A stretch of 64,000 nt of DNA from Burkholderia seminalis DSM 23518 (GTDB taxonomy: Bacteria > Pseudomonadota > Gammaproteobacteria > Burkholderiales > Burkholderiaceae): the NCBI RefSeq assembly GCF_902832885.1, contig NZ_CADFDK010000002.1, forward strand, positions 124,001-188,000, written 5' to 3'. The stretch's first letter is position 1. Each line of letters begins with the position of its first letter. The notes beneath the pieces were generated by a model, which did not search any database, had not been told where the DNA came from, and worked only from the letters and a program-made list of their open reading frames with translations. Of the stretch, positions 1-64,000 are shown in pieces. Both the position numbers and the translations under genes were made by a program.

Positions 1-834
1 CGCCTGTTCGACCGGCAACCAGACTTCCAGCACGCCGGCACCCGTCACCGGATCGTAGTCACCGCTGTAGCGCTCGAACTCGGGCGCGTCCACCGCCTTG
101 AATCCTGACGTCGGCAGCCAGCCGTTCCAGATGCTGTGGAAGGTCTGGTGCAACGTCGAGATATGCCCGGCGTGTTCGAACACCGCGTAGCGCTGCGGCG
201 CCAGTTCGACCCAGCGAAACGGCGCGGGCAGCCGGTCGACGCGCGTGACTTCCACACCCGCGATGTATTCGAAGCTGCCGTCCGCATCGGGGTTGCAGCA
301 CACGCCGTACGTGACGTCGCCGAGCTGGCCGGGGAAGGACCCGAGGTAGGGGATGAACGCCTGCCAGAGCGCTGGAATCCCTTCGTTGGTTTCGAACGTA
401 TAGCGGTCGCTCATGCCCGCGATCAGCCGCGTGCCGGCGGTCTCGAAACGTGACGGCATCACGTCGACGATCTTCAGTTCTTTCATGCGAAGCGGCTCCA
501 CAACAGACAATCCGTCGAGCGTGCGCCGTGCCCGCACCTCCTCGGGCGTCATGCCGAAGAGATCGCGGAAGGCGCGCGTAAACGCCTCATGGGAGCCATA
601 ACCGGCATCGAGCGCCACGTGCAGGATGTCCGGCGCGCCTTGCGCCAATGCATGCGCTGCGCGCGTCAGCCGCCGCGACCGGACATAGCGCATCACCGGC
701 CAGCCGGTATTCATCGAGAACAGGCGCGAGAAGCCGAAGCGCGTCATGTCGCAATCGGCGGAAATCCTGTCGAGCGTCAGTTCCCTGTCCAGTTCGGTTT
801 CGATAAACCAGAGTGCTTGTCCAACCGGGTGCAT
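1..834 (-). CDS. AraC-family transcriptional regulator with GyrI-like effector domain (3' end cut by window edge)
   Basis: The frame opens at ATG 834 and stays open to base 1 (278 codons), so only the last few residues are missing. Residues about 1-105 form an AraC-type double helix-turn-helix; the second helix region contains GYGSHEAFTRAFRDLFGMTP, typical of the family. Residues about 115-278 resemble the GyrI-like/AraC effector-binding domain (SRFETAGTRLIAG near its start, VELAPQRYAVFEHAG in the middle), which usually binds small molecules. It is expected to be a cytoplasmic DNA-binding regulator of unknown target. It lies downstream of the lectin operon on the same strand, about 150 bases after bclB, but looks like an independent unit. 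Family assignment is firm; specific role unknown. Confidence 0.85.
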   Translation of the reverse strand, partial: MHPVGQALWFIETELDRELTLDRISADCDMTRFGFSRLFSMNTGWPVMRYVRSRRLTRAAHALAQGAPDILHVALDAGYGSHEAFTRAFRDLFGMTPEEVRARRTLDGLSVVEPLRMKELKIVDVMPSRFETAGTRLIAGMSDRYTFETNEGIPALWQAFIPYLGSFPGQLGDVTYGVCCNPDADGSFEYIAGVEVTRVDRLPAPFRWVELAPQRYAVFEHAGHISTLHQTFHSIWNGWLPTSGFKAVDAPEFERYSGDYDPVTGAGVLEVWLPVEQA

Positions 835-982
835 GGCGTACCAATGAGGGTGTCGGGTGGACTATATGGTATCGGCGGCCGGGGCATTTGATCGTTCTTG
901 CGCGGCAGCCGCGATCGGGTGGCTGCACAAATGCACATCGCCACGCCGGTCGGCGTGGCGATGATCGACGGGCTGCTGCGGT

Positions 983-1717
983 TTAACCCAGCGGCCAGTT
1001 CAGGATCGCGATGCCGTCGTTGTAGTCGCCATCGGTTCCATCCTCCGACCCGACGAGCCCGAAGTAGGTCTTCTTGAAGATGTCGACCTGGCGTGAGCCG
1101 ATCTTCGACGGCTTGCCGTTCGCCGACACGACCACGCGCACCTTGCCCTTGCCCGAGTTCACGATCTGCGTGTTCAGGTTCGCGTCTTGCGTGCCGGCGC
1201 CCTGGAACGTCGCGGCCGGTGTCGGGTTGTCGTCGACGAAGACCTCGATCGTCTGCGGTGCCGACGAGTTGACCAGCGCGGTCACACCGAACGCGATGTT
1301 CGGCGGCAGGTTGAAGATGCCGTCGCGTTCGCCGCCGCCGGTCGGCGCGGGCGCCGGCTGCACGGGCTGCGGCGTCGCCTTCGAGAAATAGTTGACGACT
1401 GCGCCCACGCCGAATTTGGCGGCGGCGCCGGGCAGCACGCCGGGCGCGCCGGCCCACGTGACCGTGCAGGCGACGACTTCGCCCGCCGCATCGGTCTTCA
1501 CCTTGTTCTGCCAGCTGCCGACGTCGAAGCTGTACGGGATCGTCGCGATATCGACGAACACGTCGTATTGCGGCAGTTTCTCGACCAGCTGCGCGGTCAT
1601 GAACTGACGCATCCGGTCGAGCACGGCCTGGTCGCCGTTGGCTTGTACGGCGGTGGCGTCGTTGCCGGCGAGTTGCAGCAGCGCATACAGATCGTCATGG
1701 GTAAACGGTTGTGACAT
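983..1717 (-). CDS. bclB: Two-domain PA-IIL-type lectin BclB
   Basis: A 244-residue protein whose last ~115 residues are a calcium-dependent fucose/mannose-binding PA-IIL (LecB) domain. The C-terminus SEDGTDGDYNDGIAILNWPLG-like segment supplies the calcium ligands (the acidic ED..D.DYND cluster) and the terminal Gly that reaches the partner subunit in this family. Residues 1-120 form a separate domain with no signal peptide (MSQPFTHDDLYALLQLAGN start), ending in a Pro-rich linker at about 121-130. The start is ATG 1717 with GAGGA nine bases upstream. It is the last gene of a bclA-bclC-bclB operon. In B. cenocepacia these soluble lectins are known to bind surface sugars and act in biofilm structure; length and order match, so the symbol is used with confidence. 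Confidence 0.93.
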   Translation of the reverse strand: MSQPFTHDDLYALLQLAGNDATAVQANGDQAVLDRMRQFMTAQLVEKLPQYDVFVDIATIPYSFDVGSWQNKVKTDAAGEVVACTVTWAGAPGVLPGAAAKFGVGAVVNYFSKATPQPVQPAPAPTGGGERDGIFNLPPNIAFGVTALVNSSAPQTIEVFVDDNPTPAATFQGAGTQDANLNTQIVNSGKGKVRVVVSANGKPSKIGSRQVDIFKKTYFGLVGSEDGTDGDYNDGIAILNWPLG

Positions 1718-1867
1718 GTCGTCCTCGTCTCGATGGAATATCTCGCGTTGCGCAGCCGGTGACCGGGGTCACCGTGCCGCGCGCGGCGCAAAGCGTGGGA
1801 CTGCTTGAAAGTTTCGCAATGTGTGGTTGGCCCCGTCGCCATCGCGACGCTGCGTGACTGCCGCCGA

Positions 1868-2674
1868 TCAGCCGAGCGGCCAGTTCAGGAACACGATGCC
1901 GTCGTTGTAGTCGTCGTCGGCGCCGTCTTCCGAGCCGACGATCCCGAAGAACGACTTCTTGAAGAGGTCGACCTGCCGCGAGCCGAGCCGCGACGGCTTG
2001 CCGTTCGCCATCACGATCACGCGCACACGGCCCTTGCCGGAGTCGAGCACCTTCGTGCCGAGGTTCTGGTCCTGCACGCCGGCGCCCCTGAACGTCGCGG
2101 CGGGTGTCGGGTTGTCGTCGATGTAGATGTCGATCGTCTGGTCGTTCGCCGCGTTGGTGAGCGCGGTGACGCGGAACTTGATGTTCGGCGGCAGGTTGAA
2201 CGTGCCGTCGCGTTCGCCGCCGGCCCCTCCACCGATGTTGCCGGTGCCTGGATTCCCGCTGCCGTGCGACGACGATTGCGCGGCGGTTTCACCGATCGCG
2301 GACAGGCTCGCGTACGAATCGATATGCATCGCGCTGCCGCGCACGCTTTTCCACTGGCCTTTCACGAACGTGATGCCGCTGCCGGCATCGATTGTCGCGA
2401 CCAGCGTGAACGGCATGCGGCCGGTGCTTTCCGGCACCTTCGACGAATACGTGAAGCAGCCGTCCGCGACGACGCCTCGATCGGTCGCGATCGCGAAGTA
2501 GATGCCGGGGAAGTTGTTGCCGGTTGCGTACGGCGTCGGCACGTTGAGGATGACCTGCAGCTTGCCGTCGCGAATCTCCGCCTTGGCGATGTCGATATAC
2601 AGGCCGGGGATGTCGACGTAGGTTTCCGACGTCACGACGGGCGCGCTGACGATCGAAGCCGAAAGGAGCGGCAT
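1868..2674 (-). CDS. bclC: Two-domain PA-IIL-type lectin BclC
   Basis: A 268-residue protein. Residues about 1-145 carry a distinct N-terminal domain (SETYVDIPGLYIDIAKAEI near the start) and a Gly/Ser-rich linker at about 135-155. Residues about 155-268 are a PA-IIL lectin domain ending SEDGADDDYNDGIVFLNWPLG-like, with the calcium-site acidic cluster and C-terminal Gly. ATG 2674 (MPLLSASIV) is preferred because GGAGA lies six bases upstream; a GTG at 2695 would add seven residues. It lies between bclA (123-base gap) and bclB (150-base gap), all on the minus strand. By analogy with B. cenocepacia it binds mannosides through the C-terminal domain; the N-terminal domain's ligand cannot be read from sequence. 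Confidence 0.92.
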   Translation of the reverse strand: MPLLSASIVSAPVVTSETYVDIPGLYIDIAKAEIRDGKLQVILNVPTPYATGNNFPGIYFAIATDRGVVADGCFTYSSKVPESTGRMPFTLVATIDAGSGITFVKGQWKSVRGSAMHIDSYASLSAIGETAAQSSSHGSGNPGTGNIGGGAGGERDGTFNLPPNIKFRVTALTNAANDQTIDIYIDDNPTPAATFRGAGVQDQNLGTKVLDSGKGRVRVIVMANGKPSRLGSRQVDLFKKSFFGIVGSEDGADDDYNDGIVFLNWPLG

Positions 2675-2797
2675 GGAAGTCTCCGGTGATGACACGGTTC
2701 TGGGAGGGCGGCGTGAGGGGCCGCCGAACGCGGCGCGAACCCGCCGGCCGGCGCGGACGCGGCCAGCCGGCGGTGGTCGGTCGTCGATCGCGTCAGG

Positions 2798-3187
2798 TCA
2801 GCCGATCGGCCACTGGAGCACGACGATGCCGTCGTTGTAGTCGCTGTCGTGGCCGTCTTCCGACACGACGATCCCGAAGTTGACCGTGTACGGCGAGCCG
2901 TCCGACTTCTTGCCGTTGACCGGCGCGAGGCGCGCGTCGGTGGCCGACGGCTTGCCGTTGACCGACACTTCGAAGCGGAGCTTGCCGTTGCCGGAATTCA
3001 GCTTGACTTCACGCGGGCCGTCGCGCGTCGTCAGCTTGTGATACGCGGCGGGTTCGGTGCTGTCACCGATAAACAGCTTGATGTGCTGCTGCTCGGCGGC
3101 ATTCGCGAAGAAAATCGCACGGAAATCGGTATTCGGCGGAATCGAAAACTCGCCGGCACGATTGGAAGACGTTTGAGAGTCGGCCAT
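2798..3187 (-). CDS. bclA: Single-domain PA-IIL-type mannose-binding lectin BclA
   Basis: A 129-residue protein, the exact size expected for BclA, consisting only of the LecB-like beta-sandwich. It begins MADSQTSSNRAGEFSIPPNT and ends EDGHDSDYNDGIVVLQWPIG, containing the two-calcium site cluster. The start ATG 3187 follows a perfect AGGAGG-type ribosome site. BclA dimers bind mannose through two calcium ions; there is no signal peptide, so release is non-classical. First gene of the lectin operon; a candidate promoter lies about 480 bases upstream (see 3677-3721). In B. cenocepacia the operon is under cell-density control, but no clear lux-type box was found here by eye. Confidence 0.95.
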   Translation of the reverse strand: MADSQTSSNRAGEFSIPPNTDFRAIFFANAAEQQHIKLFIGDSTEPAAYHKLTTRDGPREVKLNSGNGKLRFEVSVNGKPSATDARLAPVNGKKSDGSPYTVNFGIVVSEDGHDSDYNDGIVVLQWPIG

Positions 3188-3670
3188 GCTTGCCTCCTGA
3201 GGTTTGTTGGATAAGGCGTGAGCGCTGTCGCGCAAACGTTTGCCGTTTGAAGCGCGACGGTTAAAGCATGGAGAAAAATAAATAAAAAAATATTCGAACG
3301 GGAAGGGTTATTGTTCAGTAAATCGAAAATCAAGGTTAATCGATTTAATGAATTGCAGTTAATGAATCGATTTTCGATGTATTCGGGAAATTATGTCGAT
3401 GCGCGTATCGTTTTCCTGAACGATGCGGGCCGTAGTGCGGCGAGAGCGTGGCGGGAAGGTGCAGCGGACAATCGGGCTTCGGAGCAGACGCTCGGCGTTC
3501 GCATATGGCAGCGTTTCGTTTCAACATCAGCATCTCGGTCGTGGCCGCGCCCACCGGCCACCGTCGAACGCCCGCACCGAAGCCCGATCGCAAGGGGAAG
3601 GGGTGCGACACCGGCGAAGAGGATGGACCGACTCACTCCGAACATGAATAGGACCTCACCGGCGCCGCAC
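3188..3670. other. Long upstream region of the lectin operon with an AT-rich block
   Basis: There is no credible gene in this stretch. Bases about 3255-3405 are strikingly AT-rich for this genome and contain repeated ATCGATTT/AATCGATT words (for example near 3338, 3366 and 3371), giving a set of short inverted repeats. This is the only long AT-rich tract in the window and could bind nucleoid proteins of the H-NS/MvaT kind or contain the main lectin promoter. Small frames overlapping 3391-3681 on both strands look like chance frames. Confidence 0.5.
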
Positions 3671-3676
3671 CCGTGA

Positions 3677-3721
3677 AGCATATCGACGGGGCAGGCCGTC
3701 GCCTATCGGACTGGACTGATT
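3677..3721 (-). promoter_or_regulatory. Candidate activator-dependent promoter toward bclACB
   Basis: On the minus strand the box AATCAGTCCAGTCCGATA (3704-3721) is centred 30.5 bp from the -10-like hexamer TATGCT (3682-3677), giving a predicted start near 3670. This is one of a dozen sites in the window with the same geometry. If real, the lectin operon has a roughly 480-base leader, so a nearer promoter may also exist. Confidence 0.45.
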
Positions 3722-3770
3722 TTGCGCCCGCACTGAGTGCCGGCAAAAACCGCGAATCCCGAGCGCCCGG

Positions 3771-3800
3771 TTGACAGCCCCGGTCGCCCTGTGATCTGAT
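3771..3800 (+). promoter_or_regulatory. Promoter of the leu leader/leuA unit
   Basis: A perfect -35 hexamer TTGACA (3771-3776) is followed after 18 bases by TCTGAT (3795-3800) as a -10. The predicted start falls at about 3807-3808, that is, on the A of the leader-peptide ATG, so the transcript would be leaderless. Confidence 0.6.
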
Positions 3801-3807
3801 TCCGGCC

Positions 3808-3903
3808 ATGCAAGCCGCCCAGTCCCTCTTCTCGCTACGACTACTCGCCCGTTTCTCCGGGCTGGGTCTACGGCTGCGCGCTTTCCGTCTGCTTCTGTCC
3901 TGA
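3808..3903 (+). CDS. leu leader peptide (attenuation control of leuA)
   Basis: A 31-codon open frame beginning MQAAQSLFSLRLLARFSG and ending in a run of three Leu before Ser and TGA. Ten of 31 codons are Leu, and the choice is abnormal for this GC-rich genome: three CTA and one CTT are used. This is the signature of a leader peptide whose ribosome stalls when charged leucyl-tRNA is scarce. It ends 239 bases before leuA, with a terminator-like hairpin between them. There is no Shine-Dalgarno sequence; with the promoter at 3771-3800 the mRNA would start at the ATG itself. Too short for standard gene calling. The leader role is inferred from composition, position and the downstream gene. Confidence 0.85.
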   Translation: MQAAQSLFSLRLLARFSGLGLRLRAFRLLLS

Positions 3904-3933
3904 AGCGCCAGATTTTCCCCGTATCACCGACCT

Positions 3934-3972
3934 GGCCCCGGTTGTCGACCGGCGCCTGAGTTCGTCTTTTTT
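3934..3972 (+). terminator. Candidate attenuator hairpin between leu leader and leuA
   Basis: GGCCCCGGT (3934-3942) can pair with ACCGGCGCC (3948-3956), eight pairs with one mismatch and a five-base loop, followed ten bases later by CTTTTTT (3966-3972). The T-run is a little far from the stem, so a variant fold may be the true terminator. Competing antiterminator pairings were not resolved by eye. Confidence 0.5.
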
Positions 3973-4142
3973 CCGTATCGCTCCGCTCCGTCCCGGTCGC
4001 TCAACCGCCAAGGCCGTCGTTCGCCGTACCGCTTTGCCGTTGTGCCGTTTCATCGCTGTCACCGCTGCGCGCGCAGCCGGCCACACCCGCCGAGGGCCGC
4101 CGCGACGCGGTTTCCCGACATACCGACCGAGGACCGAACATC

Positions 4143-5855
4143 ATGATGCTGAAGAACCCCGCGACGAAGTACCGACCGTTTACGCCCGTCAACCTGCCGG
4201 ACCGCATGTGGCCGTCGCGCACGATCACGCACGCGCCGATCTGGATGAGCACCGACCTGCGCGACGGCAACCAGGCGCTGTTCGAGCCGATGGACGCCGC
4301 GCGCAAGATGCGGATGTTCAAGACGCTGGTCGCGATCGGCTTCAAGGAGATCGAGGTCGCGTTCCCGTCGGCGTCGGAAACCGATTTCAACTTCGTGCGC
4401 GAGCTGATCGAGGGCGGCCACATTCCCGACGACGTGACGATCGAGGTGCTCACGCAGGCGCGCGACGACCTGATCGAGCGCACGTTCGAGTCGCTGCGCG
4501 GCGCGAAGCGCGCGATCGTGCACCTGTACAACGCAACCGCGCCGGAATTCCGCAAGATCGTGTTCGGCCTCGAGCGCGACGGCGTGAAGCGACTCGCGGT
4601 GAACGCGGCGCGCACGATCAAGCGCTGCGCCGACGCGGCGACCGACACGCGGTTCACGCTGCAATACAGCCCCGAAACCTTCACGGCCACCGAACTCGAC
4701 TTCGCGAAGGAAGTCTGCGATGCCGTCTTCGACGTGTGGCAGCCGACGCCCGAGCACAAGGCGATCGTGAACCTGCCGGCGACCGTCGAAGTCGGCACGC
4801 CGAACTTCTACGCGGACCAGATCGAGTGGATGCACCGCAACCTCGCGCGTCGTGATGCGCTGATCCTGTCGGTGCATCCGCACAACGATCGCGGGACCGC
4901 GGTCGCGGCGGCCGAACTCGCGGTGATGGCCGGCGCCGACCGCATCGAGGGCTGCCTGTTCGGCAACGGCGAGCGCACCGGCAACGTCGATCTCGTGACG
5001 CTCGCGCTGAACCTGTACACGCAGGGCGTCGACCCGGGCCTCGACTTCTCGCAGATCAACGAAGTCGCGCGCACGTCGGAAGAATGCACGCAATTGCCGA
5101 TCCATCCGCGTCATCCGTATGTCGGCGATCTCGTGTTCACCGCGTTCTCCGGCTCGCATCAGGACGCGATCAAGAAGGGCTTTGCCGTGCAGAAACCCGA
5201 CGCCGTGTGGGAAATGCCGTACCTGCCGATCGATCCGAGCGATCTCGGCCGCACCTACGATTCGATCATTCGCGTGAACAGCCAGTCGGGCAAGGGCGGT
5301 ATCGCGTACCTGCTCGAACAAGGCTACGGCGTCGCGTTGCCGCGCCGTCTGCAGGTCGACTTCAGCGCGGCCGTGCAGCGCCTGACCGACGACAGCGGCC
5401 ACGAGGTGACGAGCGCGCAGATCTGGTCGCTGTTCCAGCAGGAGTATGTGGCGGGCGATGCGCCGCTGCGTTATGTCGGCCATGAGCTGACCGAGCGCGA
5501 CGGCCGCGAGACGATCGTGCTGACCGCGGACGTGCACGGCGAGCGCCGCGTGCTGCGCGGCGAAGGCAACGGCCCGCTCGACGCGCTGATGCACGCGCTG
5601 CGCACGCCGCTGCGGATCCAGCACTACGAGGAGCGCGCGCTGTCGCAGGGCGCCGATGCGAAGGCGATCGCGATCGCCGAGCTGGCCGGCACGGGCGTGC
5701 GCGGCAGCGCGTTCGGCGTCGGCATCGATGCGAACCTGACGACCGCGTCGATCCGTGCGGTGATCAGCGGCATCAACCGCGCGTATGCGCGCGCGGACGA
5801 GGCGGTGCAGGCGACGTTCTTTGACGTGGCGCGCGCGGTGAAGGCCGTGGCGTAA
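4143..5855 (+). CDS. leuA: 2-isopropylmalate synthase
   Basis: A 570-residue enzyme that condenses acetyl-CoA with 2-ketoisovalerate, the first committed step of leucine synthesis. It is the long LeuA form with an N-terminal extension. The catalytic TIM barrel (about 30-320) has the metal-site motif DLRDGNQAL and the family signature [14 protein letters not shown] followed by [12 protein letters not shown]. The C-terminal regulatory domain (about 440-560) has the LeuA-dimer features GANLTTASI-like and [19 protein letters not shown], where leucine normally binds for feedback inhibition. Start ATG 4143 follows AGGA; a second ATG is three bases on. The gene is alone after its leader peptide, so it appears to be regulated by attenuation as well as by end-product. 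It is separate from leuBCD, which are not in the window. Confidence 0.95.
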
Positions 5856-5989
5856 GTCGAGCGGTGATGGGTGCGCCGGTGTGACGCAGGCCTGACAACC
5901 CTGACAGGCGATGACTTCACATAACGAGCGTATCGTGCAAGCGGCGCGCGGGTCCGTTTTATCGCGCCCATCACCACGAGGAATGTGTC

Positions 5990-6394
5990 ATGTCGAAAGA
6001 AGATGCCCTGCGGGGCGATATCAAGGGGCAGGCCCAGGCGGCGGACCGCCACAACCTGGCGCGGCCGGCCGCGAACGGCGCGCTGTGGGCGCGCGGGCTC
6101 ACGACGCAGCGGGTCGCCGACCTGTTCAGGACCTTGCCGGGATTGCCGGGGCACTGGATGCAGTTGCAGAACGAGGTCAACGCCGGGAATCGCTATTTCT
6201 ACGGCGTCCAGAACGGCAGCGTGACGACCGAGGAAGGCAAGGCGCTGATCCGCTGGATCGCCAACGCGGTCGTGAGCGCCGCCGAGCATGCGTCGTTCGA
6301 CTTCACGCTGCAGCAGCTGCGTTTCACGGCCGACATGGGCTGGCTCAAGCTCCAGCGTGTCAACGGGCGCGTGATGGTGTTCTCGCGGCCGTGA
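5990..6394 (+). CDS. Hypothetical protein, 134 residues
   Basis: An open frame with good GC3 coding bias and an AGGA ribosome site before ATG 5990. The protein starts MSKEDALRGDIKGQAQAADR and has no signal peptide or membrane segment. It is mixed alpha/beta in character, with conserved-looking aromatic residues (LPGHWMQLQ, NRYFYGVQNG). I do not recognise the family. It stands alone between leuA (134-base gap) and the arsR remnant. No function is proposed. Confidence 0.75.
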   Translation: MSKEDALRGDIKGQAQAADRHNLARPAANGALWARGLTTQRVADLFRTLPGLPGHWMQLQNEVNAGNRYFYGVQNGSVTTEEGKALIRWIANAVVSAAEHASFDFTLQQLRFTADMGWLKLQRVNGRVMVFSRP

Positions 6395-6535
6395 GCCGGG
6401 CGCCGGGCCGACGCTGACGGCGGTCGTGCATCGAGAAGTGTGCAGGTGAATGTGATGCGGCCGTCGACGGGATGCCGTCCGGCTGCGTCGCTCTATTGCT
6501 CGGCAGCTTTCCCTCGTCAAGCCGGCTTTTCGGTT

Positions 6536-6566
6536 TTCCCTATTTCGCCGTTGCCGAAATAGGGAA
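6536..6566. promoter_or_regulatory. Perfect ArsR-type operator palindrome of a decayed arsR
   Basis: TTCCCTATTTCG (6536-6547) and CGAAATAGGGAA (6555-6566) are exact 12-base inverted repeats around a seven-base spacer. The intact arsR at 54589 has the same arrangement, TTCCATATTTCGA/TCGAATAATGGAA, overlapping its start codon. The position relative to the arsR remnant is the same, so this is the old operator, apparently better preserved than its gene. Confidence 0.75.
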
Positions 6567-6750
6567 GCGAACGAAATCGTCGCCGCGCTCGCGGCGCTTG
6601 CGCACGAACCGGCAGGAAGGGCGCTTTCTGATCCATTGCGCGACCTTCGACACGATGAACGGGCTGCCGGGTGATGTCACGGAGCATTGTTGCGGCGGCG
6701 ATCCGCGCTCGCCGGTGTCCGCGTATTCTGCTTCCCGCATGCAATCCTCC
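6560..6750 (+). pseudogene. Remnant of an arsR gene (internal deletion, start lost)
   Basis: The sequence aligns by eye with the intact arsR at 54589-54924. After the operator, 6571-6608 encodes EIVAALAALAHE, matching TIAALAALAHE of arsR. Bases 6610-6715 encode NRQEGRFLIHCATFDTMNG followed by the metal-site EHCCGGDPRSPV, matching SRQEGRFVFYCANFATMNG and ENCCGGHPCSPV. About 135-140 bases of the DNA-binding region are deleted at about 6607-6611, changing the reading frame, and the ATG has become ATAGGG. No arsenic genes adjoin it. It is most likely the relic of a second ars operon or of a duplication. Confidence 0.8.
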
Positions 6751-7005
6751 GGACGCGCATTCGCGTCGACGAGTTTCGGTGAGCGGACAGGTAACGGCAC
6801 GTACGCGCTCAGGGACGTGCTTACCGATGAAAGCGTGATCGTGCCGGCAAGACGACGTTTTCCGGGACCCGGTCATCAATCAGGGCATCCCGCGCGTTGA
6901 CCGTCGATGAAATGACAGTTGCGCCGCAATCCGATCAAGCCCAAACCTACCAACGCTGAGCGCGCCCATCGCGCCCGGCCGCCCACGTTTTCCTGGTGGT
7001 GCGGC
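6751..7005. other. Intergenic stretch without a recognised gene
   Basis: Nothing convincing is seen here; the frames that run through it belong to shadows of the neighbouring glycosidase gene. It ends at the promoter box at 7006. Confidence 0.5.
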
Positions 7006-7048
7006 TAAGACCGGTCCGATTGCCCACATGCGCGACACAGGCGATGCT
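7006..7048 (+). promoter_or_regulatory. Candidate activator-dependent promoter of the glycosidase unit
   Basis: The box TAAGACCGGTCCGATT (7006-7021) is centred 30.5 bp before the -10-like GATGCT (7043-7048). The predicted start is near 7055, upstream of an 18-codon frame (7073) and the glycosidase (7189). Confidence 0.5.
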
Positions 7049-7072
7049 GTCGGGATTTGAGGGAATCCTTGC

Positions 7073-7129
7073 ATGGGTCTGCTGATCATCGCGATATGCG
7101 TCACCGTCGCCATATTCTTCGTATTGTGA
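7073..7129 (+). CDS. Possible 18-residue hydrophobic membrane peptide
   Basis: ATG 7073 follows TGAGGGA nine bases upstream and encodes MGLLIIAICVTVAIFFVL, a single short transmembrane-like helix. It lies between the predicted start near 7055 and the glycosidase 59 bases downstream, so it would be the first product of that transcript. It could be a membrane microprotein or a translated leader. The only evidence is the ribosome site, composition and position. Confidence 0.4.
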   Translation: MGLLIIAICVTVAIFFVL

Positions 7130-7188
7130 CCGGCGCCGATCGACGCGGCTCGTGCGCGTTCCATGACAGAAGGGGGGCCTTGTCCGCG

Positions 7189-8175
7189 ATGTCCAATCGA
7201 ATTCGCAAGCTGGCGATCGCCGCCGCCGGCTGCATGCTGGCGGCTGCGGCCGGTGCTGCTGATACGGCGCGCTGGCCTGGCGCGTCGGGCGGTGAGCCGC
7301 GCGTCGGCGTGCAGGTCAAGATCCAGTCGTTGACGCGCGACGATGCGCGCAACATTCGCGACACCGGCTTCGCGTTCGTCCGCTTCGGCGCGTGGGCCGA
7401 ACGTCTGGATCAGGCGGCTTATCGGGCGCAACTCGACGAGGCGTTCGCGGCCGCACGTTCCGCGGGCCTGCCGGTGCTGTTGACCGTGCGCGCGCTGGGT
7501 CCGCTCGTGCCGGCGCACGACGCGAAAACGAAGACGGACGCGCTCGCGCTCGCGGGCCGCCGGATGGCCGATGCGATCGCGGCGCTGGCCGCGCGGCATC
7601 GGCACGACCTGATCGCCGTCGAACTCTGGAACGAACCCGACCTCGCGCGCTACTGGCCGACCGGCGATGTCGCGCGGACCTTTCCACCATTCGCCGTAGC
7701 CTTGTGCCGCGCGCTGGCCGACGCGGCGCCGGGCGTGCCGGTCGTCGGCTTCGGGTTCGCGCGCGCGCCGCTGCCGGGCAGCGTGCCGGACCGCTTGCTG
7801 GCGGGCGTGCATGCGGCCGCACCGGGCTGTCTGGACGCTGTGTCGTACCACGCGTACGGGATGACGCCCGCGCAGATTCGCACGGCCGCGCGCGACATCG
7901 ACACGCGCTATGGGCTGCCGGCCATCGTGACCGAAGTCGGCGCGGCGTCGACGGGCGGCGATGGCGAGCAGCGGCAGGCGCATCGCCTGCGCGCGCTGCT
8001 CGATGCGCGCGGCGAACTGCATACGCCGCTGATTTCGGTTTACGAGTGGGCCGATACCGCAAGCGCCGGCGACGCGGCGCAACGCGCCTACGGCGTCGTG
8101 CATGCGGACCGGTCGCCGAAGCCGGCGCTCGACGCATTGCGTGCCGCGCTGCGCACGGCGCCGCTTCCCCGGTAA
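7189..8175 (+). CDS. Secreted clan-A glycoside hydrolase of the exopolysaccharide locus
   Basis: A 328-residue protein with an N-terminal signal peptide (MSNRIRKLAIAAAGCMLAAA, cleavage after about residue 26). The remainder is a TIM-barrel glycosidase of the GH39/GH5-like clan: VELWNEPDLARYW carries the acid/base Glu149 and AIVTEVGAAS the nucleophile Glu249, about 100 residues apart as expected. It is probably periplasmic and may trim or release the polysaccharide made by the convergent operon, as PslG does for Psl. That comparison is by context only. ATG 7189 is chosen; TTG 7180, closer to the AGGGGGG ribosome site, is an alternative. Its stop codon abuts that of the polymerase gene (8176) with no gap. 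Confidence 0.8.
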   Translation: MSNRIRKLAIAAAGCMLAAAAGAADTARWPGASGGEPRVGVQVKIQSLTRDDARNIRDTGFAFVRFGAWAERLDQAAYRAQLDEAFAAARSAGLPVLLTVRALGPLVPAHDAKTKTDALALAGRRMADAIAALAARHRHDLIAVELWNEPDLARYWPTGDVARTFPPFAVALCRALADAAPGVPVVGFGFARAPLPGSVPDRLLAGVHAAAPGCLDAVSYHAYGMTPAQIRTAARDIDTRYGLPAIVTEVGAASTGGDGEQRQAHRLRALLDARGELHTPLISVYEWADTASAGDAAQRAYGVVHADRSPKPALDALRAALRTAPLPR

Positions 8176-9240
8176 TCAGGGCGACCTCGGTCCCGTGCGG
8201 ACCGACCACAGCGCGACGGCCAGCAGCGCGACGCTCGACAGGTGCCGCAGGTAGCTGCCGAGATCGGGCTCGAACAGCATCGACACTGCGACATGGCCGA
8301 GCACCACGCAAGCCAGCAACTCGCCATCGCGTGCGGGTGCGATCGCGTGGCCGTCGATGCGCCGCACCGGCAGGCGGCGCCACGCGGCGCAGAGAAACAG
8401 CGCGATCAGCGCCTGCATCGCCCAGCCCTTCGGATCGAACGAGAAAAACACCGGCAGGTTGAGCCGGACGACCGAATACGCGTAATTGCCGACGAAATGC
8501 ACGAAGGAATCGGGCGGCAGCGGATTGTAGAAACTCGTGCGCGCGCCGAACGGCGACGAATGGACGAGATAGTCGACCGCGAGGTCGCGCGGTTGCTGGA
8601 GCAGCGTATAAACGCCGTGCGGCAGCGCGACCAGCACCGCGACGAGCAGCAGCGCGCCGGCCACCCTCGGCAGCATGGACACGCGCCGGAATACCCACGC
8701 CGCGAACGCGATCGCGAGAATCAGCGCGAAGTAGCTGCGGATCGTCGCCGCGTAGGCGAGATACAGCACGGCAACGATCAGCATCCGCCGCGCCGTGCCG
8801 CGCAGGCGCGCGACGGCGAGCACGGCGATCGACATCGCGGCGACGATCGTATCCTTGCTCGCGACGAACAGGTTGAAGAACAGGCATGGCGCGATCAGCG
8901 CGAGATAGATGACGAGCCCGCCGAGCCGGCGCGTCTCGCGCAGCGCGATCCAGATCGTCGCGACGCCGAGCGCGACGACGAACACGGCGGTGCCCGCGCT
9001 GCCGAGCGCCTGGTACAGCTTGCCGACCGCGTCGAACGACGAGCCGTCGTAGGTCGAGCCGCCGCCGATCTGGGTCTGGATCTTGTCCGCATCGCGGAAG
9101 ATGAATTCCGGCAGCAGCGCGCGTGCATTCGCGTAGACGCCCACGTACAGCAACGCGACGAGCGCCGCGATCGCGTCGCGCAGGCCGGGACTCAGCAGCG
9201 GCCCGCTGCGGATCGCGCTTCGGATGACGTTACGCAGCAT
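8176..9240 (-). CDS. Wzy/EpsG-like polysaccharide polymerase
   Basis: A 354-residue integral membrane protein with about nine to ten hydrophobic segments (for example AIAALVALLYVGVYANA near 24 and GGLVIYLALIAPCLFFNLFVAS near 110). FVASKDTIVAAMSIAVLA resembles the EpsG/Wzy signature in which a short charged stretch follows an N-terminal helix group. A large loop (about 235-270) follows the middle helices. As the last gene of the exopolysaccharide operon it would polymerise flipped repeat units at the periplasmic face of the inner membrane. Its start overlaps the flippase stop by 11 bases. Polymerases are poorly conserved, so the assignment relies on topology plus context. Confidence 0.75.
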   Translation of the reverse strand: MLRNVIRSAIRSGPLLSPGLRDAIAALVALLYVGVYANARALLPEFIFRDADKIQTQIGGGSTYDGSSFDAVGKLYQALGSAGTAVFVVALGVATIWIALRETRRLGGLVIYLALIAPCLFFNLFVASKDTIVAAMSIAVLAVARLRGTARRMLIVAVLYLAYAATIRSYFALILAIAFAAWVFRRVSMLPRVAGALLLVAVLVALPHGVYTLLQQPRDLAVDYLVHSSPFGARTSFYNPLPPDSFVHFVGNYAYSVVRLNLPVFFSFDPKGWAMQALIALFLCAAWRRLPVRRIDGHAIAPARDGELLACVVLGHVAVSMLFEPDLGSYLRHLSSVALLAVALWSVRTGPRSP

Positions 9241-10504
9241 GGCCGGCTCGAGTGCGCTTGCCGCGCACGGCGGGCAGGCGCGACGTGACGATCCACGCGA
9301 GCCACGCCGTTACCGCGATGCTCGCAACCAGATGGGCGCACGCCGCGCCGAGCTCATGTTCGCTTTGGACCAGTGCGATCGACATCGGCACGCATGCAAC
9401 CGTCAGCGCGGCGATCACGCATGCGACCGTGCGCCCCGCACGCAGCGCGACTGCCGCCGCCCACAGCACGTCGGCGGCAGCACGCAGGACGAACGACGGC
9501 AGCAGGATCAGCAGGAGCACGGTCGACCGCGCATCGTCGCCGCCGTGCGCAAGCCGGAAGAGCCACGGGTGGGCGAGCGCGATCGCGAGCGCGGTGGCGC
9601 CGGTCAGCAGGAGCGACGCACGCAGGGCCCGTGCGAGCTCGGCGCGGAACGCGGGCGCGGCCGCGTGCACGCTGTCGAGCACGCGCACGACGCGTGGCGC
9701 GGCGACGGCGACGACGGTCGCCGACGCGACCGTCTGGATCGCATTGGCGATCGACCAGACGAACACATAGTGGCCGAGCGCGTTCGCATCGAGCTGCGCG
9801 GACGCGACGAAGCGCTCGAGATACTGCAGCACCGACAGCAGCAGCAGCGCGACGAAAAACGGCACACCGTCGCGCCACACCGGGGCGAGCCGCACGCGCG
9901 TCGCCGACAGCGCGGGCATGGCCGGCAAGCGGCGCGCGGCGCCGGCGATCAGGATCCAGCCGATCGCCACGACCAGCACGTCGGCGGCGATCCAGATCGC
10001 GAACAGATCCTCGACCGACGCGATCGCGCGCAGCGTCAGCGCGCCGATCGCGACGCCGGCCCATGCACCCGTGCGGACGAACAGCAGCCAGGATGCGGCG
10101 CGCGCGCGATGCAGCGAGAACAGCCACGTATTGACTTCGAGCGCGGCATGCTCGGCGCACGTCACGAGCGCGACGAGCAGGAGCGGGACGTCGCGCAGCG
10201 CGCCGGGCGCGGCGATCGGCAGCGTGGCCACGCCGCAGAGCAACGCGTAGACCCCGGCGTACAGCACGGACAGGCGCACGCAGGTCCGCACCGCGTCGTG
10301 CGGATCGGGGCCGGCCAGCCGGCGGTTGATCTCGGTGCTGAAGCCGAGCCCCAGCACCTTCGACGCGACGACCGACATCGCGAGCGCGAAACCGTAAGCG
10401 GCCACCGCATCGAAGCCGAGCGTGCGCGCGACGACGATCGTCAGCATGAACTTCAGCCCGAGCGCGCCGACGCGCAGCGTGAGGCGCAACCATGCGGCGC
10501 TCAT
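9230..10504 (-). CDS. Wzx-like polysaccharide flippase (MATE/MVF type)
   Basis: A 424-residue polytopic protein starting MSAAWLRLTLRVGALGLKFM with about 12 predicted helices and no long soluble domain, matching the O-antigen/exopolysaccharide translocase family. It should move the lipid-linked repeat unit across the inner membrane to the polymerase. ATG 10504 overlaps the stop of the pyruvyltransferase gene (ATGA), showing translational coupling; the upstream extension of the frame lies inside that gene and is rejected. Confidence 0.8.
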   Translation of the reverse strand: MSAAWLRLTLRVGALGLKFMLTIVVARTLGFDAVAAYGFALAMSVVASKVLGLGFSTEINRRLAGPDPHDAVRTCVRLSVLYAGVYALLCGVATLPIAAPGALRDVPLLLVALVTCAEHAALEVNTWLFSLHRARAASWLLFVRTGAWAGVAIGALTLRAIASVEDLFAIWIAADVLVVAIGWILIAGAARRLPAMPALSATRVRLAPVWRDGVPFFVALLLLSVLQYLERFVASAQLDANALGHYVFVWSIANAIQTVASATVVAVAAPRVVRVLDSVHAAAPAFRAELARALRASLLLTGATALAIALAHPWLFRLAHGGDDARSTVLLLILLPSFVLRAAADVLWAAAVALRAGRTVACVIAALTVACVPMSIALVQSEHELGAACAHLVASIAVTAWLAWIVTSRLPAVRGKRTRAGHAA

Positions 10505-11667
10505 CGCGTTGCCTCGCGGTCGAGCGCATCGCGCAGTGCGGCGACGATCTTTCCGCGTTCGCGTGCGAGACGGGCGAGCCCGGCGTCGGCCTGCATCCAG
10601 AAGCGGCTCAGTGCATGGGGCGCGAGCAGCGTGTCGCACACCGAACCCGCGTCGAAATCGGCCGCGTTCGCGACCCAGTGGCCGACGCCGAGATCCGCGT
10701 ACGCGCCGAAACCCTTGCGCTCGTAGCTCAGGTGGTACGCGGGCACGCCGTGCAGGATCGCTTCGAGCGCACCGTGCAGACGCACCGACACGACCGCGTC
10801 GGGGGTGTCGTCGGCGAGCACGTCCTTCAGCGTGCGCGTGGCGTCGAATCCGCGTTCACGGTAGTACGCGGCGTCGTCGTTGCCGCGACCGGTGCTCTGC
10901 ACCGCGAACGTGATGCGGCAGAGCGTACCGAGCCGCTCGATCAGCGCGTCGGTCGCCGCGAGATAGCGCGCGCGTTGCGCGTCGCTCCACGCCGGCGGGC
11001 GTCGCAACACGAATGCGACGTGGGCGGGCGTCGACGCGGCTGCATGCGTGCGCATCCGCAGGTCGTTCGCCCGGTGCGCGAATTCAAGCACCGCGAGATC
11101 GGGGGCGCGGCGCGTGTTCGCATTGGCGGCGAGCAGCTCGGCCGAGCGGTCGTCGCGCACGAACACGGCGTCGAAGCCCGCGAGCAGCGACGTCAGGTGC
11201 GCGGCGAGCACCGGACTGCCGGCAGCCGGCCCGATGCTCTGCGGCAGATAGACGGCCGGCTTGCCCGCCGCGCGGGCCGCGCGCATCTGCACGAGATGCC
11301 CGGCCTCGAGCTTGAGCGCTTCGACCGCGTTGCGCGCGCGCAGATAGCCGCCGCCGACGCCGACGATCAGGTCCGCGCGACGCAGCAGCGCACGCAGCCC
11401 GGCGAGCGCCGGGTTCGCGCCGACGGGCAGCGCGGCCATCGCCGCGCCGATCAGGCGGCCGGCACCGCCGGCCGCGAGCACCGGCGCCGGATGCACGTCC
11501 GGGTAGCCGGGGAACGACGCGGGATCGGCCGCGACGATCGAGACCTGCGTGTCGGGGCCGAACGCCTCGCGCAGCAGTGCGACCGACAGATCGACGAGCA
11601 GTCCGTCGCCGGAGTTGCGTGCGCTGTAGGCGTGCAGCAGCACGACGTGAACGGAGCGTTTCATCAT
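10501..11667 (-). CDS. Polysaccharide pyruvyl transferase family protein
   Basis: A 388-residue soluble protein with the CsaB/pyruvyltransferase architecture. The N-terminal Rossmann-like part has LLHAYSARNSGDGLLVDLSV (the N-S-GD motif) and ADLIVGVGGGYLR; the C-terminal part has AVVSVRLHGALEAILHGVPA, the conserved RLHG motif. It would transfer pyruvate from phosphoenolpyruvate to a sugar of the repeat unit, giving an acidic polymer. ATG 11667 overlaps the stop of the glycosyltransferase gene; the adjacent ATG 11664 is an equal alternative. Confidence 0.88.
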   Translation of the reverse strand: MMKRSVHVVLLHAYSARNSGDGLLVDLSVALLREAFGPDTQVSIVAADPASFPGYPDVHPAPVLAAGGAGRLIGAAMAALPVGANPALAGLRALLRRADLIVGVGGGYLRARNAVEALKLEAGHLVQMRAARAAGKPAVYLPQSIGPAAGSPVLAAHLTSLLAGFDAVFVRDDRSAELLAANANTRRAPDLAVLEFAHRANDLRMRTHAAASTPAHVAFVLRRPPAWSDAQRARYLAATDALIERLGTLCRITFAVQSTGRGNDDAAYYRERGFDATRTLKDVLADDTPDAVVSVRLHGALEAILHGVPAYHLSYERKGFGAYADLGVGHWVANAADFDAGSVCDTLLAPHALSRFWMQADAGLARLARERGKIVAALRDALDREATR

Positions 11668-12887
11668 GCGTGTTCCTGGAGAAGCGCGCGATAGACGGCG
11701 AGCGTGCGGTCGACCATCGCGTCGGCCGAGAAATGCGGGGACGCTTGCGTGCAGCGATCGCGCATCATGCGGAATGCGGCCGGGTGCTCGACCAGCCGGC
11801 TGACCGCCGCGGCGAACACGGTCGGATCGTCGTCGTTCGGCACGGTAAGGCCGACGTGGTGCGCGGCGATCAGTTCGGCCGCGCCCGCGACCTGGGTCGC
11901 GACCATCGGCACATGCGCGGCGACGGCTTCGAGGCAGACGTACGGAAAGCCTTCGTAGCGGCTCGGCAGCGCGAGCAGGTCGAATGCGGCGAAGTAGCGG
12001 CGCGCGTCGTCGACGCGGCCCGCGACGTACAGGTTCAGCGGCAGGTCGCGCGCCTCGTCGCCCGCCGCGCGGGCGAAATCGCCGGACCCGATCGCGACGA
12101 CCTGCACGCGGCGGCCGTGGCGCCGGTCCAGCGCGCGTGCAATGCGCACGAGGCGGTCGACGCCCTTCTGATGATCGAAACGGCCGACGAAGCCGACGAC
12201 GAACGTGTCGTCGGCGAGCCCGAGCGCGATGCGCGCGGCCTGGCTCGCGAGCAGCCGCGGCGGCGTGACGCCGTTCTCGACGACGCGAATCCGTTGGTGC
12301 GCAATGCCGAGTGCTTGCAGGTGATCGGCCTCGTCCTGCGACACCGCGATCACCGCGTCCGAGCAGGCATTGCCGAGCACGCGCTCGATGCCGCCGTAGA
12401 ACGCGCGCTTCGCAGGCGACAGCGCCGGGTTCAGCGTATAGACCGCGTGCGGCGTGTAGACCTGCTTCCACGGCCCGCGACACAGCCGCGCGAGCGCGCC
12501 GGCTTTCGAGCTGTGGCTGTGCACGATGTCGGGCCGCAGCTTGCGCAGCAACCGCCGCAACGCCAGTGCGCCGCGCAGGTCGTGCAGGCCGACCGCGCGT
12601 TGCAGCGGCAGCCGGTGGAGCGCGTGACATTGCGCGGCGGCGGCGGACAGCATGGTTTCGTCGAAGCGTTCGCCGAGCGGGGCGATCAGATGAATCTCGA
12701 CGCCCGGGCGTGTCCGCAGGCCTGCGATCAGGTCGTTCAGGTGCACGGCGACGCCGCCGCCGGCTGCTTCGACGACCAGCGCGATGCGCGTCGGCCGTGC
12801 GGCGCGGGCTGCGGGCGCGGCCAGGTTCGATGTGGGGCGGGCGGCCGTGCGCGTGGCGGGCGGCGGGGCAAGTTCGATGTCGGTCAT
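11664..12887 (-). CDS. GT4-family glycosyltransferase
   Basis: A 407-residue GT-B enzyme. Residues 33-60 (RIALVVEAAGGGVAVHLNDL) form the acceptor-side Rossmann start; HSHSSKAGALARL follows at about 120. The C-terminal nucleotide-sugar half includes VGFVGRFDHQKGVDRL and the E-x7-E motif region YEGFPYVCLEAVAAHVPMV. It adds a sugar to the lipid-linked repeat unit in the cytoplasm; donor and linkage cannot be read. Start ATG 12887 follows GGAGGT and overlaps the stop of the tyrosine-kinase gene. The first 30 residues are Ala/Pro-rich and probably disordered. Confidence 0.9.
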   Translation of the reverse strand: MTDIELAPPPATRTAARPTSNLAAPAARAARPTRIALVVEAAGGGVAVHLNDLIAGLRTRPGVEIHLIAPLGERFDETMLSAAAAQCHALHRLPLQRAVGLHDLRGALALRRLLRKLRPDIVHSHSSKAGALARLCRGPWKQVYTPHAVYTLNPALSPAKRAFYGGIERVLGNACSDAVIAVSQDEADHLQALGIAHQRIRVVENGVTPPRLLASQAARIALGLADDTFVVGFVGRFDHQKGVDRLVRIARALDRRHGRRVQVVAIGSGDFARAAGDEARDLPLNLYVAGRVDDARRYFAAFDLLALPSRYEGFPYVCLEAVAAHVPMVATQVAGAAELIAAHHVGLTVPNDDDPTVFAAAVSRLVEHPAAFRMMRDRCTQASPHFSADAMVDRTLAVYRALLQEHA

Positions 12888-15154
12888 GCGGACCTCCGGA
12901 GCAGGCGTTGAAGGGCCGCGCGCAGACGGGCCGGATACGTGCAGCGCGTCCCGCACGTGTAGCGATAGGCCTCGTAGCGATAGCTGCCGTATTTCGAGCC
13001 GAATGCGGACGCGCCCGAGCGCGGATCGAGGCCGTTCAGCACCACGCCCAGCGAGCCGGCGGGCCGTTGCGGCAGCCGTCGCGCGGACTCGACCAGTTCG
13101 CCGGCGCGGGTCGACCCCGCGCGGGCGACGAGCAGGGTCGCGTCCGCGTGCGTGTCGAGCCAGGTCGCGTCGGTGACCGCGAGCAGCGGCGCGGCATCGA
13201 CGATCACGAGGTCGTAGCGCTCGCGCAGCGACGCGAGCCGCGCGCCGGTGCCGGCGTGCTGCAGCAGCGCGATCGGCGCGGCCGGCAGTTCGCCGGTCGG
13301 CAGGAAGTCGAGGTTCGGCGCGACGCCGCGGCGGACGACGTCGTCCGCGCGGGCGCGACCGTCGAGCAGTTCCGCGAAACCGGCGCCGCGTTCGAGGCCG
13401 AAGTACTGATGCAGATAGCCCTTGCGCAGGTCGCCGTCGATCAGCAGCACGCGCTGGCCGTTCGCCGCATGCACGGCTGCGAGGTTGACCGATACGAACG
13501 ACTTGCCGGTGCCGGGCGCGGGGCCGGTGACCAGCACGAGCGGATGCGGGACGTCGGCCAGCGAGAAGTGCAGCGCGGTCTGCAGGCTGCGCAGCCCTTC
13601 GATCGCGGGTTCGTCCGGATCGTCGTAGGCCAGCACGTGCAACCCCGCGTCGCGCCGTTCGACCGCGCGGATCAGGCGGCGCTGGCGCGCGGCGGCGGGC
13701 AGTACCGCGCGCACCGGCAGCGACGTGTGGCGTTCGATCTCGTCGACGGCCGTGAGGCCGCCGTACAGGAACTCGCGCGCGAACGCGGCGAGCATGCCGA
13801 GCGCGAGGCCGGCCAGCGCGGCCGCCGCGATCACGACCGGCCGGTTCGGCCGGACGGGATCGGCCGGTGCGACGGCCGCGTCGACCACGCGGACGCTGGC
13901 CGTGCGGCCGGCCTGCACGAGTTCGAGCTGCTGGATGTTGTTCAGCAGCGCGGTGTACAGGTCGGTGTTGACCTTCACGTCGAGCTGCGCGCGCACTTCC
14001 TCGGCCTGCTGCGCGGGCAGGTGTGCGATGCGGCTGTCGAGCGCGCCTTGCTGGCGCCTGAGCGTCGCGAGCTGCGCGTCGAGCGCGGCCATGTCGGGGT
14101 GGGTGGGCAGGAACCGGCGCGAAAGTTCGTCGCGCTTCTGCCGCAGTTCGAGCGCGCGCGTCTGCAGGTCCGCGCCTTGCTGGAGCGCAAGCTTGCCTTC
14201 CTCGGCGAGATCGACCGAGCCGGTGCGGCTGCGCAGCGACGCGTAATGCGTTTCCGCCCGTTCGAGCTGCTGCTTCACGATCGGCAACTGTCCGTTCAGG
14301 AACGTCAGCGACTGCGCCGCTTCGGCGGAACGGCGCGCGATGTTCTGCTCGACGTAGCGGTTCGCCACCGCGTTCAGCGTCGCGCTGAGGTCGGCCGGGT
14401 CGTCGCCGCGCAGCGACGCGACCAGCACGCCCGACTGCTTGACCTTCTCCTGCACGTCGAGCGCGGTGCGCAGCGTGTCGATCGTTTCCGCGCGCGAATG
14501 CCGGACCAGCCTGAAGCGGGTGCCGGGCAGCGCGTCGAAACCGGTGATCTCGATCTGCAGCGGGCCGTAGCGCGTCGCGAAGGTTTCCGCGCGGCCGACG
14601 CGGCCGACGGCGTCGGCCGTCAGGTCGGCGCCCGTCAGCCGGTAGCGCGTGGCGTCGAGCCGCACGACGTGGAACGTGTCGCCTTCGGCGCGCGTCGGCA
14701 CGTCGAAGCGCGCGACGTCCACGCGCTCCTGGCCCCATGCATAGCCGCCGAAGCCGAGCAGGCCGGGCGACACCGCGCCGTCGTTGAAACGCGCGACGAA
14801 CGCGCCGATCACGGGCACGCGCGACGGTTTCGCGACGATGTAGGCGCGCAGGTCTTCCACCGCGCGCGTGACGACGAGCCGCGACGACAGGATCTGCGCT
14901 TCGGCCGACGCGGGCGAGCCGACGTTGAAGAACGACGCGGCGTCGCCGAGCAGGTTCTTCGATGCGGCGTCGCTCGCATCGTCGGCCTGGATCATCAGGT
15001 CGGCCTGATAGGTGGGCGGCGCGACGAACGCATAGAGCGTACCGGCGGCGACGCAGGCCGCGACGATCGACGCGACGGTCCAGCGCGCATGGCGCAGGAC
15101 GTCGAGCACGCGGACCAGGTCGATCTCGCGTTCGGAGGAAGAGGGCGTGTTCAT
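12884..15154 (-). CDS. Wzc-type polysaccharide co-polymerase / bacterial tyrosine kinase
   Basis: A 756-residue inner-membrane protein. One transmembrane helix lies at about 28-50, followed by a Wzz-like periplasmic domain with a long coiled coil (about 280-425) and a second helix at about 455-475 (AAAALAGLALGMLAAFARE). The cytoplasmic BY-kinase has Walker A GPAPGTGKS (about 545-553), Walker A' VLLIDGDLRKG and Walker B YDLVIVDAAP. It ends in a tyrosine cluster KYGSYRYEAYRYTCG, the autophosphorylation tail. It controls chain length and export with Wza and is reset by the phosphatase encoded just upstream. Both ends overlap neighbours in ATGA junctions. Confidence 0.93.
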   Translation of the reverse strand: MNTPSSSEREIDLVRVLDVLRHARWTVASIVAACVAAGTLYAFVAPPTYQADLMIQADDASDAASKNLLGDAASFFNVGSPASAEAQILSSRLVVTRAVEDLRAYIVAKPSRVPVIGAFVARFNDGAVSPGLLGFGGYAWGQERVDVARFDVPTRAEGDTFHVVRLDATRYRLTGADLTADAVGRVGRAETFATRYGPLQIEITGFDALPGTRFRLVRHSRAETIDTLRTALDVQEKVKQSGVLVASLRGDDPADLSATLNAVANRYVEQNIARRSAEAAQSLTFLNGQLPIVKQQLERAETHYASLRSRTGSVDLAEEGKLALQQGADLQTRALELRQKRDELSRRFLPTHPDMAALDAQLATLRRQQGALDSRIAHLPAQQAEEVRAQLDVKVNTDLYTALLNNIQQLELVQAGRTASVRVVDAAVAPADPVRPNRPVVIAAAALAGLALGMLAAFAREFLYGGLTAVDEIERHTSLPVRAVLPAAARQRRLIRAVERRDAGLHVLAYDDPDEPAIEGLRSLQTALHFSLADVPHPLVLVTGPAPGTGKSFVSVNLAAVHAANGQRVLLIDGDLRKGYLHQYFGLERGAGFAELLDGRARADDVVRRGVAPNLDFLPTGELPAAPIALLQHAGTGARLASLRERYDLVIVDAAPLLAVTDATWLDTHADATLLVARAGSTRAGELVESARRLPQRPAGSLGVVLNGLDPRSGASAFGSKYGSYRYEAYRYTCGTRCTYPARLRAALQRLLRRSA

Positions 15155-15648
15155 GACCGGGAGACGGAAACGGGGTGGGCCGGCCAGCGCGCGGCGAGGC
15201 GCGGCAGCCAGCCGGCAACGGCGAGATCGATCAGCGCCGCGCAACGGATGAAATCCGCGCGCGTGCCGCGATACGGATCGGGGATGTCGAGCCCGGGACG
15301 CGCGTCGTCCGACGCACGCGCGTATTCGCCGAGCCGGAACACGCGCCCGCGCAGGAACGGGTGGCGCGCCTCGAGCACGCGGCGTTGGCCGTCGTCCATC
15401 GCGAGAATCAGGTCGGCGCGCGTGCACAGCGCGGTCGTCACGGGGCGGGCGGCGTGGGTGTCGAGCGTCAGGCCGCGCGCTTCGGCCATGTCACACGCGA
15501 GCGGGTCGGCCGGGCGGCGCGGCGGCGGTGCGAGGCCGGCGGATTCGACGTCGGCCTGCGGCAACCGCGCCGCGAGCAGCGCGGCCGCGAGCGGGCTGCG
15601 GCAGAGGTTGCCTTCGCATACGACGAGCAGGAACGGGCGCGCGCTCAT
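15151..15648 (-). CDS. Low-molecular-weight protein tyrosine phosphatase (Wzb-like)
   Basis: A 165-residue cytoplasmic enzyme. The catalytic loop is CEGNLCRSP (residues about 11-19, nucleophile Cys11 with Cys16 beside it), and the general-acid region is DIPDPYRGT with the conserved DP motif. It dephosphorylates the tyrosine tail of the Wzc-type kinase, a cycle needed for polymer export. It lies between the Wza-like and Wzc-like genes with four-base ATGA overlaps at both ends, the standard wza-wzb-wzc order. Confidence 0.93.
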
Positions 15649-16874
15649 TTCGCGGCGATCCCGGCGGCGACGCCCGTGTTGACGCTCGGCAGCAGCAGGC
15701 TCAGCACGCGGCTGAAGCGGACGAGCCCGTTGCCGTCGACGTAGACGATGTCCTTCGGCTCCAGTTCGAACTGGTTCGCAAGCACCATCGCGACCGGCGA
15801 GCGCGCGTCGAGATGGAAGATCGTCGGCGCGCGGCTGTGCGCGCCGCGGATCACGAACATCTGCGCGGCGTCGGCCGTGTTCGAGTTGATGCTGCCGGCC
15901 TGCAGCAGCGCGTCGCTGAGCGTCAGGCGGCCGTTGCGCTTCGGCAGCGCGAGCATGGGCCGGTTCACTTCGCCCATCACGTAGACGCCGTTGTCGTCGC
16001 GCGCATTGACGCGCAGCAGGTCGCCGTCGCGCAGCACGATGCCGGACGGATCGGTGCGCCGTTCGAGCAGGCCGGTCAGGCTGATGCGAACCGGTATGCC
16101 GCCGCGTACGATCGTCACGTCGCTCTGGTCGGCGGCGGGCGTGAAGCCGCCCGCGCGGGCGATCGCGCTGGCGAGCGTCATCGGCACGTCGTTGACGGGC
16201 TGCGCACCGGGCGTGTGGACTTCGCCGTCGATGTAGACCTGCTGCGAGCGGAACGACGCGACGCGCAGCGTCACCTGCGGATCGCGGTAGACCGACGCCA
16301 GGGCGCGCCGCACGCTCGCCTGTGCCTCGGCGGCCGTCGAACCGGCCACCTTCAGCGTGCCCGCATACGGAAACGTCAGGTTACCGCGATCGTCGACGAC
16401 GAAACCCGCGACGGGATCGGCGGCGCGAGACGGCGTCTGCGGCATGCCGCCCTGCGCGGCCGCGAGTTCCGGATGATCCCAGACGGTGATCTGCAGCACG
16501 TCGCCCGGGCCGATCCGGTAGGCCGGTGCGCGCGCGCCGGCGAGCGCCGCCAGCGACGCGGCCGCCGCTTCGTGCGCCGCATGCTGGCGCGCGATCAGCG
16601 CCGGGTCGATCGTGACGACGGGCGGCATCGCGCCGGAGGCAGCGCCCGGCGGTTGCGGCGCGGCGGGCACATCGCCGGAGCCGTCGCGGGTTTCGCGTGG
16701 GCCGTCGGCGGAGGCGGGCGCGGGGTGCGGGTCGTCCGCCAGCCAGCCGAGATACGACGGGCTCATCTTCATGCCGGGCGCCAGCGCGCATCCGGACAGC
16801 CACACGCAGGCCGTCAGGACGAGCATGGGCGCGGCAAGGCGGCGTACGGCCGCCGGTACGATCGGATTGGTCAT
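15645..16874 (-). CDS. Wza-like outer-membrane polysaccharide export lipoprotein
   Basis: A 409-residue protein with a lipoprotein signal peptide; the lipobox LSGC places the modified Cys near residue 29. Residues about 130-230 are the Poly_export domain ([18 protein letters not shown]), followed by SLBB-type repeats ([20 protein letters not shown] and [17 protein letters not shown]). The C-terminus ([20 protein letters not shown] and onward) would form the outer-membrane helix barrel. A Pro/Ala-rich stretch at about 50-95 is unusual and probably a linker. It exports the polymer through the outer membrane with the Wzc-type protein. Its stop overlaps the start of the phosphatase gene. Confidence 0.93.
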
Positions 16875-16976
16875 GGGTTCCTTCCAGGAGCGCCGCGCAG
16901 CGCGGCCGTGGCGTCGGCACTGCGCCGCAGTCACATCAATCGGCGGCCGCGATGCCGCCCCGGGCGGCGTGGCCGC

Positions 16977-18365
16977 TCAGTACGCATTGGGATGCACGAT
17001 CCCCTTGAGCACCGTCGCCGCGATGATTCGCAGGTCGAGTGCGAACGACCAGTTGCGCAGGTAGTACAGGTCGTAATCGACGCGCGACTGCATGCTTTCG
17101 ACCCGCTCGGTCGCGCCGCGCAATCCGTTCACCTGCGCCCAGCCGGTAATGCCGGGCTTGATCCGGTAGCGATGGATGTAGCCGTCGACCAGCGTGCGGT
17201 ACTGCGCGTCGTGTTCCACCGCATGCGGGCGCGGGCCGACCACCGACATGTCGCCGAACAGCACGTTGATGAACTGCGGCAGCTCGTCGAGGCTCGTGCG
17301 GCGCAGGAACGCGCCGACCTTCGTCACGCGCGGGTCGTTGCGCGTCGCCTGCACGACGGTGCCGGGCGATTCGGCATGCGCGCGCATCGTGCGAAACTTG
17401 TAGATGTCGAACGTGCCGCCGTCGCCGCCGCGCCGTTTCTGCGTGAACAGCACCGGGCCCGGCGAATTCAGCTTGATCGCGGCGGCGATCGCGAGCAGCA
17501 ACGGCATCAGCAGAATCAACACCACCGCCGCGAACGCACGATCGAAGATCGCCTTGGTCCACCGGGCGCCGCGGGACAGCGGCGGTGCGGCCAGCGAGAT
17601 CGCCGGCTCGCCGAGAATCTCGTCGATGCGGCTGCCGAACAGCGCGTGCTTGCTGACATCGGGCATCAGGCGCAATTCGACGAAATCGTTGCGGAACTCG
17701 TCGATCACGGGCTCGACCGCGTCGTCCTCGATCGCGAGCGCGATCCAGACTTCTTCCGCCTGTGCACGCCGCACGCAGGCGGAGAACGACTGCAGCGTGT
17801 CCAGAATGCGTGCGTCGCCGTCGAGCTCCGGCATGTCGCCCGAGGTCAGGTATGCGCCGACGAGTCGATACTGCGGCGCGGCGTTCGCCCGCAGCGTGGC
17901 GGCCAGGCGCTCGATGCGCGCACCGTCGCCGACGATCGCGACGCGGCACGGCGCGACCGTCGCGCGCAGGCTGCGCCGCCGCGCGACGCTCAGGGCGATG
18001 CGGAACACCACGAGCGCGATCGCGACGCCGATCGTCCAGTCGAAGAACCAGTGCAGCAACACGGCCGTGAGCGTCGTCAGCGCGATCATCTTCACGAACA
18101 CGAAGCCCTGCACGACCAACCACAGCGCGAGCGAGCGCAATGCGGCGCGTGTGGCAGGCAGGCGCCGGCCGTCCATGCCGGCGCCGGTGAGGCGAAGCAG
18201 GAACGCCGCGAGCAGCGCGCTGACGCCGACCAGGATCGATTCGACGCGGATCGATGCGAGATCGCGGAACGAACCGGTATGCGCCCAGGCCGCGATCGCG
18301 ACGATCGCGGCGACGTCTACCGCGCACACGGTGATTTCGCTGCCTGTGGGCTGCCTGCCATTCAT
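16977..18365 (-). CDS. Undecaprenyl-phosphate sugar phosphotransferase (WbaP/WcaJ type)
   Basis: A 462-residue initiating transferase. Four N-terminal transmembrane segments (about 12-125) are followed by a cytoplasmic Rossmann-like CoA-binding-3 domain (about 140-255). A final helix (about 270-292) leads into the catalytic bacterial sugar transferase domain: [18 protein letters not shown], then [20 protein letters not shown] and [26 protein letters not shown]. It loads the first sugar phosphate onto undecaprenyl phosphate and so starts each repeat unit. ATG 18365 has GGAAGG/GAAGAG upstream; a TTG 18 bases earlier is less likely. First gene of the operon, separated by 102 bases from the Wza-like gene. 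Confidence 0.92.
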
Positions 18366-18739
18366 GTTTCTCTTCCCTTCCAACCTGATCCGCTAGGCGC
18401 GATGGGGCGCCGTCTCGTCTGCCCGGTCACGGGACGCTGCTCGGCGGGCCAACTGCCGACGTATCCGGAGAGGAAGACGAGTCTAGGTGCCGTCTTGTCC
18501 CGAAACCATGGGACATGTACGAAAAATCGAGCTGTTCGTGACCGGGAATCACCGGCGCGCGCCCGATGTAAAGCGGTTTTCGCCCATGGCGTCTGATCGA
18601 TGCGGAAGGTGATCGACGATAAATCGATACGCACTCCGTACAAAAAACATCGATTCGAGAACGAAAAAACGACGACGCCAATCGCAACGAAATTCGCATT
18701 ACTTGCCGGGTGACGGCGTGTTAGCCATCCAGCGCAGCC
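18366..18739 (-). other. Long untranslated leader region of the exopolysaccharide operon
   Basis: About 370 bases between the predicted start near 18733 and the first gene hold no convincing frame. Seen here are T-rich runs on the minus strand (18662-18667 and 18642-18647), an imperfect GAAGACGAGTCTAG box at 18474-18486 about 115 bases upstream of the first start codon, and a TGTCCC/GGGACA inverted repeat (18497-18515). No ops/JUMPstart GGCGGTAG word was found. It may carry post-transcriptional control. Confidence 0.4.
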
Positions 18740-18782
18740 ATTGTGTCGAATGGGCGGGGTGCAGGGAATCAGACGCGTCTTA
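18740..18782 (-). promoter_or_regulatory. Candidate activator-dependent promoter of the exopolysaccharide operon
   Basis: On the minus strand TAAGACGCGTCTGATT (18782-18767) is centred 30.5 bp from CACAAT (18745-18740). The predicted start is about 18733. The box is nearly identical to that of the convergent glycosidase gene (TAAGACCGGTCCGATT), suggesting joint control of the locus. Confidence 0.55.
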
Positions 18783-18908
18783 GCTGTCTGTCAACGATTG
18801 TGAAAGAAGAATTGGATGGGCCGATGGGCGAGTCGCTTGACGCCGCTTCGGAATGGCAGCCGACGGTGTGGACAAGGCGGCCACGCGCGACCGATCGGAC
18901 GCGTCCCG

Positions 18909-19763
18909 TCACGATGCGGCAACCGCTTCCCGCAGCAGCGGTGCGAGCGCGCGTGCCTGCGGATGCCGGCCGATCGTTTCCAGCGCGGCCGCCTCCAGCG
19001 CCCGACGACGCTCCGGATGGCGAACCAGCTCGACGCATGCGTCGACCAGTCCGTCGTACGGCGCCGCCTGAAACCCGCCTGCATAGTCCGGATCGAGGGC
19101 CGTGGCAGGCGACACTTCCCCGACGACGGCCTTGCCGTTCGTCATCAGATAAAACACGCGCACGACCTCGAATATCTGCGACGCATAGTGATGCAGGTTC
19201 AGCACGACTTTCGCGCGCGCGATGGCCGCGTCGCGTGGCGCGCCGTAGATGCCGCCGCTGACGATGCCGACGTTCAGCCCGCGCGCCTGCAGCGCGTCGA
19301 GTATCGCCGCGCGTCGCGGCCCGATCGTGCCGTAGAACAACACGTCGATGTCCTGTTCGACGTCGTGCGGAATGCGGCGCAGCGCCGGATGGAAGCCGAG
19401 CTTCAGATAGTGCGCATGCGCGATGCCGAGGCGGCGCAATTTGGCGAGATTGCGTTCGCTGTAATCCCAGGTTTCGTAACGCGACGCCCAGCGGTAAATC
19501 TTCTCGTTCCACGGTTGTTCGTCGACGTGAATCTGCTCGGTGTTGATGACGATCGTGTCGTCGGGCACGTGCGCGGTCGCGTCGGGATCGGCGAGATGGC
19601 AGCCGATCAGCAGATTGCGCGCGTCGGGCATCATCGCGTTCTCGCTGATATGGACGGTGTGGCCGAGATCGTCGAGTCCGTAGGCGACGACTTCGGCGAG
19701 TTCCGTGAATGCGCCGGAATGCGCGTAGCCCGGCGGCCGGACGACGCAGATGTTGTAGTGCAT
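18909..19763 (-). CDS. GT-B glycosyltransferase, CgeB-like
   Basis: A 284-residue protein starting MHYNICVVRPPGYAHSGAF. The C-terminal half resembles the CgeB/spore-coat GT domain: VLFYGTIGPRRAAILDAL, ARAKVVLNLHHYASQIFEVVRVFYLMTNGK and a downstream Glu (VVGEVS). The ordered motifs fit a nucleotide-sugar transferase of the GT-B fold. It sits 81 bases after the TPR-glycosyltransferase gene on the same strand and probably shares its transcript. A role in glycosylating adhesins or polysaccharide is plausible but only inferred from neighbourhood. Confidence 0.75.
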   Translation of the reverse strand: MHYNICVVRPPGYAHSGAFTELAEVVAYGLDDLGHTVHISENAMMPDARNLLIGCHLADPDATAHVPDDTIVINTEQIHVDEQPWNEKIYRWASRYETWDYSERNLAKLRRLGIAHAHYLKLGFHPALRRIPHDVEQDIDVLFYGTIGPRRAAILDALQARGLNVGIVSGGIYGAPRDAAIARAKVVLNLHHYASQIFEVVRVFYLMTNGKAVVGEVSPATALDPDYAGGFQAAPYDGLVDACVELVRHPERRRALEAAALETIGRHPQARALAPLLREAVAAS

Positions 19764-19844
19764 GGCGAGGCTCCGGTGTCGCACCGGGCCCGACGGCGAT
19801 CGCGCGTCGTCGGCCCGGCGGCGGTGTGGAATCGGGCGGCGCCG

Positions 19845-21422
19845 TCAGGCGGCGAGCGCACGGAGATCGTCGGCCGCTTCGTTCAGCACCGGCCCCCAGT
19901 CGGCGAACGTCGGCTGCCGGTACAGCGACGCGTCGGGATAGAACGGGCTGTCGCGGCGCTCGTGCTGCCAGACCCAGTGCGGATTCGCATCGAGCAGCAC
20001 CCACGTGGGGCGGCCGAGCGCGCCGCTCAGGTGCGCGACGGACGTGCAGACCGTGATCACGAGGTCGAGCGCGCCGACGAAGGATGCGGTGTCGTCGAGC
20101 GTTTTCCATTCGTGTGTGCAGTCCTTCACCACGAACCCGCGCGCGCGCGCCGCTTCGACGTCGTGCTGCGCGCCGGGCTGCAGCGAATAGAACGCGACCT
20201 TGTCCTGCAGGCCGGCGAACGCATCGGCGTAGCGGTCGAGGCCGACGCGGCGGTAGCGGTTGCGCGCATGCGTGACGCTGCCGGTCCATGCGAGGCCGAC
20301 TTTCAGGCGTGTCTCGTCGGCGAGCGCCGTGCGCCAGGCATCGGTCGCGGCCCGGTCGGCGTGCAGATAGGGCGTGTGCGTGGCGAGCGTGTCGCCGTCG
20401 AGACCGAGCATCCACGGAATGCTCATCAGCGGCAGTTCGAAATCGAAGGCCGGCAGCGCGTCGGGTTGCGTCGCGATGTCGTACACGTCGACGTGTTGCG
20501 CGAGACTGCGCTCGAGCAGCGCGCCCATCACGGGGAACGCGTTCCAGACGAGGCGTCCGCCTTCGCGTCGCACGCGCTCCGCGAGCAACGGCACGTAGCG
20601 GCAGAACTGCAGCACGTCGCCGAGCCCCTGTTCGCCCCAGACGAGCAAGGTCTTGCCCGCAAGCGATTCGCCGCGCCAGCGCGGCCCGGCAAACACCGGC
20701 AGGCGGCCGCGCAGTTCGCCGGAGCCGTCCCAGCGTGCTTCGTAGTTGCGCCAGCCGGACGCGAAGTCGCCGCGCGCGAGCTGCAGCAGCGACAGGTTGT
20801 GGCGGTAGGCCGCGTTGTCCGGCGCGAGATCGATGGCGCGCCGCGCATAGGCCTCGGCGGCATCCCACTGTCCGGCTTCCTTCAGCACGGTCGCCGTGTT
20901 GTTGGCGACCAGCGGGCTTTCCGGGGCGAGCGCGTACGCCTGCGTGGCGGCATCCAGCGCGCCGTCGAGATCGAGCCGTTCGAGCCGCGTGACGACCGCA
21001 TTGGTCCATGCCTGCGCGTCGTTCGGGTCGTCGTCGAGCGCGTGTTCGAGCAGCGCGTATTCGGTATCCGGGTCGCCGTTCGTCAGCCGGATCGCCAGTG
21101 CCAGGTTGTTCTTCAGCGACGGCCACGCGGGCGCCAGTTCGTACGTACGCAGATACGGCGCGAGCGCGTCGGCGTGGCGCCCGGCGATCTGCAGTGCGTA
21201 GCCGCAGTTGAACGCGGCATGCGCCGAGTCGGGGTGCGCGTGCCAGTGCCGCGCGGCGAGATCCACGGCATCCGCGATGGCGCCGCGATCGATGAGTGCC
21301 TGCGTCAGCGTCGCGACGGCGTTGTCGTCGGCATGCATCGCCGGCGACACGATGTCCTCGCGGGCGATCGGCATCGGCTGCATGCGGGCGGCGGGCGGCG
21401 TGTCGGGGAAGGTGGTCTGCAT
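19845..21422 (-). CDS. Tetratricopeptide-repeat glycosyltransferase (GT9/GT41-like C-terminus)
   Basis: A 525-residue protein. Residues about 30-215 hold about five TPR units (AHAAFNCGYALQIAGRHADA, ESPLVANNTATVLKEAGQWD, NAAYRHNLSLLQLARGDFAS). Residues about 230-525 form a GT-B domain: KTLLVWGEQGLGDVLQFCRY, LKVGLAWTGSVTHARNRYR and the ligand-binding stretch LDLVITVCTSVAHLSGALGR. This layout is found in bacterial enzymes that glycosylate surface proteins, including autotransporters, although polysaccharide roles occur too. ATG 21422 follows CGGAGCGAC. Upstream, a box/-10 pair and a second box are arranged exactly as before the 1596-aa adhesin gene. Confidence 0.8.
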   Translation of the reverse strand: MQTTFPDTPPAARMQPMPIAREDIVSPAMHADDNAVATLTQALIDRGAIADAVDLAARHWHAHPDSAHAAFNCGYALQIAGRHADALAPYLRTYELAPAWPSLKNNLALAIRLTNGDPDTEYALLEHALDDDPNDAQAWTNAVVTRLERLDLDGALDAATQAYALAPESPLVANNTATVLKEAGQWDAAEAYARRAIDLAPDNAAYRHNLSLLQLARGDFASGWRNYEARWDGSGELRGRLPVFAGPRWRGESLAGKTLLVWGEQGLGDVLQFCRYVPLLAERVRREGGRLVWNAFPVMGALLERSLAQHVDVYDIATQPDALPAFDFELPLMSIPWMLGLDGDTLATHTPYLHADRAATDAWRTALADETRLKVGLAWTGSVTHARNRYRRVGLDRYADAFAGLQDKVAFYSLQPGAQHDVEAARARGFVVKDCTHEWKTLDDTASFVGALDLVITVCTSVAHLSGALGRPTWVLLDANPHWVWQHERRDSPFYPDASLYRQPTFADWGPVLNEAADDLRALAA

Positions 21423-21534
21423 GGAAGTCGCTCCGGTGAGTCGTCCGCGTGACGGCATGCGGACGGTCGGGTTGTCGGTCGTGGAGCCGGGCGACGAGAG
21501 AGAGCTCGACGACACCGGCTCCGTGTCGACTGCC

Positions 21535-21628
21535 ACTTTAGGCATGCCGTTTCGGCAACTGAATCGGACCAGTCCTAATCTGCATCGCGTTGATGGATTT
21601 CCGCGCCGCGCGTGTAGGCCCAGTCCTA
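21535..21628 (-). promoter_or_regulatory. Two-box promoter of the TPR-glycosyltransferase gene
   Basis: On the minus strand box 1, TTAGGACTGGTCCGATT (21578-21562), is centred 30.5 bp from TAAAGT (21540-21535). Box 2, TAGGACTGGGCCTACAC (21628-21612), lies exactly 51 bp further upstream. The 1596-aa adhesin promoter (45742-45836) has the same boxes with the same 51-bp spacing. Confidence 0.6.
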
Positions 21629-21649
21629 TTTTTGCGTGTCGGGCCATCC

Positions 21650-21694
21650 AATCGGACTCGTCTGACAGAGATTCGCGTCGCGCATCCCTTTAAT
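21650..21694 (+). promoter_or_regulatory. Candidate activator-dependent promoter of the 21749/GT25 unit
   Basis: AATCGGACTCGTCTGACA (21650-21667) is centred 30.5 bp before TTTAAT (21689-21694), a five-of-six match to the consensus -10. The predicted start is about 21701, 48 bases before the next gene. Confidence 0.6.
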
Positions 21695-21748
21695 ACGGGG
21701 TATTCCGGCCGACGGCGTTCGGCCGCCAACCTACTGGGAGAACGAACC

Positions 21749-22063
21749 ATGAGCGACGCGGATCATCTGGTGAAAGGCACGGTGATGGGCATGATCGCCA
21801 GTGCGGCGACGGTGGCGCTCGTCCATGTCGTCGTCGAGTTCGGCACGCGCTGGACGTCGACCGGCGCAGTCGTGATGGGCGCAACCGCGCTGCTGATGGC
21901 GCTGGCGTTGCTGGCGCCGCCGTTGCTCGCGGCGTGGCGCAACCGGCACGAAGCGGTCGATCCGTTTTTCGAGCCCGCGGCGTTGAAGCCTATTCTGCAA
22001 GGGCGCTCGGTCGGCATCGTGCTCGGTATCGTGTTCGGCGTGTCGGTCGTGACGGGGTGGTGA
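21749..22063 (+). CDS. Small membrane protein, unknown function
   Basis: A 104-residue protein (MSDADHLVKGTVMGMIASAA start) with two clear transmembrane helices (about 10-30 and 38-60) and a third at the C-terminus (VGIVLGIVFGVSVVTGW). ATG 21749 follows TGGGAG nine bases upstream. It is separated by two bases from the following glycosyltransferase gene and must be co-transcribed. I do not recognise the family. Confidence 0.75.
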   Translation: MSDADHLVKGTVMGMIASAATVALVHVVVEFGTRWTSTGAVVMGATALLMALALLAPPLLAAWRNRHEAVDPFFEPAALKPILQGRSVGIVLGIVFGVSVVTGW

Positions 22064-22065
22064 CG

Positions 22066-22869
22066 ATGTCGACACCCGTTACCGATCGGCCCGGCCCGAC
22101 CGCCCGGCATTCCGCCTCGGTGTCCGACGCGTGCATGCCGACCGTATCCCGCACGCTGCGCGTGATTTCGCTGGAGGACGAGCGCGGCCGTCGCGACGCA
22201 TTTCGCGCGAACAACCCGAATCTGGATTTTGCGTTCGTCGACGCGGTCGACGGGCGCGCGCTGTCGGACGCGACGATCGAGGAAAGCGGGCTGTTCGCAC
22301 CGGGCTTGCCCTATACGCGCGGCGCGATCGGCATTGCGATGACCACGCACCGGCTGTGGACCGCGATCGCCGCAGGCGACGCGCTCGTGACCGTCGCCGA
22401 AGACGACGCGATCTTCCGGCCCGACTTCGACGACACCGCGATGCGGTTCCTGCGTGCGCATGCCGGCCGTTACGACTTCGTCGCGTGGGGCTACAACTTC
22501 GATTCGATCCTGCGCGGCTCGATCTTCAACAGCCGCACGCCGGTGACGATGCGTTTCGACGAGGCGTCGCTCGCGCAGGCCGTCGAGGATTTCCGTATCG
22601 ATCGCGGCCCCGTGCTCGTGATGAACCTGCTCGAGTTCTACGGGATCTGCGCGTATACGATCTCGCCGGCCGGTGCGCGCTTCCTGCTCGATCATTGTTT
22701 TCCGCTGCAGCCGGAGACGCTGTTCTCGCACGGGCTCGGCCGCACGCTGCCGAACTACGGGATCGACGTCGCGATGAACAAGTACTACGGCGCGATGCGC
22801 AGCGTCGCCGCATTCCCGCCGCTCGCCGTGACGATGAATGCGCGCGAGACCTCGACGATTCAACGGTGA
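22066..22869 (+). CDS. GT25-family glycosyltransferase
   Basis: A 267-residue soluble enzyme. The N-terminal RVISLEDERGRRDAFRANNP is the typical GT25 opening, and ALVTVAEDDAIFRPDF carries the ExDD-like metal motif of the LgtB/GT25 group. ICAYTISPAGARFLLDHCFP matches the family's A-Y-x(2-3)-S-x-A-G-A segment. These enzymes add galactose or related sugars to lipo-oligosaccharide or other glycans. ATG 22066 is two bases after the preceding stop. It is part of the glycosyltransferase group bordering the exopolysaccharide locus; its acceptor is unknown. Confidence 0.85.
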   Translation: MSTPVTDRPGPTARHSASVSDACMPTVSRTLRVISLEDERGRRDAFRANNPNLDFAFVDAVDGRALSDATIEESGLFAPGLPYTRGAIGIAMTTHRLWTAIAAGDALVTVAEDDAIFRPDFDDTAMRFLRAHAGRYDFVAWGYNFDSILRGSIFNSRTPVTMRFDEASLAQAVEDFRIDRGPVLVMNLLEFYGICAYTISPAGARFLLDHCFPLQPETLFSHGLGRTLPNYGIDVAMNKYYGAMRSVAAFPPLAVTMNARETSTIQR

Positions 22870-22879
22870 TGTCGTGCGG

Positions 22880-23022
22880 AATAGGACCCGGCTGATTGCG
22901 CGGACATCGTCCGAACTTCGACAATGCAAACGTCGGGCGGTCGCATGGTGTGCGCCCGACACCTCGTATCCGAAGCCCCGCTTCGTTGGACGCGCTGCCC
23001 GTTCGCCGGGCGGCGCATTTTT
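22880..23022 (+). ncRNA. Candidate small RNA 1 with box promoter and intrinsic terminator
   Basis: The box AATAGGACCCGGCTGATT (22880-22897) is centred 31.5 bp before GACAAT (22920-22925), so transcription would start near 22932. A GC hairpin (22992-23016, ten pairs with one G-T) followed by ATTTTTC ends the transcript, about 90 bases long. The 5' part can fold GTCGGGCG (22932-22939) with CGCCCGAC (22953-22960). No frame is present. It lies after the GT25 stop and more than 370 bases before the next gene. Confidence 0.6.
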
Positions 23023-23082
23023 CTCCGCGTGCGCCCGAATCGAACGATACAGCCTAAGCGGGCCGAGCCGGATGGCGAGACG

Positions 23083-23177
23083 TGAATGCCCTGCGGCGAC
23101 CGGTGGGCTCGGTCGCGTCTGCCCCATTTGGGTCGCAGGTTGGGAGAACGCTGCCACATGCGAGCGCAGGGCATTCA
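23083..23177. repeat. Copy 1 of a two-copy stem-loop element
   Basis: A 95-base element bounded by perfect 13-base inverted repeats TGAATGCCCTGCG/CGCAGGGCATTCA. Inside is a second hairpin GCGACCG-GTGGGCT-CGGTCGC (23094-23114) and the word GAACGCTGCCACATGCGAGC next to the right arm. Copy 2 lies at 60861-60960. Differences between the copies include paired changes that keep both stems, suggesting a structure selected as RNA or single-stranded DNA. Confidence 0.7.
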
Positions 23178-23402
23178 TCTCTGTCTTCCGCGCCGACGGC
23201 CGCCGTTGCGTCGCCGGCGGCCGCTGTGCCATCCCATGCGAGACCGGGCCGACCGGTTCTCGTTCCAGGTCCGGCCGCGACGCGATCGTTCGCGCGCGGC
23301 CTGTCCGGCACCGATCCGTTCGGTTGCCCGCGGCGAAACCGCCGCGCTTTCTCCCGACCGCCATCGCGTGCGGCAACTCCCTCCCTCGATGAAGGAACCC
23401 TC
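23178..23402. other. Upstream region of the parvulin gene
   Basis: No gene is seen. Long frames through here on both strands lack the expected codon pattern. Part of the GCGTCGCCGGCGG region (about 23210-23222) is also found after copy 2 of the repeat (61005-61017), so the repeat's neighbourhood may be part of the duplicated unit. Confidence 0.4.
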
Positions 23403-24245
23403 ATGAAGAAGCACCACATATCCATTGTTTCCACGCTGATCGCACTCGCATGCGCCTGCGGCGCGCCCGTCGCGCGCGCCGCAGGCACGAAAACCGAAAC
23501 GCCGCTGCCGTCGGGCGTCGAAGCGGTCGTCAACGACACGCCCATCGCGCGCAGCGACGTGGACAGCATGATCGAAACCACCGGGCTGGCCGCCACGCCG
23601 GAACTGCGTGCACAGGCCAAGCGTGAACTGATCGCCCAGCATCTGGTCGAGCAGGCGGCTGAAAAAGCCAACTACGGCAGCCGGCCGGAAGTGAACCGCG
23701 TCGTGATGCGCGCCCGCACGGTGGCGGCGACGGATCTCTATCTGCGCGACAACCTGCACCCGCAAGCGGTGACCGATGCGCAGGTGAAGGCGCGTTACGA
23801 CGACGTCGTCGCGAATGCCGCGCAGTTCGAATATCGCGCGGACGTGATCGCCGTGGCCGATCCGGCCGACGTGAACGCGCTGGTCGCGGAGCTGAAGCAG
23901 GGCGCCGCGTTCGACGCCGTGGCGAAGAAATACAACACGACACCGAATGGCGGTGTCGCGCAGTGGGTCGAGTTGCGCACGCCGGTGGCCGAAGGGAAGA
24001 CGGGCGGCCTGCCCGTGCCGCTCGCGCAGGCGATCACGTCGCTGCAACCGGGCGCCGTCGCGGGCCCGATCCGGATCGGCAACGCGTTCGCGATCGTGAA
24101 ACTCGACGAGAAGCGTGCGACGACCGTGCCGACCTTCGACGCGGCGAAAAACGTCTTGCGTCAGCAGCTCGAAGCACAGGCGCAGCAGCGTGCGATGACG
24201 GCGCTGGTGGACAAGCTGGCGCAGCAGGCGGTGATTCAGCAGTAA
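23403..24245 (+). CDS. Periplasmic parvulin-type peptidyl-prolyl isomerase (PpiC/SurA-like)
   Basis: A 280-residue protein with an N-terminal signal peptide (MKKHHISIVSTLIALACACG, cleavage near residue 28). SurA-like N-terminal helices (about 40-125: VNDTPIARSDVDSMIETTGL) are followed by a PpiC rotamase domain (about 140-235: ADPADVNALVAELKQGAAFD, GGVAQWVEL, PGAVAGPIRIGNAFAIVKLD). It would assist folding of outer-membrane or secreted proteins; the large adhesins nearby are conceivable clients, but this is inference. ATG 23403 has GAAGGA upstream. It is transcribed alone. Confidence 0.85.
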   Translation: MKKHHISIVSTLIALACACGAPVARAAGTKTETPLPSGVEAVVNDTPIARSDVDSMIETTGLAATPELRAQAKRELIAQHLVEQAAEKANYGSRPEVNRVVMRARTVAATDLYLRDNLHPQAVTDAQVKARYDDVVANAAQFEYRADVIAVADPADVNALVAELKQGAAFDAVAKKYNTTPNGGVAQWVELRTPVAEGKTGGLPVPLAQAITSLQPGAVAGPIRIGNAFAIVKLDEKRATTVPTFDAAKNVLRQQLEAQAQQRAMTALVDKLAQQAVIQQ

Positions 24246-24278
24246 ACGGCCCGCTTTCCGGGTATGTGTCACATACGT

Positions 24279-24308
24279 CGGCCCGTTGCTCGATTCGAGC
24301 GCGGGCCG
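24279..24308 (+). terminator. Hairpin after the parvulin gene
   Basis: CGGCCCG (24279-24285) pairs with CGGGCCG (24302-24308), and inside it GCTCG pairs with CGAGC. The stem is strong but is followed by ATGTCATTT rather than a clean T-run, so it is a weak or atypical terminator. Confidence 0.5.
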
Positions 24309-24668
24309 ATGTCATTTCGATGCGTGACCGGACGGTCGCCGCGTCTGCTTTGGGGGATCGATGGCGCGTGGCGCGCGTGGACTGGAGGCGGCGGATTCAA
24401 GCGACGGATTGGAGTCGATCGGATGCGCCACCGATGGCATGGCCGAGGATGCCGCCACGACAGGAGAAGAATCAGCCTGGTCCGATTGGTTGTGACGATC
24501 GTTCACGTTAAATTGAACGAGTGTGGTGCCGGAGCCGCTTCGGCGTCGGCCGCTGGGCCCGGCCGTCGTCATGCTATGTATTCGATAGCACTACTCCTAA
24601 CGCTGCCTCATGCGAGCGCCGAGGCGCTTCCGGCCGCCACACACTCCTTCAAGCCCGCCCGATGGCCG
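24309..24668. other. Convergent intergenic region with one promoter-type box
   Basis: Between the parvulin gene (plus) and the XRE gene (minus). It contains AATCAGCCTGGTCCGATT (24470-24487) centred 30.5 bp before TAAATT (24509-24514), implying a plus-strand start near 24521. What this would transcribe is unclear: no frame or intrinsic terminator follows, and it would run antisense to the XRE/SymE genes. Confidence 0.45.
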
Positions 24669-24989
24669 TCACACCGAAACCGTGATCCCCGCCGGCCCGC
24701 CTTCCCGCGCAGGCCGTACGACGATCTCCACATGCTGGCCGAACGAGGCGAGCGTCAGCATCAGTTGATCCAGCGTCACGTTGCGGAGCCGCTCGCGCTG
24801 CTCGGGGGTCACGACCGGTCGGGCCATTTCCGCGAGCGCCGCGGCCTCTTCTTCGGTCAGGCCGCGCGATGCCATCAATGCGTTGAGCTTAAGTACGAGT
24901 ACGGACTTGGCTGCCAGTTCGCCGACATCGTAGTAGTCGAAATCGTCCGGTACGTCGTCGGTGTGCTGCTTCGATGCGTCGTAGTTCAT
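24669..24989 (-). CDS. XRE/HTH_37-type regulator, probable antitoxin partner of SymE-like protein
   Basis: A 106-residue protein with a helix-turn-helix at about 30-80 (SVLVLKLNALMASRGLTEEE, VTLDQLMLTLASFGQHVEIV), the pattern of the short XRE/HigA-like regulators. The acidic N-terminus (SKQHTDDVPDDFDYYDVGE) is typical of the group. ATG 24989 follows GGAGGAAG, and the start shares a base with the SymE-like stop (TAATG), so the two are translationally coupled with the toxin-like gene first. An antitoxin role is inferred from the pairing. Confidence 0.75.
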   Translation of the reverse strand: MNYDASKQHTDDVPDDFDYYDVGELAAKSVLVLKLNALMASRGLTEEEAAALAEMARPVVTPEQRERLRNVTLDQLMLTLASFGQHVEIVVRPAREGGPAGITVSV

Positions 24990-25321
24990 TACGCTTCCTC
25001 CGTCATCACCGAACGTTGCTGCCGCCGGGTTCCACGATCGATATCGGGGCATCCCGCTGGTTCATCCGACGTGCAGCCAGCGTCTTCGATCGGCGTGATC
25101 ACCAGCCGCTTGTGCGACACCTCGATCCGCAGGCGCTGCCCGGGATCGAAGCCGGCAGCCTCGATCCACCGGCCGGACAGCTGCGTCCACAGATACACGA
25201 CAGGCGGCGCCATGTAGGTCAGCCTGATGTGCGGGACGACGCGGCCAGATTGGAAAGACGATTGAGGGGAGACAAAACAATCGCGGAAATACATCGGTGC
25301 GTTATGATGCGCGCCAGCCAT
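24989..25321 (-). CDS. symE: SymE-family toxin-like protein
   Basis: A 110-residue protein whose core VVYLWTQLSGRWIEAAGFDP and GQRLRIEVSHKRLVITPI match the SymE SpoVT/AbrB-like fold. In E. coli SymE is an SOS-induced toxin recently described as acting on nucleic acids and controlled by the antisense RNA SymR. Here the gene is followed by an XRE regulator, as is common in beta-proteobacteria. ATG 25321 has GGAG six bases upstream; the TTG two codons earlier is less likely. No LexA box could be identified by eye. Confidence 0.75.
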   Translation of the reverse strand: MAGAHHNAPMYFRDCFVSPQSSFQSGRVVPHIRLTYMAPPVVYLWTQLSGRWIEAAGFDPGQRLRIEVSHKRLVITPIEDAGCTSDEPAGCPDIDRGTRRQQRSVMTEEA

Positions 25322-25653
25322 GGTCAACTCCTGCGTTGAGTTGGTTGTGGTCAGCGGCCCGTGGGTGCTGTATCACCTGCGGGCCGCGCTCGTTTACGCA
25401 GTGGATGCCAACGATCAGTCCGTCACATGCTTGGCATGTCGAAATGATGTCGGAGTCCAGGCGAAAACGTGCAACCACTGTAGCCGAGATCGCGCGGTGT
25501 CAGAGGGCAGTCATGTACGAAATCATCCGCGATGGCCATCAGGTCAATGCCTCGAATGCCTGCTGCACAACGTGTGCGGCGCAATCGAGCCGGCCGGCCG
25601 CATGATCGATTCCTTCCGGATGTGTCAGCAATCGTTTCAGTCGGCGATTTCGA
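25322..25653. other. Intergenic region upstream of symE and downstream of the kinase
   Basis: No gene is supported. A minus-strand stretch ending near 25545 encodes HPEGIDHAAGRLDCAAHVVQ followed by QAFEALT and a stop, which looks protein-like but has no proper start; a plus-strand frame at 25320-25676 with several Cys pairs has atypical codon use. Either could be decayed coding sequence. Confidence 0.35.
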
Positions 25654-28635
25654 TCAGCCTGCCGCCCGCCGCATGAGAATCTCGTTCGCGCTCCGTCGAT
25701 AGCGCTCGAACTCCCGCGCGAACGCGGCGGCATCGCCCGCCAGCGCCAGCGCTTCCATCGACGCACAGAGCCCCGAAATCTCCCGCTCGCCGATCATCGC
25801 GAACGCGCCCCGCATGCTGTGAATCTCCGAGCGCGCGACCTTCAGGTCGCCGTCCTGCAGGGCCCGGGCGATGGTCGCGCTCGAGCGTCGCGTTGCATCG
25901 GCGAGCACCGTATGCAGGTCTTTCGGCAGCGGGCCGGACGCACGCGCCGGTGCAGGCGGATAGACCGGCCGACGCCACGTGCCCGTGTACCTCGCGATCG
26001 CCTGTTCGAGCGATTTCAGCGACGTCGGCTTCGTGACGATCTCGTCGATGCCCGCTTCCCACGCCAGGCGCAACTCGTCCGGTTCGGCATGCGCGGTCAC
26101 CGCCAGGATCGGCTGCACCCGCCCGCGCTCGCGCAGCACGCGTGCGAACGCGTATCCGTCGAGGCCCGGCATGTTGAGATCGGTGAGCACGACCGGATAG
26201 TCGTGACGGTCCACCAGATCGAGCGCCTCGGCGACGTTCGATGCGATATCGGCCTGATAGCCGAGGACGTCCAGCTGATCGTGGACGAGCGAACGGTTGA
26301 CCGGGTTGTCGTCGACGAACAGCACGCGCACGTTCGGCGCATCCTCGCCGGACGGCGCATGTGCGGCGCCGGGCTGACTGTCGAGCGGCAGCGGCAACGT
26401 GACGACGAACGTCGATCCCACGCCCGGCACGCTGTTCGCGTCGATGCGCCCGCCCATCGACTCCGCGAGCTTGTAGCTCAGCGCGAGGCCGATGCCCGTT
26501 CCGCCGAAACGACGCGCGATCGATTCGTCGGCCTGCGCGAACGGCTCGAACACGTGCGCAAGCTGGTCGGCCGTCATGCCGATGCCCGAATCGCTGACGC
26601 GGATCGTCACGGGCGTCGCATCGCCCGGCGGCGCCGATACCGACAGCGCGACCGTGCCGCGATCGGTGAACTTGATCGCGTTGCTGACCAGGTTCACGAC
26701 GATCTGCCGCACCCGCATCGGATCGCCGAGATACGTGCGGGTCGCCGCGGGATCGACGTCGATACGCAGCGCGACGCCCTTCGCGCCGGCCACCGGCTCG
26801 AACAGGTCCGCCACGTCGCGCATCAGCTCGTCGATCCCGAACCCCGTCGCTTCGAGCGTCATCCGGTCGGCTTCGATCTTCGTCATGTCGAGCACGTTGT
26901 TCAGCATGTCGAGCAACATGCGCGCGGCGGACGTGACCGCATGCAGGCGCGGCTTCTGGCGGCTCGGGTCGGGCGCCTTGTCGAGCAGTTCGAGATTGCC
27001 GAGCATCGCGTTCAGCGGCGTGCGGATCTCGTGGCTGATCGTGGCGAGGAACGTCGACTTCGCGCGGTTCGCGCTGTCGAGTGCGCGTTCGGCGTCGGCG
27101 CGCGTCGTGATGTCGGAGAAGCTGAACAGCAGCGCTTCCTTGCCCTTGTAGCGGACGCGCACGAAGTTGACGAGCAGGTCGCGCGCGCGGCCGTCGTCGA
27201 GCGTCACGGGCAGTTCGACGTCGAGCTGCACCGGCGACGCGTCCGCGCGCTCGCGGTAGCGAGCCAGCAGCCGCTCGTGCAGCGGCGGATCGCCGGCCTC
27301 GCGGTCGTACAGCTCGAGCATCCGGTTGCGCAGCAGCACCTGCTGCGTATCGGGCGACACGAGGCCGATGCCGAACGGCGCGGTGGCGACGATCGTGCGG
27401 CTCATCCGCTCGCTTTCGAACACGCGGCGCGAACGACGGAACAGCGGCGCGAACACCCGCAGGTCGAACGCGATCACGAGCGTCCACAGCACGATGAGGA
27501 TGGTCGCGGTCGTGCCGAACTCGCGCAGCATCGTCGACCAGATCGCAAAGGCGATCGTGCGCCACGAGTACGCATAGACGATCGCGTAGCCGGTGTCCGA
27601 AATCCGGTCGGTGATCGTGAACATGCCGTGACGGTAACTTTCGTCGAAATGCGCGAGGCCGCGCCGCCAGGTGCCTTCGGCCAGCGCTTGTTTCATCAGG
27701 GCCGCGCCGTCCTCCGCGTCGCCGGTGCGATCGGCATCCAGCAGCACGCGGCCGTTTTCGTCGATCAACATCGCGACGGCATCGCCGGGTGCATGCTTCA
27801 TCCGCTCGGCGATCACGTCGACGTCGAAGTCGCTCACGAAGGTCATGAAATGCTGCTGGCCGTCGAATGCGGGTTCGACGAGACGGAAGACCGTCTTGCC
27901 GGTCAGCGGATCGATCGCCGGCGCCTGCCAGGCGATCCGGCGCGACAGGCGCCAGTAGCGCGCGATGGCCGGATCGGACCAGTCGGCCGCGTCGAACGCG
28001 AGGTGTTCGATCAGCGTAGGCGTGTCGGGCACGCCGATGCGTGCGAGCAGGTCGGGATACGGCATCGACGGCGGCGGCGTGATCGCGATCACGTTGCGGT
28101 CGGGGCTGTATGCGTAACCGCGTACCGCGCGCCCGGTCTGGCGTTCGGCGGCCGCGACCGAGATCGTCTGGCGCTCCATCAGCTGCACGTAGCGATCCGT
28201 TTCGCGCTCGGCGAGCGCCTTGGGCGACGCGGCCACGAAGATCTCGCTCACGCCGGGCATCGGGGCGAGCAGGACGTGCCCGTCCCTGCGCAGCGCGTCG
28301 GAGGCTTCGCGCGCATGCGGCGGATGGCCGTTCCACAGCAGCTCGGCATTGATCACCGCGCGGCGCATCGACGCCTGTTTCGCGTCCATTTCGAGTTGCA
28401 CGAGCGCCTTGTGCGTCGCGAACAGGTCGCGCCGCTCGGCGATGTAGTCGCGCACCGAGCCGACGAGCAGGATGCCTGCCGCGATCAGGATCACGAGCGA
28501 CAGCACGACCGCGCCGCCGTACAGCGTGAAGCGCTGATACCGGTTCAGCAGGCTCAGGTCGCGCGTGTCGTCGTCGATCGATGCGAACGGCGCGCTGGCG
28601 TCCGTGTGGGACGCGAAGAGGTGGCGAATGGGCAT
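25654..28635 (-). CDS. Hybrid sensor histidine kinase with receiver and HPt domains (BvgS/RcsC-like)
   Basis: A 993-residue inner-membrane phosphorelay kinase. Transmembrane helix 1 lies at about 37-58 and helix 2 at about 370-392, enclosing a ~310-residue periplasmic sensor domain. A PAS-like segment (about 430-515) precedes HisKA with phospho-acceptor His535 ([16 protein letters not shown]). HATPase_c has the N-box NLVSNAIKFTD, DSGIGM and GGTGIGLALSYKL. The receiver has Asp819 (VVLTDLNMPGLDGY) and the terminal HPt has His939 (EIHSMRGAFAMIG). It lies divergently from the 2986-aa adhesin gene and is the counterpart of the kinase at 45925. The likely phosphate acceptors are the RcsB-like regulators at 39156 and 40007, an inference from context. 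Confidence 0.93.
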   Translation of the reverse strand: MPIRHLFASHTDASAPFASIDDDTRDLSLLNRYQRFTLYGGAVVLSLVILIAAGILLVGSVRDYIAERRDLFATHKALVQLEMDAKQASMRRAVINAELLWNGHPPHAREASDALRRDGHVLLAPMPGVSEIFVAASPKALAERETDRYVQLMERQTISVAAAERQTGRAVRGYAYSPDRNVIAITPPPSMPYPDLLARIGVPDTPTLIEHLAFDAADWSDPAIARYWRLSRRIAWQAPAIDPLTGKTVFRLVEPAFDGQQHFMTFVSDFDVDVIAERMKHAPGDAVAMLIDENGRVLLDADRTGDAEDGAALMKQALAEGTWRRGLAHFDESYRHGMFTITDRISDTGYAIVYAYSWRTIAFAIWSTMLREFGTTATILIVLWTLVIAFDLRVFAPLFRRSRRVFESERMSRTIVATAPFGIGLVSPDTQQVLLRNRMLELYDREAGDPPLHERLLARYRERADASPVQLDVELPVTLDDGRARDLLVNFVRVRYKGKEALLFSFSDITTRADAERALDSANRAKSTFLATISHEIRTPLNAMLGNLELLDKAPDPSRQKPRLHAVTSAARMLLDMLNNVLDMTKIEADRMTLEATGFGIDELMRDVADLFEPVAGAKGVALRIDVDPAATRTYLGDPMRVRQIVVNLVSNAIKFTDRGTVALSVSAPPGDATPVTIRVSDSGIGMTADQLAHVFEPFAQADESIARRFGGTGIGLALSYKLAESMGGRIDANSVPGVGSTFVVTLPLPLDSQPGAAHAPSGEDAPNVRVLFVDDNPVNRSLVHDQLDVLGYQADIASNVAEALDLVDRHDYPVVLTDLNMPGLDGYAFARVLRERGRVQPILAVTAHAEPDELRLAWEAGIDEIVTKPTSLKSLEQAIARYTGTWRRPVYPPAPARASGPLPKDLHTVLADATRRSSATIARALQDGDLKVARSEIHSMRGAFAMIGEREISGLCASMEALALAGDAAAFAREFERYRRSANEILMRRAAG

Positions 28636-29086
28636 GAGGCGAAGACTGGTGAATCAATGCGCGAATCGGGGACGCGCCGCGGCGAGGCCGGAACGCGGAC
28701 GATCTCCACGAGCCGATTGAAGGCAGCGCGATGCGCCGCCGGCTCGGGGAACGGGAAAATTATCGGGATAGTGGACGAGGCTGTATGTAGGGCAGTCCGA
28801 AACACTCGCGCGCGAAGGATAGGACCAGTCCTATTCGGGCAATCGGCCGCGCGTTGCGTATATACGTCCTGCGACGCAACCGTGTCAAACGGAATCGTTC
28901 AAGAGAACGGCGTGTCGCGTTGCGTCTGGCACGGCCGATTGTCAAGCAACGTCATGTTAGGACTAGGCCTACGAAATAAGTCATGTCACGTCCGGCCGTC
29001 TGATTATCGAAACGACGGGCGATCAATACATTGCCAATGGTGGACGAGGAGCGTCCTTCTCCCTTTTTTCTACTGAGGCAAACAAC
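28636..29086. other. Divergent promoter region between kinase 1 and adhesin 1
   Basis: Box ATAGGACCAGTCCTAT (28819-28834) is symmetric except for its two central bases and is followed 32.5 bp from its centre by TATATA (28859-28864) in the direction of the adhesin. A second box, TTAGGACTAGGCCTAC (28957-28972), lies 138 bp downstream, 122 bp before the adhesin start, without a -10 at the usual distance. A minus-strand GATAAT (28764-28759) may serve the kinase. A T-rich CCCTTTTTTC precedes the adhesin ribosome site. Confidence 0.5.
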
Positions 29087-32000
29087 GTGAACAAGACCTA
29101 TCGCACCGTCTGGAACGCGACGACGGGTACATGGACGGCGGCAGCCGAAACGGCGCGGATGCGCACGAAATCGAAGTCGAATACGACGATGCGTTCGTCG
29201 GTCACCGCGGCGGTCGCCGTGATGGCCGGTGTGGGTGGTGGCGCCATGGCGAACGACGCGATGGCGCAGGCCGCTAATGGCGGTGGATCGTTGTCGCTGT
29301 GTGCGCCGGCGGGCAGCGGCTATTATGGGACGACCTTTGGCGGCGGCAACACGGTCGGAACCAGGACGACTGCGGCGTGCGGTACGGCGATCTCCAATTT
29401 CAGACTGAGCGAAGGTCACGTCAGGTCGTTTCAGTTGTACAACAACAGCAACGTCAACGGTGGTGGTGTCGGTCAGGCAAGCGCGGCGACCGAGGCCGGC
29501 ATCAGCGGTACCGTCGACGGCCATCTCTTCCTGCTGGGCGGCTCGGGCGTGCACCTTCGCGGCCCGGTGGACGTCGACAGCAACTTCAACATGACGAATC
29601 ACCGCATCAACAACCTGGCTGCCGGTACGGCCGGGACGGATGCCGTTAACGTCAACCAGTTGAACGCGGCGATTGCGGCCGCGGGGACGGCGAACCCGTA
29701 TGTTGTGACCAATACCGGTACGTATGCGACTGCGACGGCGGCGCGCGCGGGCGGCAGCGCGACTGCAATCGGGGCGAATGCGAACGCCGGCGGCACGTCG
29801 GCCGTGGCGCTCGGCGGGAATACCGTTGCAACGGGGCAGAATGCCGTTGCGCTCGGCACCCTTGCGAACGCGACGGGCAGCGAGGCCGTGGCGGTCGGCG
29901 TGGGCGCTCGCGCGACGGGGGGCAATTCGACGGCAATGGGCCGAGGTGCGGCGGCTCTGTCCACCAATGCGACTACCGTCGGCTATGGCGCCTATTCGGG
30001 CGCCGACGGTGCCACGGCACTCGGCATGACGGCAAGTGCCGTCGGCGCGAATGCCATTGCGGTGGGCCGCGGTGCCAGCACCAGCGGGACCTATGGGTCC
30101 GCAATCGGTTATGCAGCGAATGCAACCACGAACGCCGTTGCGATCGGTGTGCTCGCGAACGCGACATCGGCGTCGAGCGTTGCCTTGGGTGAGCGGGCAA
30201 GTGCAACGGGCGCGACCTCGACGGCACTCGGTCGTGGTGCACTGGCCAGCGGTACGAATGCGGTTGCGCTCGGCGCGAACTCGGTGGGCGATCGCAACAA
30301 TGCGGTGTCGGTCGGGTCGACGTCGCTGCAACGACAGATCGTCAACGTGGCTGCCGGCACGCAGAATACGGATGCCGTGAACGTCGGGCAGATGAACACG
30401 GCGCTGTCGAAGAAGGTCGACAACACGTACGTCAACGTTCGCGGGACGGGCGCGGCGGCCAGCGTGGGCAGCACGAATGGCGTCGCGATCGGCAATGCGG
30501 CCGTGGCCGGCACCATGGGCGCGGAGACAGCTATCGGGAATACGGCTTCCGCACAGGGCCTGTCCGCGACGGCACTCGGTTCCGGTACGGTGGCCAATGG
30601 TGAAGGCGCAACGGCGCTGGGTCGTATGGCATCGGCAAGCGGCAGTCACGCAACTGCATTGGGCAATCAGGCGAATGCCGGCGCGAATGGTGCCGTTGCC
30701 ATTGGCGATCGCGCGGTCGTTGGCGCATCGGCCACCAATTCCGTTGCGCTCGGCACGCAAGCAGCGGTCGCCGCGAACGTGACCGGTGCGATGGCGCTCG
30801 GCTCCGGTTCGAGCGCGACCCGCAACAACACGATTTCGGTCGGCTCGGCGACGCAGCAGCGCCAGATCGTGAACGTCGCGGCCGGCACGCAAGCCACCGA
30901 CGCGGTCAATGTTGGCCAGCTGTCGGGCGTGACCAAGGCACTCGGCGGCGGCGCGGTGGTCGACGGCAGCGGCAACGTCACGCAGCCGACCTACAAGGTC
31001 GCCGGAACCGACTACCACAACGTCGGCGATGCGCTCGATGCACTGGCCGCGAATGGCGGCAGCGATCCGAACGCGGTGACCTACGACGGCGCGACGAAGG
31101 ACAAGGTCACGCTGAAGGGCGCGGGCGGCACGACGCTGTCGAACGTCAAGGCCGGCGCGGCCGACATGGATGCGGTCAACGTTTCCCAGTTGAAGAGTTC
31201 GGGCCTGATCGGCGACGACGGCAAGGCGATCGCCGCGGTGACATACGACCGCAACGCGGATGGCACGCCGAACATGGGTTCGGTGACGCTGGGCGGCGCG
31301 AGCGCCACGACGCCGGTTGCGCTGAAGAACGTTGCAGACGCGAAGGCGGATCATGACGCACTGAACCTCGGCCAGTTGAAGGACGCGGGCTTGGTGGGCG
31401 ACGACGGCAGCGGTAACCTCACGTCGCTGGCCGTGACGTACGACGGCACGGCGAAGGACAGCGTGACGCTGGGCGGCACGGGCGCGACCACGCCGGTGGC
31501 GATCCACAACGTCAAGGATGGCGAACTGTCGGCGACGAGCAAGGACGCGGTGAACGGTTCGCAGCTGTTCGCAACGAACCAGAACCTGAGCGACCTGAAG
31601 GACTCGCTGAAAGACGGGGGCGTGATCGATCCGGTCACGGGTGAATCGCTGGCTGTCGTATACGACGGCAACGCGAAGGACACCGTCACGCTGAAGGGCA
31701 CGAACGGCACGACGCTGTCGAATGTGAAGGCCGGCGTAGCGGACCTGGACGCGGTCAACGTTTCGCAGCTGAAGGGCTCGGGCCTGATCGGGGACGACGG
31801 CAAGTCGATCGCTGCGGTGACGTACGACCGTAATGCGGACGGCACGCCGAACTACGGTGCGGTGACGCTGGGCAACGGCGCAGGCCCGACGCAGATCAAG
31901 AACGTCGCGGACGCAACGGACGATCACGACGCACTGAACCTCGGCCAACTGAAGGACGCAGGCCTGGTGGGCGACGACGGCAAGGGCAACCTGACGTCGA

Positions 32001-35000
32001 TGGCGGTGACGTACGACGGTACTGCACGTGACAAGGTGACGCTGGCCGGCGCGAGCGGCACGACGCTGTCGAACGTGAAGGCCGGTGCGGCCGACATGGA
32101 CGCGGTCAACGTTTCGCAGCTGAAGGGCTCGGGCCTGATCGGCGACGACGGCAAGTCGATCGCCGCGGTGACGTACGACCGTAACGCGGACGGTACGCCG
32201 AATTACGGCACGGTGACGCTGGGCAACGGCGCGGGCCCGACGCAGATCAAGAACGTCGCGGACGCAACGGACGATCACGACGCACTGAACCTCGGCCAGC
32301 TGAAGGATGCAGGCCTGGTGGGCGACGATGGTAAGGGAAACCTGACGTCGATGGCGGTGACGTACGACGGCGCGGCGAAGGACAAGGTGACGCTGGCCGG
32401 CACGACCGGTACGACGCTGTCGAACGTGAAGGCCGGTGTAGCGGACATGGATGCGGTCAACGTGAGCCAGCTGAAGGGTTCGGGCCTGATCGGTGACGAC
32501 GGCAAGTCGATCGCCGCGGTGACGTACGACCTTAACGCGGACGGCACGCCGAACTACGGCACGGTGACGCTGGGCAACGGCGCAGGCCCGACGCAGATCA
32601 AGAACGTCGCGACGGGCGTCGACGACCTGGACGCGGTCAACGTCAAGCAACTGAACACGGGCCTGTCGGACCTCCGCGACGAGATGTCCGGCGGCAACCT
32701 GCGCTTCGTCAAGGTCAATGCCGACCCGGTCACGGGCACGCCGGCGGTCGCAAGCGGCGCGCTCGCCGTCGCCATCGGCTCCGACGCTCGGGCGACCAGC
32801 GCCAACTCGCTGGCGCTCGGCAGCGGTGCACGCGTGACCGGCAACGGCTCGGTCGCGATCGGCTACAACTCGGTTGCGAACCAGAACAACGTCGTGTCGG
32901 TCGGCGATGTGGGCCGGGAACGCAAGATCGTCAACGTGGCGGACGGCGACGTCGCATTCCAGAGCACCGACGCGGTCAACGGCGGCCAGCTCTATGCGGC
33001 GCTGAACAACCTGTCGACGTCGGTGACCTCGAAGACGCAGCAAGCGATCGATACCTTCTCGTCGGAGATCGACAAGAAGACGAAGGCTGCGATCGACGAA
33101 GTGAGTTCGCGTTCGATGCAGCCGCAGGATGTCAGCGACCCGCTCGTCGCGATCGAAGGTCTGCAGGGCAACAACGTCGCTTCGCTGAACGGCGCAGATC
33201 CGGCTACGGCGACGGCGGCCGCGATCGGCTCGTCGACGGCGGCAAGCGGCGCCAACGCGGTGGCGGTCGGCCTCCAGAGCGGCGCGGGTTCGAACAACTC
33301 GGTCGCAATCGGCAGCTTCGCACAAACCGGCGCCGGCCAGGACTACTCGGTCGCGATGGGTTCGAACGTCCAGACGAACGGCACGCAAGCCGTCGCGCTG
33401 GGTGCGAACGCGCAGGCGAACGGCGACTATGCGCTGGCGGTCGGCAACAACGGTGCGCAGGCAATCGGCGACGGCTCGGTCGCGCTCGGCAGCGCGGCGA
33501 ACGTGCGGGCCGGCTCGACCAACGCGGTCGCGATCGGCACGGGTGCGAACGTCGCGCGCAGCGTCGAAGGCGCGATGGCGCTCGGTGCGAACGCGACCGC
33601 GGGCGCGGCCAACAGCGTCGCGCTCGGCGCGAACGCGTTCTCGAATCGTGCGAACGCAGTGTCCGTCGGCCGTGCAGGGGCGGAACGCCAGATCGTCAAC
33701 GTCGCGGCAGGCACGCAGGCAACCGACGCGGTCAACGTCAGCCAGTTGAAGGGGGTGACCGATGCCCTTGGCGGCGGTGCGGCGGTGGGTGCCGACGGCA
33801 CGGTGACGAGCCCGGCCTACTCGCTGGCCGATCCGGCGGACGCGACGAAGTCGAAGTCGTACGACAACGTGGGCGACGCGCTGTCGAACCTCGACGGCCG
33901 TACGACGACGAACACGGAAAACATCACCGTGATCAACAAGCAGCTGGCCGATTCGGGTCTGGTGGATCCGGCAACGGGCCAGTCGATCGCGGCGGTGACG
34001 TACGATCGCAACGCGGACGGCACGCCGAACCTCGGTTCGGTCACGCTGGGCGGCGCGGGTGCGACGGCTCCGGTGGCGCTTAAGAACGTCGCGGACGCGA
34101 AGGACGACCACGACGCGCTGAACCTCGGCCAGTTGAAGGACGCGGGCCTGGTGGGCGACGACGGCAAGGGCAACCTGACATCGCTGGCGGTGACTTACGA
34201 CGGCACGACGAAGGACAGCGTGACGCTGGGCGGCACGGGCGCGACCACGCCGGTGGCGATCCACAACGTCAAGGATGGCGAACTGTCGGCGACGAGCAAG
34301 GACGCCGTGAACGGTTCGCAGCTGTTCGCGACGAACACGCGTGTCGGCAACCTGGAAGATTCGCTGTCGAAGGGCGGCGTGATCGATCCGGTCACGGGCG
34401 AATCGCTGGCCGTGGTGTACGACGGCAATGCAAAGGACACCGTGACGCTGAAGGGCACGAACGGCACGACGCTGTCGAACGTGAAGGCCGGCGTGGCGGA
34501 CCTGGACGCGGTCAACGTGAGCCAGCTGAAGGGCTCGGGCCTGATCGGCGACGATGGCAAGTCGATCGCCGCGGTGACGTACGACCGTCTCGCGGACGGC
34601 ACGCCGAACTACGGCTCGGTGACGCTGGGCAATGGCGCGGGCCCGACGCAGATCAAGAACGTCGCGGATGCGACGGACGACCATGACGCGATCAACTACA
34701 ACCAGTTGAAGCAGTACGTCGCGGACAACTCGGGCGGTTCGGGCAATCCGCTGGCCGTCGGCTATGACGACGACACCAAGGATCGCGTCACGCTGCAAGG
34801 CGGCGCGACCGGCACGACGATCACGAACGTGAAGGCGGGTGCGGTGACGGCCACGAGCACGGACGCGATCAACGGCTCGCAGCTGCATGGCACGGCACAG
34901 AGCGTGGCCGATTCGCTGGGCGGTGGCTCGACCGTGGGCGCGGACGGCAAGGTGACGAACCCGTCGTACTCGCTGGCCGACCCGGCGGATGCGTCGAAGT

Positions 35001-38000
35001 CGAAGTCGTACAACAACGTGGGCGACGCACTGTCGAACCTTGACGGCCGTACGACGACGAACACGGAAAACATCACCGTGATCAACAAGCAGCTGGCCGA
35101 TTCGGGGCTGGTGGATCCGGCAACGGGCCAGTCGATCGCGGCGGTGACGTACGACCGCAATGCGGACGGCACACCGAACCTCGGTTCGGTGACGCTGGGC
35201 GGCGCGGGCGCGGCGGCTCCGGTGGCGCTGAAGAACGTCGCGGACGGCGTGGATCGTCACGATGCGATCAACGTGGGCCAGTTGCAGGACGCGGGCCTGG
35301 TGGCGCCGGTCGATCCGGCGAACCCGGGGGCGGGCCTGACGTCGCTCGCCGTCGCGTACGACGGTGTCGCGAAGGACACGGTCACGCTGAAGGGCGCGGC
35401 CGGCACGACGCTGTCGAACGTGAAGGCCGGTGTGGCCGACATGGACGCGGTGAACGTTTCGCAGCTGAAGGGTTCGGGCCTGATCGGCGACGACGGCAAG
35501 GCGAACGCGGCGGTCACGTATGACCGCAACGCGGACGGCACGCCGAACTACGGTTCGGTGACGCTGGGCCACGGCGCCGGCCCGACGCAGCTGAAGAACG
35601 TGGCGGACGCGACGGACGACGGCGATGCGCTGAACCTCGGCCAGCTGAAGAACGCGGGCGTGGTGGGCGACGACGGCAAGGGCAACCTGACGTCGATGGC
35701 GGTGACGTACGACGGCGCGGCGAAGGATACCGTGACGCTCGGCGGCGCGGGCGCCACGACGCCGGTCGCACTGAAGAACGTTGCCGACGGCACGGAGCGT
35801 CACGACGCGATCAACCTCGGCCAGCTGCAGGATGCCGGCCTGGTTGCGCCGGTCGACCCGTCGAACCCGGGGGCAGGCCTGACGTCGCTCGCCGTCGCAT
35901 ACGACGGTGCCGCGAAGGACACGATCACGCTGAAGGGCGCGACCGGCACGACGATCACGAACGTGAAGGCGGGCGCGGTGACGGCCACGAGCACGGACGC
36001 GATCAACGGTGCGCAGCTGCACGGCACGGCGCAAAGCGTGGCCGATTCGCTGGGCGGCGGCTCGACCGTGGGCGCGGACGGCAAGGTGACGAACCCGTCG
36101 TACTCGCTGGCCGATCCGGCGGATGCGTCGAAGTCGAAGTCGTACAACAACGTGGGCGACGCATTGTCGAACCTCGACGGCCGTACGACGACGAACACGG
36201 AAAACATCACCGTGATCAACAAGCAGCTGGCCGATTCGGGTCTGGTGGATCCGGCAACGGGCCAGTCGATCGCGGCGGTGACGTACGACCGCAATGCGGA
36301 CGGCACACCGAACCTCGGTTCGGTGACGCTGGGCGGCGCGGGCGCGACGGCTCCGGTGGCGCTGAAGAACGTCGCGGACGGCGTGGACCGTCACGATGCG
36401 ATCAACGTGGGCCAGTTGCAGGACGCGGGCCTGGTGGCGCCGGTCGATTCGGCGAACCCGGGGGCGGGCCTGACGTCGCTCGCCGTGACGTACGACAAGC
36501 AGGCGAACGGTTCGGCGAACTTCGACCAGATCACGCTGAAGGGCGCGAACGGCACGACGCTGTCGAACGTGAAGGCGGGCGCGGTGAACGCGACCAGCAT
36601 GGACGCCGTGAACGGCTCGCAGCTGTATGGCGCGTCGAAGAGCGTGGCGGATGCGCTGGGCGGCGGTTCGACCGTCGACGCGAACGGCAAGGTGACGAGC
36701 CCGACGTACACCGTCAACGACAAGACGTACAACAACGTCGGCGACGCGATCGAGAACATCTCGAGCAGCCTCGCTCACGGCTCGATCGGCCTCGTCCAGC
36801 AGGACGCGGACACGCGCGAGATCACGGTCGCGAAGGAGACGGACGGCACGTCCGTGAACTTCGCGGGCACGGCGGGCGACCGGGTGCTGACCGGCGTGGG
36901 CGCGGGAGCGGTGAGCGCGACGAGCCGCGATGCGATCAACGGTGCGCAGCTGCACGGCACCGCGCAGAGCGTGGCGGACGTGATCGGCGGCGGGACGACG
37001 GTCGATGCGGACGGCAAGCTCGCGGATACGTCGATCGAGGTCAACGGCAGCAAGTACAAGACCGTGGCCGAAGCAGTCCAGGCCGCCGCGCAGTACGGCG
37101 CGACCGATTCGCTCGCGGTGCGTTACGACCTGAACAAGGACGGCACGCCGAACTACGGTTCGGTGACCCTCGGCGGCTCGGGCGCGGCACCGGTGCGCCT
37201 GGGCAACGTCGCGGACGGTTCGAGCCGGTATGACGCGGTGAACTTCGGGCAGTTGAGCGAACTGAACGACAAGATCGGCGGCCTCGACGACCGTGTCGGC
37301 GAACTGGAGCGGAACCCGGGCACGGGCAATCCGGGCGATGGCGGTACCGGCAACGACTACTTCGCCGGTACCGACGTGGGTGCGGACGGTACGACGAAGG
37401 CGAACGCAGGCAGCGGCACGGGCAACACGGCCGCGGGTTCGGGCTCGACGATCGGGACGGGCGCGAACAACGCCACGGTCGTCGGTTCGAACGCGAACGT
37501 ATCGAGCAGCAACGGTACGGCGATCGGTTCGGGCGCGAAGAGCAGCGCCGAAGGGGCGACCGCGATCGGCAGCAGCGCGAACGCGTCCGGCGAGAAGTCG
37601 ACGGCGATCGGCGAAGGTGCGAACGCATCGGGCAAGAACTCCGTCGCGCTGGGCGCCGGTTCGGTGGCGTCGAGCGACAACACCGTGTCCGTCGGTACGG
37701 CCGATCAGAAGCGCACGATCTCGAACCTGGCCGATGGCGTGAACGCGTCCGACGCGGCGACGAAGGGCCAGATGGATCGCGCGATCGGCGGCGTGCAAGG
37801 TCAGGTCAACGACCTGTCGCGCAACGCGTACTCCGGCATCGCCGCTGCCACCGCGCTGACGATGATTCCGGGCGTCGATCCGGGCAAGACGGTGTCGTTC
37901 GGTATCGGCGGCGCGACCTACAAGGGCTATCAGGCGGTGGCGTTCGGCGGCGAGGCCCGCATCACGCAGAACCTGAAGATGAAGGCCGGCGTGGGCATGT

Positions 38001-38047
38001 CGAGCGGCGGCAACACCGTCGGCGTGGGCGCTTCGTATCAGTGGTAA
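29087..38047 (+). CDS. Giant trimeric autotransporter adhesin (YadA/Hia family), adhesin 1
   Basis: A 2986-residue type Vc autotransporter. GTG 29087 is the start (TGAGG upstream), giving the extended signal peptide MNKTYRTVWNATTGTWTAAA with a hydrophobic core at about 38-60. The passenger has YadA-like head repeats (GANANAGGTSAVALGGNTVA) at about 200-400 and 440-620, neck motifs (AVNVGQL/DAVNGSQL) and a very long stalk of repeated VTYDG..TLGG and NVSQLKGSGLIGDDGK units. A second head block lies at about 1370-1540, and a third near 2780-2870. The C-terminus has ATKGQMDRAIGGVQGQVNDL and a four-strand YadA anchor ending VGVGASYQW. Such proteins mediate adhesion, serum resistance and biofilm formation in the B. 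cepacia complex. Confidence 0.96.
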   Translation: MNKTYRTVWNATTGTWTAAAETARMRTKSKSNTTMRSSVTAAVAVMAGVGGGAMANDAMAQAANGGGSLSLCAPAGSGYYGTTFGGGNTVGTRTTAACGTAISNFRLSEGHVRSFQLYNNSNVNGGGVGQASAATEAGISGTVDGHLFLLGGSGVHLRGPVDVDSNFNMTNHRINNLAAGTAGTDAVNVNQLNAAIAAAGTANPYVVTNTGTYATATAARAGGSATAIGANANAGGTSAVALGGNTVATGQNAVALGTLANATGSEAVAVGVGARATGGNSTAMGRGAAALSTNATTVGYGAYSGADGATALGMTASAVGANAIAVGRGASTSGTYGSAIGYAANATTNAVAIGVLANATSASSVALGERASATGATSTALGRGALASGTNAVALGANSVGDRNNAVSVGSTSLQRQIVNVAAGTQNTDAVNVGQMNTALSKKVDNTYVNVRGTGAAASVGSTNGVAIGNAAVAGTMGAETAIGNTASAQGLSATALGSGTVANGEGATALGRMASASGSHATALGNQANAGANGAVAIGDRAVVGASATNSVALGTQAAVAANVTGAMALGSGSSATRNNTISVGSATQQRQIVNVAAGTQATDAVNVGQLSGVTKALGGGAVVDGSGNVTQPTYKVAGTDYHNVGDALDALAANGGSDPNAVTYDGATKDKVTLKGAGGTTLSNVKAGAADMDAVNVSQLKSSGLIGDDGKAIAAVTYDRNADGTPNMGSVTLGGASATTPVALKNVADAKADHDALNLGQLKDAGLVGDDGSGNLTSLAVTYDGTAKDSVTLGGTGATTPVAIHNVKDGELSATSKDAVNGSQLFATNQNLSDLKDSLKDGGVIDPVTGESLAVVYDGNAKDTVTLKGTNGTTLSNVKAGVADLDAVNVSQLKGSGLIGDDGKSIAAVTYDRNADGTPNYGAVTLGNGAGPTQIKNVADATDDHDALNLGQLKDAGLVGDDGKGNLTSMAVTYDGTARDKVTLAGASGTTLSNVKAGAADMDAVNVSQLKGSGLIGDDGKSIAAVTYDRNADGTPNYGTVTLGNGAGPTQIKNVADATDDHDALNLGQLKDAGLVGDDGKGNLTSMAVTYDGAAKDKVTLAGTTGTTLSNVKAGVADMDAVNVSQLKGSGLIGDDGKSIAAVTYDLNADGTPNYGTVTLGNGAGPTQIKNVATGVDDLDAVNVKQLNTGLSDLRDEMSGGNLRFVKVNADPVTGTPAVASGALAVAIGSDARATSANSLALGSGARVTGNGSVAIGYNSVANQNNVVSVGDVGRERKIVNVADGDVAFQSTDAVNGGQLYAALNNLSTSVTSKTQQAIDTFSSEIDKKTKAAIDEVSSRSMQPQDVSDPLVAIEGLQGNNVASLNGADPATATAAAIGSSTAASGANAVAVGLQSGAGSNNSVAIGSFAQTGAGQDYSVAMGSNVQTNGTQAVALGANAQANGDYALAVGNNGAQAIGDGSVALGSAANVRAGSTNAVAIGTGANVARSVEGAMALGANATAGAANSVALGANAFSNRANAVSVGRAGAERQIVNVAAGTQATDAVNVSQLKGVTDALGGGAAVGADGTVTSPAYSLADPADATKSKSYDNVGDALSNLDGRTTTNTENITVINKQLADSGLVDPATGQSIAAVTYDRNADGTPNLGSVTLGGAGATAPVALKNVADAKDDHDALNLGQLKDAGLVGDDGKGNLTSLAVTYDGTTKDSVTLGGTGATTPVAIHNVKDGELSATSKDAVNGSQLFATNTRVGNLEDSLSKGGVIDPVTGESLAVVYDGNAKDTVTLKGTNGTTLSNVKAGVADLDAVNVSQLKGSGLIGDDGKSIAAVTYDRLADGTPNYGSVTLGNGAGPTQIKNVADATDDHDAINYNQLKQYVADNSGGSGNPLAVGYDDDTKDRVTLQGGATGTTITNVKAGAVTATSTDAINGSQLHGTAQSVADSLGGGSTVGADGKVTNPSYSLADPADASKSKSYNNVGDALSNLDGRTTTNTENITVINKQLADSGLVDPATGQSIAAVTYDRNADGTPNLGSVTLGGAGAAAPVALKNVADGVDRHDAINVGQLQDAGLVAPVDPANPGAGLTSLAVAYDGVAKDTVTLKGAAGTTLSNVKAGVADMDAVNVSQLKGSGLIGDDGKANAAVTYDRNADGTPNYGSVTLGHGAGPTQLKNVADATDDGDALNLGQLKNAGVVGDDGKGNLTSMAVTYDGAAKDTVTLGGAGATTPVALKNVADGTERHDAINLGQLQDAGLVAPVDPSNPGAGLTSLAVAYDGAAKDTITLKGATGTTITNVKAGAVTATSTDAINGAQLHGTAQSVADSLGGGSTVGADGKVTNPSYSLADPADASKSKSYNNVGDALSNLDGRTTTNTENITVINKQLADSGLVDPATGQSIAAVTYDRNADGTPNLGSVTLGGAGATAPVALKNVADGVDRHDAINVGQLQDAGLVAPVDSANPGAGLTSLAVTYDKQANGSANFDQITLKGANGTTLSNVKAGAVNATSMDAVNGSQLYGASKSVADALGGGSTVDANGKVTSPTYTVNDKTYNNVGDAIENISSSLAHGSIGLVQQDADTREITVAKETDGTSVNFAGTAGDRVLTGVGAGAVSATSRDAINGAQLHGTAQSVADVIGGGTTVDADGKLADTSIEVNGSKYKTVAEAVQAAAQYGATDSLAVRYDLNKDGTPNYGSVTLGGSGAAPVRLGNVADGSSRYDAVNFGQLSELNDKIGGLDDRVGELERNPGTGNPGDGGTGNDYFAGTDVGADGTTKANAGSGTGNTAAGSGSTIGTGANNATVVGSNANVSSSNGTAIGSGAKSSAEGATAIGSSANASGEKSTAIGEGANASGKNSVALGAGSVASSDNTVSVGTADQKRTISNLADGVNASDAATKGQMDRAIGGVQGQVNDLSRNAYSGIAAATALTMIPGVDPGKTVSFGIGGATYKGYQAVAFGGEARITQNLKMKAGVGMSSGGNTVGVGASYQW
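33811..36400 (+). repeat. Near-identical long stalk repeats inside adhesin 1
   Basis: A block encoding SYSLADPADASKSKSYNNVG and then NTENITVINKQLADSGLVDP recurs three times (starting near 33815, 34961 and 36095). The second and third copies are offset by 1134 bases (378 codons) and almost identical at DNA level. Shorter ~300-base units around 31.7-32.5 kb are equally similar. Such blocks invite recombination and length variation between strains and are prone to assembly collapse. Confidence 0.8.
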
Positions 38048-38144
38048 GTCGCCGGGCGGGGCATCGCGCCCCGCCCGCGACGTCGATCCGACTGACTCCA
38101 TTCAACTTTTTCCAGGCGTCCGCCGTCACGGCGGATGTTTCACC

Positions 38145-38858
38145 ATGACCATGAAAACCTTGTTGTTGCGCGCGGCATCGATCGGCGCGATCGCGATGGC
38201 GCTCGGTGCGTGCACGACGCAATCGGGCGTCACCTACGACATCCGGGCGGTGTCGATTCCGGGCAAGCCGGACAACGTATTCCGCGTGAGCTGCGATGGG
38301 CTGCTCGGCAGCGCGAACGCCTGCGCCCGTGCGGCGGAAGAATTCTGCCAGGGCAAGGGTTTCACGCCGCTCGAGATGATCGACCGCGTGTACAGCCGCG
38401 CACCGATGAAGGACCCGCGCGAGATCACGTTCATATGCGGCAAGCCGCAGCCGGTCGTGCAGGCCGCGCCGCCGGCACCGCAACCGCAACCGGCGCCGCA
38501 GCCGGTTCAGCAGCGCCAGGTGCTGCTGCAGGGCGACGCGAACTTCGCGTTCGACAGCGCGGTACTGACGCCAGAGGCGCGCAGCCAGCTCGACCGCTTC
38601 GTGCAGATCAACGGCGGCATCGAATTCCGCCGCGTGGCCATCACGGGCTTCACCGATTCGACCGGCAGCAAGACGCACAATCTGGCGCTGTCGGCGTCGC
38701 GGGCCCGCAACGTGATGAACTACCTGAGCAGCAACGGCCTGAAGGCGCAGTCGTTCGTGTCGGAAGGCCTCGGCGCCGCCGACCCGGTTGCGTCCAACGC
38801 GACCGCGGAAGGCCGCGCGCAGAACCGCCGCGTCGAGATCCGGATCGATGCGAAGTAA
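38145..38858 (+). CDS. OmpA-family lipoprotein
   Basis: A 237-residue outer-membrane lipoprotein. The signal peptide ends in the lipobox LGAC (Cys near residue 25). Residues about 110-130 form a Pro/Gln linker (PAPQPQPAPQPVQQ), and residues about 135-237 an OmpA-like peptidoglycan-binding domain (ANFAFDSAVLTPEARSQLDR, ITGFTDSTGS, NRRVEIRI). It anchors the outer membrane to peptidoglycan. It starts 98 bases after adhesin 1, and a strong terminator follows, so the two are likely one transcript; a role in seating the adhesin is plausible. ATG 38145 is used; ATG 38151 is possible. Confidence 0.9.
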   Translation: MTMKTLLLRAASIGAIAMALGACTTQSGVTYDIRAVSIPGKPDNVFRVSCDGLLGSANACARAAEEFCQGKGFTPLEMIDRVYSRAPMKDPREITFICGKPQPVVQAAPPAPQPQPAPQPVQQRQVLLQGDANFAFDSAVLTPEARSQLDRFVQINGGIEFRRVAITGFTDSTGSKTHNLALSASRARNVMNYLSSNGLKAQSFVSEGLGAADPVASNATAEGRAQNRRVEIRIDAK

Positions 38859-38947
38859 TGCGTCGCGCATGACGCTCCACCGGTACGTGCGGGGACTCGA
38901 TCGGCACTGAGCCGATGGAAGGACGCTCCCGCCCGCCCTGTACCTGG

Positions 38948-38981
38948 AACCGCCCGCTCGTCATGAGCCGGCGGTTTTTTT
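38948..38981 (+). terminator. Intrinsic terminator of the adhesin 1-OmpA transcript
   Basis: AACCGCC (38948-38954) pairs with GGCGGTT (38970-38976), with CTC/GAG inside, followed by a run of seven T. It ends the transcript 90 bases after the OmpA-like gene. Confidence 0.9.
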
Positions 38982-39155
38982 CATGGCGGTGCGCGGTGCG
39001 GCGGCGGCGGCCGCCGGCCGGGGCGATGGCTGACGGCCCCGTTTTCGTGCGAAGATAGCGCCCAATTACGATCCACGACGCCGCGCTGCGCGCGGTCGGC
39101 GCCGCCTGCGGGCGGCGAGCCGGCCGCGACGGTTGCCGCGCAAATCTGGACGACT

Positions 39156-39875
39156 ATGGGAAGCTATCTGATACGCGTGGTACTGGCCGACGACCACCCG
39201 GCGATGCTGGTCGGCGTCGAGCACGGGCTGTCGTCGGTGCCGACGATCCGGTTGACCGGCAAGGCAGTCAATTCGACCGAGCTGATCCGGCTCGTCGAGG
39301 CCGGCGTATGCGACGTCGTGGTGTCCGACTATGCGATGCCGGGCAGCGCGCACGGCGACGGCATCACGCTGTTCTCCTATCTCCAGCGCAATCACCCGGC
39401 CGTCAAGCTGGTCGTGCTGACCATGCTCGACAATCCGGCCGTGGTCGGCGCGCTGACGCGGCTCGGCATCGAGTGCATCGTCAGCAAGTCCGACACGATC
39501 GATCATCTGATTCCCGCGATTCACGCGGCCGCGACGGGCGGCACCTATTACTCGCCGTCGGTGGAGAAGGTGGTGCGCACGCTCACGTCGCATTCGAGCG
39601 CGCGGGCCGCCGACCAGAAGCGCGATCTCAGCGACCGCGAACTCGAAGTGGTGCGGCTCTATGCGTCGGGCCTCACGGTCAACGAGATCGCCGACAAGCT
39701 GAGCCGCAGCAAGAAAACGATCAGTACGCAGAAGGCGCGCGCGATGGAAAAGCTCGGGATCGACAAGGACATCGACCTGCTGCGCTACGCGATCGAGCAC
39801 GGGATCGTCGCCGCGTCGGCCAGCGAAGGGCGCGGCGGCGAAACCAGGGAGGAGGGCGGCGTCGATCCGGCCTGA
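39156..39875 (+). CDS. RcsB-like response regulator 1 (receiver + LuxR-type HTH)
   Basis: A 239-residue regulator. The receiver (about 5-125) has the DD pair (LADDHPAM), phospho-acceptor Asp58 (VVVSDYAMPG), Thr in VVLTML and Lys in IVSKSD. The DNA-binding domain (about 150-215) reads LSDRELEVVRLYASGLTVNE then IADKLSRSKKTISTQKARAM. Both domains resemble enterobacterial RcsB, including HGDGITLFSYLQ after the acceptor and EKLGIDKDIDLL after the HTH. No obvious ribosome site precedes ATG 39156. It is probably activated by the HPt domains of one or both hybrid kinases (inference). A strong terminator follows. Confidence 0.93.
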   Translation: MGSYLIRVVLADDHPAMLVGVEHGLSSVPTIRLTGKAVNSTELIRLVEAGVCDVVVSDYAMPGSAHGDGITLFSYLQRNHPAVKLVVLTMLDNPAVVGALTRLGIECIVSKSDTIDHLIPAIHAAATGGTYYSPSVEKVVRTLTSHSSARAADQKRDLSDRELEVVRLYASGLTVNEIADKLSRSKKTISTQKARAMEKLGIDKDIDLLRYAIEHGIVAASASEGRGGETREEGGVDPA

Positions 39876-39950
39876 CGGCAGGTGCGACGACACCGGCGGC
39901 ACGGGAACGTGCCGGCGAAGATCAGCGCGCCGGATCGCACCGACGCGCGA

Positions 39951-39984
39951 AAGCCCCGGCGGCCGCAAGGCGCCGGGGCTTTTT
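39951..39984 (+). terminator. Intrinsic terminator after RcsB-like gene 1
   Basis: AAGCCCCGGCG (39951-39961) and CGCCGGGGCTT (39971-39981) form a perfect 11-pair stem with a nine-base loop, then TTT. It lies between convergent genes and may also help stop transcripts from the other strand. Confidence 0.9.
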
Positions 39985-40006
39985 GTTTCGGTCTTCCGCG
40001 GCGGCG

Positions 40007-40699
40007 TTACCCGTTTGCGCCGTCGCCGCGTGCGGATGTCGAATAACCGTGGTCGGTCACGAGCCCGCACGAAATCGCGTAACGCACCAGGTCGACGTCG
40101 CGCTCGATGCCGAGCTTCTGCATGGCCGAACTCTTCTGCGTACTGATGGTTTTCTTGCTGCGGCTCAGCTTGTCGGCGATTTCGTTGACCGACAGCCCCG
40201 ACGCGAACAGGCGGATGACTTCCACCTCGCGAGCCGACAGTGCCGGCGGCCTGCCGCTGACGCTGCCCGTGTTGCGCATGATCCGGTCCATCGACGGCGA
40301 CAGGTAGCGGCCGTTCGTATAGGCCGCGTGAATCGCCATCGTCAGATGATTCGGCATGTCCGACTTGCTGACGATGCACGCGATGCCGATGTCGATCAGC
40401 GCGCGCAGCGCGACCGCGTTCTCCATCATCGTCATCACGACGATCTTCAGGCCGGGAAAGCGCTTCAGGATGCTCGTGAACATCGTGAGGCCGTCGCCGT
40501 GCTCGACGCCCGGCATCGCGTAGTCCGACACGAGTACGTCGCACGGATGCTGCGCGAGCGCGTCCATCAGTTCCGTCGAATTGTGCGCGGTCGCGACGAC
40601 CGACACCGTATTCGTCGCGGACAATTCGTAGCGCGCGCCGATGACGACCGCCGGATGGTCGTCGGCGATCACGATGCGGATGGGGAAGGTTCTGTTCAT
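40007..40699 (-). CDS. RcsB-like response regulator 2
   Basis: A 230-residue paralogue of the regulator at 39156, transcribed toward it. The receiver has IADDHPAV, acceptor Asp59 (VLVSDYAMPGVEHGDGLTMF), Thr in VVMTMM and Lys in IVSKSD. The HTH reads LSAREVEVIRLFASGLSVNE and IADKLSRSKKTISTQKSSAM, identical to regulator 1 across the recognition helix (SRSKKTISTQK), so both should recognise the same or overlapping sites. ATG 40699 is chosen because the family's MNRTFPIRIVIADDHPA opening starts there; the longer upstream frame is not conserved in style. Confidence 0.92.
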   Translation of the reverse strand: MNRTFPIRIVIADDHPAVVIGARYELSATNTVSVVATAHNSTELMDALAQHPCDVLVSDYAMPGVEHGDGLTMFTSILKRFPGLKIVVMTMMENAVALRALIDIGIACIVSKSDMPNHLTMAIHAAYTNGRYLSPSMDRIMRNTGSVSGRPPALSAREVEVIRLFASGLSVNEIADKLSRSKKTISTQKSSAMQKLGIERDVDLVRYAISCGLVTDHGYSTSARGDGANG

Positions 40700-40873
40700 G
40701 TTGAGATTGCGCGTTGCGCCGCGCCATGCGGCGGGTTGCGGTAGGCGTTGTCGAGGCTGGGTGGAAGTCGGCACACGGGCACGGCCGCCGGCGATACCGC
40801 TGGCGGTCGCGATCCCGTCGCACCGACGGCCGGTGGCAACTCGCGGGAATCGCCACTGGCCGTCGGCCGACAA

Positions 40874-40897
40874 GCGGAAGGGGCGATGCCCTTCCGC
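40874..40897 (-). terminator. Hairpin after adhesin 2
   Basis: GCGGAAGGG (40874-40882) and CCCTTCCGC (40889-40897) form a perfect nine-pair stem 37 bases beyond the adhesin stop. On the minus strand it is followed by TTGTC only, so termination may be inefficient and adhesin 2 transcripts could run into regulator 2. Confidence 0.5.
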
Positions 40898-40933
40898 GTC
40901 GGGTCGGCACTCCGCTTGCGCGGAGCCCTTCGG

Positions 40934-43900
40934 TCAGAACTCGTAGCCGACTTGCGCACGGACACCCACGTCGCCGACCGACGTGATCGACGTCGCGCCG
41001 TTCACGAGCCAGTTGCCGCTGCGCGACCGGTAGGTGGCGCCGGCGGCGATCGCCGAGCCGCTCTTGAAGTTCGCGGCGCCGACCGCGACGACGGTCTTGC
41101 CCGGTTGCGACGGCGTCATGTTCGGCATCGCCATCGCGGCCGCGATACCGGCATACGCGTTCTTCGCGACGTCGTTGATCGCGCGGTTCGTGTCGTTGAA
41201 GCGCTGGTCGACCGATTCCATCGCGCGGTCGAGCTGGCCCTTCGTGGCCGCATCGCTGGCGTTGATGCCGTCCGCGATGTTGACGAGCCGGCGGTTGCCT
41301 TCTTCCGTGCCGTTGCCGAACGAGACGGTGTTGGCTTCCGCCGCCACCGAGCCCTGGCCGATCGCGACCGAGCCGCTGCCGGTGGCCGATGCGCCCTGGC
41401 CGAGTGCGGTGCTGTCCTTGCCGGATGCAACCGCGCCCTGGCCGAGCGCCGTGCCGTTTTCGCCCGACGCGACCGAGCCCTGGCCGATGGCCGAACCGTT
41501 GTTGCCCGACGCGACCGCGCCCTGACCGACGGCCGAGCTGTTGCTGCCCGATGCCGTCGAACCCTGGCCGATGGCCGAACCGTTGCTGCCCGATGCGACC
41601 GCCCCCTGGCCGACAGCCGAGCTGTTCTCGCCGGACGCGAGCGCGCTGTCGCCGATCGCCGAGCTGTTTTCGCCCGTTGCCACCGCGCCTTCGCCGACGA
41701 CGGTCGAGCCGTCGCCCGTGCCCGGGCCGCCCGTGCCGGGGTTCGTTTCGAGTTCGCCGAGACGGTCCGACAGATCGTCGAAGCGGTTCGACAGGTCGCC
41801 GAACTGGCCGCTCAGTTCGCCGTACTGCTTCGCGAACTGCTCCTGCAGGTCGAACAACTGGCTGCCGTTGATCGCGTCCATGCTCGTCGCGCTGATTTCG
41901 CCAGCGGCGACGCGCTGCAGCTTCGTGCCGAACGTGCCGGCGAACGTCACCGTGTCGAAATTCAGGCCCGAGTCGTACGTGACCGCGCCGACTTCCTTGC
42001 CCGTGTAGTCGATCAGGCCGGTTGCACGGAGCTGCGACACCGTCACGACGTCGTCGTCGTCCACGCCGTTCGCGACGCCGGACAGCACGCGCGCGCCGCC
42101 GGTGCCCGTGAAGTTCACCACCGAGCCGCCGGTATTCGCGCCGACCGTGATGCCGCCCGTCGTCGGATTCTGCTGGACGAGGCCGAGCGTGCCGCTTTCG
42201 AACTGCTCGGAAAGCTTCTTGAGGCCGCCTTCGTTGGTCGTCATGCGACCGTCGAGATTGGTGACGGCGTCGCCGACCGAGTTGACGATCTTCGTGCCGC
42301 CGCTGCCGTCGCCGACGGTGAAGGACGGTGCGGAGATCGAGCCGTCCGAGTTCACCTTCGAATTGCCGCCGATTGCTGCCGCGACGCTGTCGGACACGCC
42401 ATGCAGTTGCGAACCGTTGACGGCTTCGGTACTCGTCGCCGAAACGTCACCTGCCGCGACGCCTGCGAGCTTGCGGGCGCCGGTCTTGCTGCTGAAGTTC
42501 ACGGCATTGCCGTCGGTGTTCGCGCCGACGGTGATGTCGTCGCCCGGGTTGGCCTGCCGGACGAGGCCGAGCGTGCCGCTGCCGATGTCGTCAGCGAGCT
42601 TCTTGATGTCACCTTCGTTGGTCGTCGTACGGCCGTCGAGATTGGTGACGACATCGCCGACCGAGTTGACGATCTTCGTGCCGCCGCTGCCGTCGCCGAC
42701 GGTGAAGGACGGCGCGGAGATCGAACCGTCGGAGTTCACCTTCGAGTTGCCGCCGATTGCTGCCGCGACGCTGTCGGACACGCCATGCAGTTGCGAACCG
42801 TTGACGGCTTCGGTACTCGTTGCCGACACGTCGCCTGCCGCGACGCCTGCGAGCTTGCGTGCACCGGTCTTGCTGCTGAAGTTCACGGCATTGCCGTCGG
42901 TGTTCGCGCCGACGGTGATGTCGTCACCCGGGTTGGCTTGCTGGACGAGACCGAGCGTGCCGCTGCCGATGTCGTCAGCGAGCTTCTTGATGTCACCTTC
43001 GTTGGTCGTCGTACGGCCGTCGAGATTGGTGACGACGTCGCCGACCGAGTTGACGATCTTCGTGCCGCCACTGCCGTCGCCGACGGTGAAGGACGGCGCG
43101 GAGATCGAACCGTCGGAGTTCACCTTCGAGTTGCCGCCGATTGCTGCCGCGACGCTGTCGGACACGCCATGCAGCTGCGCGCCGTTGACGGCTTCGGTGC
43201 TCGTCGCCGACACGTCGCCTGCCGCGACGCCCTTGAGCGTGCGCGCGCCGGTCTTGCTGCTGAAGTTCACGGCGTTGCCGTCGGTGTTCGCGCCGACGGT
43301 GATGTCGTCGCCGGGCTTCGGCTGCTGGACGAGACCGAGCGTGCCGCTGCCAATGTCGTCAGCGAGCTTCTTGATGTCACCTTCGTTGGTTGTCGTACGG
43401 CCGTCGAGATTGGTGACGACATCGCCGACCGAGTTGACGATCTTCGTGCCGCCGCTGCCGTCGCCGACGGTGAAGGACGGTGCGGAAATCGAGCCGTCCG
43501 GATTCACGACGGACGAGCCGCCGATGGCCTGCGCGACGCTGTCCGACACGCCGTGCAGTTGCGAGCCGTTGACGGCTTCGGTGCTGGCGGCCGACACGTC
43601 GCCTGCCGCGACGCCCTTGAGCGTGCGTGCGGTGCCGCCGGTCGCGCTGAAGTCCACGGCGTTGCCGCCGGTGTTCGCGCCGACCGTGATGTCGTCACCC
43701 GGATTCGCCTGTTGCACGAGACCGCTGGTCCCGCTCTCGAGCTTGCTCAGCTTGTCGTCGATGTCGCTGATCTGCGACGTATGTCCGGCGACGGTGCTGT
43801 TGGTCGACGAGAGCCCGGTGCTCAAACCCGCGACGGCGCTGTTGGTCGACGAGAGCCCGGTGCTCAAGCCCGCGACGGTGCTGTTGGTCGACGAGAGCCC

Positions 43901-45724
43901 GGTGCTCAGGCCCGCGACGGTGCTGTTGGTCGATGAGAGGCCCGTGCTCAGGCCCGCAACCGTGCTGTTGGTGGCCGAGAGGCCCGTGCTCAAGCCGGCG
44001 ACCGTGCCGTTGGTCGACGAGAGGCCGGTGCTCAAACCCGCGACGGTGCTGTTGGTGGCGGAGAGTCCGGTGCTCAGGCCGGCAACCGTGTTGCTCGTCG
44101 TCGACAAGCCGGTGCTCAGGCTGGAGACCGTGAGGTTGGTCGCGGCGATCGCGTTGTTCGTCTTCGTGAACTCGGCCGTCATCTGGCCGAGGTTTACCGC
44201 GTCCGTGTCCTGCGTGCCGGCGGCCACGTTGGTGATCTGCCGACGCAGCGCCGACGAGCCGACCGAAACGCTGTTGTTGCGATCGGTGGCCGCGCCGGCG
44301 CCGAGCGCCACCGAGTCGGTATGGGACGCGCTTGCGTTGACGCCCAGTGCAACGCCGTGCGAGCCGCTTGCGTTCGCGCCATTGCCGACCGCGACGGCGG
44401 CGCCGCCCGCACTGCTGGCCTGGAAGCCGAGTGCCGTGCTGTTGTTGCCGCTGGCGAGTGCGCTGTTACCGACGGCCGTCGCGTAAGATCCCGAGGCGCT
44501 CGTGTTCGTGCCGATCGCAAGCGCGGCCGTACCCGCTTGCGCGGCGACCGTGCTGTTGCTCGTATCGATCTTGACGTACGTATCGTCGACCTTCGTCGAC
44601 AACTCCGTCTTCATCTGACCGACGTTCACGGCATCGTTGTCTTCCGTGCCGGCGGCGACGTTGACGATCTGGCGCGTGAACTTGTTCCCGTCGATATTGG
44701 GAACACCGGCACCCACGGATACGGTGTTGTCCCGATCCGCAACCGTGCCGAAGCCCAATGCGACGGCGTTGTTGGCGCCGGCGCTGGACGTGGTGCCGAT
44801 CGCGACCGAGCCGGTTCCTGTCGCCACCGCCGCCCGGCCGGTGCCGATGGCGCTGCCGATGGCAACGCTATAGTTCCCGGTTGCCGTCGAATTGCCGCCG
44901 AGTGCCATGCTGGCAGTGCCGGTCGAGGTGGCCGACGTGCCGAACGCAGTCGAATAATTGCTGGAGGCGGACGCATTGGATCCGATGGCGGCCGAGTTCG
45001 AATTCGCCACGCGTGCGTTCATCCCGAGCGCGACGGCATTGTTTGCGCCGTTGGCGATGGCTGCTGACTGGCCGATGGCCGTCGAGCCCGTGCCGCCCGA
45101 CGTTGCAGTGGCGCCGATCGCCACCGCGCCGGTGTTCGTTGCCGAAGACGCGCGTCCGAATGCCAGAGCATCTTCGACCGTTGCCGATGCCAGGTAGCCC
45201 ATCGCGATCGTGTACCTTCCGGTGGTTTGCGCTTGGCCGCCGATTGCGATTTGCCGGTCGCTGGCGTCTGCGTTCTTTGCCCCTGCACCAAGCGCAACCG
45301 AGTGCAGGCCGCTGGCCGTCGTGTTGGAGCCGATGGCAACTGAACTCGAACCCGCGGAAGTCACGGTTTGACCGATGGCGATCGCATTGGCGCCGGTTGC
45401 GCTTGCAGGATTTGCAGTAGCGTTGACCTTTACGAAGGTCGTATCGTCAGTCGCCATCGTGCCGACGGTGCCCATCATGCCGATCGCACCACCGCCTGCC
45501 GCCGTGCATACCCCCGCCGCATCGACTGTCCCGCTCGACCCGTCCGCCGTCGTGCACGCCTCCGCCGCGGCCGCGCTGCCGATCGCCGCGCCACCTAGCG
45601 CGATCGCGATCACCGCTTGCCGCGCCGCGCGCGCCGATCCCTTCGAATGCGACTTCGCCGTTTCCGCGGCGGCCGTCCATGTGTTGGTCACGGCGTTCCA
45701 GACGCTGCGATAAGTCTTGTTCAT
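40934..45724 (-). CDS. Trimeric autotransporter adhesin (YadA/Hia family), adhesin 2
   Basis: A 1596-residue type Vc autotransporter. Its start MNKTYRSVWNAVTNTWTAAA is the same extended signal peptide as in adhesin 1, with the hydrophobic core at about 35-58. Head repeats of the YadA type occupy about 85-350 and 385-520. A heptad-rich stretch of 14-residue repeats (STVAGLSTGLSSTN type) follows at about 530-650, then four near-identical 128-residue stalk units, a third head block (about 1330-1450, GSNSSAVGQGAVASGNNG) and the anchor (ATKGQLDRAMESVDQRFNDT to VGVRAQVGYEF). ATG 45724 has AAAGGAG upstream. The predicted leader is only about 11 bases long. Confidence 0.96.
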   Translation of the reverse strand: MNKTYRSVWNAVTNTWTAAAETAKSHSKGSARAARQAVIAIALGGAAIGSAAAAEACTTADGSSGTVDAAGVCTAAGGGAIGMMGTVGTMATDDTTFVKVNATANPASATGANAIAIGQTVTSAGSSSVAIGSNTTASGLHSVALGAGAKNADASDRQIAIGGQAQTTGRYTIAMGYLASATVEDALAFGRASSATNTGAVAIGATATSGGTGSTAIGQSAAIANGANNAVALGMNARVANSNSAAIGSNASASSNYSTAFGTSATSTGTASMALGGNSTATGNYSVAIGSAIGTGRAAVATGTGSVAIGTTSSAGANNAVALGFGTVADRDNTVSVGAGVPNIDGNKFTRQIVNVAAGTEDNDAVNVGQMKTELSTKVDDTYVKIDTSNSTVAAQAGTAALAIGTNTSASGSYATAVGNSALASGNNSTALGFQASSAGGAAVAVGNGANASGSHGVALGVNASASHTDSVALGAGAATDRNNSVSVGSSALRRQITNVAAGTQDTDAVNLGQMTAEFTKTNNAIAATNLTVSSLSTGLSTTSNTVAGLSTGLSATNSTVAGLSTGLSSTNGTVAGLSTGLSATNSTVAGLSTGLSSTNSTVAGLSTGLSSTNSTVAGLSTGLSSTNSAVAGLSTGLSSTNSTVAGHTSQISDIDDKLSKLESGTSGLVQQANPGDDITVGANTGGNAVDFSATGGTARTLKGVAAGDVSAASTEAVNGSQLHGVSDSVAQAIGGSSVVNPDGSISAPSFTVGDGSGGTKIVNSVGDVVTNLDGRTTTNEGDIKKLADDIGSGTLGLVQQPKPGDDITVGANTDGNAVNFSSKTGARTLKGVAAGDVSATSTEAVNGAQLHGVSDSVAAAIGGNSKVNSDGSISAPSFTVGDGSGGTKIVNSVGDVVTNLDGRTTTNEGDIKKLADDIGSGTLGLVQQANPGDDITVGANTDGNAVNFSSKTGARKLAGVAAGDVSATSTEAVNGSQLHGVSDSVAAAIGGNSKVNSDGSISAPSFTVGDGSGGTKIVNSVGDVVTNLDGRTTTNEGDIKKLADDIGSGTLGLVRQANPGDDITVGANTDGNAVNFSSKTGARKLAGVAAGDVSATSTEAVNGSQLHGVSDSVAAAIGGNSKVNSDGSISAPSFTVGDGSGGTKIVNSVGDAVTNLDGRMTTNEGGLKKLSEQFESGTLGLVQQNPTTGGITVGANTGGSVVNFTGTGGARVLSGVANGVDDDDVVTVSQLRATGLIDYTGKEVGAVTYDSGLNFDTVTFAGTFGTKLQRVAAGEISATSMDAINGSQLFDLQEQFAKQYGELSGQFGDLSNRFDDLSDRLGELETNPGTGGPGTGDGSTVVGEGAVATGENSSAIGDSALASGENSSAVGQGAVASGSNGSAIGQGSTASGSNSSAVGQGAVASGNNGSAIGQGSVASGENGTALGQGAVASGKDSTALGQGASATGSGSVAIGQGSVAAEANTVSFGNGTEEGNRRLVNIADGINASDAATKGQLDRAMESVDQRFNDTNRAINDVAKNAYAGIAAAMAMPNMTPSQPGKTVVAVGAANFKSGSAIAAGATYRSRSGNWLVNGATSITSVGDVGVRAQVGYEF
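42150..43735 (-). repeat. Four tandem 384-base stalk repeats in adhesin 2
   Basis: The landmark encoding SGTLGLVQQ is spaced exactly 384 bases (128 codons) apart at about 42197, 42581, 42965 and 43349. The middle copies differ by only a few bases. Each unit includes a neck motif (EAVNGSQLHGVSDSVAAAIG) and GDVVTNLDGRTTTNEGDIKK. Exact in-frame periodicity means unequal recombination would change stalk length in whole units. Confidence 0.85.
43785..44130 (-). repeat. 42-base coiled-coil repeats in adhesin 2
   Basis: About eight copies of a 42-base unit encoding the 14-residue repeat TVAGLSTGLSSTNS. Neighbouring copies differ by single bases. The two-heptad period is consistent with a trimeric coiled coil; copy number is likely variable. 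Confidence 0.85.
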
Positions 45725-45741
45725 GCCCCTACTCCTTTCAG

Positions 45742-45836
45742 TTTGTCAGTTCACAAACCGATGGTAGGGATCGGCCTCGTCCTAATCAGTCGTCCAGGGC
45801 TGATTCGAGATAGCGACCGTGTAGGCCCAGTCCTAC
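45742..45836 (-). promoter_or_regulatory. Two-box promoter of adhesin 2
   Basis: On the minus strand the proximal box TTAGGACGAGGCCGAT (45785-45770) is centred 30.5 bp from GACAAA (45747-45742). The distal box GTAGGACTGGGCCTAC (45836-45821) lies 51 bp upstream. The arrangement is superimposable on the TPR-glycosyltransferase promoter at 21535-21628. The predicted start near 45735 leaves just room for the ribosome site. Confidence 0.6.
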
Positions 45837-45924
45837 GCGCGCGCCGACGCGCCGCGGGCATGCGCCGCAGAACGAAAGGCGAGGGATCGGGGAGGCCGGC
45901 GCGCGAGGGCCGGCCGTGCGGGAA

Positions 45925-48900
45925 TCAGGCAGTCGGCGCCTGCGTTGCGCGCCGTCGCAGTGCTTCCCGCGCGAGGGCGTCCGCGTCGGCGAGCCGCGCA
46001 TCGAACGACGTCAGGTCGCCGCCGTGCACGATGGCTTGCAGTTCGCCGATCGCGTCGGCCACGGCATGTTCGTGAATCGTCGCGAACGCGCCGCGCAGCG
46101 AGTGCAGTTCGTGACGCAGCGCGGCGATATCGTTGCGTGATGCCGCGTCGTGCATCGCCGCGACCGATTGCGCTCGACTCGTTTCGAGCAACGCGTGCAC
46201 GTCCGGCGGCAGCGGACCTTGCGCGAGATCGACGAGCGTGCGCGCGGCGGGCGCCTGCGCCGCTGCCGTCTGCGCGTAACGCCGCACGGTGCGATCGATC
46301 GTATCGAGCAGCACCGGTTTCACGAGCACGGCGGCGATGCCCGCTTCCGCGCAGCGCGCATGCTCGGCCGCGCTCGCGTGCGCGGTGACGGCGACGACCG
46401 GTAGCCCCGGATATTGGGCACGCAGCACGCGCGCGAGCGTATAGCCGTCCATCCCCGGCATGTTGAGATCGGTCATCACGAGGTCGTAGCGCGTCTCCGC
46501 GCAGCGCCGCAACGCCGCCGCGCCCTCGTCGGCGGCGTCCGCCGCATAGCCGAGCGTGACGAGTTGCCCTTGCAGCAGCGTGCGGTTCACCGGGTGATCG
46601 TCGACGACGAGCACGCGCGCGGCGACGGCCGGCAGCGCGGTATCGTCGGCCCGCGCGGCGTCATGTTCGGCAACCTGCGCATCGGTGGCCGCGCGCAGCG
46701 GCAGCGTGACGACGAACGTGCTGCCCTTGCCGGGTTCGCTCTTCACGTCGACCGTGCCCTGCATCATCTGCGTGAGCTGCTTCGTCAGCGCGAGGCCGAG
46801 CCCGGTGCCGCCGTAACGGCGCGTGATCGACGTGTCGGCCTGCGTAAACGGGCGGAACAGCGCCGCGCGCTGCGCGTCGGTCATGCCGATGCCCGTATCG
46901 CTCACGCCGATCGCGACGGGCGATTCCGGGTTCGTGTCGTCGCGCAGGTAGACCTCGAGCGTGATTTCCCCGTGGTTCGTGAACTTGATCGCGTTGCCGA
47001 CGAGGTTCGCGGCGATCTGCCGGATGCGCGTCGGGTCGCCGACGTAGCGCGACGCGAGCGCATCGTCGACGAACACGTCGAACTGCAGCCCCTTCGCGGC
47101 CGCGAGCGGCTCGAACATCGCGCCGGTCTGCCGGACCGTCTCCGCGAGATCGAACGGGATCGCCTCGATCGTCATCTGGCCGGCTTCGATTTTCGACAGG
47201 TCGAGGATGTCGTTGATCAGGTCGAGCAGCACCGACGACGCGCCCTCGACCGTATGCAGCCGCTCGCGCTGCGAATCGGCGAGCGGCTCGCGGCCGATCA
47301 GCTCGAGGTTGCCGAGGATCGCATTGAGCGGCGTGCGGATCTCGTGGCTCATCGTCGCGAGGAACGCCGATTTGGCGTCGTTCGCGGCGTCGGCGGCGCG
47401 GCGCGCTTCGTCGAGCGTGCGCTCGACGGTCTTTTGCGACGTGATGTCGGAGAAGTTGCACAGCAGCACGTCCATGTCGCGAAAGCGCGTGCGCACCAGA
47501 TTGACGAGCAGGTCGACGGTCTCGCCGGCGGCGGTGGGCAGCGTCACGTGCAGATCGGGTTGCCACGCGGCGGCGGCGGGCGAGCGGTCGAAGCGTGCGA
47601 GCAGCCGCGCCGGCAACGAAGGTTCGCCCGCACGCCGCGCATCGTAGTCGCGCATCGTGTCGTTTTGCAGCAGCACCGCGCCGTCGGCGAGCGACAGCAG
47701 CGCGATACCGGACGGCGCTGCCTCGACGATCGTCCGGTTCAGGTTCTCGCTGTCGATCACGCGGCGCGTGCGCGCGTCGTCGGGTTTCAGCACACGGCGG
47801 TCGAAACGCACGAGCAGCCACCAGACGAGCGCGATCGCAGCCAGCATGACCGCGACGTACCAGCCCGCGCGCAGCCCGATCGTCGCGAGCAGCGAGCGCA
47901 GCGTGAACGCCTGCACGAGCGTCCAGTCGGTTTCGGGAATGGGCTGTCTCAGCGAGAACAGCCCGTCGCCGAACGCGGTGCGCGGCCCGCTGCGATTGGC
48001 TGCCTCGTGCGTAGGCGCGCCGAGGCGTTCGAGTGCGACGCGGGTGGCGTCGTCGTCGGCCGCGATGCCCGTGCGCAGCAGCGTGCGGCCGTGCGCGTCG
48101 GCGACGATCGCGGCGTCGGTCGTGCCGCCCGTCGACAGACGGGTGCGCAACACGTCGACCGGCAGCGTCGACAGGAAGACGGCGCGGGGCGCACGCGCAT
48201 CGTAGACGGCACCGGCGATCCGGAACACGTCGCGGCGCTGTACGGGATCGTAGACGGGCGCATACCATTGGTATTGGCCGGGCGGCGGCGTGTCGATGCC
48301 GGCGGCGACTTTCGCGACGAGCGTCGCTGCATCGGTGGCGGGCGACGCGGTGAGCGGATCGGGCGGGATCGGTTCGGGGATGACGACGGCAAAGCTGTGG
48401 TCGGGGCGATAGGCGTAGCCCGCGATCGCGCGGTCGGCGTCGTGCTTGGCGACGTACGCGCCGACGCGATAGCTCATGTCGCTCGCCATCGCGAGATCGT
48501 GCGCGTAGCGCGCGGCCGGTTGCGCGGGCGACAGGTCGGCCAGCACGAGCGTCGGCGGGAAGGCCGGGCTGCCCTGGATCACGAGCCGGCCGCGGCCGGC
48601 CTGGAGTGCGGCGACGCGCGCCGGATCGGTCGCGCGCATGTTCCATACGGCTTCGTCGTGCGTGACGAGTGTGTCCATGCCCGTCGTGCGCATCTTGAAT
48701 TCGATCTGGACGAGGAACTGGCGCACCGCGAACGTCGTATAGCGCGCCTGGATCGCATCGCGCGCTATCGTGTACAGCATCAGGCCGCTGGCGAGCAGGA
48801 TCGCGACCGTCACGGCCGCGCCGCCGGCATAGAGCAGTGCGCGCTGGCGGCGGCCGACGCGGGTCGGCGCGGCAGACGCGTGCCCGGCGGCGGCGCGGGC

Positions 48901-48960
48901 GTGATCGGGTGTGGCGCGGTGGTCCATCGGGAGCGGGGCGGTCGGCCTGGGTGCCCCCAT
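45925..48960 (-). CDS. Hybrid sensor histidine kinase with receiver and HPt domains, kinase 2
   Basis: A 1011-residue paralogue of the kinase at 25654. Helix 1 lies at about 42-64 and helix 2 at about 378-400 around a large periplasmic domain. HisKA has His539 ([18 protein letters not shown]). HATPase_c has [19 protein letters not shown] and [13 protein letters not shown]. The receiver has Asp831 ([14 protein letters not shown]) and HPt has His953 ([13 protein letters not shown]). Position and neighbours match the B. cenocepacia kinase reported to respond to the fatty-acid signal BDSF, but ligand binding cannot be read here. ATG 48960 is used; ATG 48927 is possible. It lies about 200 bases upstream of adhesin 2 on the same strand. 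Confidence 0.93.
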
Positions 48961-49019
48961 GATAATGGAGTCCGATCAGCGCGCAATGGGGCCTGTCAGG
49001 GTTGCGGGGGCGCGCGGCG

Positions 49020-49808
49020 TCATTGCGGCGGTGCGCCATCGGAATCGGGCCCGCCCGGTTCGCACGCGACGAGCCGATACCCGACCCCGTACATCGTCAT
49101 CATCCGCACGCCGTGCCGCCCGTCGAGTTCGAGCCGGTCGCGCAGATACGCGACGTGCGTGTCGAGCCGCCGGCTGGATGCCGCGACGAGCGAACCCCAC
49201 ACGAGCTGGCTCACGTGCGCGCGGTCGAGCGCGCGGCCCATGTTGAGGAAGAACGCGGTGATGATCTGGAAGTGTTTCTCCGTCAGCACATGCTCGCGGC
49301 CAGCGACGATGACGCTGCGCGTGGCCGTATCGAATTCGAAGCTGCCGATGCGCCAGTGGCGATGATGGATCGCGCGATGATGGGACCAGCGCAGCCACGT
49401 TGCCATGCTGGCGACGAGCAGGTCCGGCGGCACGGCGTACGGCAGATGCTCGTTCGCGCCGGCCGTGAAGCAGGCGGATCGCGCGAGTTCCGTGTCGCGC
49501 TGACTGATCGACAGGATCGCGACGGTGCCGGCGAAACGCGCGCGCAGCGCACGGATCGCGTCCGTCGTGCGGCGGCAGGCCGTCTCGCATTGCACGATGA
49601 ACAGATCGAACGCGCGCGTGTTGCAGGCTGCGAGCAGATCGGGCAGATACTCGAAGCGCGACGGCCGGTAGCCGGCGCGGCGCAGGATGTCCTCGATGCG
49701 CAGCCGGTCGTAGCCATGTCCGGCGCGGCGCAGGCGATCGTCGAACGAGCCGCGGCTCGGGTGGTCGATCGTCAGGATCGCGATGGCGGTGGAGGAAGCG
49801 TCGGTCAC
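49020..49808 (-). CDS. OmpR-like regulator with degenerate receiver
   Basis: About 262 residues from GTG 49808. The C-terminal winged helix (about 155-250) is typical of OmpR/PhoB: IGSFEFDTATRSVIVAGREH, LTEKHFQIITAFFLNMGRAL and SSRRLDTHVAYLRDRLELDG. The N-terminal domain has the receiver's size and rhythm, but the phospho-acceptor region reads FDLFIVQCETA, with Gln about where Asp is expected, and no acidic pair was found near the start. It probably works without phosphorylation or senses something else. GTG 49808 is preferred; a TTG at 49925 lies inside the T-run of an intrinsic terminator and cannot normally be used. It ends 59 bases before kinase 2. Confidence 0.82.
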   Translation of the reverse strand: MTDASSTAIAILTIDHPSRGSFDDRLRRAGHGYDRLRIEDILRRAGYRPSRFEYLPDLLAACNTRAFDLFIVQCETACRRTTDAIRALRARFAGTVAILSISQRDTELARSACFTAGANEHLPYAVPPDLLVASMATWLRWSHHRAIHHRHWRIGSFEFDTATRSVIVAGREHVLTEKHFQIITAFFLNMGRALDRAHVSQLVWGSLVAASSRRLDTHVAYLRDRLELDGRHGVRMMTMYGVGYRLVACEPGGPDSDGAPPQ

Positions 49809-49923
49809 GATGTGGACGGCCCAGGCCGGTGTGGCGCGGTGGCGGGATGCATGCGCGATCGGATGAACGGAAGCGGGATCATGGCCGGACGGGTTCCGGG
49901 CAGGGTTCGGCGTGACGCCGTCC

Positions 49924-50052
49924 AAAAAAATTCCCGCCAGGGGAGGCGGGAGAAAGTATCGACTATGGAGCCTGTGCTCCCGGAGGCTCCGGAGGACAGG
50001 CAGGCCGATTGTGTTCGGTTCGGAGTGGGAAGAAAATCAGCCTGGTCTGAAA
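49924..50052 (-). ncRNA. Candidate small RNA 3 (or terminated leader) upstream of the OmpR-like gene
   Basis: On the minus strand a box reading TTTCAGACCAGGCTGATT (50052-50035) is centred 30.5 bp from CACAAT (50013-50008), so the start is near 50001. The transcript of about 78 bases contains TGTCCTCCGG (a 10-base match to candidate 4), a GCCTGT/ACAGGC stem, and ends in CCCGCC/GGCGGG followed by AA and seven T (49930-49924). It lies 115 bases before the OmpR-like start, so it could also be an attenuated leader. Confidence 0.6.
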
Positions 50053-50367
50053 TTGCGCGGGGTCGGCCGCGATCGTGTTCGCGGTGCGACCCGGTGCGGG
50101 CGCCGCCGTGCGAGTGGAGGTGCGAGACGATGTCGTCGACGCGGCACGGCCATTCGCGAATGGTGGCCGGATTTGGGACGGGTCTGACGGCAAACATAAC
50201 GGCATTCGGACCACGGGAAGTGCCAACTTGCCGACAATGAGCGCAATCGATCCGGCGCGCAGGGACGGCACTTTGTCCCATGCGCGCGCTCGTCGTCACC
50301 CTCAACCGCTTCGCTTGCCGCGCGGCGCGACCCGTACCCGTCGCGCATGGCCGCATTACCATCGATC
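50053..50367. other. Region upstream of the FixL-like kinase
   Basis: No gene is supported. A short stretch GCACTTTGTCCCATGC (near 50270-50285) resembles the TTGTCCC..ATGGGACA word before the exopolysaccharide operon, but only as a half match. No clear promoter for the downstream kinase was identified. Confidence 0.35.
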
Positions 50368-51802
50368 ATGAAACCGTCCGTCCGACTCGCCGCCTTGGCT
50401 GCGTGGCTCGCGTTGAGCCTCGCCGGCACCGCGTTGGTCGTCTCGCGCGCCGTCTCCGACGCGTACGACCGCTTCTTCCAGGATTCGAGCATCACGATTC
50501 GCCTGCTCGCGCAGAAAGCCGCGCAGCACGAGGCGATTCTCGCGACGCTCGGCGCGTCGTCGCTCGCTGCGCCGCCCGCGCATATGCTCGACAACCTGCG
50601 CGAACGCATGCCGCAACTCGGCGGGCTCGCGTACTGGCGGCCCGGCGCGGGCTGGCAGACCGATGGCGGGCCGGCGCCCGCCGCGCTGCCGCAGCGGCGG
50701 CCCGGCAAGCCGTTCACGCTGGCATTCGACGGCCCCGCTGCGTACTGGCTCGTCGCCGGGACCGGCTGGGCCGTGCGCGTCGATCCGCGCCGGATGCTGC
50801 AGCCGGGGGACTGGTCCACGACAATCTCGTCGGCGGCGCTGGAATTGCGCGACCGCCGCATCGACCTGCTGTCGCCCGCGCCCGGCGATGCGCAACCGCT
50901 GTGGACGATGCATCTCGAGAAACACCTGCCCGCGCAGCCGCAGGCCTTCGTGCTGCGCACGACGCGCACGCTGACGGCCGCCGACCTGCCGTGGCTGTCG
51001 ATCGCGCTGTGGAACGCGGTGGCCGCGTTGCTCGCGGCCGGTGCGCTCGGCGCATGGCGGCTGCGCGAGGCACGGCGCCGTGCCGATGCACGTGCGCGCC
51101 TCGACCGCTTCGGCCGCCTCGACACCTTCGGCGAAATGGCCGCCGGCCTCGCGCACGAGCTGAACCAGCCGCTGACGGCGATCGTCAGCCACACGCGTGC
51201 GGCCGAACGCATGCTCGACCAGCCGGCCGAGCGCGACAGCGTGCGCCGTGCGTTGCAGACGAGCGTCGCGCAGGCGAAGCGCGCGGCGGCGATCCTGGAG
51301 CGCATGCGCGACGCGGTGACCACCGCGCACGGCGGCGAGCGCCGCACGCTCGATCCCGACGCGATCGTGAATGCGCTGCTGTTCCTGTACCGCGACGACT
51401 GCGCGCGCGAGCACATCGCGCTCGGCTGGCACAACGCGGCGGCGCGCGCGGCCGTTCGCCGAGCCGATCGCGGTCGAGCAGATCCTGCACAACCTGATCC
51501 AGAACGCGCGCGACGCGCTCGCCGGCGCGCGCGCATCGCGCGGCGAGATTCGCATCAGCGGCGCACGCGTCGGCGGGCATTACCGCTTCAGCGTCGTCGA
51601 CAACGGCCCCGGCGTGCCGGAAGACGCGCTGCCGCGCCTGTTCGAACCGTTCTTCACGACGCGTGCACGCGGGCTCGGACTCGGGCTGCCGCTGTGCGAC
51701 ACGCTCGCGCAGCGGCAGGGCGGCACGCTGACGCTGCGCAATCGGCCGTCGGGCGGCGTCGAGGCCGCGCTGCTGTTGCCGCTGGCACGGGAGGCCGGAT
51801 GA
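50368..51802 (+). pseudogene. FixL/DctB-like sensor histidine kinase interrupted by a frameshift
   Basis: The first part (50368 to about 51450) encodes transmembrane helix 1 (about 5-25), an extracytoplasmic region, helix 2 (about 205-225) and HisKA with GEMAAGLAHELNQPLTAIVS (phospho-acceptor His). Thereafter the catalytic domain is found only in the next frame: PIAVEQILHNLIQNARDAL, VVDNGPGVPE and GLGLGLPLCDTLA up to TGA 51802. A single extra base, most likely one G in the GCGCGGCCG stretch at about 51449-51452, explains the shift. It is either a real inactivating mutation or a sequence error. The second half ends in an ATGA overlap with the regulator gene, as in an intact pair. ATG 50368 is used; ATG 50347 is possible. 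Confidence 0.85.
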
Positions 51803-52437
51803 ACGATTCGCGGCATTCGACGCACGACGCATCGGTCGTCGCGATCGTCGACGACGACGAAGCCGTGCGCGACGGGCTCGCGCTGCTGCTGCGCACGGTG
51901 GGTGTCGCGACGCGCCGTTATGCGGACGCATCGGCCTTTCTTGCCGATGCGGATGACGTGGCGCTCGGCTGCGTGCTGCTCGACATCCGGATGCCGGGGA
52001 TGAGCGGCCTCGACGCGCTCGACGCGCTGCGTGCGCGGCGCGACCTGCCGGTGATCGTGATGACGGGCCACGGCAACGTCGACGCGTGCCGGCGCGCGTT
52101 CAAGCGCGGCGCGCTCGATTTCCTGCGCAAGCCGGCGGACGACGACGAGCTGATCGACGCGGTCCAGCAGGCGCTGCGCCGGCAGGCCGCGCGGCGCGGG
52201 CAGGGCGATGCGGACCACGTGCGCGCGGCCCGTGTCGCCACGCTGAGCGCGCGTGAACGCGAGGTGCTGGACGGCATCGTGCGCGGCTGGAGCAACAAGG
52301 CGATCGCGCGCGCGCTCGGGCTGTCGCCGCGCACGGTCGAAACCTATCGCGCGAACGTGTTCGACAAGCTGCAGGTCGCGTCGCTGGTCGAGCTCGTGCG
52401 CGATTACGCGGCGCTCGCGGGCGGGTCGCCTCCGTAG
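51799..52437 (+). CDS. FixJ/TtrR-type response regulator
   Basis: A 212-residue regulator. The receiver (about 12-125) has IVDDDEAV, acceptor Asp62 (VLLDIRMPGMSG), Thr in VIVMTGHG and Lys in FLRKPA. The LuxR-type HTH (about 145-205) reads LSAREREVLDGIVRGWSNKA then IARALGLSPRTVETYRANVF. It is translationally coupled to the kinase by an ATGA overlap. With its cognate kinase frameshifted it may be unphosphorylated or served by another kinase. Its stop codon lies inside a long palindrome that precedes the outer-membrane protein gene. Confidence 0.93.
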   Translation: MNDSRHSTHDASVVAIVDDDEAVRDGLALLLRTVGVATRRYADASAFLADADDVALGCVLLDIRMPGMSGLDALDALRARRDLPVIVMTGHGNVDACRRAFKRGALDFLRKPADDDELIDAVQQALRRQAARRGQGDADHVRAARVATLSAREREVLDGIVRGWSNKAIARALGLSPRTVETYRANVFDKLQVASLVELVRDYAALAGGSPP

Positions 52438-52456
52438 CGCTACGGAGGCGCGACCC
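52423..52456. promoter_or_regulatory. Long palindrome at the regulator stop / barrel-gene promoter region
   Basis: CCTCCGTAGCGCTACGGAGG (52429-52448) is a perfect 20-base palindrome, extended by GGGTCG (52423-52428) and CGACCC (52451-52456) with a two-base bulge. No T-run follows, so an operator for a dimeric regulator is as likely as a terminator. It contains the FixJ regulator's own stop codon and lies about 100 bases before the outer-membrane protein gene. Confidence 0.6.
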
Positions 52457-52545
52457 GTACGCGACCGGGTGCAACGATCGTCGCGCGGTTCCTACGATGA
52501 CGGTTTCTCCGACAAGCCATTCATCGTCAAGGAACCGGATTCATC

Positions 52546-53262
52546 ATGATCAAGCGCTTTGCCCTGCCCTCCACGCTCGCCCTGCTGTTCTCGGGTGCCG
52601 CTTTCGCCGACAACGTCGCCGTGCCGGAACCGAAGAAGGCCGCCGACACGAGCGACGCCGGCTACTACGCGACGGGCCGCATCATCGGCGCGTTCGACAA
52701 CGCGGTGAACATGGAGCTGACGAGCCCGCGCGTCGCGAGCCGCGTCGGCGGCCCGGAGACGGGCTCGAACGTCACCGGCTCGCTCGGCCTCGGCTACCAG
52801 TTCGGCAACGGCTGGCGCGCGGAAGGCGAATACGTGTTCAAGCGCAACAACAACTTCGTCAGCTACTGGGCGCCGTTCGATGCGAACGCGAACGAATTCC
52901 ACGTGTCGGCGCAACGCCTGATGCTGAACGGCTACAAGGATGTCGATCTCGGCCGCGGCTTCTCCGTGTACGGCACGCTCGGCATCGGTGTCGCGATCGT
53001 GTCGGCCGACGGCTGGCAGACCAACGACGCGCGCCGCTTCGCATCGAAGACGCAGACCAACCTCGCCTACTCGGCCGGCGCCGGCGTGAGCTATGCGATC
53101 AACAAGCGTTTCTCGATCGACCTCGGGTATCGCTATGTCGACATGGGCAACGTCGAGACAGGCTTCAACACGTTCGCGAACCGCATCAACGCGCGCGACG
53201 AGCAGCTGAAGGCGAAGCTGTCGTCGAACGAAGTGTTCATCGGCCTGCGCGGCCGGTTCTGA
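52546..53262 (+). CDS. Eight-stranded outer-membrane beta-barrel protein (OmpA-like/porin-opacity type)
   Basis: A 238-residue protein with a signal peptide ending FADN (cleavage near residue 21). The remainder alternates amphipathic strands: AGYYATGRIIGAFDNAVNME, VTGSLGLGYQFGNGWRAEGE, FSVYGTLGIGVAIVSADGW, TNLAYSAGAGVSYAINKRFS, DLGYRYVDMG and the terminal VFIGLRGRF, whose final Phe is the usual barrel-assembly signal. There is no periplasmic peptidoglycan-binding domain. AAGGA precedes ATG 52546. Possibly a target of the adjacent two-component pair (inference). Confidence 0.88.
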   Translation: MIKRFALPSTLALLFSGAAFADNVAVPEPKKAADTSDAGYYATGRIIGAFDNAVNMELTSPRVASRVGGPETGSNVTGSLGLGYQFGNGWRAEGEYVFKRNNNFVSYWAPFDANANEFHVSAQRLMLNGYKDVDLGRGFSVYGTLGIGVAIVSADGWQTNDARRFASKTQTNLAYSAGAGVSYAINKRFSIDLGYRYVDMGNVETGFNTFANRINARDEQLKAKLSSNEVFIGLRGRF

Positions 53263-53322
53263 CGGCGACGTCGGCGGCGACGGCGACGGCGACACATCGT
53301 CCGCTCCGGTCCCCGGGGACGG

Positions 53323-53398
53323 TAGGACCAGGCTGACTGCCGGATCGGACTGAAGGTGACGCAGTCCGATTTACCGCAACCGGTGCGACGGCGATACT
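53323..53398 (+). promoter_or_regulatory. Box cluster upstream of the Ala-rich membrane protein gene
   Basis: Box TAGGACCAGGCTGACT (53323-53338) is followed by a wider inverted repeat, ATCGGACTG (53344-53352) and CAGTCCGAT (53362-53370), around a nine-base spacer. GATACT (53393-53398) lies about 31 bp from the centre of the second half-site group, so a start near 53405 is possible. Confidence 0.4.
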
Positions 53399-53468
53399 CG
53401 GAGCCATTCGTTCAACTACGGGAGCACGGATTGCGGCGGCGGAGGTCGCGCAATGCGTCGTCGACATC

Positions 53469-54473
53469 ATGAGCATGCAGGACATCACCGGGCAATACGC
53501 GATTCCGCTTGCACTTCCGTTCTCGGACGTGCCGCCGCCGTACGGCCGGCGACGCCGGCCGTTCGTGGCGAGCCGCCGGCCGACGCCGGTCGTGTTCGAT
53601 CTGAAGCGCGTGTGTCACGCGGCGCCGCCGGCCTCGGCGCAGGCCGCGGTCGCGTCGCGCGCAACGAAGGCGCACAAGGCCGCGAAGGCCGTGCGCGCGG
53701 AGGATTTCGGTTCGGATAACCGCGCGTGGGTCAGGCCGCATCCGTTGCGCCGGCGCTGGCGGCTGACGCTGATGGCGTGCGCGCTGTTCGGCGCGGCGTG
53801 CATCTTCGCGACGCATTTCGTCGATGAACGTCAGCATGCGGCCGGGCACGGCGCGGTGTACGAGGCGTCGATCTCGGTGGCGCCCACGGCTGCGGTCGCC
53901 GCCACGGAGGTTGCGCAGGCGACCGGCCGATCCGCGGAAGTCGCGATCGTATCGGCCGCTCGTGCTGCGTCGGCGGGTGAACAGGTGGCCCGTGCGGCGA
54001 CCGTCGTGGCGAAAACCGTGTCCGCGGAATCGCGTGCGGCGCAGGCGGGCCGCGCGTCGGCGAGCGCGCCGGTTGCCGTTGCGATGGTCATCGCATCGGA
54101 TGCCGTCGTTGCAGAAGCCGCGGCGCCGCTTGCGGAACGCGCCTCGCCGGCAAGCAGGAAGCCGGTCGCGGTCGCGATCGCGGCGCGTGCGGCGGCGAAG
54201 CCTGCCGCCACGTTGCGCGGCAAGAAGGCGCGGGACGCGGCGCCGAACGCAGCCACCGCGTCCCGCGAGGCGACGCTGCAGGCGCAGCCGGCCGCACGCG
54301 TGGCGGACGCGCCGGCAGTCGCGCCGGTGTCGAATTCGGCCCAGGCCGTCGGCATGACTGCCGCCGAGTTCACGCAATGGCTCGCGGTGACGCGCAACAC
54401 GTCACGGCCGGCCGCGGGCGGCACCGATCTGTCGGTCGATCTGCCGAGCCACACGCGATTGATCGGGCGCTGA
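53469..54473 (+). CDS. Ala-rich single-pass membrane protein, unknown function
   Basis: A 334-residue protein. The N-terminal ~95 residues are basic and Pro-rich (PPPYGRRRRPFVASRRPTPV), followed by one transmembrane helix at about 98-118 (RLTLMACALFGAACIFATHF) and a ~200-residue Ala/Val-rich exported tail, ending in a more complex segment (AVGMTAAEFTQWLAVTRNTS). Such a layout recalls TonB- or energy-coupler-like linkers or cell-wall-spanning proteins, but no recognised domain supports a function. ATG 53469 is used; ATG 53475 is possible. The coding bias is weak because of Ala content, so there is some doubt that the full frame is expressed. Confidence 0.6.
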   Translation: MSMQDITGQYAIPLALPFSDVPPPYGRRRRPFVASRRPTPVVFDLKRVCHAAPPASAQAAVASRATKAHKAAKAVRAEDFGSDNRAWVRPHPLRRRWRLTLMACALFGAACIFATHFVDERQHAAGHGAVYEASISVAPTAAVAATEVAQATGRSAEVAIVSAARAASAGEQVARAATVVAKTVSAESRAAQAGRASASAPVAVAMVIASDAVVAEAAAPLAERASPASRKPVAVAIAARAAAKPAATLRGKKARDAAPNAATASREATLQAQPAARVADAPAVAPVSNSAQAVGMTAAEFTQWLAVTRNTSRPAAGGTDLSVDLPSHTRLIGR

Positions 54474-54562
54474 CCGGGACGCGTGGCGTGCGGGCCCGGC
54501 GCATCTCTTCTCGGGGACAGCGCGCTCTCGGGCGACGTGCGCCTCGACGCGACTTCCCTGGT

Positions 54563-54594
54563 TTCCATATTTCGACTATTATCGAATAATGGAA
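54563..54594. promoter_or_regulatory. ArsR operator overlapping the arsR start
   Basis: TTCCATATTTCGA (54563-54575) and TCGAATAATGGAA (54582-54594) are inverted repeats matching at 11 of 13 positions around a six-base spacer; the right arm contains the arsR ATG (54589). Autorepression is expected. With no ribosome site upstream, arsR may be translated from a leaderless mRNA. Confidence 0.75.
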
Positions 54595-54924
54595 ACGAAC
54601 CAGACCATTGCCGCTCTCGCGGCGCTCGCGCACGAGTCGCGCCTCGCGGTGTTTCGCGCGCTGGTGCAGGCCGGGCCGCAAGGCATGCCGGCCGGCCAGA
54701 TCGCCACGCTGCTCGAGGTCCCGCCGTCGTCGCTGTCCTTCCACTTGAAAGAACTCGCGCATGCGCGGCTCGTGACCAGCCGGCAGGAAGGCCGCTTCGT
54801 GTTCTATTGCGCGAACTTCGCGACGATGAACGGCCTGCTGGCCTACCTCACGGAGAACTGCTGCGGCGGCCATCCTTGCTCGCCGGTGCCGGCATGCGCG
54901 CCGTCCGGCGCCTGCGAATCCTGA
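54589..54924 (+). CDS. arsR: ArsR arsenic-responsive repressor
   Basis: A 111-residue winged-helix repressor. The HTH region (about 38-62) reads AGQIATLLEVPPSSLSFHLK, and the wing contains LVTSRQEGRFVFYCANF. As(III)-binding Cys residues lie at the C-terminus, ENCCGGHPCSPVPACAP, rather than in the classical alpha-3 ELCVCDL site, a known variation in this family. First gene of the ars operon, starting inside its own operator; 22 bases precede arsC. A decayed copy is present at 6560-6750. Confidence 0.93.
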   Translation: METNQTIAALAALAHESRLAVFRALVQAGPQGMPAGQIATLLEVPPSSLSFHLKELAHARLVTSRQEGRFVFYCANFATMNGLLAYLTENCCGGHPCSPVPACAPSGACES

Positions 54925-54946
54925 AGCGCGCTCGCGCCCGCCTTTC

Positions 54947-55441
54947 ATGACCACGAACGTCCTGATCCTCTGCACCCACAACTCGGCCCGCAGCGTGCTG
55001 GCCGAGGGCATGCTCAACCACTGGGCCGCGAAACTCGGCAAGGACGTGCGGGCCTACAGCGCCGGCAGTGCGCCGAGCGGCCGCCTCAATCCGTTCGCGC
55101 TGGCGGCGCTGGCGAACGCGGGCGTCGACGTCGACGGCTACCGCAGCAAGAACTGGGATGAATTCGTCGGCGACGGCGCGCCCCGCATGCGCGTCGTCAT
55201 CACCGTGTGCGACAGCGCGGCGTCGGAGCCGTGCCCGTACTGGCCCGGCAGCCCCGTGAAGATCCATTGGGGCTATGCCGATCCGTCGAACGCGACGGGC
55301 GGCGACGAAGGCAAGCGTCTCGCGTTCGAACTGACGCGGCAGGCGATCGGTTACCGGATGCTGCAGTTGCTGGCGCTGCCGCTCGATCGCATCAGCGATG
55401 CCGAACTCCAGGCAGCGCTGGTCGGGATCTCGCAAAACTGA
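54947..55441 (+). CDS. arsC: Arsenate reductase (low-molecular-weight phosphatase fold)
   Basis: A 164-residue enzyme that reduces As(V) to As(III). The P-loop ILCTHNSARS gives nucleophile Cys9 with Arg15-Ser; a second redox region has VCDSAASEPCPYWPG, and VKIHWGYADPS is the DP acid loop. Reductant is expected to be thioredoxin or glutathione/glutaredoxin; the sequence does not decide. Second gene of the operon. Confidence 0.93.
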   Translation: MTTNVLILCTHNSARSVLAEGMLNHWAAKLGKDVRAYSAGSAPSGRLNPFALAALANAGVDVDGYRSKNWDEFVGDGAPRMRVVITVCDSAASEPCPYWPGSPVKIHWGYADPSNATGGDEGKRLAFELTRQAIGYRMLQLLALPLDRISDAELQAALVGISQN

Positions 55442-55504
55442 TCATGCGCCGCGCGGCGTGCGCGACACGCGACCGCCGGCGGCTTCGAAAACGAACCTTG
55501 TCAG

Positions 55505-56578
55505 ATGAACACGTCCCCCGTCACGCCGCCCGGAGCGGCCGCCGCGCAACCCGCGATCAGCTTCTTCGAACGCTACCTGACGGTCTGGGTCGCGTCATGC
55601 ATCGTGGCAGGCATCACGCTTGGCCAGTGGCTGCCGGGCCTGTTCCAGCAGATCGGCCGGATGGCGTACGCACAGGTCAATCTGCCGGTCGGGCTGCTGA
55701 TCTGGGTGATGATCATCCCGATGCTCGTCAAGGTCGACTTCGGCGCATTGCGTGACGTGCGCCGGCACGTGAAAGGCATCGGCGTCACGCTCGTCGTGAA
55801 CTGGCTGGTCAAACCGTTCTCGATGGCGTTCCTCGGCTGGCTGTTCATCCGCCATCTGTTTGCACCGCTGCTGCCGGCGGAACAACTCGACAGCTACGTC
55901 GCCGGGCTGATCCTGCTGGCCGCCGCACCGTGCACGGCGATGGTGTTCGTCTGGAGCCGGCTGACGGGCGGCGATCCGCTGTTCACGTTGTCGCAGGTCG
56001 TGCTGAACGACAGCATCATGGTGATCGCGTTCGCGCCGCTGGTCGGGCTGCTGCTCGGCATGTCGGCGATCACGGTGCCGTGGGCGACGCTGTTCACGTC
56101 GGTCGTGCTGTACATCGTCATGCCGGTGATCCTCGCGCAGATCCTGCGCAAGCGGCTGCTCGCGCACGGCAACGCGGCGTTCGACGCCGCGATGACCAAG
56201 ATCGGCCCGTGGTCGATCGCCGCGCTGCTGGCGACGCTCGTGCTGCTGTTCGCGTTCCAGGGCGAAGCGGTCCTGGAGCAGCCGCTGGTGATCGCGCTGC
56301 TCGCGGTGCCGATTCTGATCCAGGTGTTTTTCAACTCGGCGCTCGCGTACTGGCTCAATCGTGCGGTCGGCGAGCAACATGACGTCGCATGCCCGTCGGC
56401 GCTGATCGGCGCGTCCAACTTCTTCGAACTGGCGGTCGCGGCCGCGATCAGCCTGTTCGGCTTCCATTCCGGCGCGGCACTGGCCACCGTCGTCGGCGTG
56501 TTGATCGAGGTGCCGGCGATGCTGCTGGTCGTGCGCATCGTCAACCGGTCGAAGGACTGGTACGCGCGCCGGACCTGA
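55505..56578 (+). CDS. acr3: Arsenite efflux permease Acr3
   Basis: A 357-residue inner-membrane transporter of the ACR3/BASS superfamily with ten predicted helices. The conserved Cys of helix 4 lies in [20 protein letters not shown], and the essential Glu of helix 9 in [20 protein letters not shown]. It exports As(III) using the proton gradient. It follows arsC by 63 bases and precedes arsH by 22 bases. Confidence 0.95.
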
Positions 56579-56600
56579 GCACACACCAGGGAACCCAGAC

Positions 56601-57323
56601 ATGACCGACCACGTGAACGATCTGCCGCAACTCGATGCCGCGCTGTTTCGCGTGCCGGACGCCGCCCGGCTGCGGCCGGCGTCGCCGTCGACCCATCCGC
56701 CGCGACTGCTGCTGCTCTACGGTTCGTTGCGTGAACGTTCGTTCAGCCGCCTGCTGGTCGAGGAAGCCGGGCGCCTGCTGACGGCGATGGGCGCCGAGGT
56801 GCGCGTGTTCAATCCGAGCGGCCTGCCGCTGCCCGACGACGCGCCCGAGCATCATCCGAAGGTGGTCGAGCTTCGCGAACTCGTGATGTGGTCGGAAGGG
56901 ATGGTGTGGTGCTCGCCGGAACGGCACGGCGCGATGACCGGGATCATGAAGTCGCAGATCGACTGGATCCCGCTGTCGGTCGGCGCCGTGCGGCCGACGC
57001 AGGGCAAGACGCTCGCGGTCGTGCAGGTGAGCGGCGGTTCGCAGTCGTTCAACGCGGTGAACCAGATGCGGGTGCTGGGGCGCTGGATGCGCATGCTGAC
57101 CATCCCGAACCAGTCGTCGGTGGCGAAGGCGTTCATGGAGTTCGACGAAGCCGGGCGGATGAAGCCGTCGGCGTATTTCGACCGGGTGGTGGACGTGATG
57201 GAGGAACTGGTGAAGTTCACGCTGCTGACGCGCGACGTCGGCCCCTATCTGGTCGACCGGTACAGCGAGCGGAAAGAAAGCGCGGAGGCACTGTCGAAAC
57301 GCGTCAATCAAGCGCGTATTTAG
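56601..57323 (+). CDS. arsH: ArsH, NADPH-dependent FMN reductase / organoarsenical oxidase
   Basis: A 240-residue flavoprotein. The FMN-binding loop is [20 protein letters not shown], followed by [40 protein letters not shown] and [20 protein letters not shown]. ArsH oxidises trivalent methylated and aromatic arsenicals to less toxic pentavalent forms. The length is normal and all family motifs are present. Confidence 0.95.
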
Positions 57324-57434
57324 CGTTCGTTGTCGAATCAACGCCGAGACGCTCAGGCACGTTTCGTTGCGCGGCGTTGGATTGGCTGGAGCGTGCTGGA
57401 TACAGCGACGTCACTGCAAACCGGGAGTGGAACC

Positions 57435-57887
57435 ATGGTACCTGTTCGTCAAGCGACCGAGTCCGATCTGGCCTCGATCGAAGCACTGCTTCGAGCCAGC
57501 GGCTTGCCGACCGAGGGCGTCGCCTTGTCTCTGCCGCATTTCGTTGTGGCCGACGCGGCATCCGGCATCGTGGGGTGTGGCGGAATCGAGTTCCACGGAC
57601 GCCATGCGCTCGTGCGTTCGATCGCCGTCGTCGAGCACGCGCGTCGCGCCGGCGTCGGGCGGATGCTGGTGGCCCGCCTGCTCGCGGAATGCCGCGCGCG
57701 GGCCGTCCGGTCGATCGGGTTGCTGACCACGACGGCGGAAGACTACTTCGCCGGGCACGGTTTCGTCCGTATTGCCCGCGAGGATGTGCCCGAGCCGTTG
57801 TTGGCGTCCAGCCAGTTTCAGGGTGTCTGTCCGGGATCGGCCGTCGCGATGCTGATGGTCTGCGACGACAGAATCGGACTCGGCTGA
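57435..57887 (+). CDS. arsN2: GNAT acetyltransferase of the ars operon (ArsN2-type)
   Basis: A 150-residue GNAT protein. The acetyl-CoA loop reads VVEHARRAGVGRMLVARLLA (Q/RxxGxG/A pattern), preceded by LVRSIAV; the C-terminal AEDYFAGHGFVRIAREDVPE and SSQFQGVCPGSAVAMLM are typical of the group annotated ArsN2. It probably acetylates an arsenical or related toxin, by analogy with ArsN1 acting on arsinothricin; the substrate of ArsN2 is less certain. ATG 57435 follows GGGAGTGG. A promoter-type box overlaps its final codons and stop (57872-57889). Confidence 0.85.
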   Translation: MVPVRQATESDLASIEALLRASGLPTEGVALSLPHFVVADAASGIVGCGGIEFHGRHALVRSIAVVEHARRAGVGRMLVARLLAECRARAVRSIGLLTTTAEDYFAGHGFVRIAREDVPEPLLASSQFQGVCPGSAVAMLMVCDDRIGLG

Positions 57888-58004
57888 TTCCCTTCCCGGT
57901 TCACATTCCCGACAATTCGGTTTCTGCGGCCCGGCATACCCCGTGTGCCGGATCATGGAGATATCTCCTCTTCGCGGCCGGTCTTCTCGACTGGCCGCTT
58001 TTTT
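57872..58004 (+). ncRNA. Candidate small RNA 2 or terminated leader of marC
   Basis: The box AATCGGACTCGGCTGATT (57872-57889) is centred 30.5 bp before GACAAT (57911-57916); the start would be near 57923. The ~80-base transcript folds CCGGCATA with TGTGCCGG, has GGAGATATCTCC, then the terminator GCGGCCGGTC/GACTGGCCGC (57974-57998) and six T. MarC begins 33 bases later, so either a free RNA with read-through or an attenuator is possible. Confidence 0.6.
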
Positions 58005-58036
58005 ATTCCCGTTCGTCACCGGAGAGCACGATCGCG

Positions 58037-58708
58037 ATGCAGCTCGACCGCCTGATCCCTGAAATCCTGTTCGGCTTCACGGGCCTGATCGGCATCATCA
58101 ACCCGTTCGGCATGGCGTTCGTGTTTCTCGAGCGCACGCAATCGCTGACCGAAGCCGAGCGCGCGACGCTGTCGAAGCAGCTCGCGACGAACGTGTTTTT
58201 CACGCTGCTCGTGATCTTCTTCGTCGGCGCGCCGGTGCTGAACTTCTTCGGGATTTCGATGGAGGCGCTGCGCATCGGCGGCGGCTTCGCGGTGGCGGTG
58301 GCCGGCTGGTCGATGCTGAACGCGCCGGACGTGCCGGCGGGCGGCGACGTTGCCGTGCATGGTGACGACTTGCAGAAGCTGATGACGCGTGCGTTTTTTC
58401 CGCTCACGGTGCCGCTGACGATCGGGCCCGGCTCGATCGCGGCCGGTATCGCGCTGCATGCGAACCGCGCGCATACGGCCGCCGACTATCTGTTGTCGGG
58501 TGTGGTGTCGGTGGCGGTCGCGGCACTGGTCGCGTTCGCGATCTGGCAGACCTACAGCCGCGCGACGACGCTCGCGCGTTATCTCGGTGGAGAGGGCACG
58601 AAGGTCGCGATGCGCGTGTCCGCGTTCCTGTTGCTGTGCGTCGGCGTGCAGATCATGCTGACGGGCCTGTCGGAGTTCGTGAAGACGTTCGGCGGGCAGG
58701 GCGGATGA
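58037..58708 (+). CDS. marC: MarC-family integral membrane protein
   Basis: A 223-residue protein with six transmembrane helices and the UPF0056/MarC signature: FTGLIGIINPFGMAFVFLER in helix 1, and RAFFPLTVPLTIGPGSIAAG after the central loop. The molecular function of MarC proteins is unknown; despite the name they are not shown to affect multiple-antibiotic resistance. GGAG lies 12 bases before ATG 58037. A terminator hairpin just upstream suggests leader control. Confidence 0.92.
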   Translation: MQLDRLIPEILFGFTGLIGIINPFGMAFVFLERTQSLTEAERATLSKQLATNVFFTLLVIFFVGAPVLNFFGISMEALRIGGGFAVAVAGWSMLNAPDVPAGGDVAVHGDDLQKLMTRAFFPLTVPLTIGPGSIAAGIALHANRAHTAADYLLSGVVSVAVAALVAFAIWQTYSRATTLARYLGGEGTKVAMRVSAFLLLCVGVQIMLTGLSEFVKTFGGQGG

Positions 58709-58767
58709 CGAAGAAGGGACTGGCGCCCGTGCCGGTGGTCGCGGAGTCGAGCTGAAGCGGCCCGGTC

Positions 58768-59619
58768 TTATTCCGCCGGTGGCGTGGCCGGGCGTGAATC
58801 GTGCGCCGCGGCACCGGCCGCATCGTCCTTCGGCAACACGCTGCCGCAATGCGGACAACAGCCGGCACGTGCATCGCCCGCGCGCTTGCGCTCGAGCGCC
58901 GACGCGACGAGTTCCGCGCCCATGATCCCCGTCGGAAACGCGATGATCCCGTAGCCGAGCAGGATCGCGCACGACGTGATCAGCCGGCCGAGCGGCGTGA
59001 CGGGCGTGAGATCGCCGTAGCCGGTCGTGCTCATCGTCACCGCCGCCCAGTAGACGCCCACCGGAATGCTCGTGATCCCGTGCTCGGGCCCTTCGACGAG
59101 AAAGATCACCGTGCCGAGAATCACGACGAGCACGAACATCCCGCCGATGAACACGAAGATCTTGCGACGCGCGCGCGCGAGTGCGCGGATCAGCATCTGC
59201 CCTTCCTCGAGATAGATCGACAGCCCGAGAATGCGGAACACGCGCAGCAAGCGCAGCAGCCGCACGTCGATCAGCGCATGCAGGCCGGGGAAGAAGAACG
59301 CGAGATAGGTTGGCAGCACCGACACGAGATCGACGATGCCGAAGAAACTGCGCGCATACGCGGCGGGCCGCTTCGCGGTGAACAGACGCAGCAGGTATTC
59401 GGCCGAAAACAGCAGCGTGAACGCCCATTCGGCCGCGTAGAGCGTGCGGCCGTATTGCGCGTGCAGTTCCTGCACGCTGTCGGCCATCACGACGAGCACG
59501 CTCGCGACGATCAGCGCGAGTACCGCGACGTCGAGCTTGCGGATGAACGACGGACGATGCACGCATTGCCGGACGGCATCGCGTACCGTGTCGAAGGCGG
59601 TCGGATTCAGCGAATTCAT
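58768..59619 (-). CDS. Voltage-gated-like potassium channel protein
   Basis: A 283-residue six-helix channel subunit. S1-S4 occupy about 28-150, with the S4-like helix VRLLRLLRVFRILGLSIYLE carrying five Arg. The pore loop/selectivity filter is TMSTTGYGDLTPV, close to the TVGYGD potassium filter. The C-terminus has a zinc-ribbon-like CCPHCGSVL (about 253-261), an unusual addition. It probably conducts K+ across the inner membrane. A box/-10 pair lies only a few bases before ATG 59619. Convergent with marC. Confidence 0.92.
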   Translation of the reverse strand: MNSLNPTAFDTVRDAVRQCVHRPSFIRKLDVAVLALIVASVLVVMADSVQELHAQYGRTLYAAEWAFTLLFSAEYLLRLFTAKRPAAYARSFFGIVDLVSVLPTYLAFFFPGLHALIDVRLLRLLRVFRILGLSIYLEEGQMLIRALARARRKIFVFIGGMFVLVVILGTVIFLVEGPEHGITSIPVGVYWAAVTMSTTGYGDLTPVTPLGRLITSCAILLGYGIIAFPTGIMGAELVASALERKRAGDARAGCCPHCGSVLPKDDAAGAAAHDSRPATPPAE

Positions 59620-59626
59620 GCGCCCG

Positions 59627-59671
59627 AGTGTACGGACGACGCGCCGCAGGGCCTATCGGACGTGTCTGATT
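59627..59671 (-). promoter_or_regulatory. Candidate activator-dependent promoter of the channel gene
   Basis: On the minus strand AATCAGACACGTCCGATA (59671-59654, extending into the T at 59671) is centred 30.5 bp from TACACT (59632-59627). The predicted start is at about 59620, directly at the ATG (59619), so the channel mRNA may be nearly leaderless. Confidence 0.55.
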
Positions 59672-59703
59672 CCGGTGCCGCCCAACCGGCCGCCCCGCGG
59701 GCG

Positions 59704-60513
59704 TTACTGCCCGAAGCGTTGCGCGATGGCATCCTTCAGCCGCGCGGCGGTCAGCTCGCCCATGTGCGACTCGACGAGTTCGCCTCGCGCGTTGAAGAAC
59801 AAGGTGGTCGGCAGCCCGCGCGAGCCGTACGCATGCATCGCATGCAGCGACGGATCGAGCAGCACGTGATCGAAGCGCAGGCCCTTTTGTTCGAGGAATG
59901 CGCGCACGACCTGCGCATTTTCGCCCTGGTTGAGCATCAGCACCGTGATGCCGGGATGGTCGCGCTGCGCCTGTTCGAGAATCGGCATTTCGCGCTGGCA
60001 CGGCGGGCACCACGTCGCCCACAGGTTCACGACCACCGGCTTGCCGACGAAGCTTGCCGGCAACACGGGCGCGGCATCGAGCGCGCGGAGTTGCAGCGCG
60101 GCCAGCGGCGCGGCGCTCTGCTGCAACGTCGCCAGCGTGCCTTGCGCGATCCCCCACGCACCGAGGCCCGCGACGATGCCGGCCAGCACCGGTCGACGCA
60201 GCGCGGGCAGGCGGCGCAAGCGCCAGCCCGCGAACACCAGGGCGGCCGCAACACCGATACGCCAGTCGAAACCGCCGTCGCCGAGCGCGACGATCGAGCG
60301 CGGCGATGCCGCATAGTCCGGCCACCACTGCGCGACGTAGCCGGCGCGCGCGGCGATCAGCCCGAGCAGCAGCACGTCCAGGATCAGGCTCGAGGCGGTC
60401 TTGTGATGTCCGTCAGGCGGGCGGCGCTGGATGAAACGCGCGACGAGCCACGCCAGCAGCGCGGCGGCGGCGACCGCGACGACGCGAATCGAGAAGGGAC
60501 CGATGCTCAGCAT
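59704..60513 (-). CDS. TlpA-family thiol-disulfide oxidoreductase with N-terminal membrane domain
   Basis: A 269-residue protein. Three to four N-terminal helices (about 1-125: MLSIGPFSIRVVAVAAAALL onward) resemble the Lgt-like membrane segment found fused to TlpA domains. Residues about 135-269 form a periplasmic thioredoxin fold with VVNLWATWCPPCQREMPIL (redox CPPC) and the cis-Pro region GSRGLPTTLFF. It probably keeps cysteines of exported proteins reduced, for instance in cytochrome assembly. ATG 60513 is chosen; ATG 60591 is an alternative. Confidence 0.88.
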   Translation of the reverse strand: MLSIGPFSIRVVAVAAAALLAWLVARFIQRRPPDGHHKTASSLILDVLLLGLIAARAGYVAQWWPDYAASPRSIVALGDGGFDWRIGVAAALVFAGWRLRRLPALRRPVLAGIVAGLGAWGIAQGTLATLQQSAAPLAALQLRALDAAPVLPASFVGKPVVVNLWATWCPPCQREMPILEQAQRDHPGITVLMLNQGENAQVVRAFLEQKGLRFDHVLLDPSLHAMHAYGSRGLPTTLFFNARGELVESHMGELTAARLKDAIAQRFGQ

Positions 60514-60707
60514 GAAAGGGATGGGTGGAGGTGAACGAGCGGGGAAGGAGAAGGGATTGTCCGCCGCGGCGAAGAAACCGTCGACGGTCATGCGGCGTTT
60601 CGACCGGTTGCCGCGCAACGCGGTTCCCTTCGAGAACGTAACGGCGTGTTGCGGATTCTGTGAACGCGCGTGGAGCAGGACCGTGACCGACATTCGGAAG
60701 GGCTGCG
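60514..60707. other. Upstream region of the TlpA-like gene
   Basis: No gene is supported; the TlpA frame extends through it but loses coding character. No clear promoter was identified by eye. Confidence 0.35.
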
Positions 60708-60840
60708 AATCAGACTGGTCTGATGGTCAGCGGAATACCGCTCGTCAACAATACGCATACCGGCGAGATGTGGTGTCCTCCGGTATCCCGAACAGGGATC
60801 TCTCCTTGACGGCCGCTCCTTTTGCGAGCGGCCGCTTTTT
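60708..60840 (+). ncRNA. Candidate small RNA 4 with box promoter and intrinsic terminator
   Basis: AATCAGACTGGTCTGATG (60708-60725) is centred 30.5 bp before AACAAT (60747-60752); the start would be near 60759. The ~80-base RNA pairs ATACCGG (60756-60762) with CCGGTAT, exposes TGTCCTCCGG (an anti-Shine-Dalgarno-like sequence shared with candidate 3), has ATCCC/GGGAT, and ends in GGCCGCTC/GAGCGGCC (60811-60833) with five T. No gene follows on this strand for over 2 kb, which favours a free RNA. Confidence 0.65.
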
Positions 60841-60860
60841 CAGCGCGGTGCATGCGGGCG

Positions 60861-60960
60861 TGAATGCCTTGTGGCGGTCGGTGGGCGCGGCCGCAATCCG
60901 GTTCATATCGGCTGGTTCAACGGAATAGGAACGCTGCCACATGCGAGCACAGGGCATTCA
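60861..60960. repeat. Copy 2 of the two-copy stem-loop element
   Basis: A 100-base copy of the 23083-23177 element. End arms are TGAATGCCTTGTG/CACAGGGCATTCA; the inner hairpin is GCGGTCG-GTGGGCG-CGGCCGC. GAACGCTGCCACATGCGAGC is fully conserved. As with copy 1, it begins just after a candidate small-RNA terminator. On the minus strand both copies can encode MPCARMWQRS followed by unrelated residues. Confidence 0.7.
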
Positions 60961-61076
60961 CTCGCGCATTGCTTGACGCCCGGCTTGCGCTCGGCGCGGC
61001 CGTTCGTCGCCGGCGGCACGGGGATGCCGCCGTGGCTCGACGCGCCGCGCATCCGCGGCCCGTCGAGCGTCGAGTC

Positions 61077-61670
61077 TTACAGCTTCTTCGAAGCAGCCGG
61101 TGCCGCGTCAGCCTGCTGCGCGCCGGCCGCCGGTTCGAGCGTGGTCAGCGTCTTCTCGGTGAACTTCTCGTACAGCCAGTTCATGCGCGTATCGTCCATC
61201 CCGCCGGCGATGCCGCCGAGTGCATACGATGCCGACACCTTGAAACGGTCGATCGGGTGGTTGTCGGCGTCGAGCAGCGTCACGGTGCCGTCGACGTGAT
61301 CGTTGCCGGCCATGAAACCGAACATGACGGCGGAGAAACTCGAGCGCACGCGAATACTGTTGACTTCGACGTTCAGATGCATGGCATCGGTCGAATCCGC
61401 CTTTGCCAGCAGCTTGCGTGCATCCAGTGCGCTTTCGATTTTTTCCTGCAGTTTCTTCGCGTCGAACTTCAGGTTGTCTTTCAACGCTTCCTGCGCGGCA
61501 TTGTCGAGCGTGACCTTCACGATCACGGGTTTCGTGCCGAATTTCGTCGTCGATGCGGTCACGGCGGCCCCGGCCGGATCGCTGGCGTCGCGTGTCACGC
61601 TGCTGGCGCAGCCCGACAGGAAGCCGATCGTCACGAATGCCAGCGCGGCGTGGCGGAAAAGAGATTTCAT
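61077..61670 (-). CDS. DUF4410-type lipoprotein
   Basis: A 197-residue envelope lipoprotein: lipobox LSGC with Cys21. The body (about 40-175) reads KPVIVKVTLDNAAQEALKDN, LNVEVNSIRVRSSFSAVMFG and SYALGGIAGGMDDTRMNWLY, matching the DUF4410 pattern as I recall it. Function unknown; probably outer-membrane or periplasmic. Transcribed alone. Confidence 0.8.
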   Translation of the reverse strand: MKSLFRHAALAFVTIGFLSGCASSVTRDASDPAGAAVTASTTKFGTKPVIVKVTLDNAAQEALKDNLKFDAKKLQEKIESALDARKLLAKADSTDAMHLNVEVNSIRVRSSFSAVMFGFMAGNDHVDGTVTLLDADNHPIDRFKVSASYALGGIAGGMDDTRMNWLYEKFTEKTLTTLEPAAGAQQADAAPAASKKL

Positions 61671-61892
61671 GATTTGGTCTTTTGATTTGGGTTATTTGAA
61701 TTGGCTCTGTGGCCGGGCGGGAATTTAACACGGGGCGACCGGATTCAATTCGACGAATAGATCGAAAATCGAATCGGTGTTTATTCGTCGCGGTGTGAGT
61801 ACGCCAATGAATGGCCGGGACAATGCACGGTGAGTGGTGGACGGCGATGGGGATTCGCCATTGCGTTTGCGAGGTCGTCTATTGACGAGCGA

Positions 61893-62882
61893 TTACTGGC
61901 CGTTGCGGGATGCCGATTCGCCTAGCCGATACGCGGTGAAGAACTCGTACCACGGCGACCCTTCCGTAACCGGTACGCCGAGTGCCGACGTCCGCCGTTT
62001 CAGCGCGCCGAATACGTCGTTGATGAGTGCGATCCGCGCCGGGTCGCCAAACGGTACCGGTTGCGCCCGCCCCGCGGCGAACGTCCCGTACGCGATTGCC
62101 AGCAGGCGTGCCGGGTCATCGGTGCCCGCGATGGCTGCGTCGATCCTTTCGACGAGACGCGGCCGGTCTTCGGCGCGCGACCCGGACAGGCACAGGAACA
62201 CGAGCGCCGACAGTTCATGCAGGTCCTTGACCTGCAGCAACGCCGGCAGCCGCGCGACGATCCGCTCGACCGGTTCGTCGCGCAGCGCGTCGCCGAAGTC
62301 GAGCACGGCGGTCATCGGATTGCGGTCGGCATCCAGCCGATCGAGCGCAGGCACGCTGGCGGGCGCGGCTGCCGGTGCAGATCGCAGCGCGTCGGCCACC
62401 TGCTGCGTCCATGCCGGAAAGATCATCCTGACGTTGCCGAATTGCTCACCGCCTTCCGCCGCCGGATTCCACCGGTACACGATCGTGCCGCCGTGAATGA
62501 ACGGCGAATACAGGTGCTCGGGCGTTTGCGGCAGCGGCCGCCGGTTGATCGGCAGCCACGCGAGCGTCAGCCAGTCGTAATGGCCCGTCGCCGGCACGGC
62601 GGGGCTCGAACTCGCGACGACCTGCCACGTGCCGCGATTCGCGTAGCGGCGGCGCGCGTCGGGCACCGGGACGGTGCGGCCTTTCGCGGTGTCGAAAACC
62701 GTCGTGCCGGTGACGTTCTGCCCGCTGTCCTTTGCCGGCGTGATGGTCGAGATGACCCACGACGCGCCGTCCGCCGCACGGTAGTCGGACGGCTTCAGCG
62801 TCGCGACGTCGTGCACCATGCGCGTTTCCGCCGCGACGGCGCTCGGCGGGAGATCGGCGGGGGCGGCCAGGATGCTCGGCAT
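61893..62882 (-). CDS. Hypothetical protein, 329 residues
   Basis: A well-biased frame with GAGGA before ATG 62882. The protein starts MPSILAAPADLPPSAVAAET with no signal peptide or membrane segment. It contains aromatic-rich beta segments (GASWVISTITPAKDSGQNVT, YDWLTLAWLPINRRPLPQTP, HGGTIVYRWNPAAEGGEQFG) and a helical C-terminal half. I do not recognise the family. It is divergent from the methyltransferase gene, with 190 bases between. Confidence 0.75.
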   Translation of the reverse strand: MPSILAAPADLPPSAVAAETRMVHDVATLKPSDYRAADGASWVISTITPAKDSGQNVTGTTVFDTAKGRTVPVPDARRRYANRGTWQVVASSSPAVPATGHYDWLTLAWLPINRRPLPQTPEHLYSPFIHGGTIVYRWNPAAEGGEQFGNVRMIFPAWTQQVADALRSAPAAAPASVPALDRLDADRNPMTAVLDFGDALRDEPVERIVARLPALLQVKDLHELSALVFLCLSGSRAEDRPRLVERIDAAIAGTDDPARLLAIAYGTFAAGRAQPVPFGDPARIALINDVFGALKRRTSALGVPVTEGSPWYEFFTAYRLGESASRNGQ

Positions 62883-63072
62883 GGATTTTCCTCGGAATCG
62901 GGTGCGCATCGTCGAACGGGGCGATGCGCGGCGGCACGGGTTGTTTCCCGTAACTGTAGGACGTCGCGGCCGGAAACGGAAACCGGCCGGATGGCCAATC
63001 CGCCCGCGCCGTTCGCCGCTTCGGCTTACCATGCGCATCCTGGGCAACGACGAATACCGGGCGGAAGCGGAC

Positions 63073-63798
63073 ATGACGAACACGAAAGCCATCACCGAAC
63101 ACTGGACGCAGGTGGCCGACCAATGGATCGGCTGGGCCGGCAAGCCGGGCCACGACGCATTCTGGAAATACCGCGCCGGGCTCGCGGCCTACATCGGCCG
63201 CGGCACCGGCACCGCCCTGGAGATCGGCTGCGGCGAGGGCCGCGTGAGCCGCGAGCTGAAGGCGCTCGGCTACGACGTGACCGCGAGCGACGCGGTGCCC
63301 GCGATGCTCGACGCCGCGCGTCATGCCGATTCTGCGCATCGCTATCAACTGGCCGACGCGGCGGCGCTGCCGTTCGACGATGCCAGCTTCGATCTCGTGA
63401 TGGCGTACAACGTGCTGATGGACCTCGACGACATGCAGCGCGCGTTGCACGAGGCGCGCCGCGTGCTGAAGCCGGACGGGCTGCTGTTCATCTCGCTCGT
63501 GCATCCGTTTCGCGATCGCGGCGGCTTCGCGGGGCCGCAGCCCGACGCGCCGTTCGTGCTGAAGGGCAGCTATTTCGGGCGCGCGCATTTCGACGGTGTG
63601 GAAACGCGCGACGGGCTGTCGATGCACTTCGCGGGCTGGTCGCTGCCGCTGCAGGCGTACATGGAAGCGCTGGAAGCGGCGGGGCTCGCGATCGTGTCGC
63701 TACGCGAGCCGCCGCCCGATCACGCCGATACGGATCAACTGAAGCAATGGGCGCGCGTGCCGCTGTTTTTGTGGATCAAGGCGCGGCCGGTGGGGTGA
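63073..63798 (+). CDS. Class I SAM-dependent methyltransferase
   Basis: A 241-residue enzyme. Motif I is ALEIGCGEGRVSRELKALGY (residues about 46-65), followed by VTASDAVPAMLDAARH with the acidic residue binding the ribose, LADAAALPFDDASFDLVMAY (motif IV) and RVLKPDGLLFISLVHPF (post-motif VI). The substrate is unknown. ATG 63073 follows GGAAG; ATG 63031 upstream is possible. Confidence 0.88.
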   Translation: MTNTKAITEHWTQVADQWIGWAGKPGHDAFWKYRAGLAAYIGRGTGTALEIGCGEGRVSRELKALGYDVTASDAVPAMLDAARHADSAHRYQLADAAALPFDDASFDLVMAYNVLMDLDDMQRALHEARRVLKPDGLLFISLVHPFRDRGGFAGPQPDAPFVLKGSYFGRAHFDGVETRDGLSMHFAGWSLPLQAYMEALEAAGLAIVSLREPPPDHADTDQLKQWARVPLFLWIKARPVG

Positions 63799-63808
63799 GC
63801 GCGGGCGG

Positions 63809-64000
63809 TCAAGGTCGGGCGACGACGATGGGTTCGCCTGTCCGGATGAGAACATGAATTGACGCGTTGAACGGGTAGCCGTGGGGATGCAGAAACCGAT
63901 GGAACGACGGATCTCGTATCCCCTGGGCTACTGTGGCTTGTCGACGTGAGACGGCCAGCATTCCGACACCCGTTTTCATCCCTTTCAGCGCGACAACTCC
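63809..64000 (-). CDS. C-terminal end of an unknown gene cut by the window edge
   Basis: A 64-codon frame open to base 64000 and ending in TGA at 63809-63811. It encodes VVALKGMKTGVGMLAVSRRQ, then RDPSFHRFLHPHGYPFNAS and a final VARP. Codon choice (AAA, GGG, ATA, CGA) is less GC3-biased than its neighbours, which could mean foreign origin or a chance frame. Confidence 0.4.
   Translation of the reverse strand, partial: GVVALKGMKTGVGMLAVSRRQATVAQGIRDPSFHRFLHPHGYPFNASIHVLIRTGEPIVVARP

Follow-up and report, generated by a model that had tools for sequence, protein, structure and literature searches.

The locus considered here raises the question of whether a degenerate 18-bp dyad, recurring through the window (the whole 64,000-nucleotide stretch of Burkholderia seminalis DNA that was analysed), marks promoters under common control, and which regulator would read it. 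An earlier note on the sequence had listed 12 such dyads with -10-like hexamers, and all of them were located at the positions given, with 30.5 bp from the dyad centre to the first base of the hexamer in 11 cases and 31.5 bp at 22888.

Recurrence, spacing and position of the dyad

The recurrent dyad with its fixed -10 spacing is confirmed as real. The enrichment over shuffled DNA that had been predicted was borne out: the wider pattern AATMRGACNNGTCYKATT gives 16 boxes in the window against 0.63 per shuffle (60 shuffles), the narrower AATCRGACNNGTCYGATT with at most three mismatches gives 14 matches against a mean of 0.54 (100 shuffles), and composites of a AATMRGACNNGTCYKATT box with a -10 at exactly 30.5 bp number 10 against 0.033 per shuffle (60 shuffles). 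The half nearer the -10 had been called the better conserved, which is right in direction and only slight in size (9.95 vs 9.06 bits over 14 sites; 11.07 vs 10.58 bits in a set of 91 sites). The dyad at 28818 was absent from the earlier list.

Averaged over the 12 listed sites, the -10 score reaches 4.55 at 30.5 bp, against -3.36 at the best of the other offsets (9.5 to 79.5), a difference that is partly circular because the hexamers had been picked by the reader. Outside the window, a perfect dyad at C2:114244(-) has CACAAT at exactly 30.5 bp, and likewise a dyad at C2:115327(+) has TACACT at exactly this distance. None of the four non-listed dyads (28818, 58755, 21613 and 53321) has a good -10 at 30.5 bp. 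The spacing is kept in other Burkholderia: with a -10 counted when its score exceeds 2, it is present at 30.5 bp in 59 of the 71 boxes from ten other genomes, compared with 13 of 71 at the best other offset and a median of 3.5. The corresponding counts are 12 of 18 in genome G041 and 13 of 20 in G060, and the 31.5-bp spacing of the 22888 site is also found in G006 and G007. Among 14 genomes lacking the candidate regulators described below, 12 of 59 box-like sites have the 30.5-bp spacing, which is near background. One hexamer of the earlier list is in doubt. For GACAAA at 45777 there is an alternative in TACCAT, which lies at 30.5 bp from a second dyad (4 mismatches) that overlaps the first and is displaced from it by 19 bp; G006 and G007 retain this arrangement. 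The class II-like geometry proposed at the outset, with the box at about -43 and no -35 hexamer, is matched by the held-out sites, by the other genomes and by the rprA promoter of Escherichia coli, and an activator-type box of this kind is supported as a feature common to many promoters.

The boxes are mostly intergenic, as had been claimed, with 12 of the 16 in the window lying between genes in the ORF calls made here. Box 49043 is intragenic and lacks a -10, and box 58755 partly covers the end of the channel gene. Boxes 21562 and 21613 sit in one ORF call, and both fall outside the gene when its start is reassigned to the ATG at 21422. Box 24470, counted as intergenic, is also within a mechanical 317-aa ORF that has no Pfam match. 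In a whole-genome scan, 9 of the 12 best sites of the genome lie within one 71-kb stretch. On sequence grounds, the idea of a regulon stands in so far as many promoters share the box, and its scope is local (~71 kb) and not genome-wide.

Predicted targets and short RNAs

Table 1. Dyads, RNAs, regulators and kinases in the window, with distances in bp from the dyad centre.
Feature	Position	Strand	-10	Context
RNA SF	3601..3670	-		conserved hairpin RNA; start of predicted lectin transcript
RcsB-type box	3704..3721	-	TATGCT, 30.5	upstream of lectin operon 983-3235
Box	7004..7021	+	GATGCT, 30.5	upstream of 18-aa ORF and gene at 7057
Box	18767..18784	-	CACAAT, 30.5	upstream of polysaccharide genes (WcaJ-type 16977-18383 and on)
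Box	21562..21579	-	TAAAGT, 30.5	upstream of TPR protein gene 19845-21422
Box	21650..21667	+	TTTAAT, 30.5	upstream of 104-aa protein (21749) and GT25 gene
Box	22880..22897	+	GACAAT, 31.5	predicted driver of RNA SE
RNA SE	22932..23022	+		terminator-ended; z -2.78
Box	24470..24487	+	TAAATT, 30.5	kept in 8 genomes
RcsC-like hybrid kinase	25654..28635	-		BCAM0218-like by gene order
Dyad	28818..28835	.	no good -10 at 30.5	between BCAM0218-like kinase and adhesin gene at 29087
RR1, RcsB-like response regulator	39156..39875	+		BCAM0221-like by gene order
RR2, RcsB-like response regulator	40007..40873	-		BCAM0222-like by gene order
Dyad	45769..45786	-	uncertain: GACAAA, or TACCAT with overlapping dyad	before adhesin gene 40934-45724
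RcsC-like hybrid kinase	45925..48960	-		BCAM0227-like by gene order
RNA SD	49924..50001	-		terminator-ended; z -3.97 (49924-50007); relatives found
Box	50035..50052	-	CACAAT, 30.5	predicted driver of RNA SD, upstream of BCAM0228-like gene
Box	57872..57889	+	GACAAT, 30.5	predicted driver of RNA SA, upstream of MarC gene 58037
RNA SA	57923..58004	+		terminator-ended; z -4.86 (57917-58004); relatives found
Box	59654..59671	-	TACACT, 30.5	ion channel gene 58768-59619
Box	60708..60725	+	AACAAT, 30.5	predicted driver of RNA SB
RNA SB	60759..60840	+		terminator-ended; z -3.03 (60753-60838); relatives found

Several of the predicted promoters (Table 1) are recognizable beyond this genome. For example, the promoter of the 3704 box recurs in 7 other genomes, ~460-630 bp ahead of PA-IIL lectin genes. 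The ion channel mRNA is probably leaderless: in all 7 members of this family the start codon falls on base 8 past the -10. The predicted transcript from the 24470 box is conserved, and its fold is not significant (z 0.19). The two adhesin sites, 28818 and 45777, fit the activator geometry poorly.

Short RNAs, of which the earlier note had listed four, are among the predicted targets: five terminator-ended RNAs and one conserved hairpin RNA, SF. The fold of SF has a z of -4.09 (3593-3669), and its alignment of 10 sequences has 25 pairs, 3 of them changed on both sides; similarly, 4 of the 27 pairs of SE have changes on both sides in an alignment of 4 sequences. A UCUCC stretch is common to SA, SB and SC, which may be related, and the joint alignment of the three gave no convincing single family. 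Double-hairpin RNAs of the family RF02278 are described as short, with two hairpins and CU-rich stretches (PMC5688073), and the RNAs here are alike in these respects. However, assignment to this toxic small RNA was rejected, as the window and L006 gave no Rfam match at the gathering score. The possibility that the RNAs are of the GacA/Rsm type was also set aside, with raw GGA counts of 0 to 7 in 194 nt and the RcsB match preferred.

Kinship with rprA and with RcsB

The author of the earlier note knew of no described regulon with this box. Its kind is known, being RcsB-type, while no description of this particular regulon was found in the accessible open-access literature. The E. coli rprA promoter reads AATGAGACGAATCTGATC, 21 nt, TACTAT, with 42.5 bp from centre to annotated start. 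The Burkholderia box lies in the same frame (3 mismatches) and shares the 21-nt spacer, the -10 and a small RNA as output; it sits just upstream of the place of a -35 at a fixed distance from the -10 (the 30.5 bp of the 59 boxes above), as at rprA. Unlike rprA, the Burkholderia boxes prefer GAC-N2-GTC and serve many targets in one 71-kb stretch. In a comparison with rprA, the RcsB half-sites TTAGGAA/TCTAAGA and the RcsAB motif TAAGAATATTCCTA, the dyad TnRGA-N4-TCYnA is present in the box consensus. Among other E. coli RcsB targets checked, osmC fits weakly (5 mismatches), and the layout does not fit the bdm and osmB promoters. The rprA dyad matched here is presumably the documented RcsB site. 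RcsB homodimers are reported to drive transcription of rprA (PMC7241856).

Candidate readers of such a box are encoded nearby. When E. coli RcsB is compared with the whole genome, RR2 (150.8 bits), RR1 (144.6) and RR3 (132.8) lead, followed by a next match of 91.4 bits. RR3 is a linked RcsB-like regulator at G000:C2:231529, ~47 kb past the last box, and may correspond to BCAM0288 of the lxa locus; the true start of RR2 is probably downstream of 40873. The NCBIfam RcsB model scores 153.8-170 bits on these regulators (cut-off 235), the next family 84.6-105.1, and their best PDB relative is RcsB. Read by eye, one of the two base-contacting residues of RcsB is retained in each case: K180 in RR1, next to T184, and S184 in RR3, next to Q180; RR2 reads like RR1. 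Four kinases have RcsC as their best-scoring NCBIfam family (317.3-402.7 bits; cut-off 920), its lead over TorS being narrow for two of them. Like the enterobacterial Rcs phosphorelay, in which rcsB is flanked by rcsD and rcsC, RR3 is flanked by two kinases. The proteins of that phosphorelay are the nearest relatives of these regulators and kinases, although the scores here are under the RcsB and RcsC cut-offs and there are three RcsB-like regulators and not one. The RcsD-ABL domain PF16359 has no match in the whole genome (the E. coli control was positive); therefore this is not the enterobacterial Rcs system.

Across 65 genomes, mean box counts are 15.9 in the 11 that have RR1/RR2 and RR3, 17.7 in the 3 that have RR1/RR2 without RR3, 8.4 in the 37 that have RR3 alone and 4.2 in the 14 that have neither, a co-occurrence that is confounded by ancestry, and the last group keeps relatives at 39-57% identity. 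The number of sites drops to 3 in some genomes that carry RR3.

Taken as a whole, these comparisons make it probable that the dyad is an RcsB-type operator of a local surface regulon, activated by RcsB-like regulators with RcsC-like kinases. A dimer of RR1, RR2 or RR3 would bind the box centred at -42.5, replace the missing -35 contact and recruit sigma-70 polymerase to the -10 sited 21 nt past the box, as at rprA. The RcsC-like hybrid kinases of the region would phosphorylate the regulators, and the output would comprise lectins, exopolysaccharide, an adhesin, small membrane proteins, an ion channel and several RNAs of putative function.

Alternative readings and a possible BDSF link

It is very unlikely that the box is read instead by another local regulator, namely the OmpR-type BCAM0228-like protein (49020-49925) or a FixJ-like hybrid (50347-52437). 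Both genes belong to the cluster and the former has a box in front of it, but BCAM0228-like matches of >60% identity are confined to the 14 genomes that carry RR1/RR2, whereas composites are present in G039, G043, G003, G004, G002 and G019, all of which lack such a match and yield no FixJ-like match in the examined regions. The BCAM0228-like protein as sole reader was rejected on the same genomes. That the boxes arise by chance, or are duplicated copies of one promoter with no regulatory meaning, is extremely improbable. The common UCUCC stretch of SA, SB and SC points to possible relatedness, but shuffles give far fewer boxes (0.54 or 0.63 vs 14 or 16), spacers vary from family to family, and identity within five families is 94% for the -10s and 89% for the box cores, both inflated by how the sites were chosen, against 65% for spacers and 40% for upstream DNA.

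A variant in which RcsB-like regulators use the box in part for repression, or with a dual effect, would accommodate the misfit of 28818 and 45777. It would also suit what stands ahead of the kinase-RR3 operon: 5 of the 7 genomes scanned have a related dyad there, which in 4 abuts GATAAT and does not lie 21 nt upstream. This variant is nevertheless improbable, as most boxes keep the fixed 21 nt to a weak -10 that is the activator layout of rprA.

The preferred reading, activation by RcsB-like regulators, has partial precedents. The PvrSR/RcsCB system of Pseudomonas aeruginosa PA14 also ties an RcsB-like regulator to surface adhesion (cupD), with GAA needed in its site; the position of that site was given with respect to the start codon, and the accessible text mentions no small RNAs or multi-target cluster (PMC3842833). 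The TAA cluster BCAM0218-BCAM0228 of B. cenocepacia, with gene types and order identical to those of 25654-49925, was proposed to control its adhesins by its own kinases and regulators; the text available describes no box, Rcs kinship or wider regulon, and 'RcsB' is absent from its main text (PMC3404963). 'BCAM02' does not occur in the main text of a transcription-start study (PMC4603805). BiofilmReg of B. contaminans was ruled out, its regulator being reported as orthologous to BCAL1443 and CreB-like and therefore part of a different system (PMC5192318). Equating BCAM0227/0228 with RqpSR is wrong, RqpSR being BCAL0535/0534.

The rule of box, 21 nt and -10 is testable for the whole Burkholderia surface-gene region, with three likely regulators named, and it points to a promoter layout of the rprA kind in both gamma- and beta-proteobacteria. 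The regulators are linked to a kinase (45925..48960) that matches BCAM0227, the reported BDSF receptor (PMC12838280), by gene order. It is conceivable, though doubtful, that an Rcs-like beta-proteobacterial phosphorelay with the rprA layout is an output of this BDSF sensor, acting via BCAM0221/BCAM0222 on lectins, adhesins, polysaccharide and translation-acting UCUCC small RNAs. The lectin operon bclACB is reported as strongly BDSF-dependent in strain H111, and the interplay of two quorum-sensing systems there is described by its authors as still to be elucidated (PMC3502180). Lectin genes are preceded by a box promoter both in this genome and in the 7 others.

Box spacing within and beyond the cluster

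The 18-bp palindromic box is best read, on sequence evidence, as a site centred at -42.5 from which RcsB-like regulators would activate transcription. The window, C2:124001-188000 of the 8-Mb Burkholderia seminalis genome G000, was analyzed with flanks out to C2:64001-248000. The 12 dyads and hexamers reported in an earlier note are all found at the spacing it gave when the sequence is read directly, and 14 dyads occur in the window at up to three mismatches against 0.54 expected from shuffles. Under a wider consensus the window holds 16 boxes, of which 10 have a -10 hexamer at 30.5 bp from the box centre (0.63 and 0.033, respectively, in 60 shuffles).

The proposed box regulon is local rather than global. 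Nine of the 12 sites with at most two mismatches in the whole genome lie within C2:114244-184725, about 71 kb, and the pattern read backwards has no match in the genome at the same stringency. The sole perfect dyad, at C2:114244, lies about 10 kb beyond the window and has CACAAT at exactly 30.5 bp; likewise, C2:115327, also outside, has TACACT at exactly 30.5 bp. The spacing is conserved in other Burkholderia: of 71 boxes in the cluster regions of ten other genomes, 59 show a -10 at 30.5 bp, and no other offset accounts for more than 13. When all genome sites with up to two mismatches are included, the same holds for 12/18 sites in G041 and 13/20 in G060, which carry the regulators RR1 and RR2 and lack an RR3 ortholog. 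Both controls stay near background, because other offsets score as many: 6/32 sites outside the cluster of the source genome (drawing on 31 of 51 such places at up to three mismatches; best other offset 7) and 12/59 in 14 genomes without the candidate regulators (best other offset 13). A good -10 at 30.5 bp is absent from dyad 28818 and from similar dyads in G007, G034 and G037, and at the adhesin promoter (45777) two dyads overlap and either of two hexamers could be the -10.

Candidate regulators and likeness to RcsB

The rprA dyad of E. coli, AATGAGACGAATCTGATC, is presumably the documented RcsB site. Among other promoters examined, all of which we take to be E. coli RcsB targets, osmC is a weak fit to the box and neither bdm nor osmB fits. 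In the K-12 rprA promoter (NC_000913.3), the dyad is followed by 21 nt and TACTAT, and 42.5 bp separate the box centre from the annotated start. Frame and geometry are those seen in Burkholderia, whose system probably works as RcsB does at rprA. RcsB homodimers transcribe rprA (PMC7241856), and the frame TnRGA-N4-TCYnA is common to the Burkholderia box, the RcsB half-sites (PMC5829831) and the RcsAB motif (PMC12388358).

A search of the whole genome with E. coli RcsB ranks RR2 (150.8 bits), RR1 (144.6) and RR3 (132.8) highest, ahead of the next protein at 91.4. RR3 is flanked by two RcsC-like kinases, just as E. coli rcsB lies between rcsD and rcsC. RcsC is the best NCBIfam family for four hybrid kinases, for two of them by a narrow margin. 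The system is not classed as an Rcs phosphorelay, because the regulators and kinases fall below the RcsB and RcsC NCBIfam cut-offs and no RcsD domain was found in the whole genome. A link of the quorum-sensing signal BDSF to the regulon via the kinase BCAM0227 is proposed, the kinase being identified from gene order and published descriptions.

Features with their coordinates (plain numbers, window positions)
Feature	Position	Remark
RR1	39156..39875 (+)	BCAM0221-like regulator, adjacent to RR2
RR2	40007..40873 (-)	BCAM0222-like regulator
RR3	C2:231529-232182	RcsB-like regulator
Hybrid kinase, 606 aa	L008:13161-14981 (C2:221161-222981)	a few kb from RR3; candidate AtsR, whose length is presumably the same
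ACGCTGCCNYATGCGA	3499(-), 23148, 24600, 60931	0 mismatches
ORF MGLLIIAICVTVAIFFVL	7072-7128	18 aa, after box promoter 7012; identical peptide in G034
AATCRGAYNNRTCYGATCGAC	L133 (G000:C5:3598), L140, L157, L181	CACAAT or AATAAT at 30.5 bp
AATCAGTCRYGACTGATT	G000:C1:693526
AATCAGACAACTCTTATT	G020:C2:227841-237435; G039:C3:1143850-1153501	repeated, about 1.4 to 6.6 kb spacing

RR1 and RR2 are present in 14 of 65 genomes of the genus, and RR3 matches at 78% identity or more in 48. Mean box counts, confounded by relatedness of the genomes, are 15.9 in the 11 genomes that carry all three regulators, 17.7 in the three that carry RR1/RR2 without RR3, 8.4 (range 3-21) in the 37 that carry RR3 alone and 4.2 (range 1-7) in the 14 that carry none of them. 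The lectin, M23 peptidase, MarC and channel core promoters occur in RR3-only genomes and also in G007, which has RR1/RR2 without an RR3 ortholog; this suggests that RR1/RR2 and RR3 share DNA specificity. A related dyad precedes the kinase-RR3 operon in five of seven genomes scanned, with GATAAT directly after it in four of the five, and is possibly an autorepression site.

Predicted targets of the box promoters

The predicted target families comprise lectins, polysaccharide genes, a glycosyltransferase, an adhesin and an ion channel, all kinds listed in the earlier note, together with a TPR protein, MarC and M23 peptidase. The channel mRNA is probably leaderless, since the start codon (six ATG, one GTG) begins at the eighth base after the -10 in 7/7 family members. 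Terminator-ended RNAs follow boxes at four places in the window and at one outside. Their fold z-scores run from -2.78 to -4.86, against 0.19 for the transcript at 24478. UCUCC-type stretches are found in the RNAs SA, SB and SC, and a hairpin RNA, conserved across ten sequences, opens the predicted lectin transcript.

The four copies of ACGCTGCCNYATGCGA lie about 90-230 bp downstream of box promoters in the sense direction; 0.99 is expected at up to two mismatches, and four were reached in 1 of 100 shuffles.

Variant dyads elsewhere

Dyads of the related type AATCRGAYNNRTCYGATCGAC also occur in genomes without RR1, RR2 and RR3, and the ORF after the one in the source genome has no Pfam match. 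AATCAGTCRYGACTGATT recurs across most genomes with listed matches, regulators present or not, and is perhaps the site of another factor. The AATCAGACAACTCTTATT repeats form a variant box cluster elsewhere in G020 and G039.
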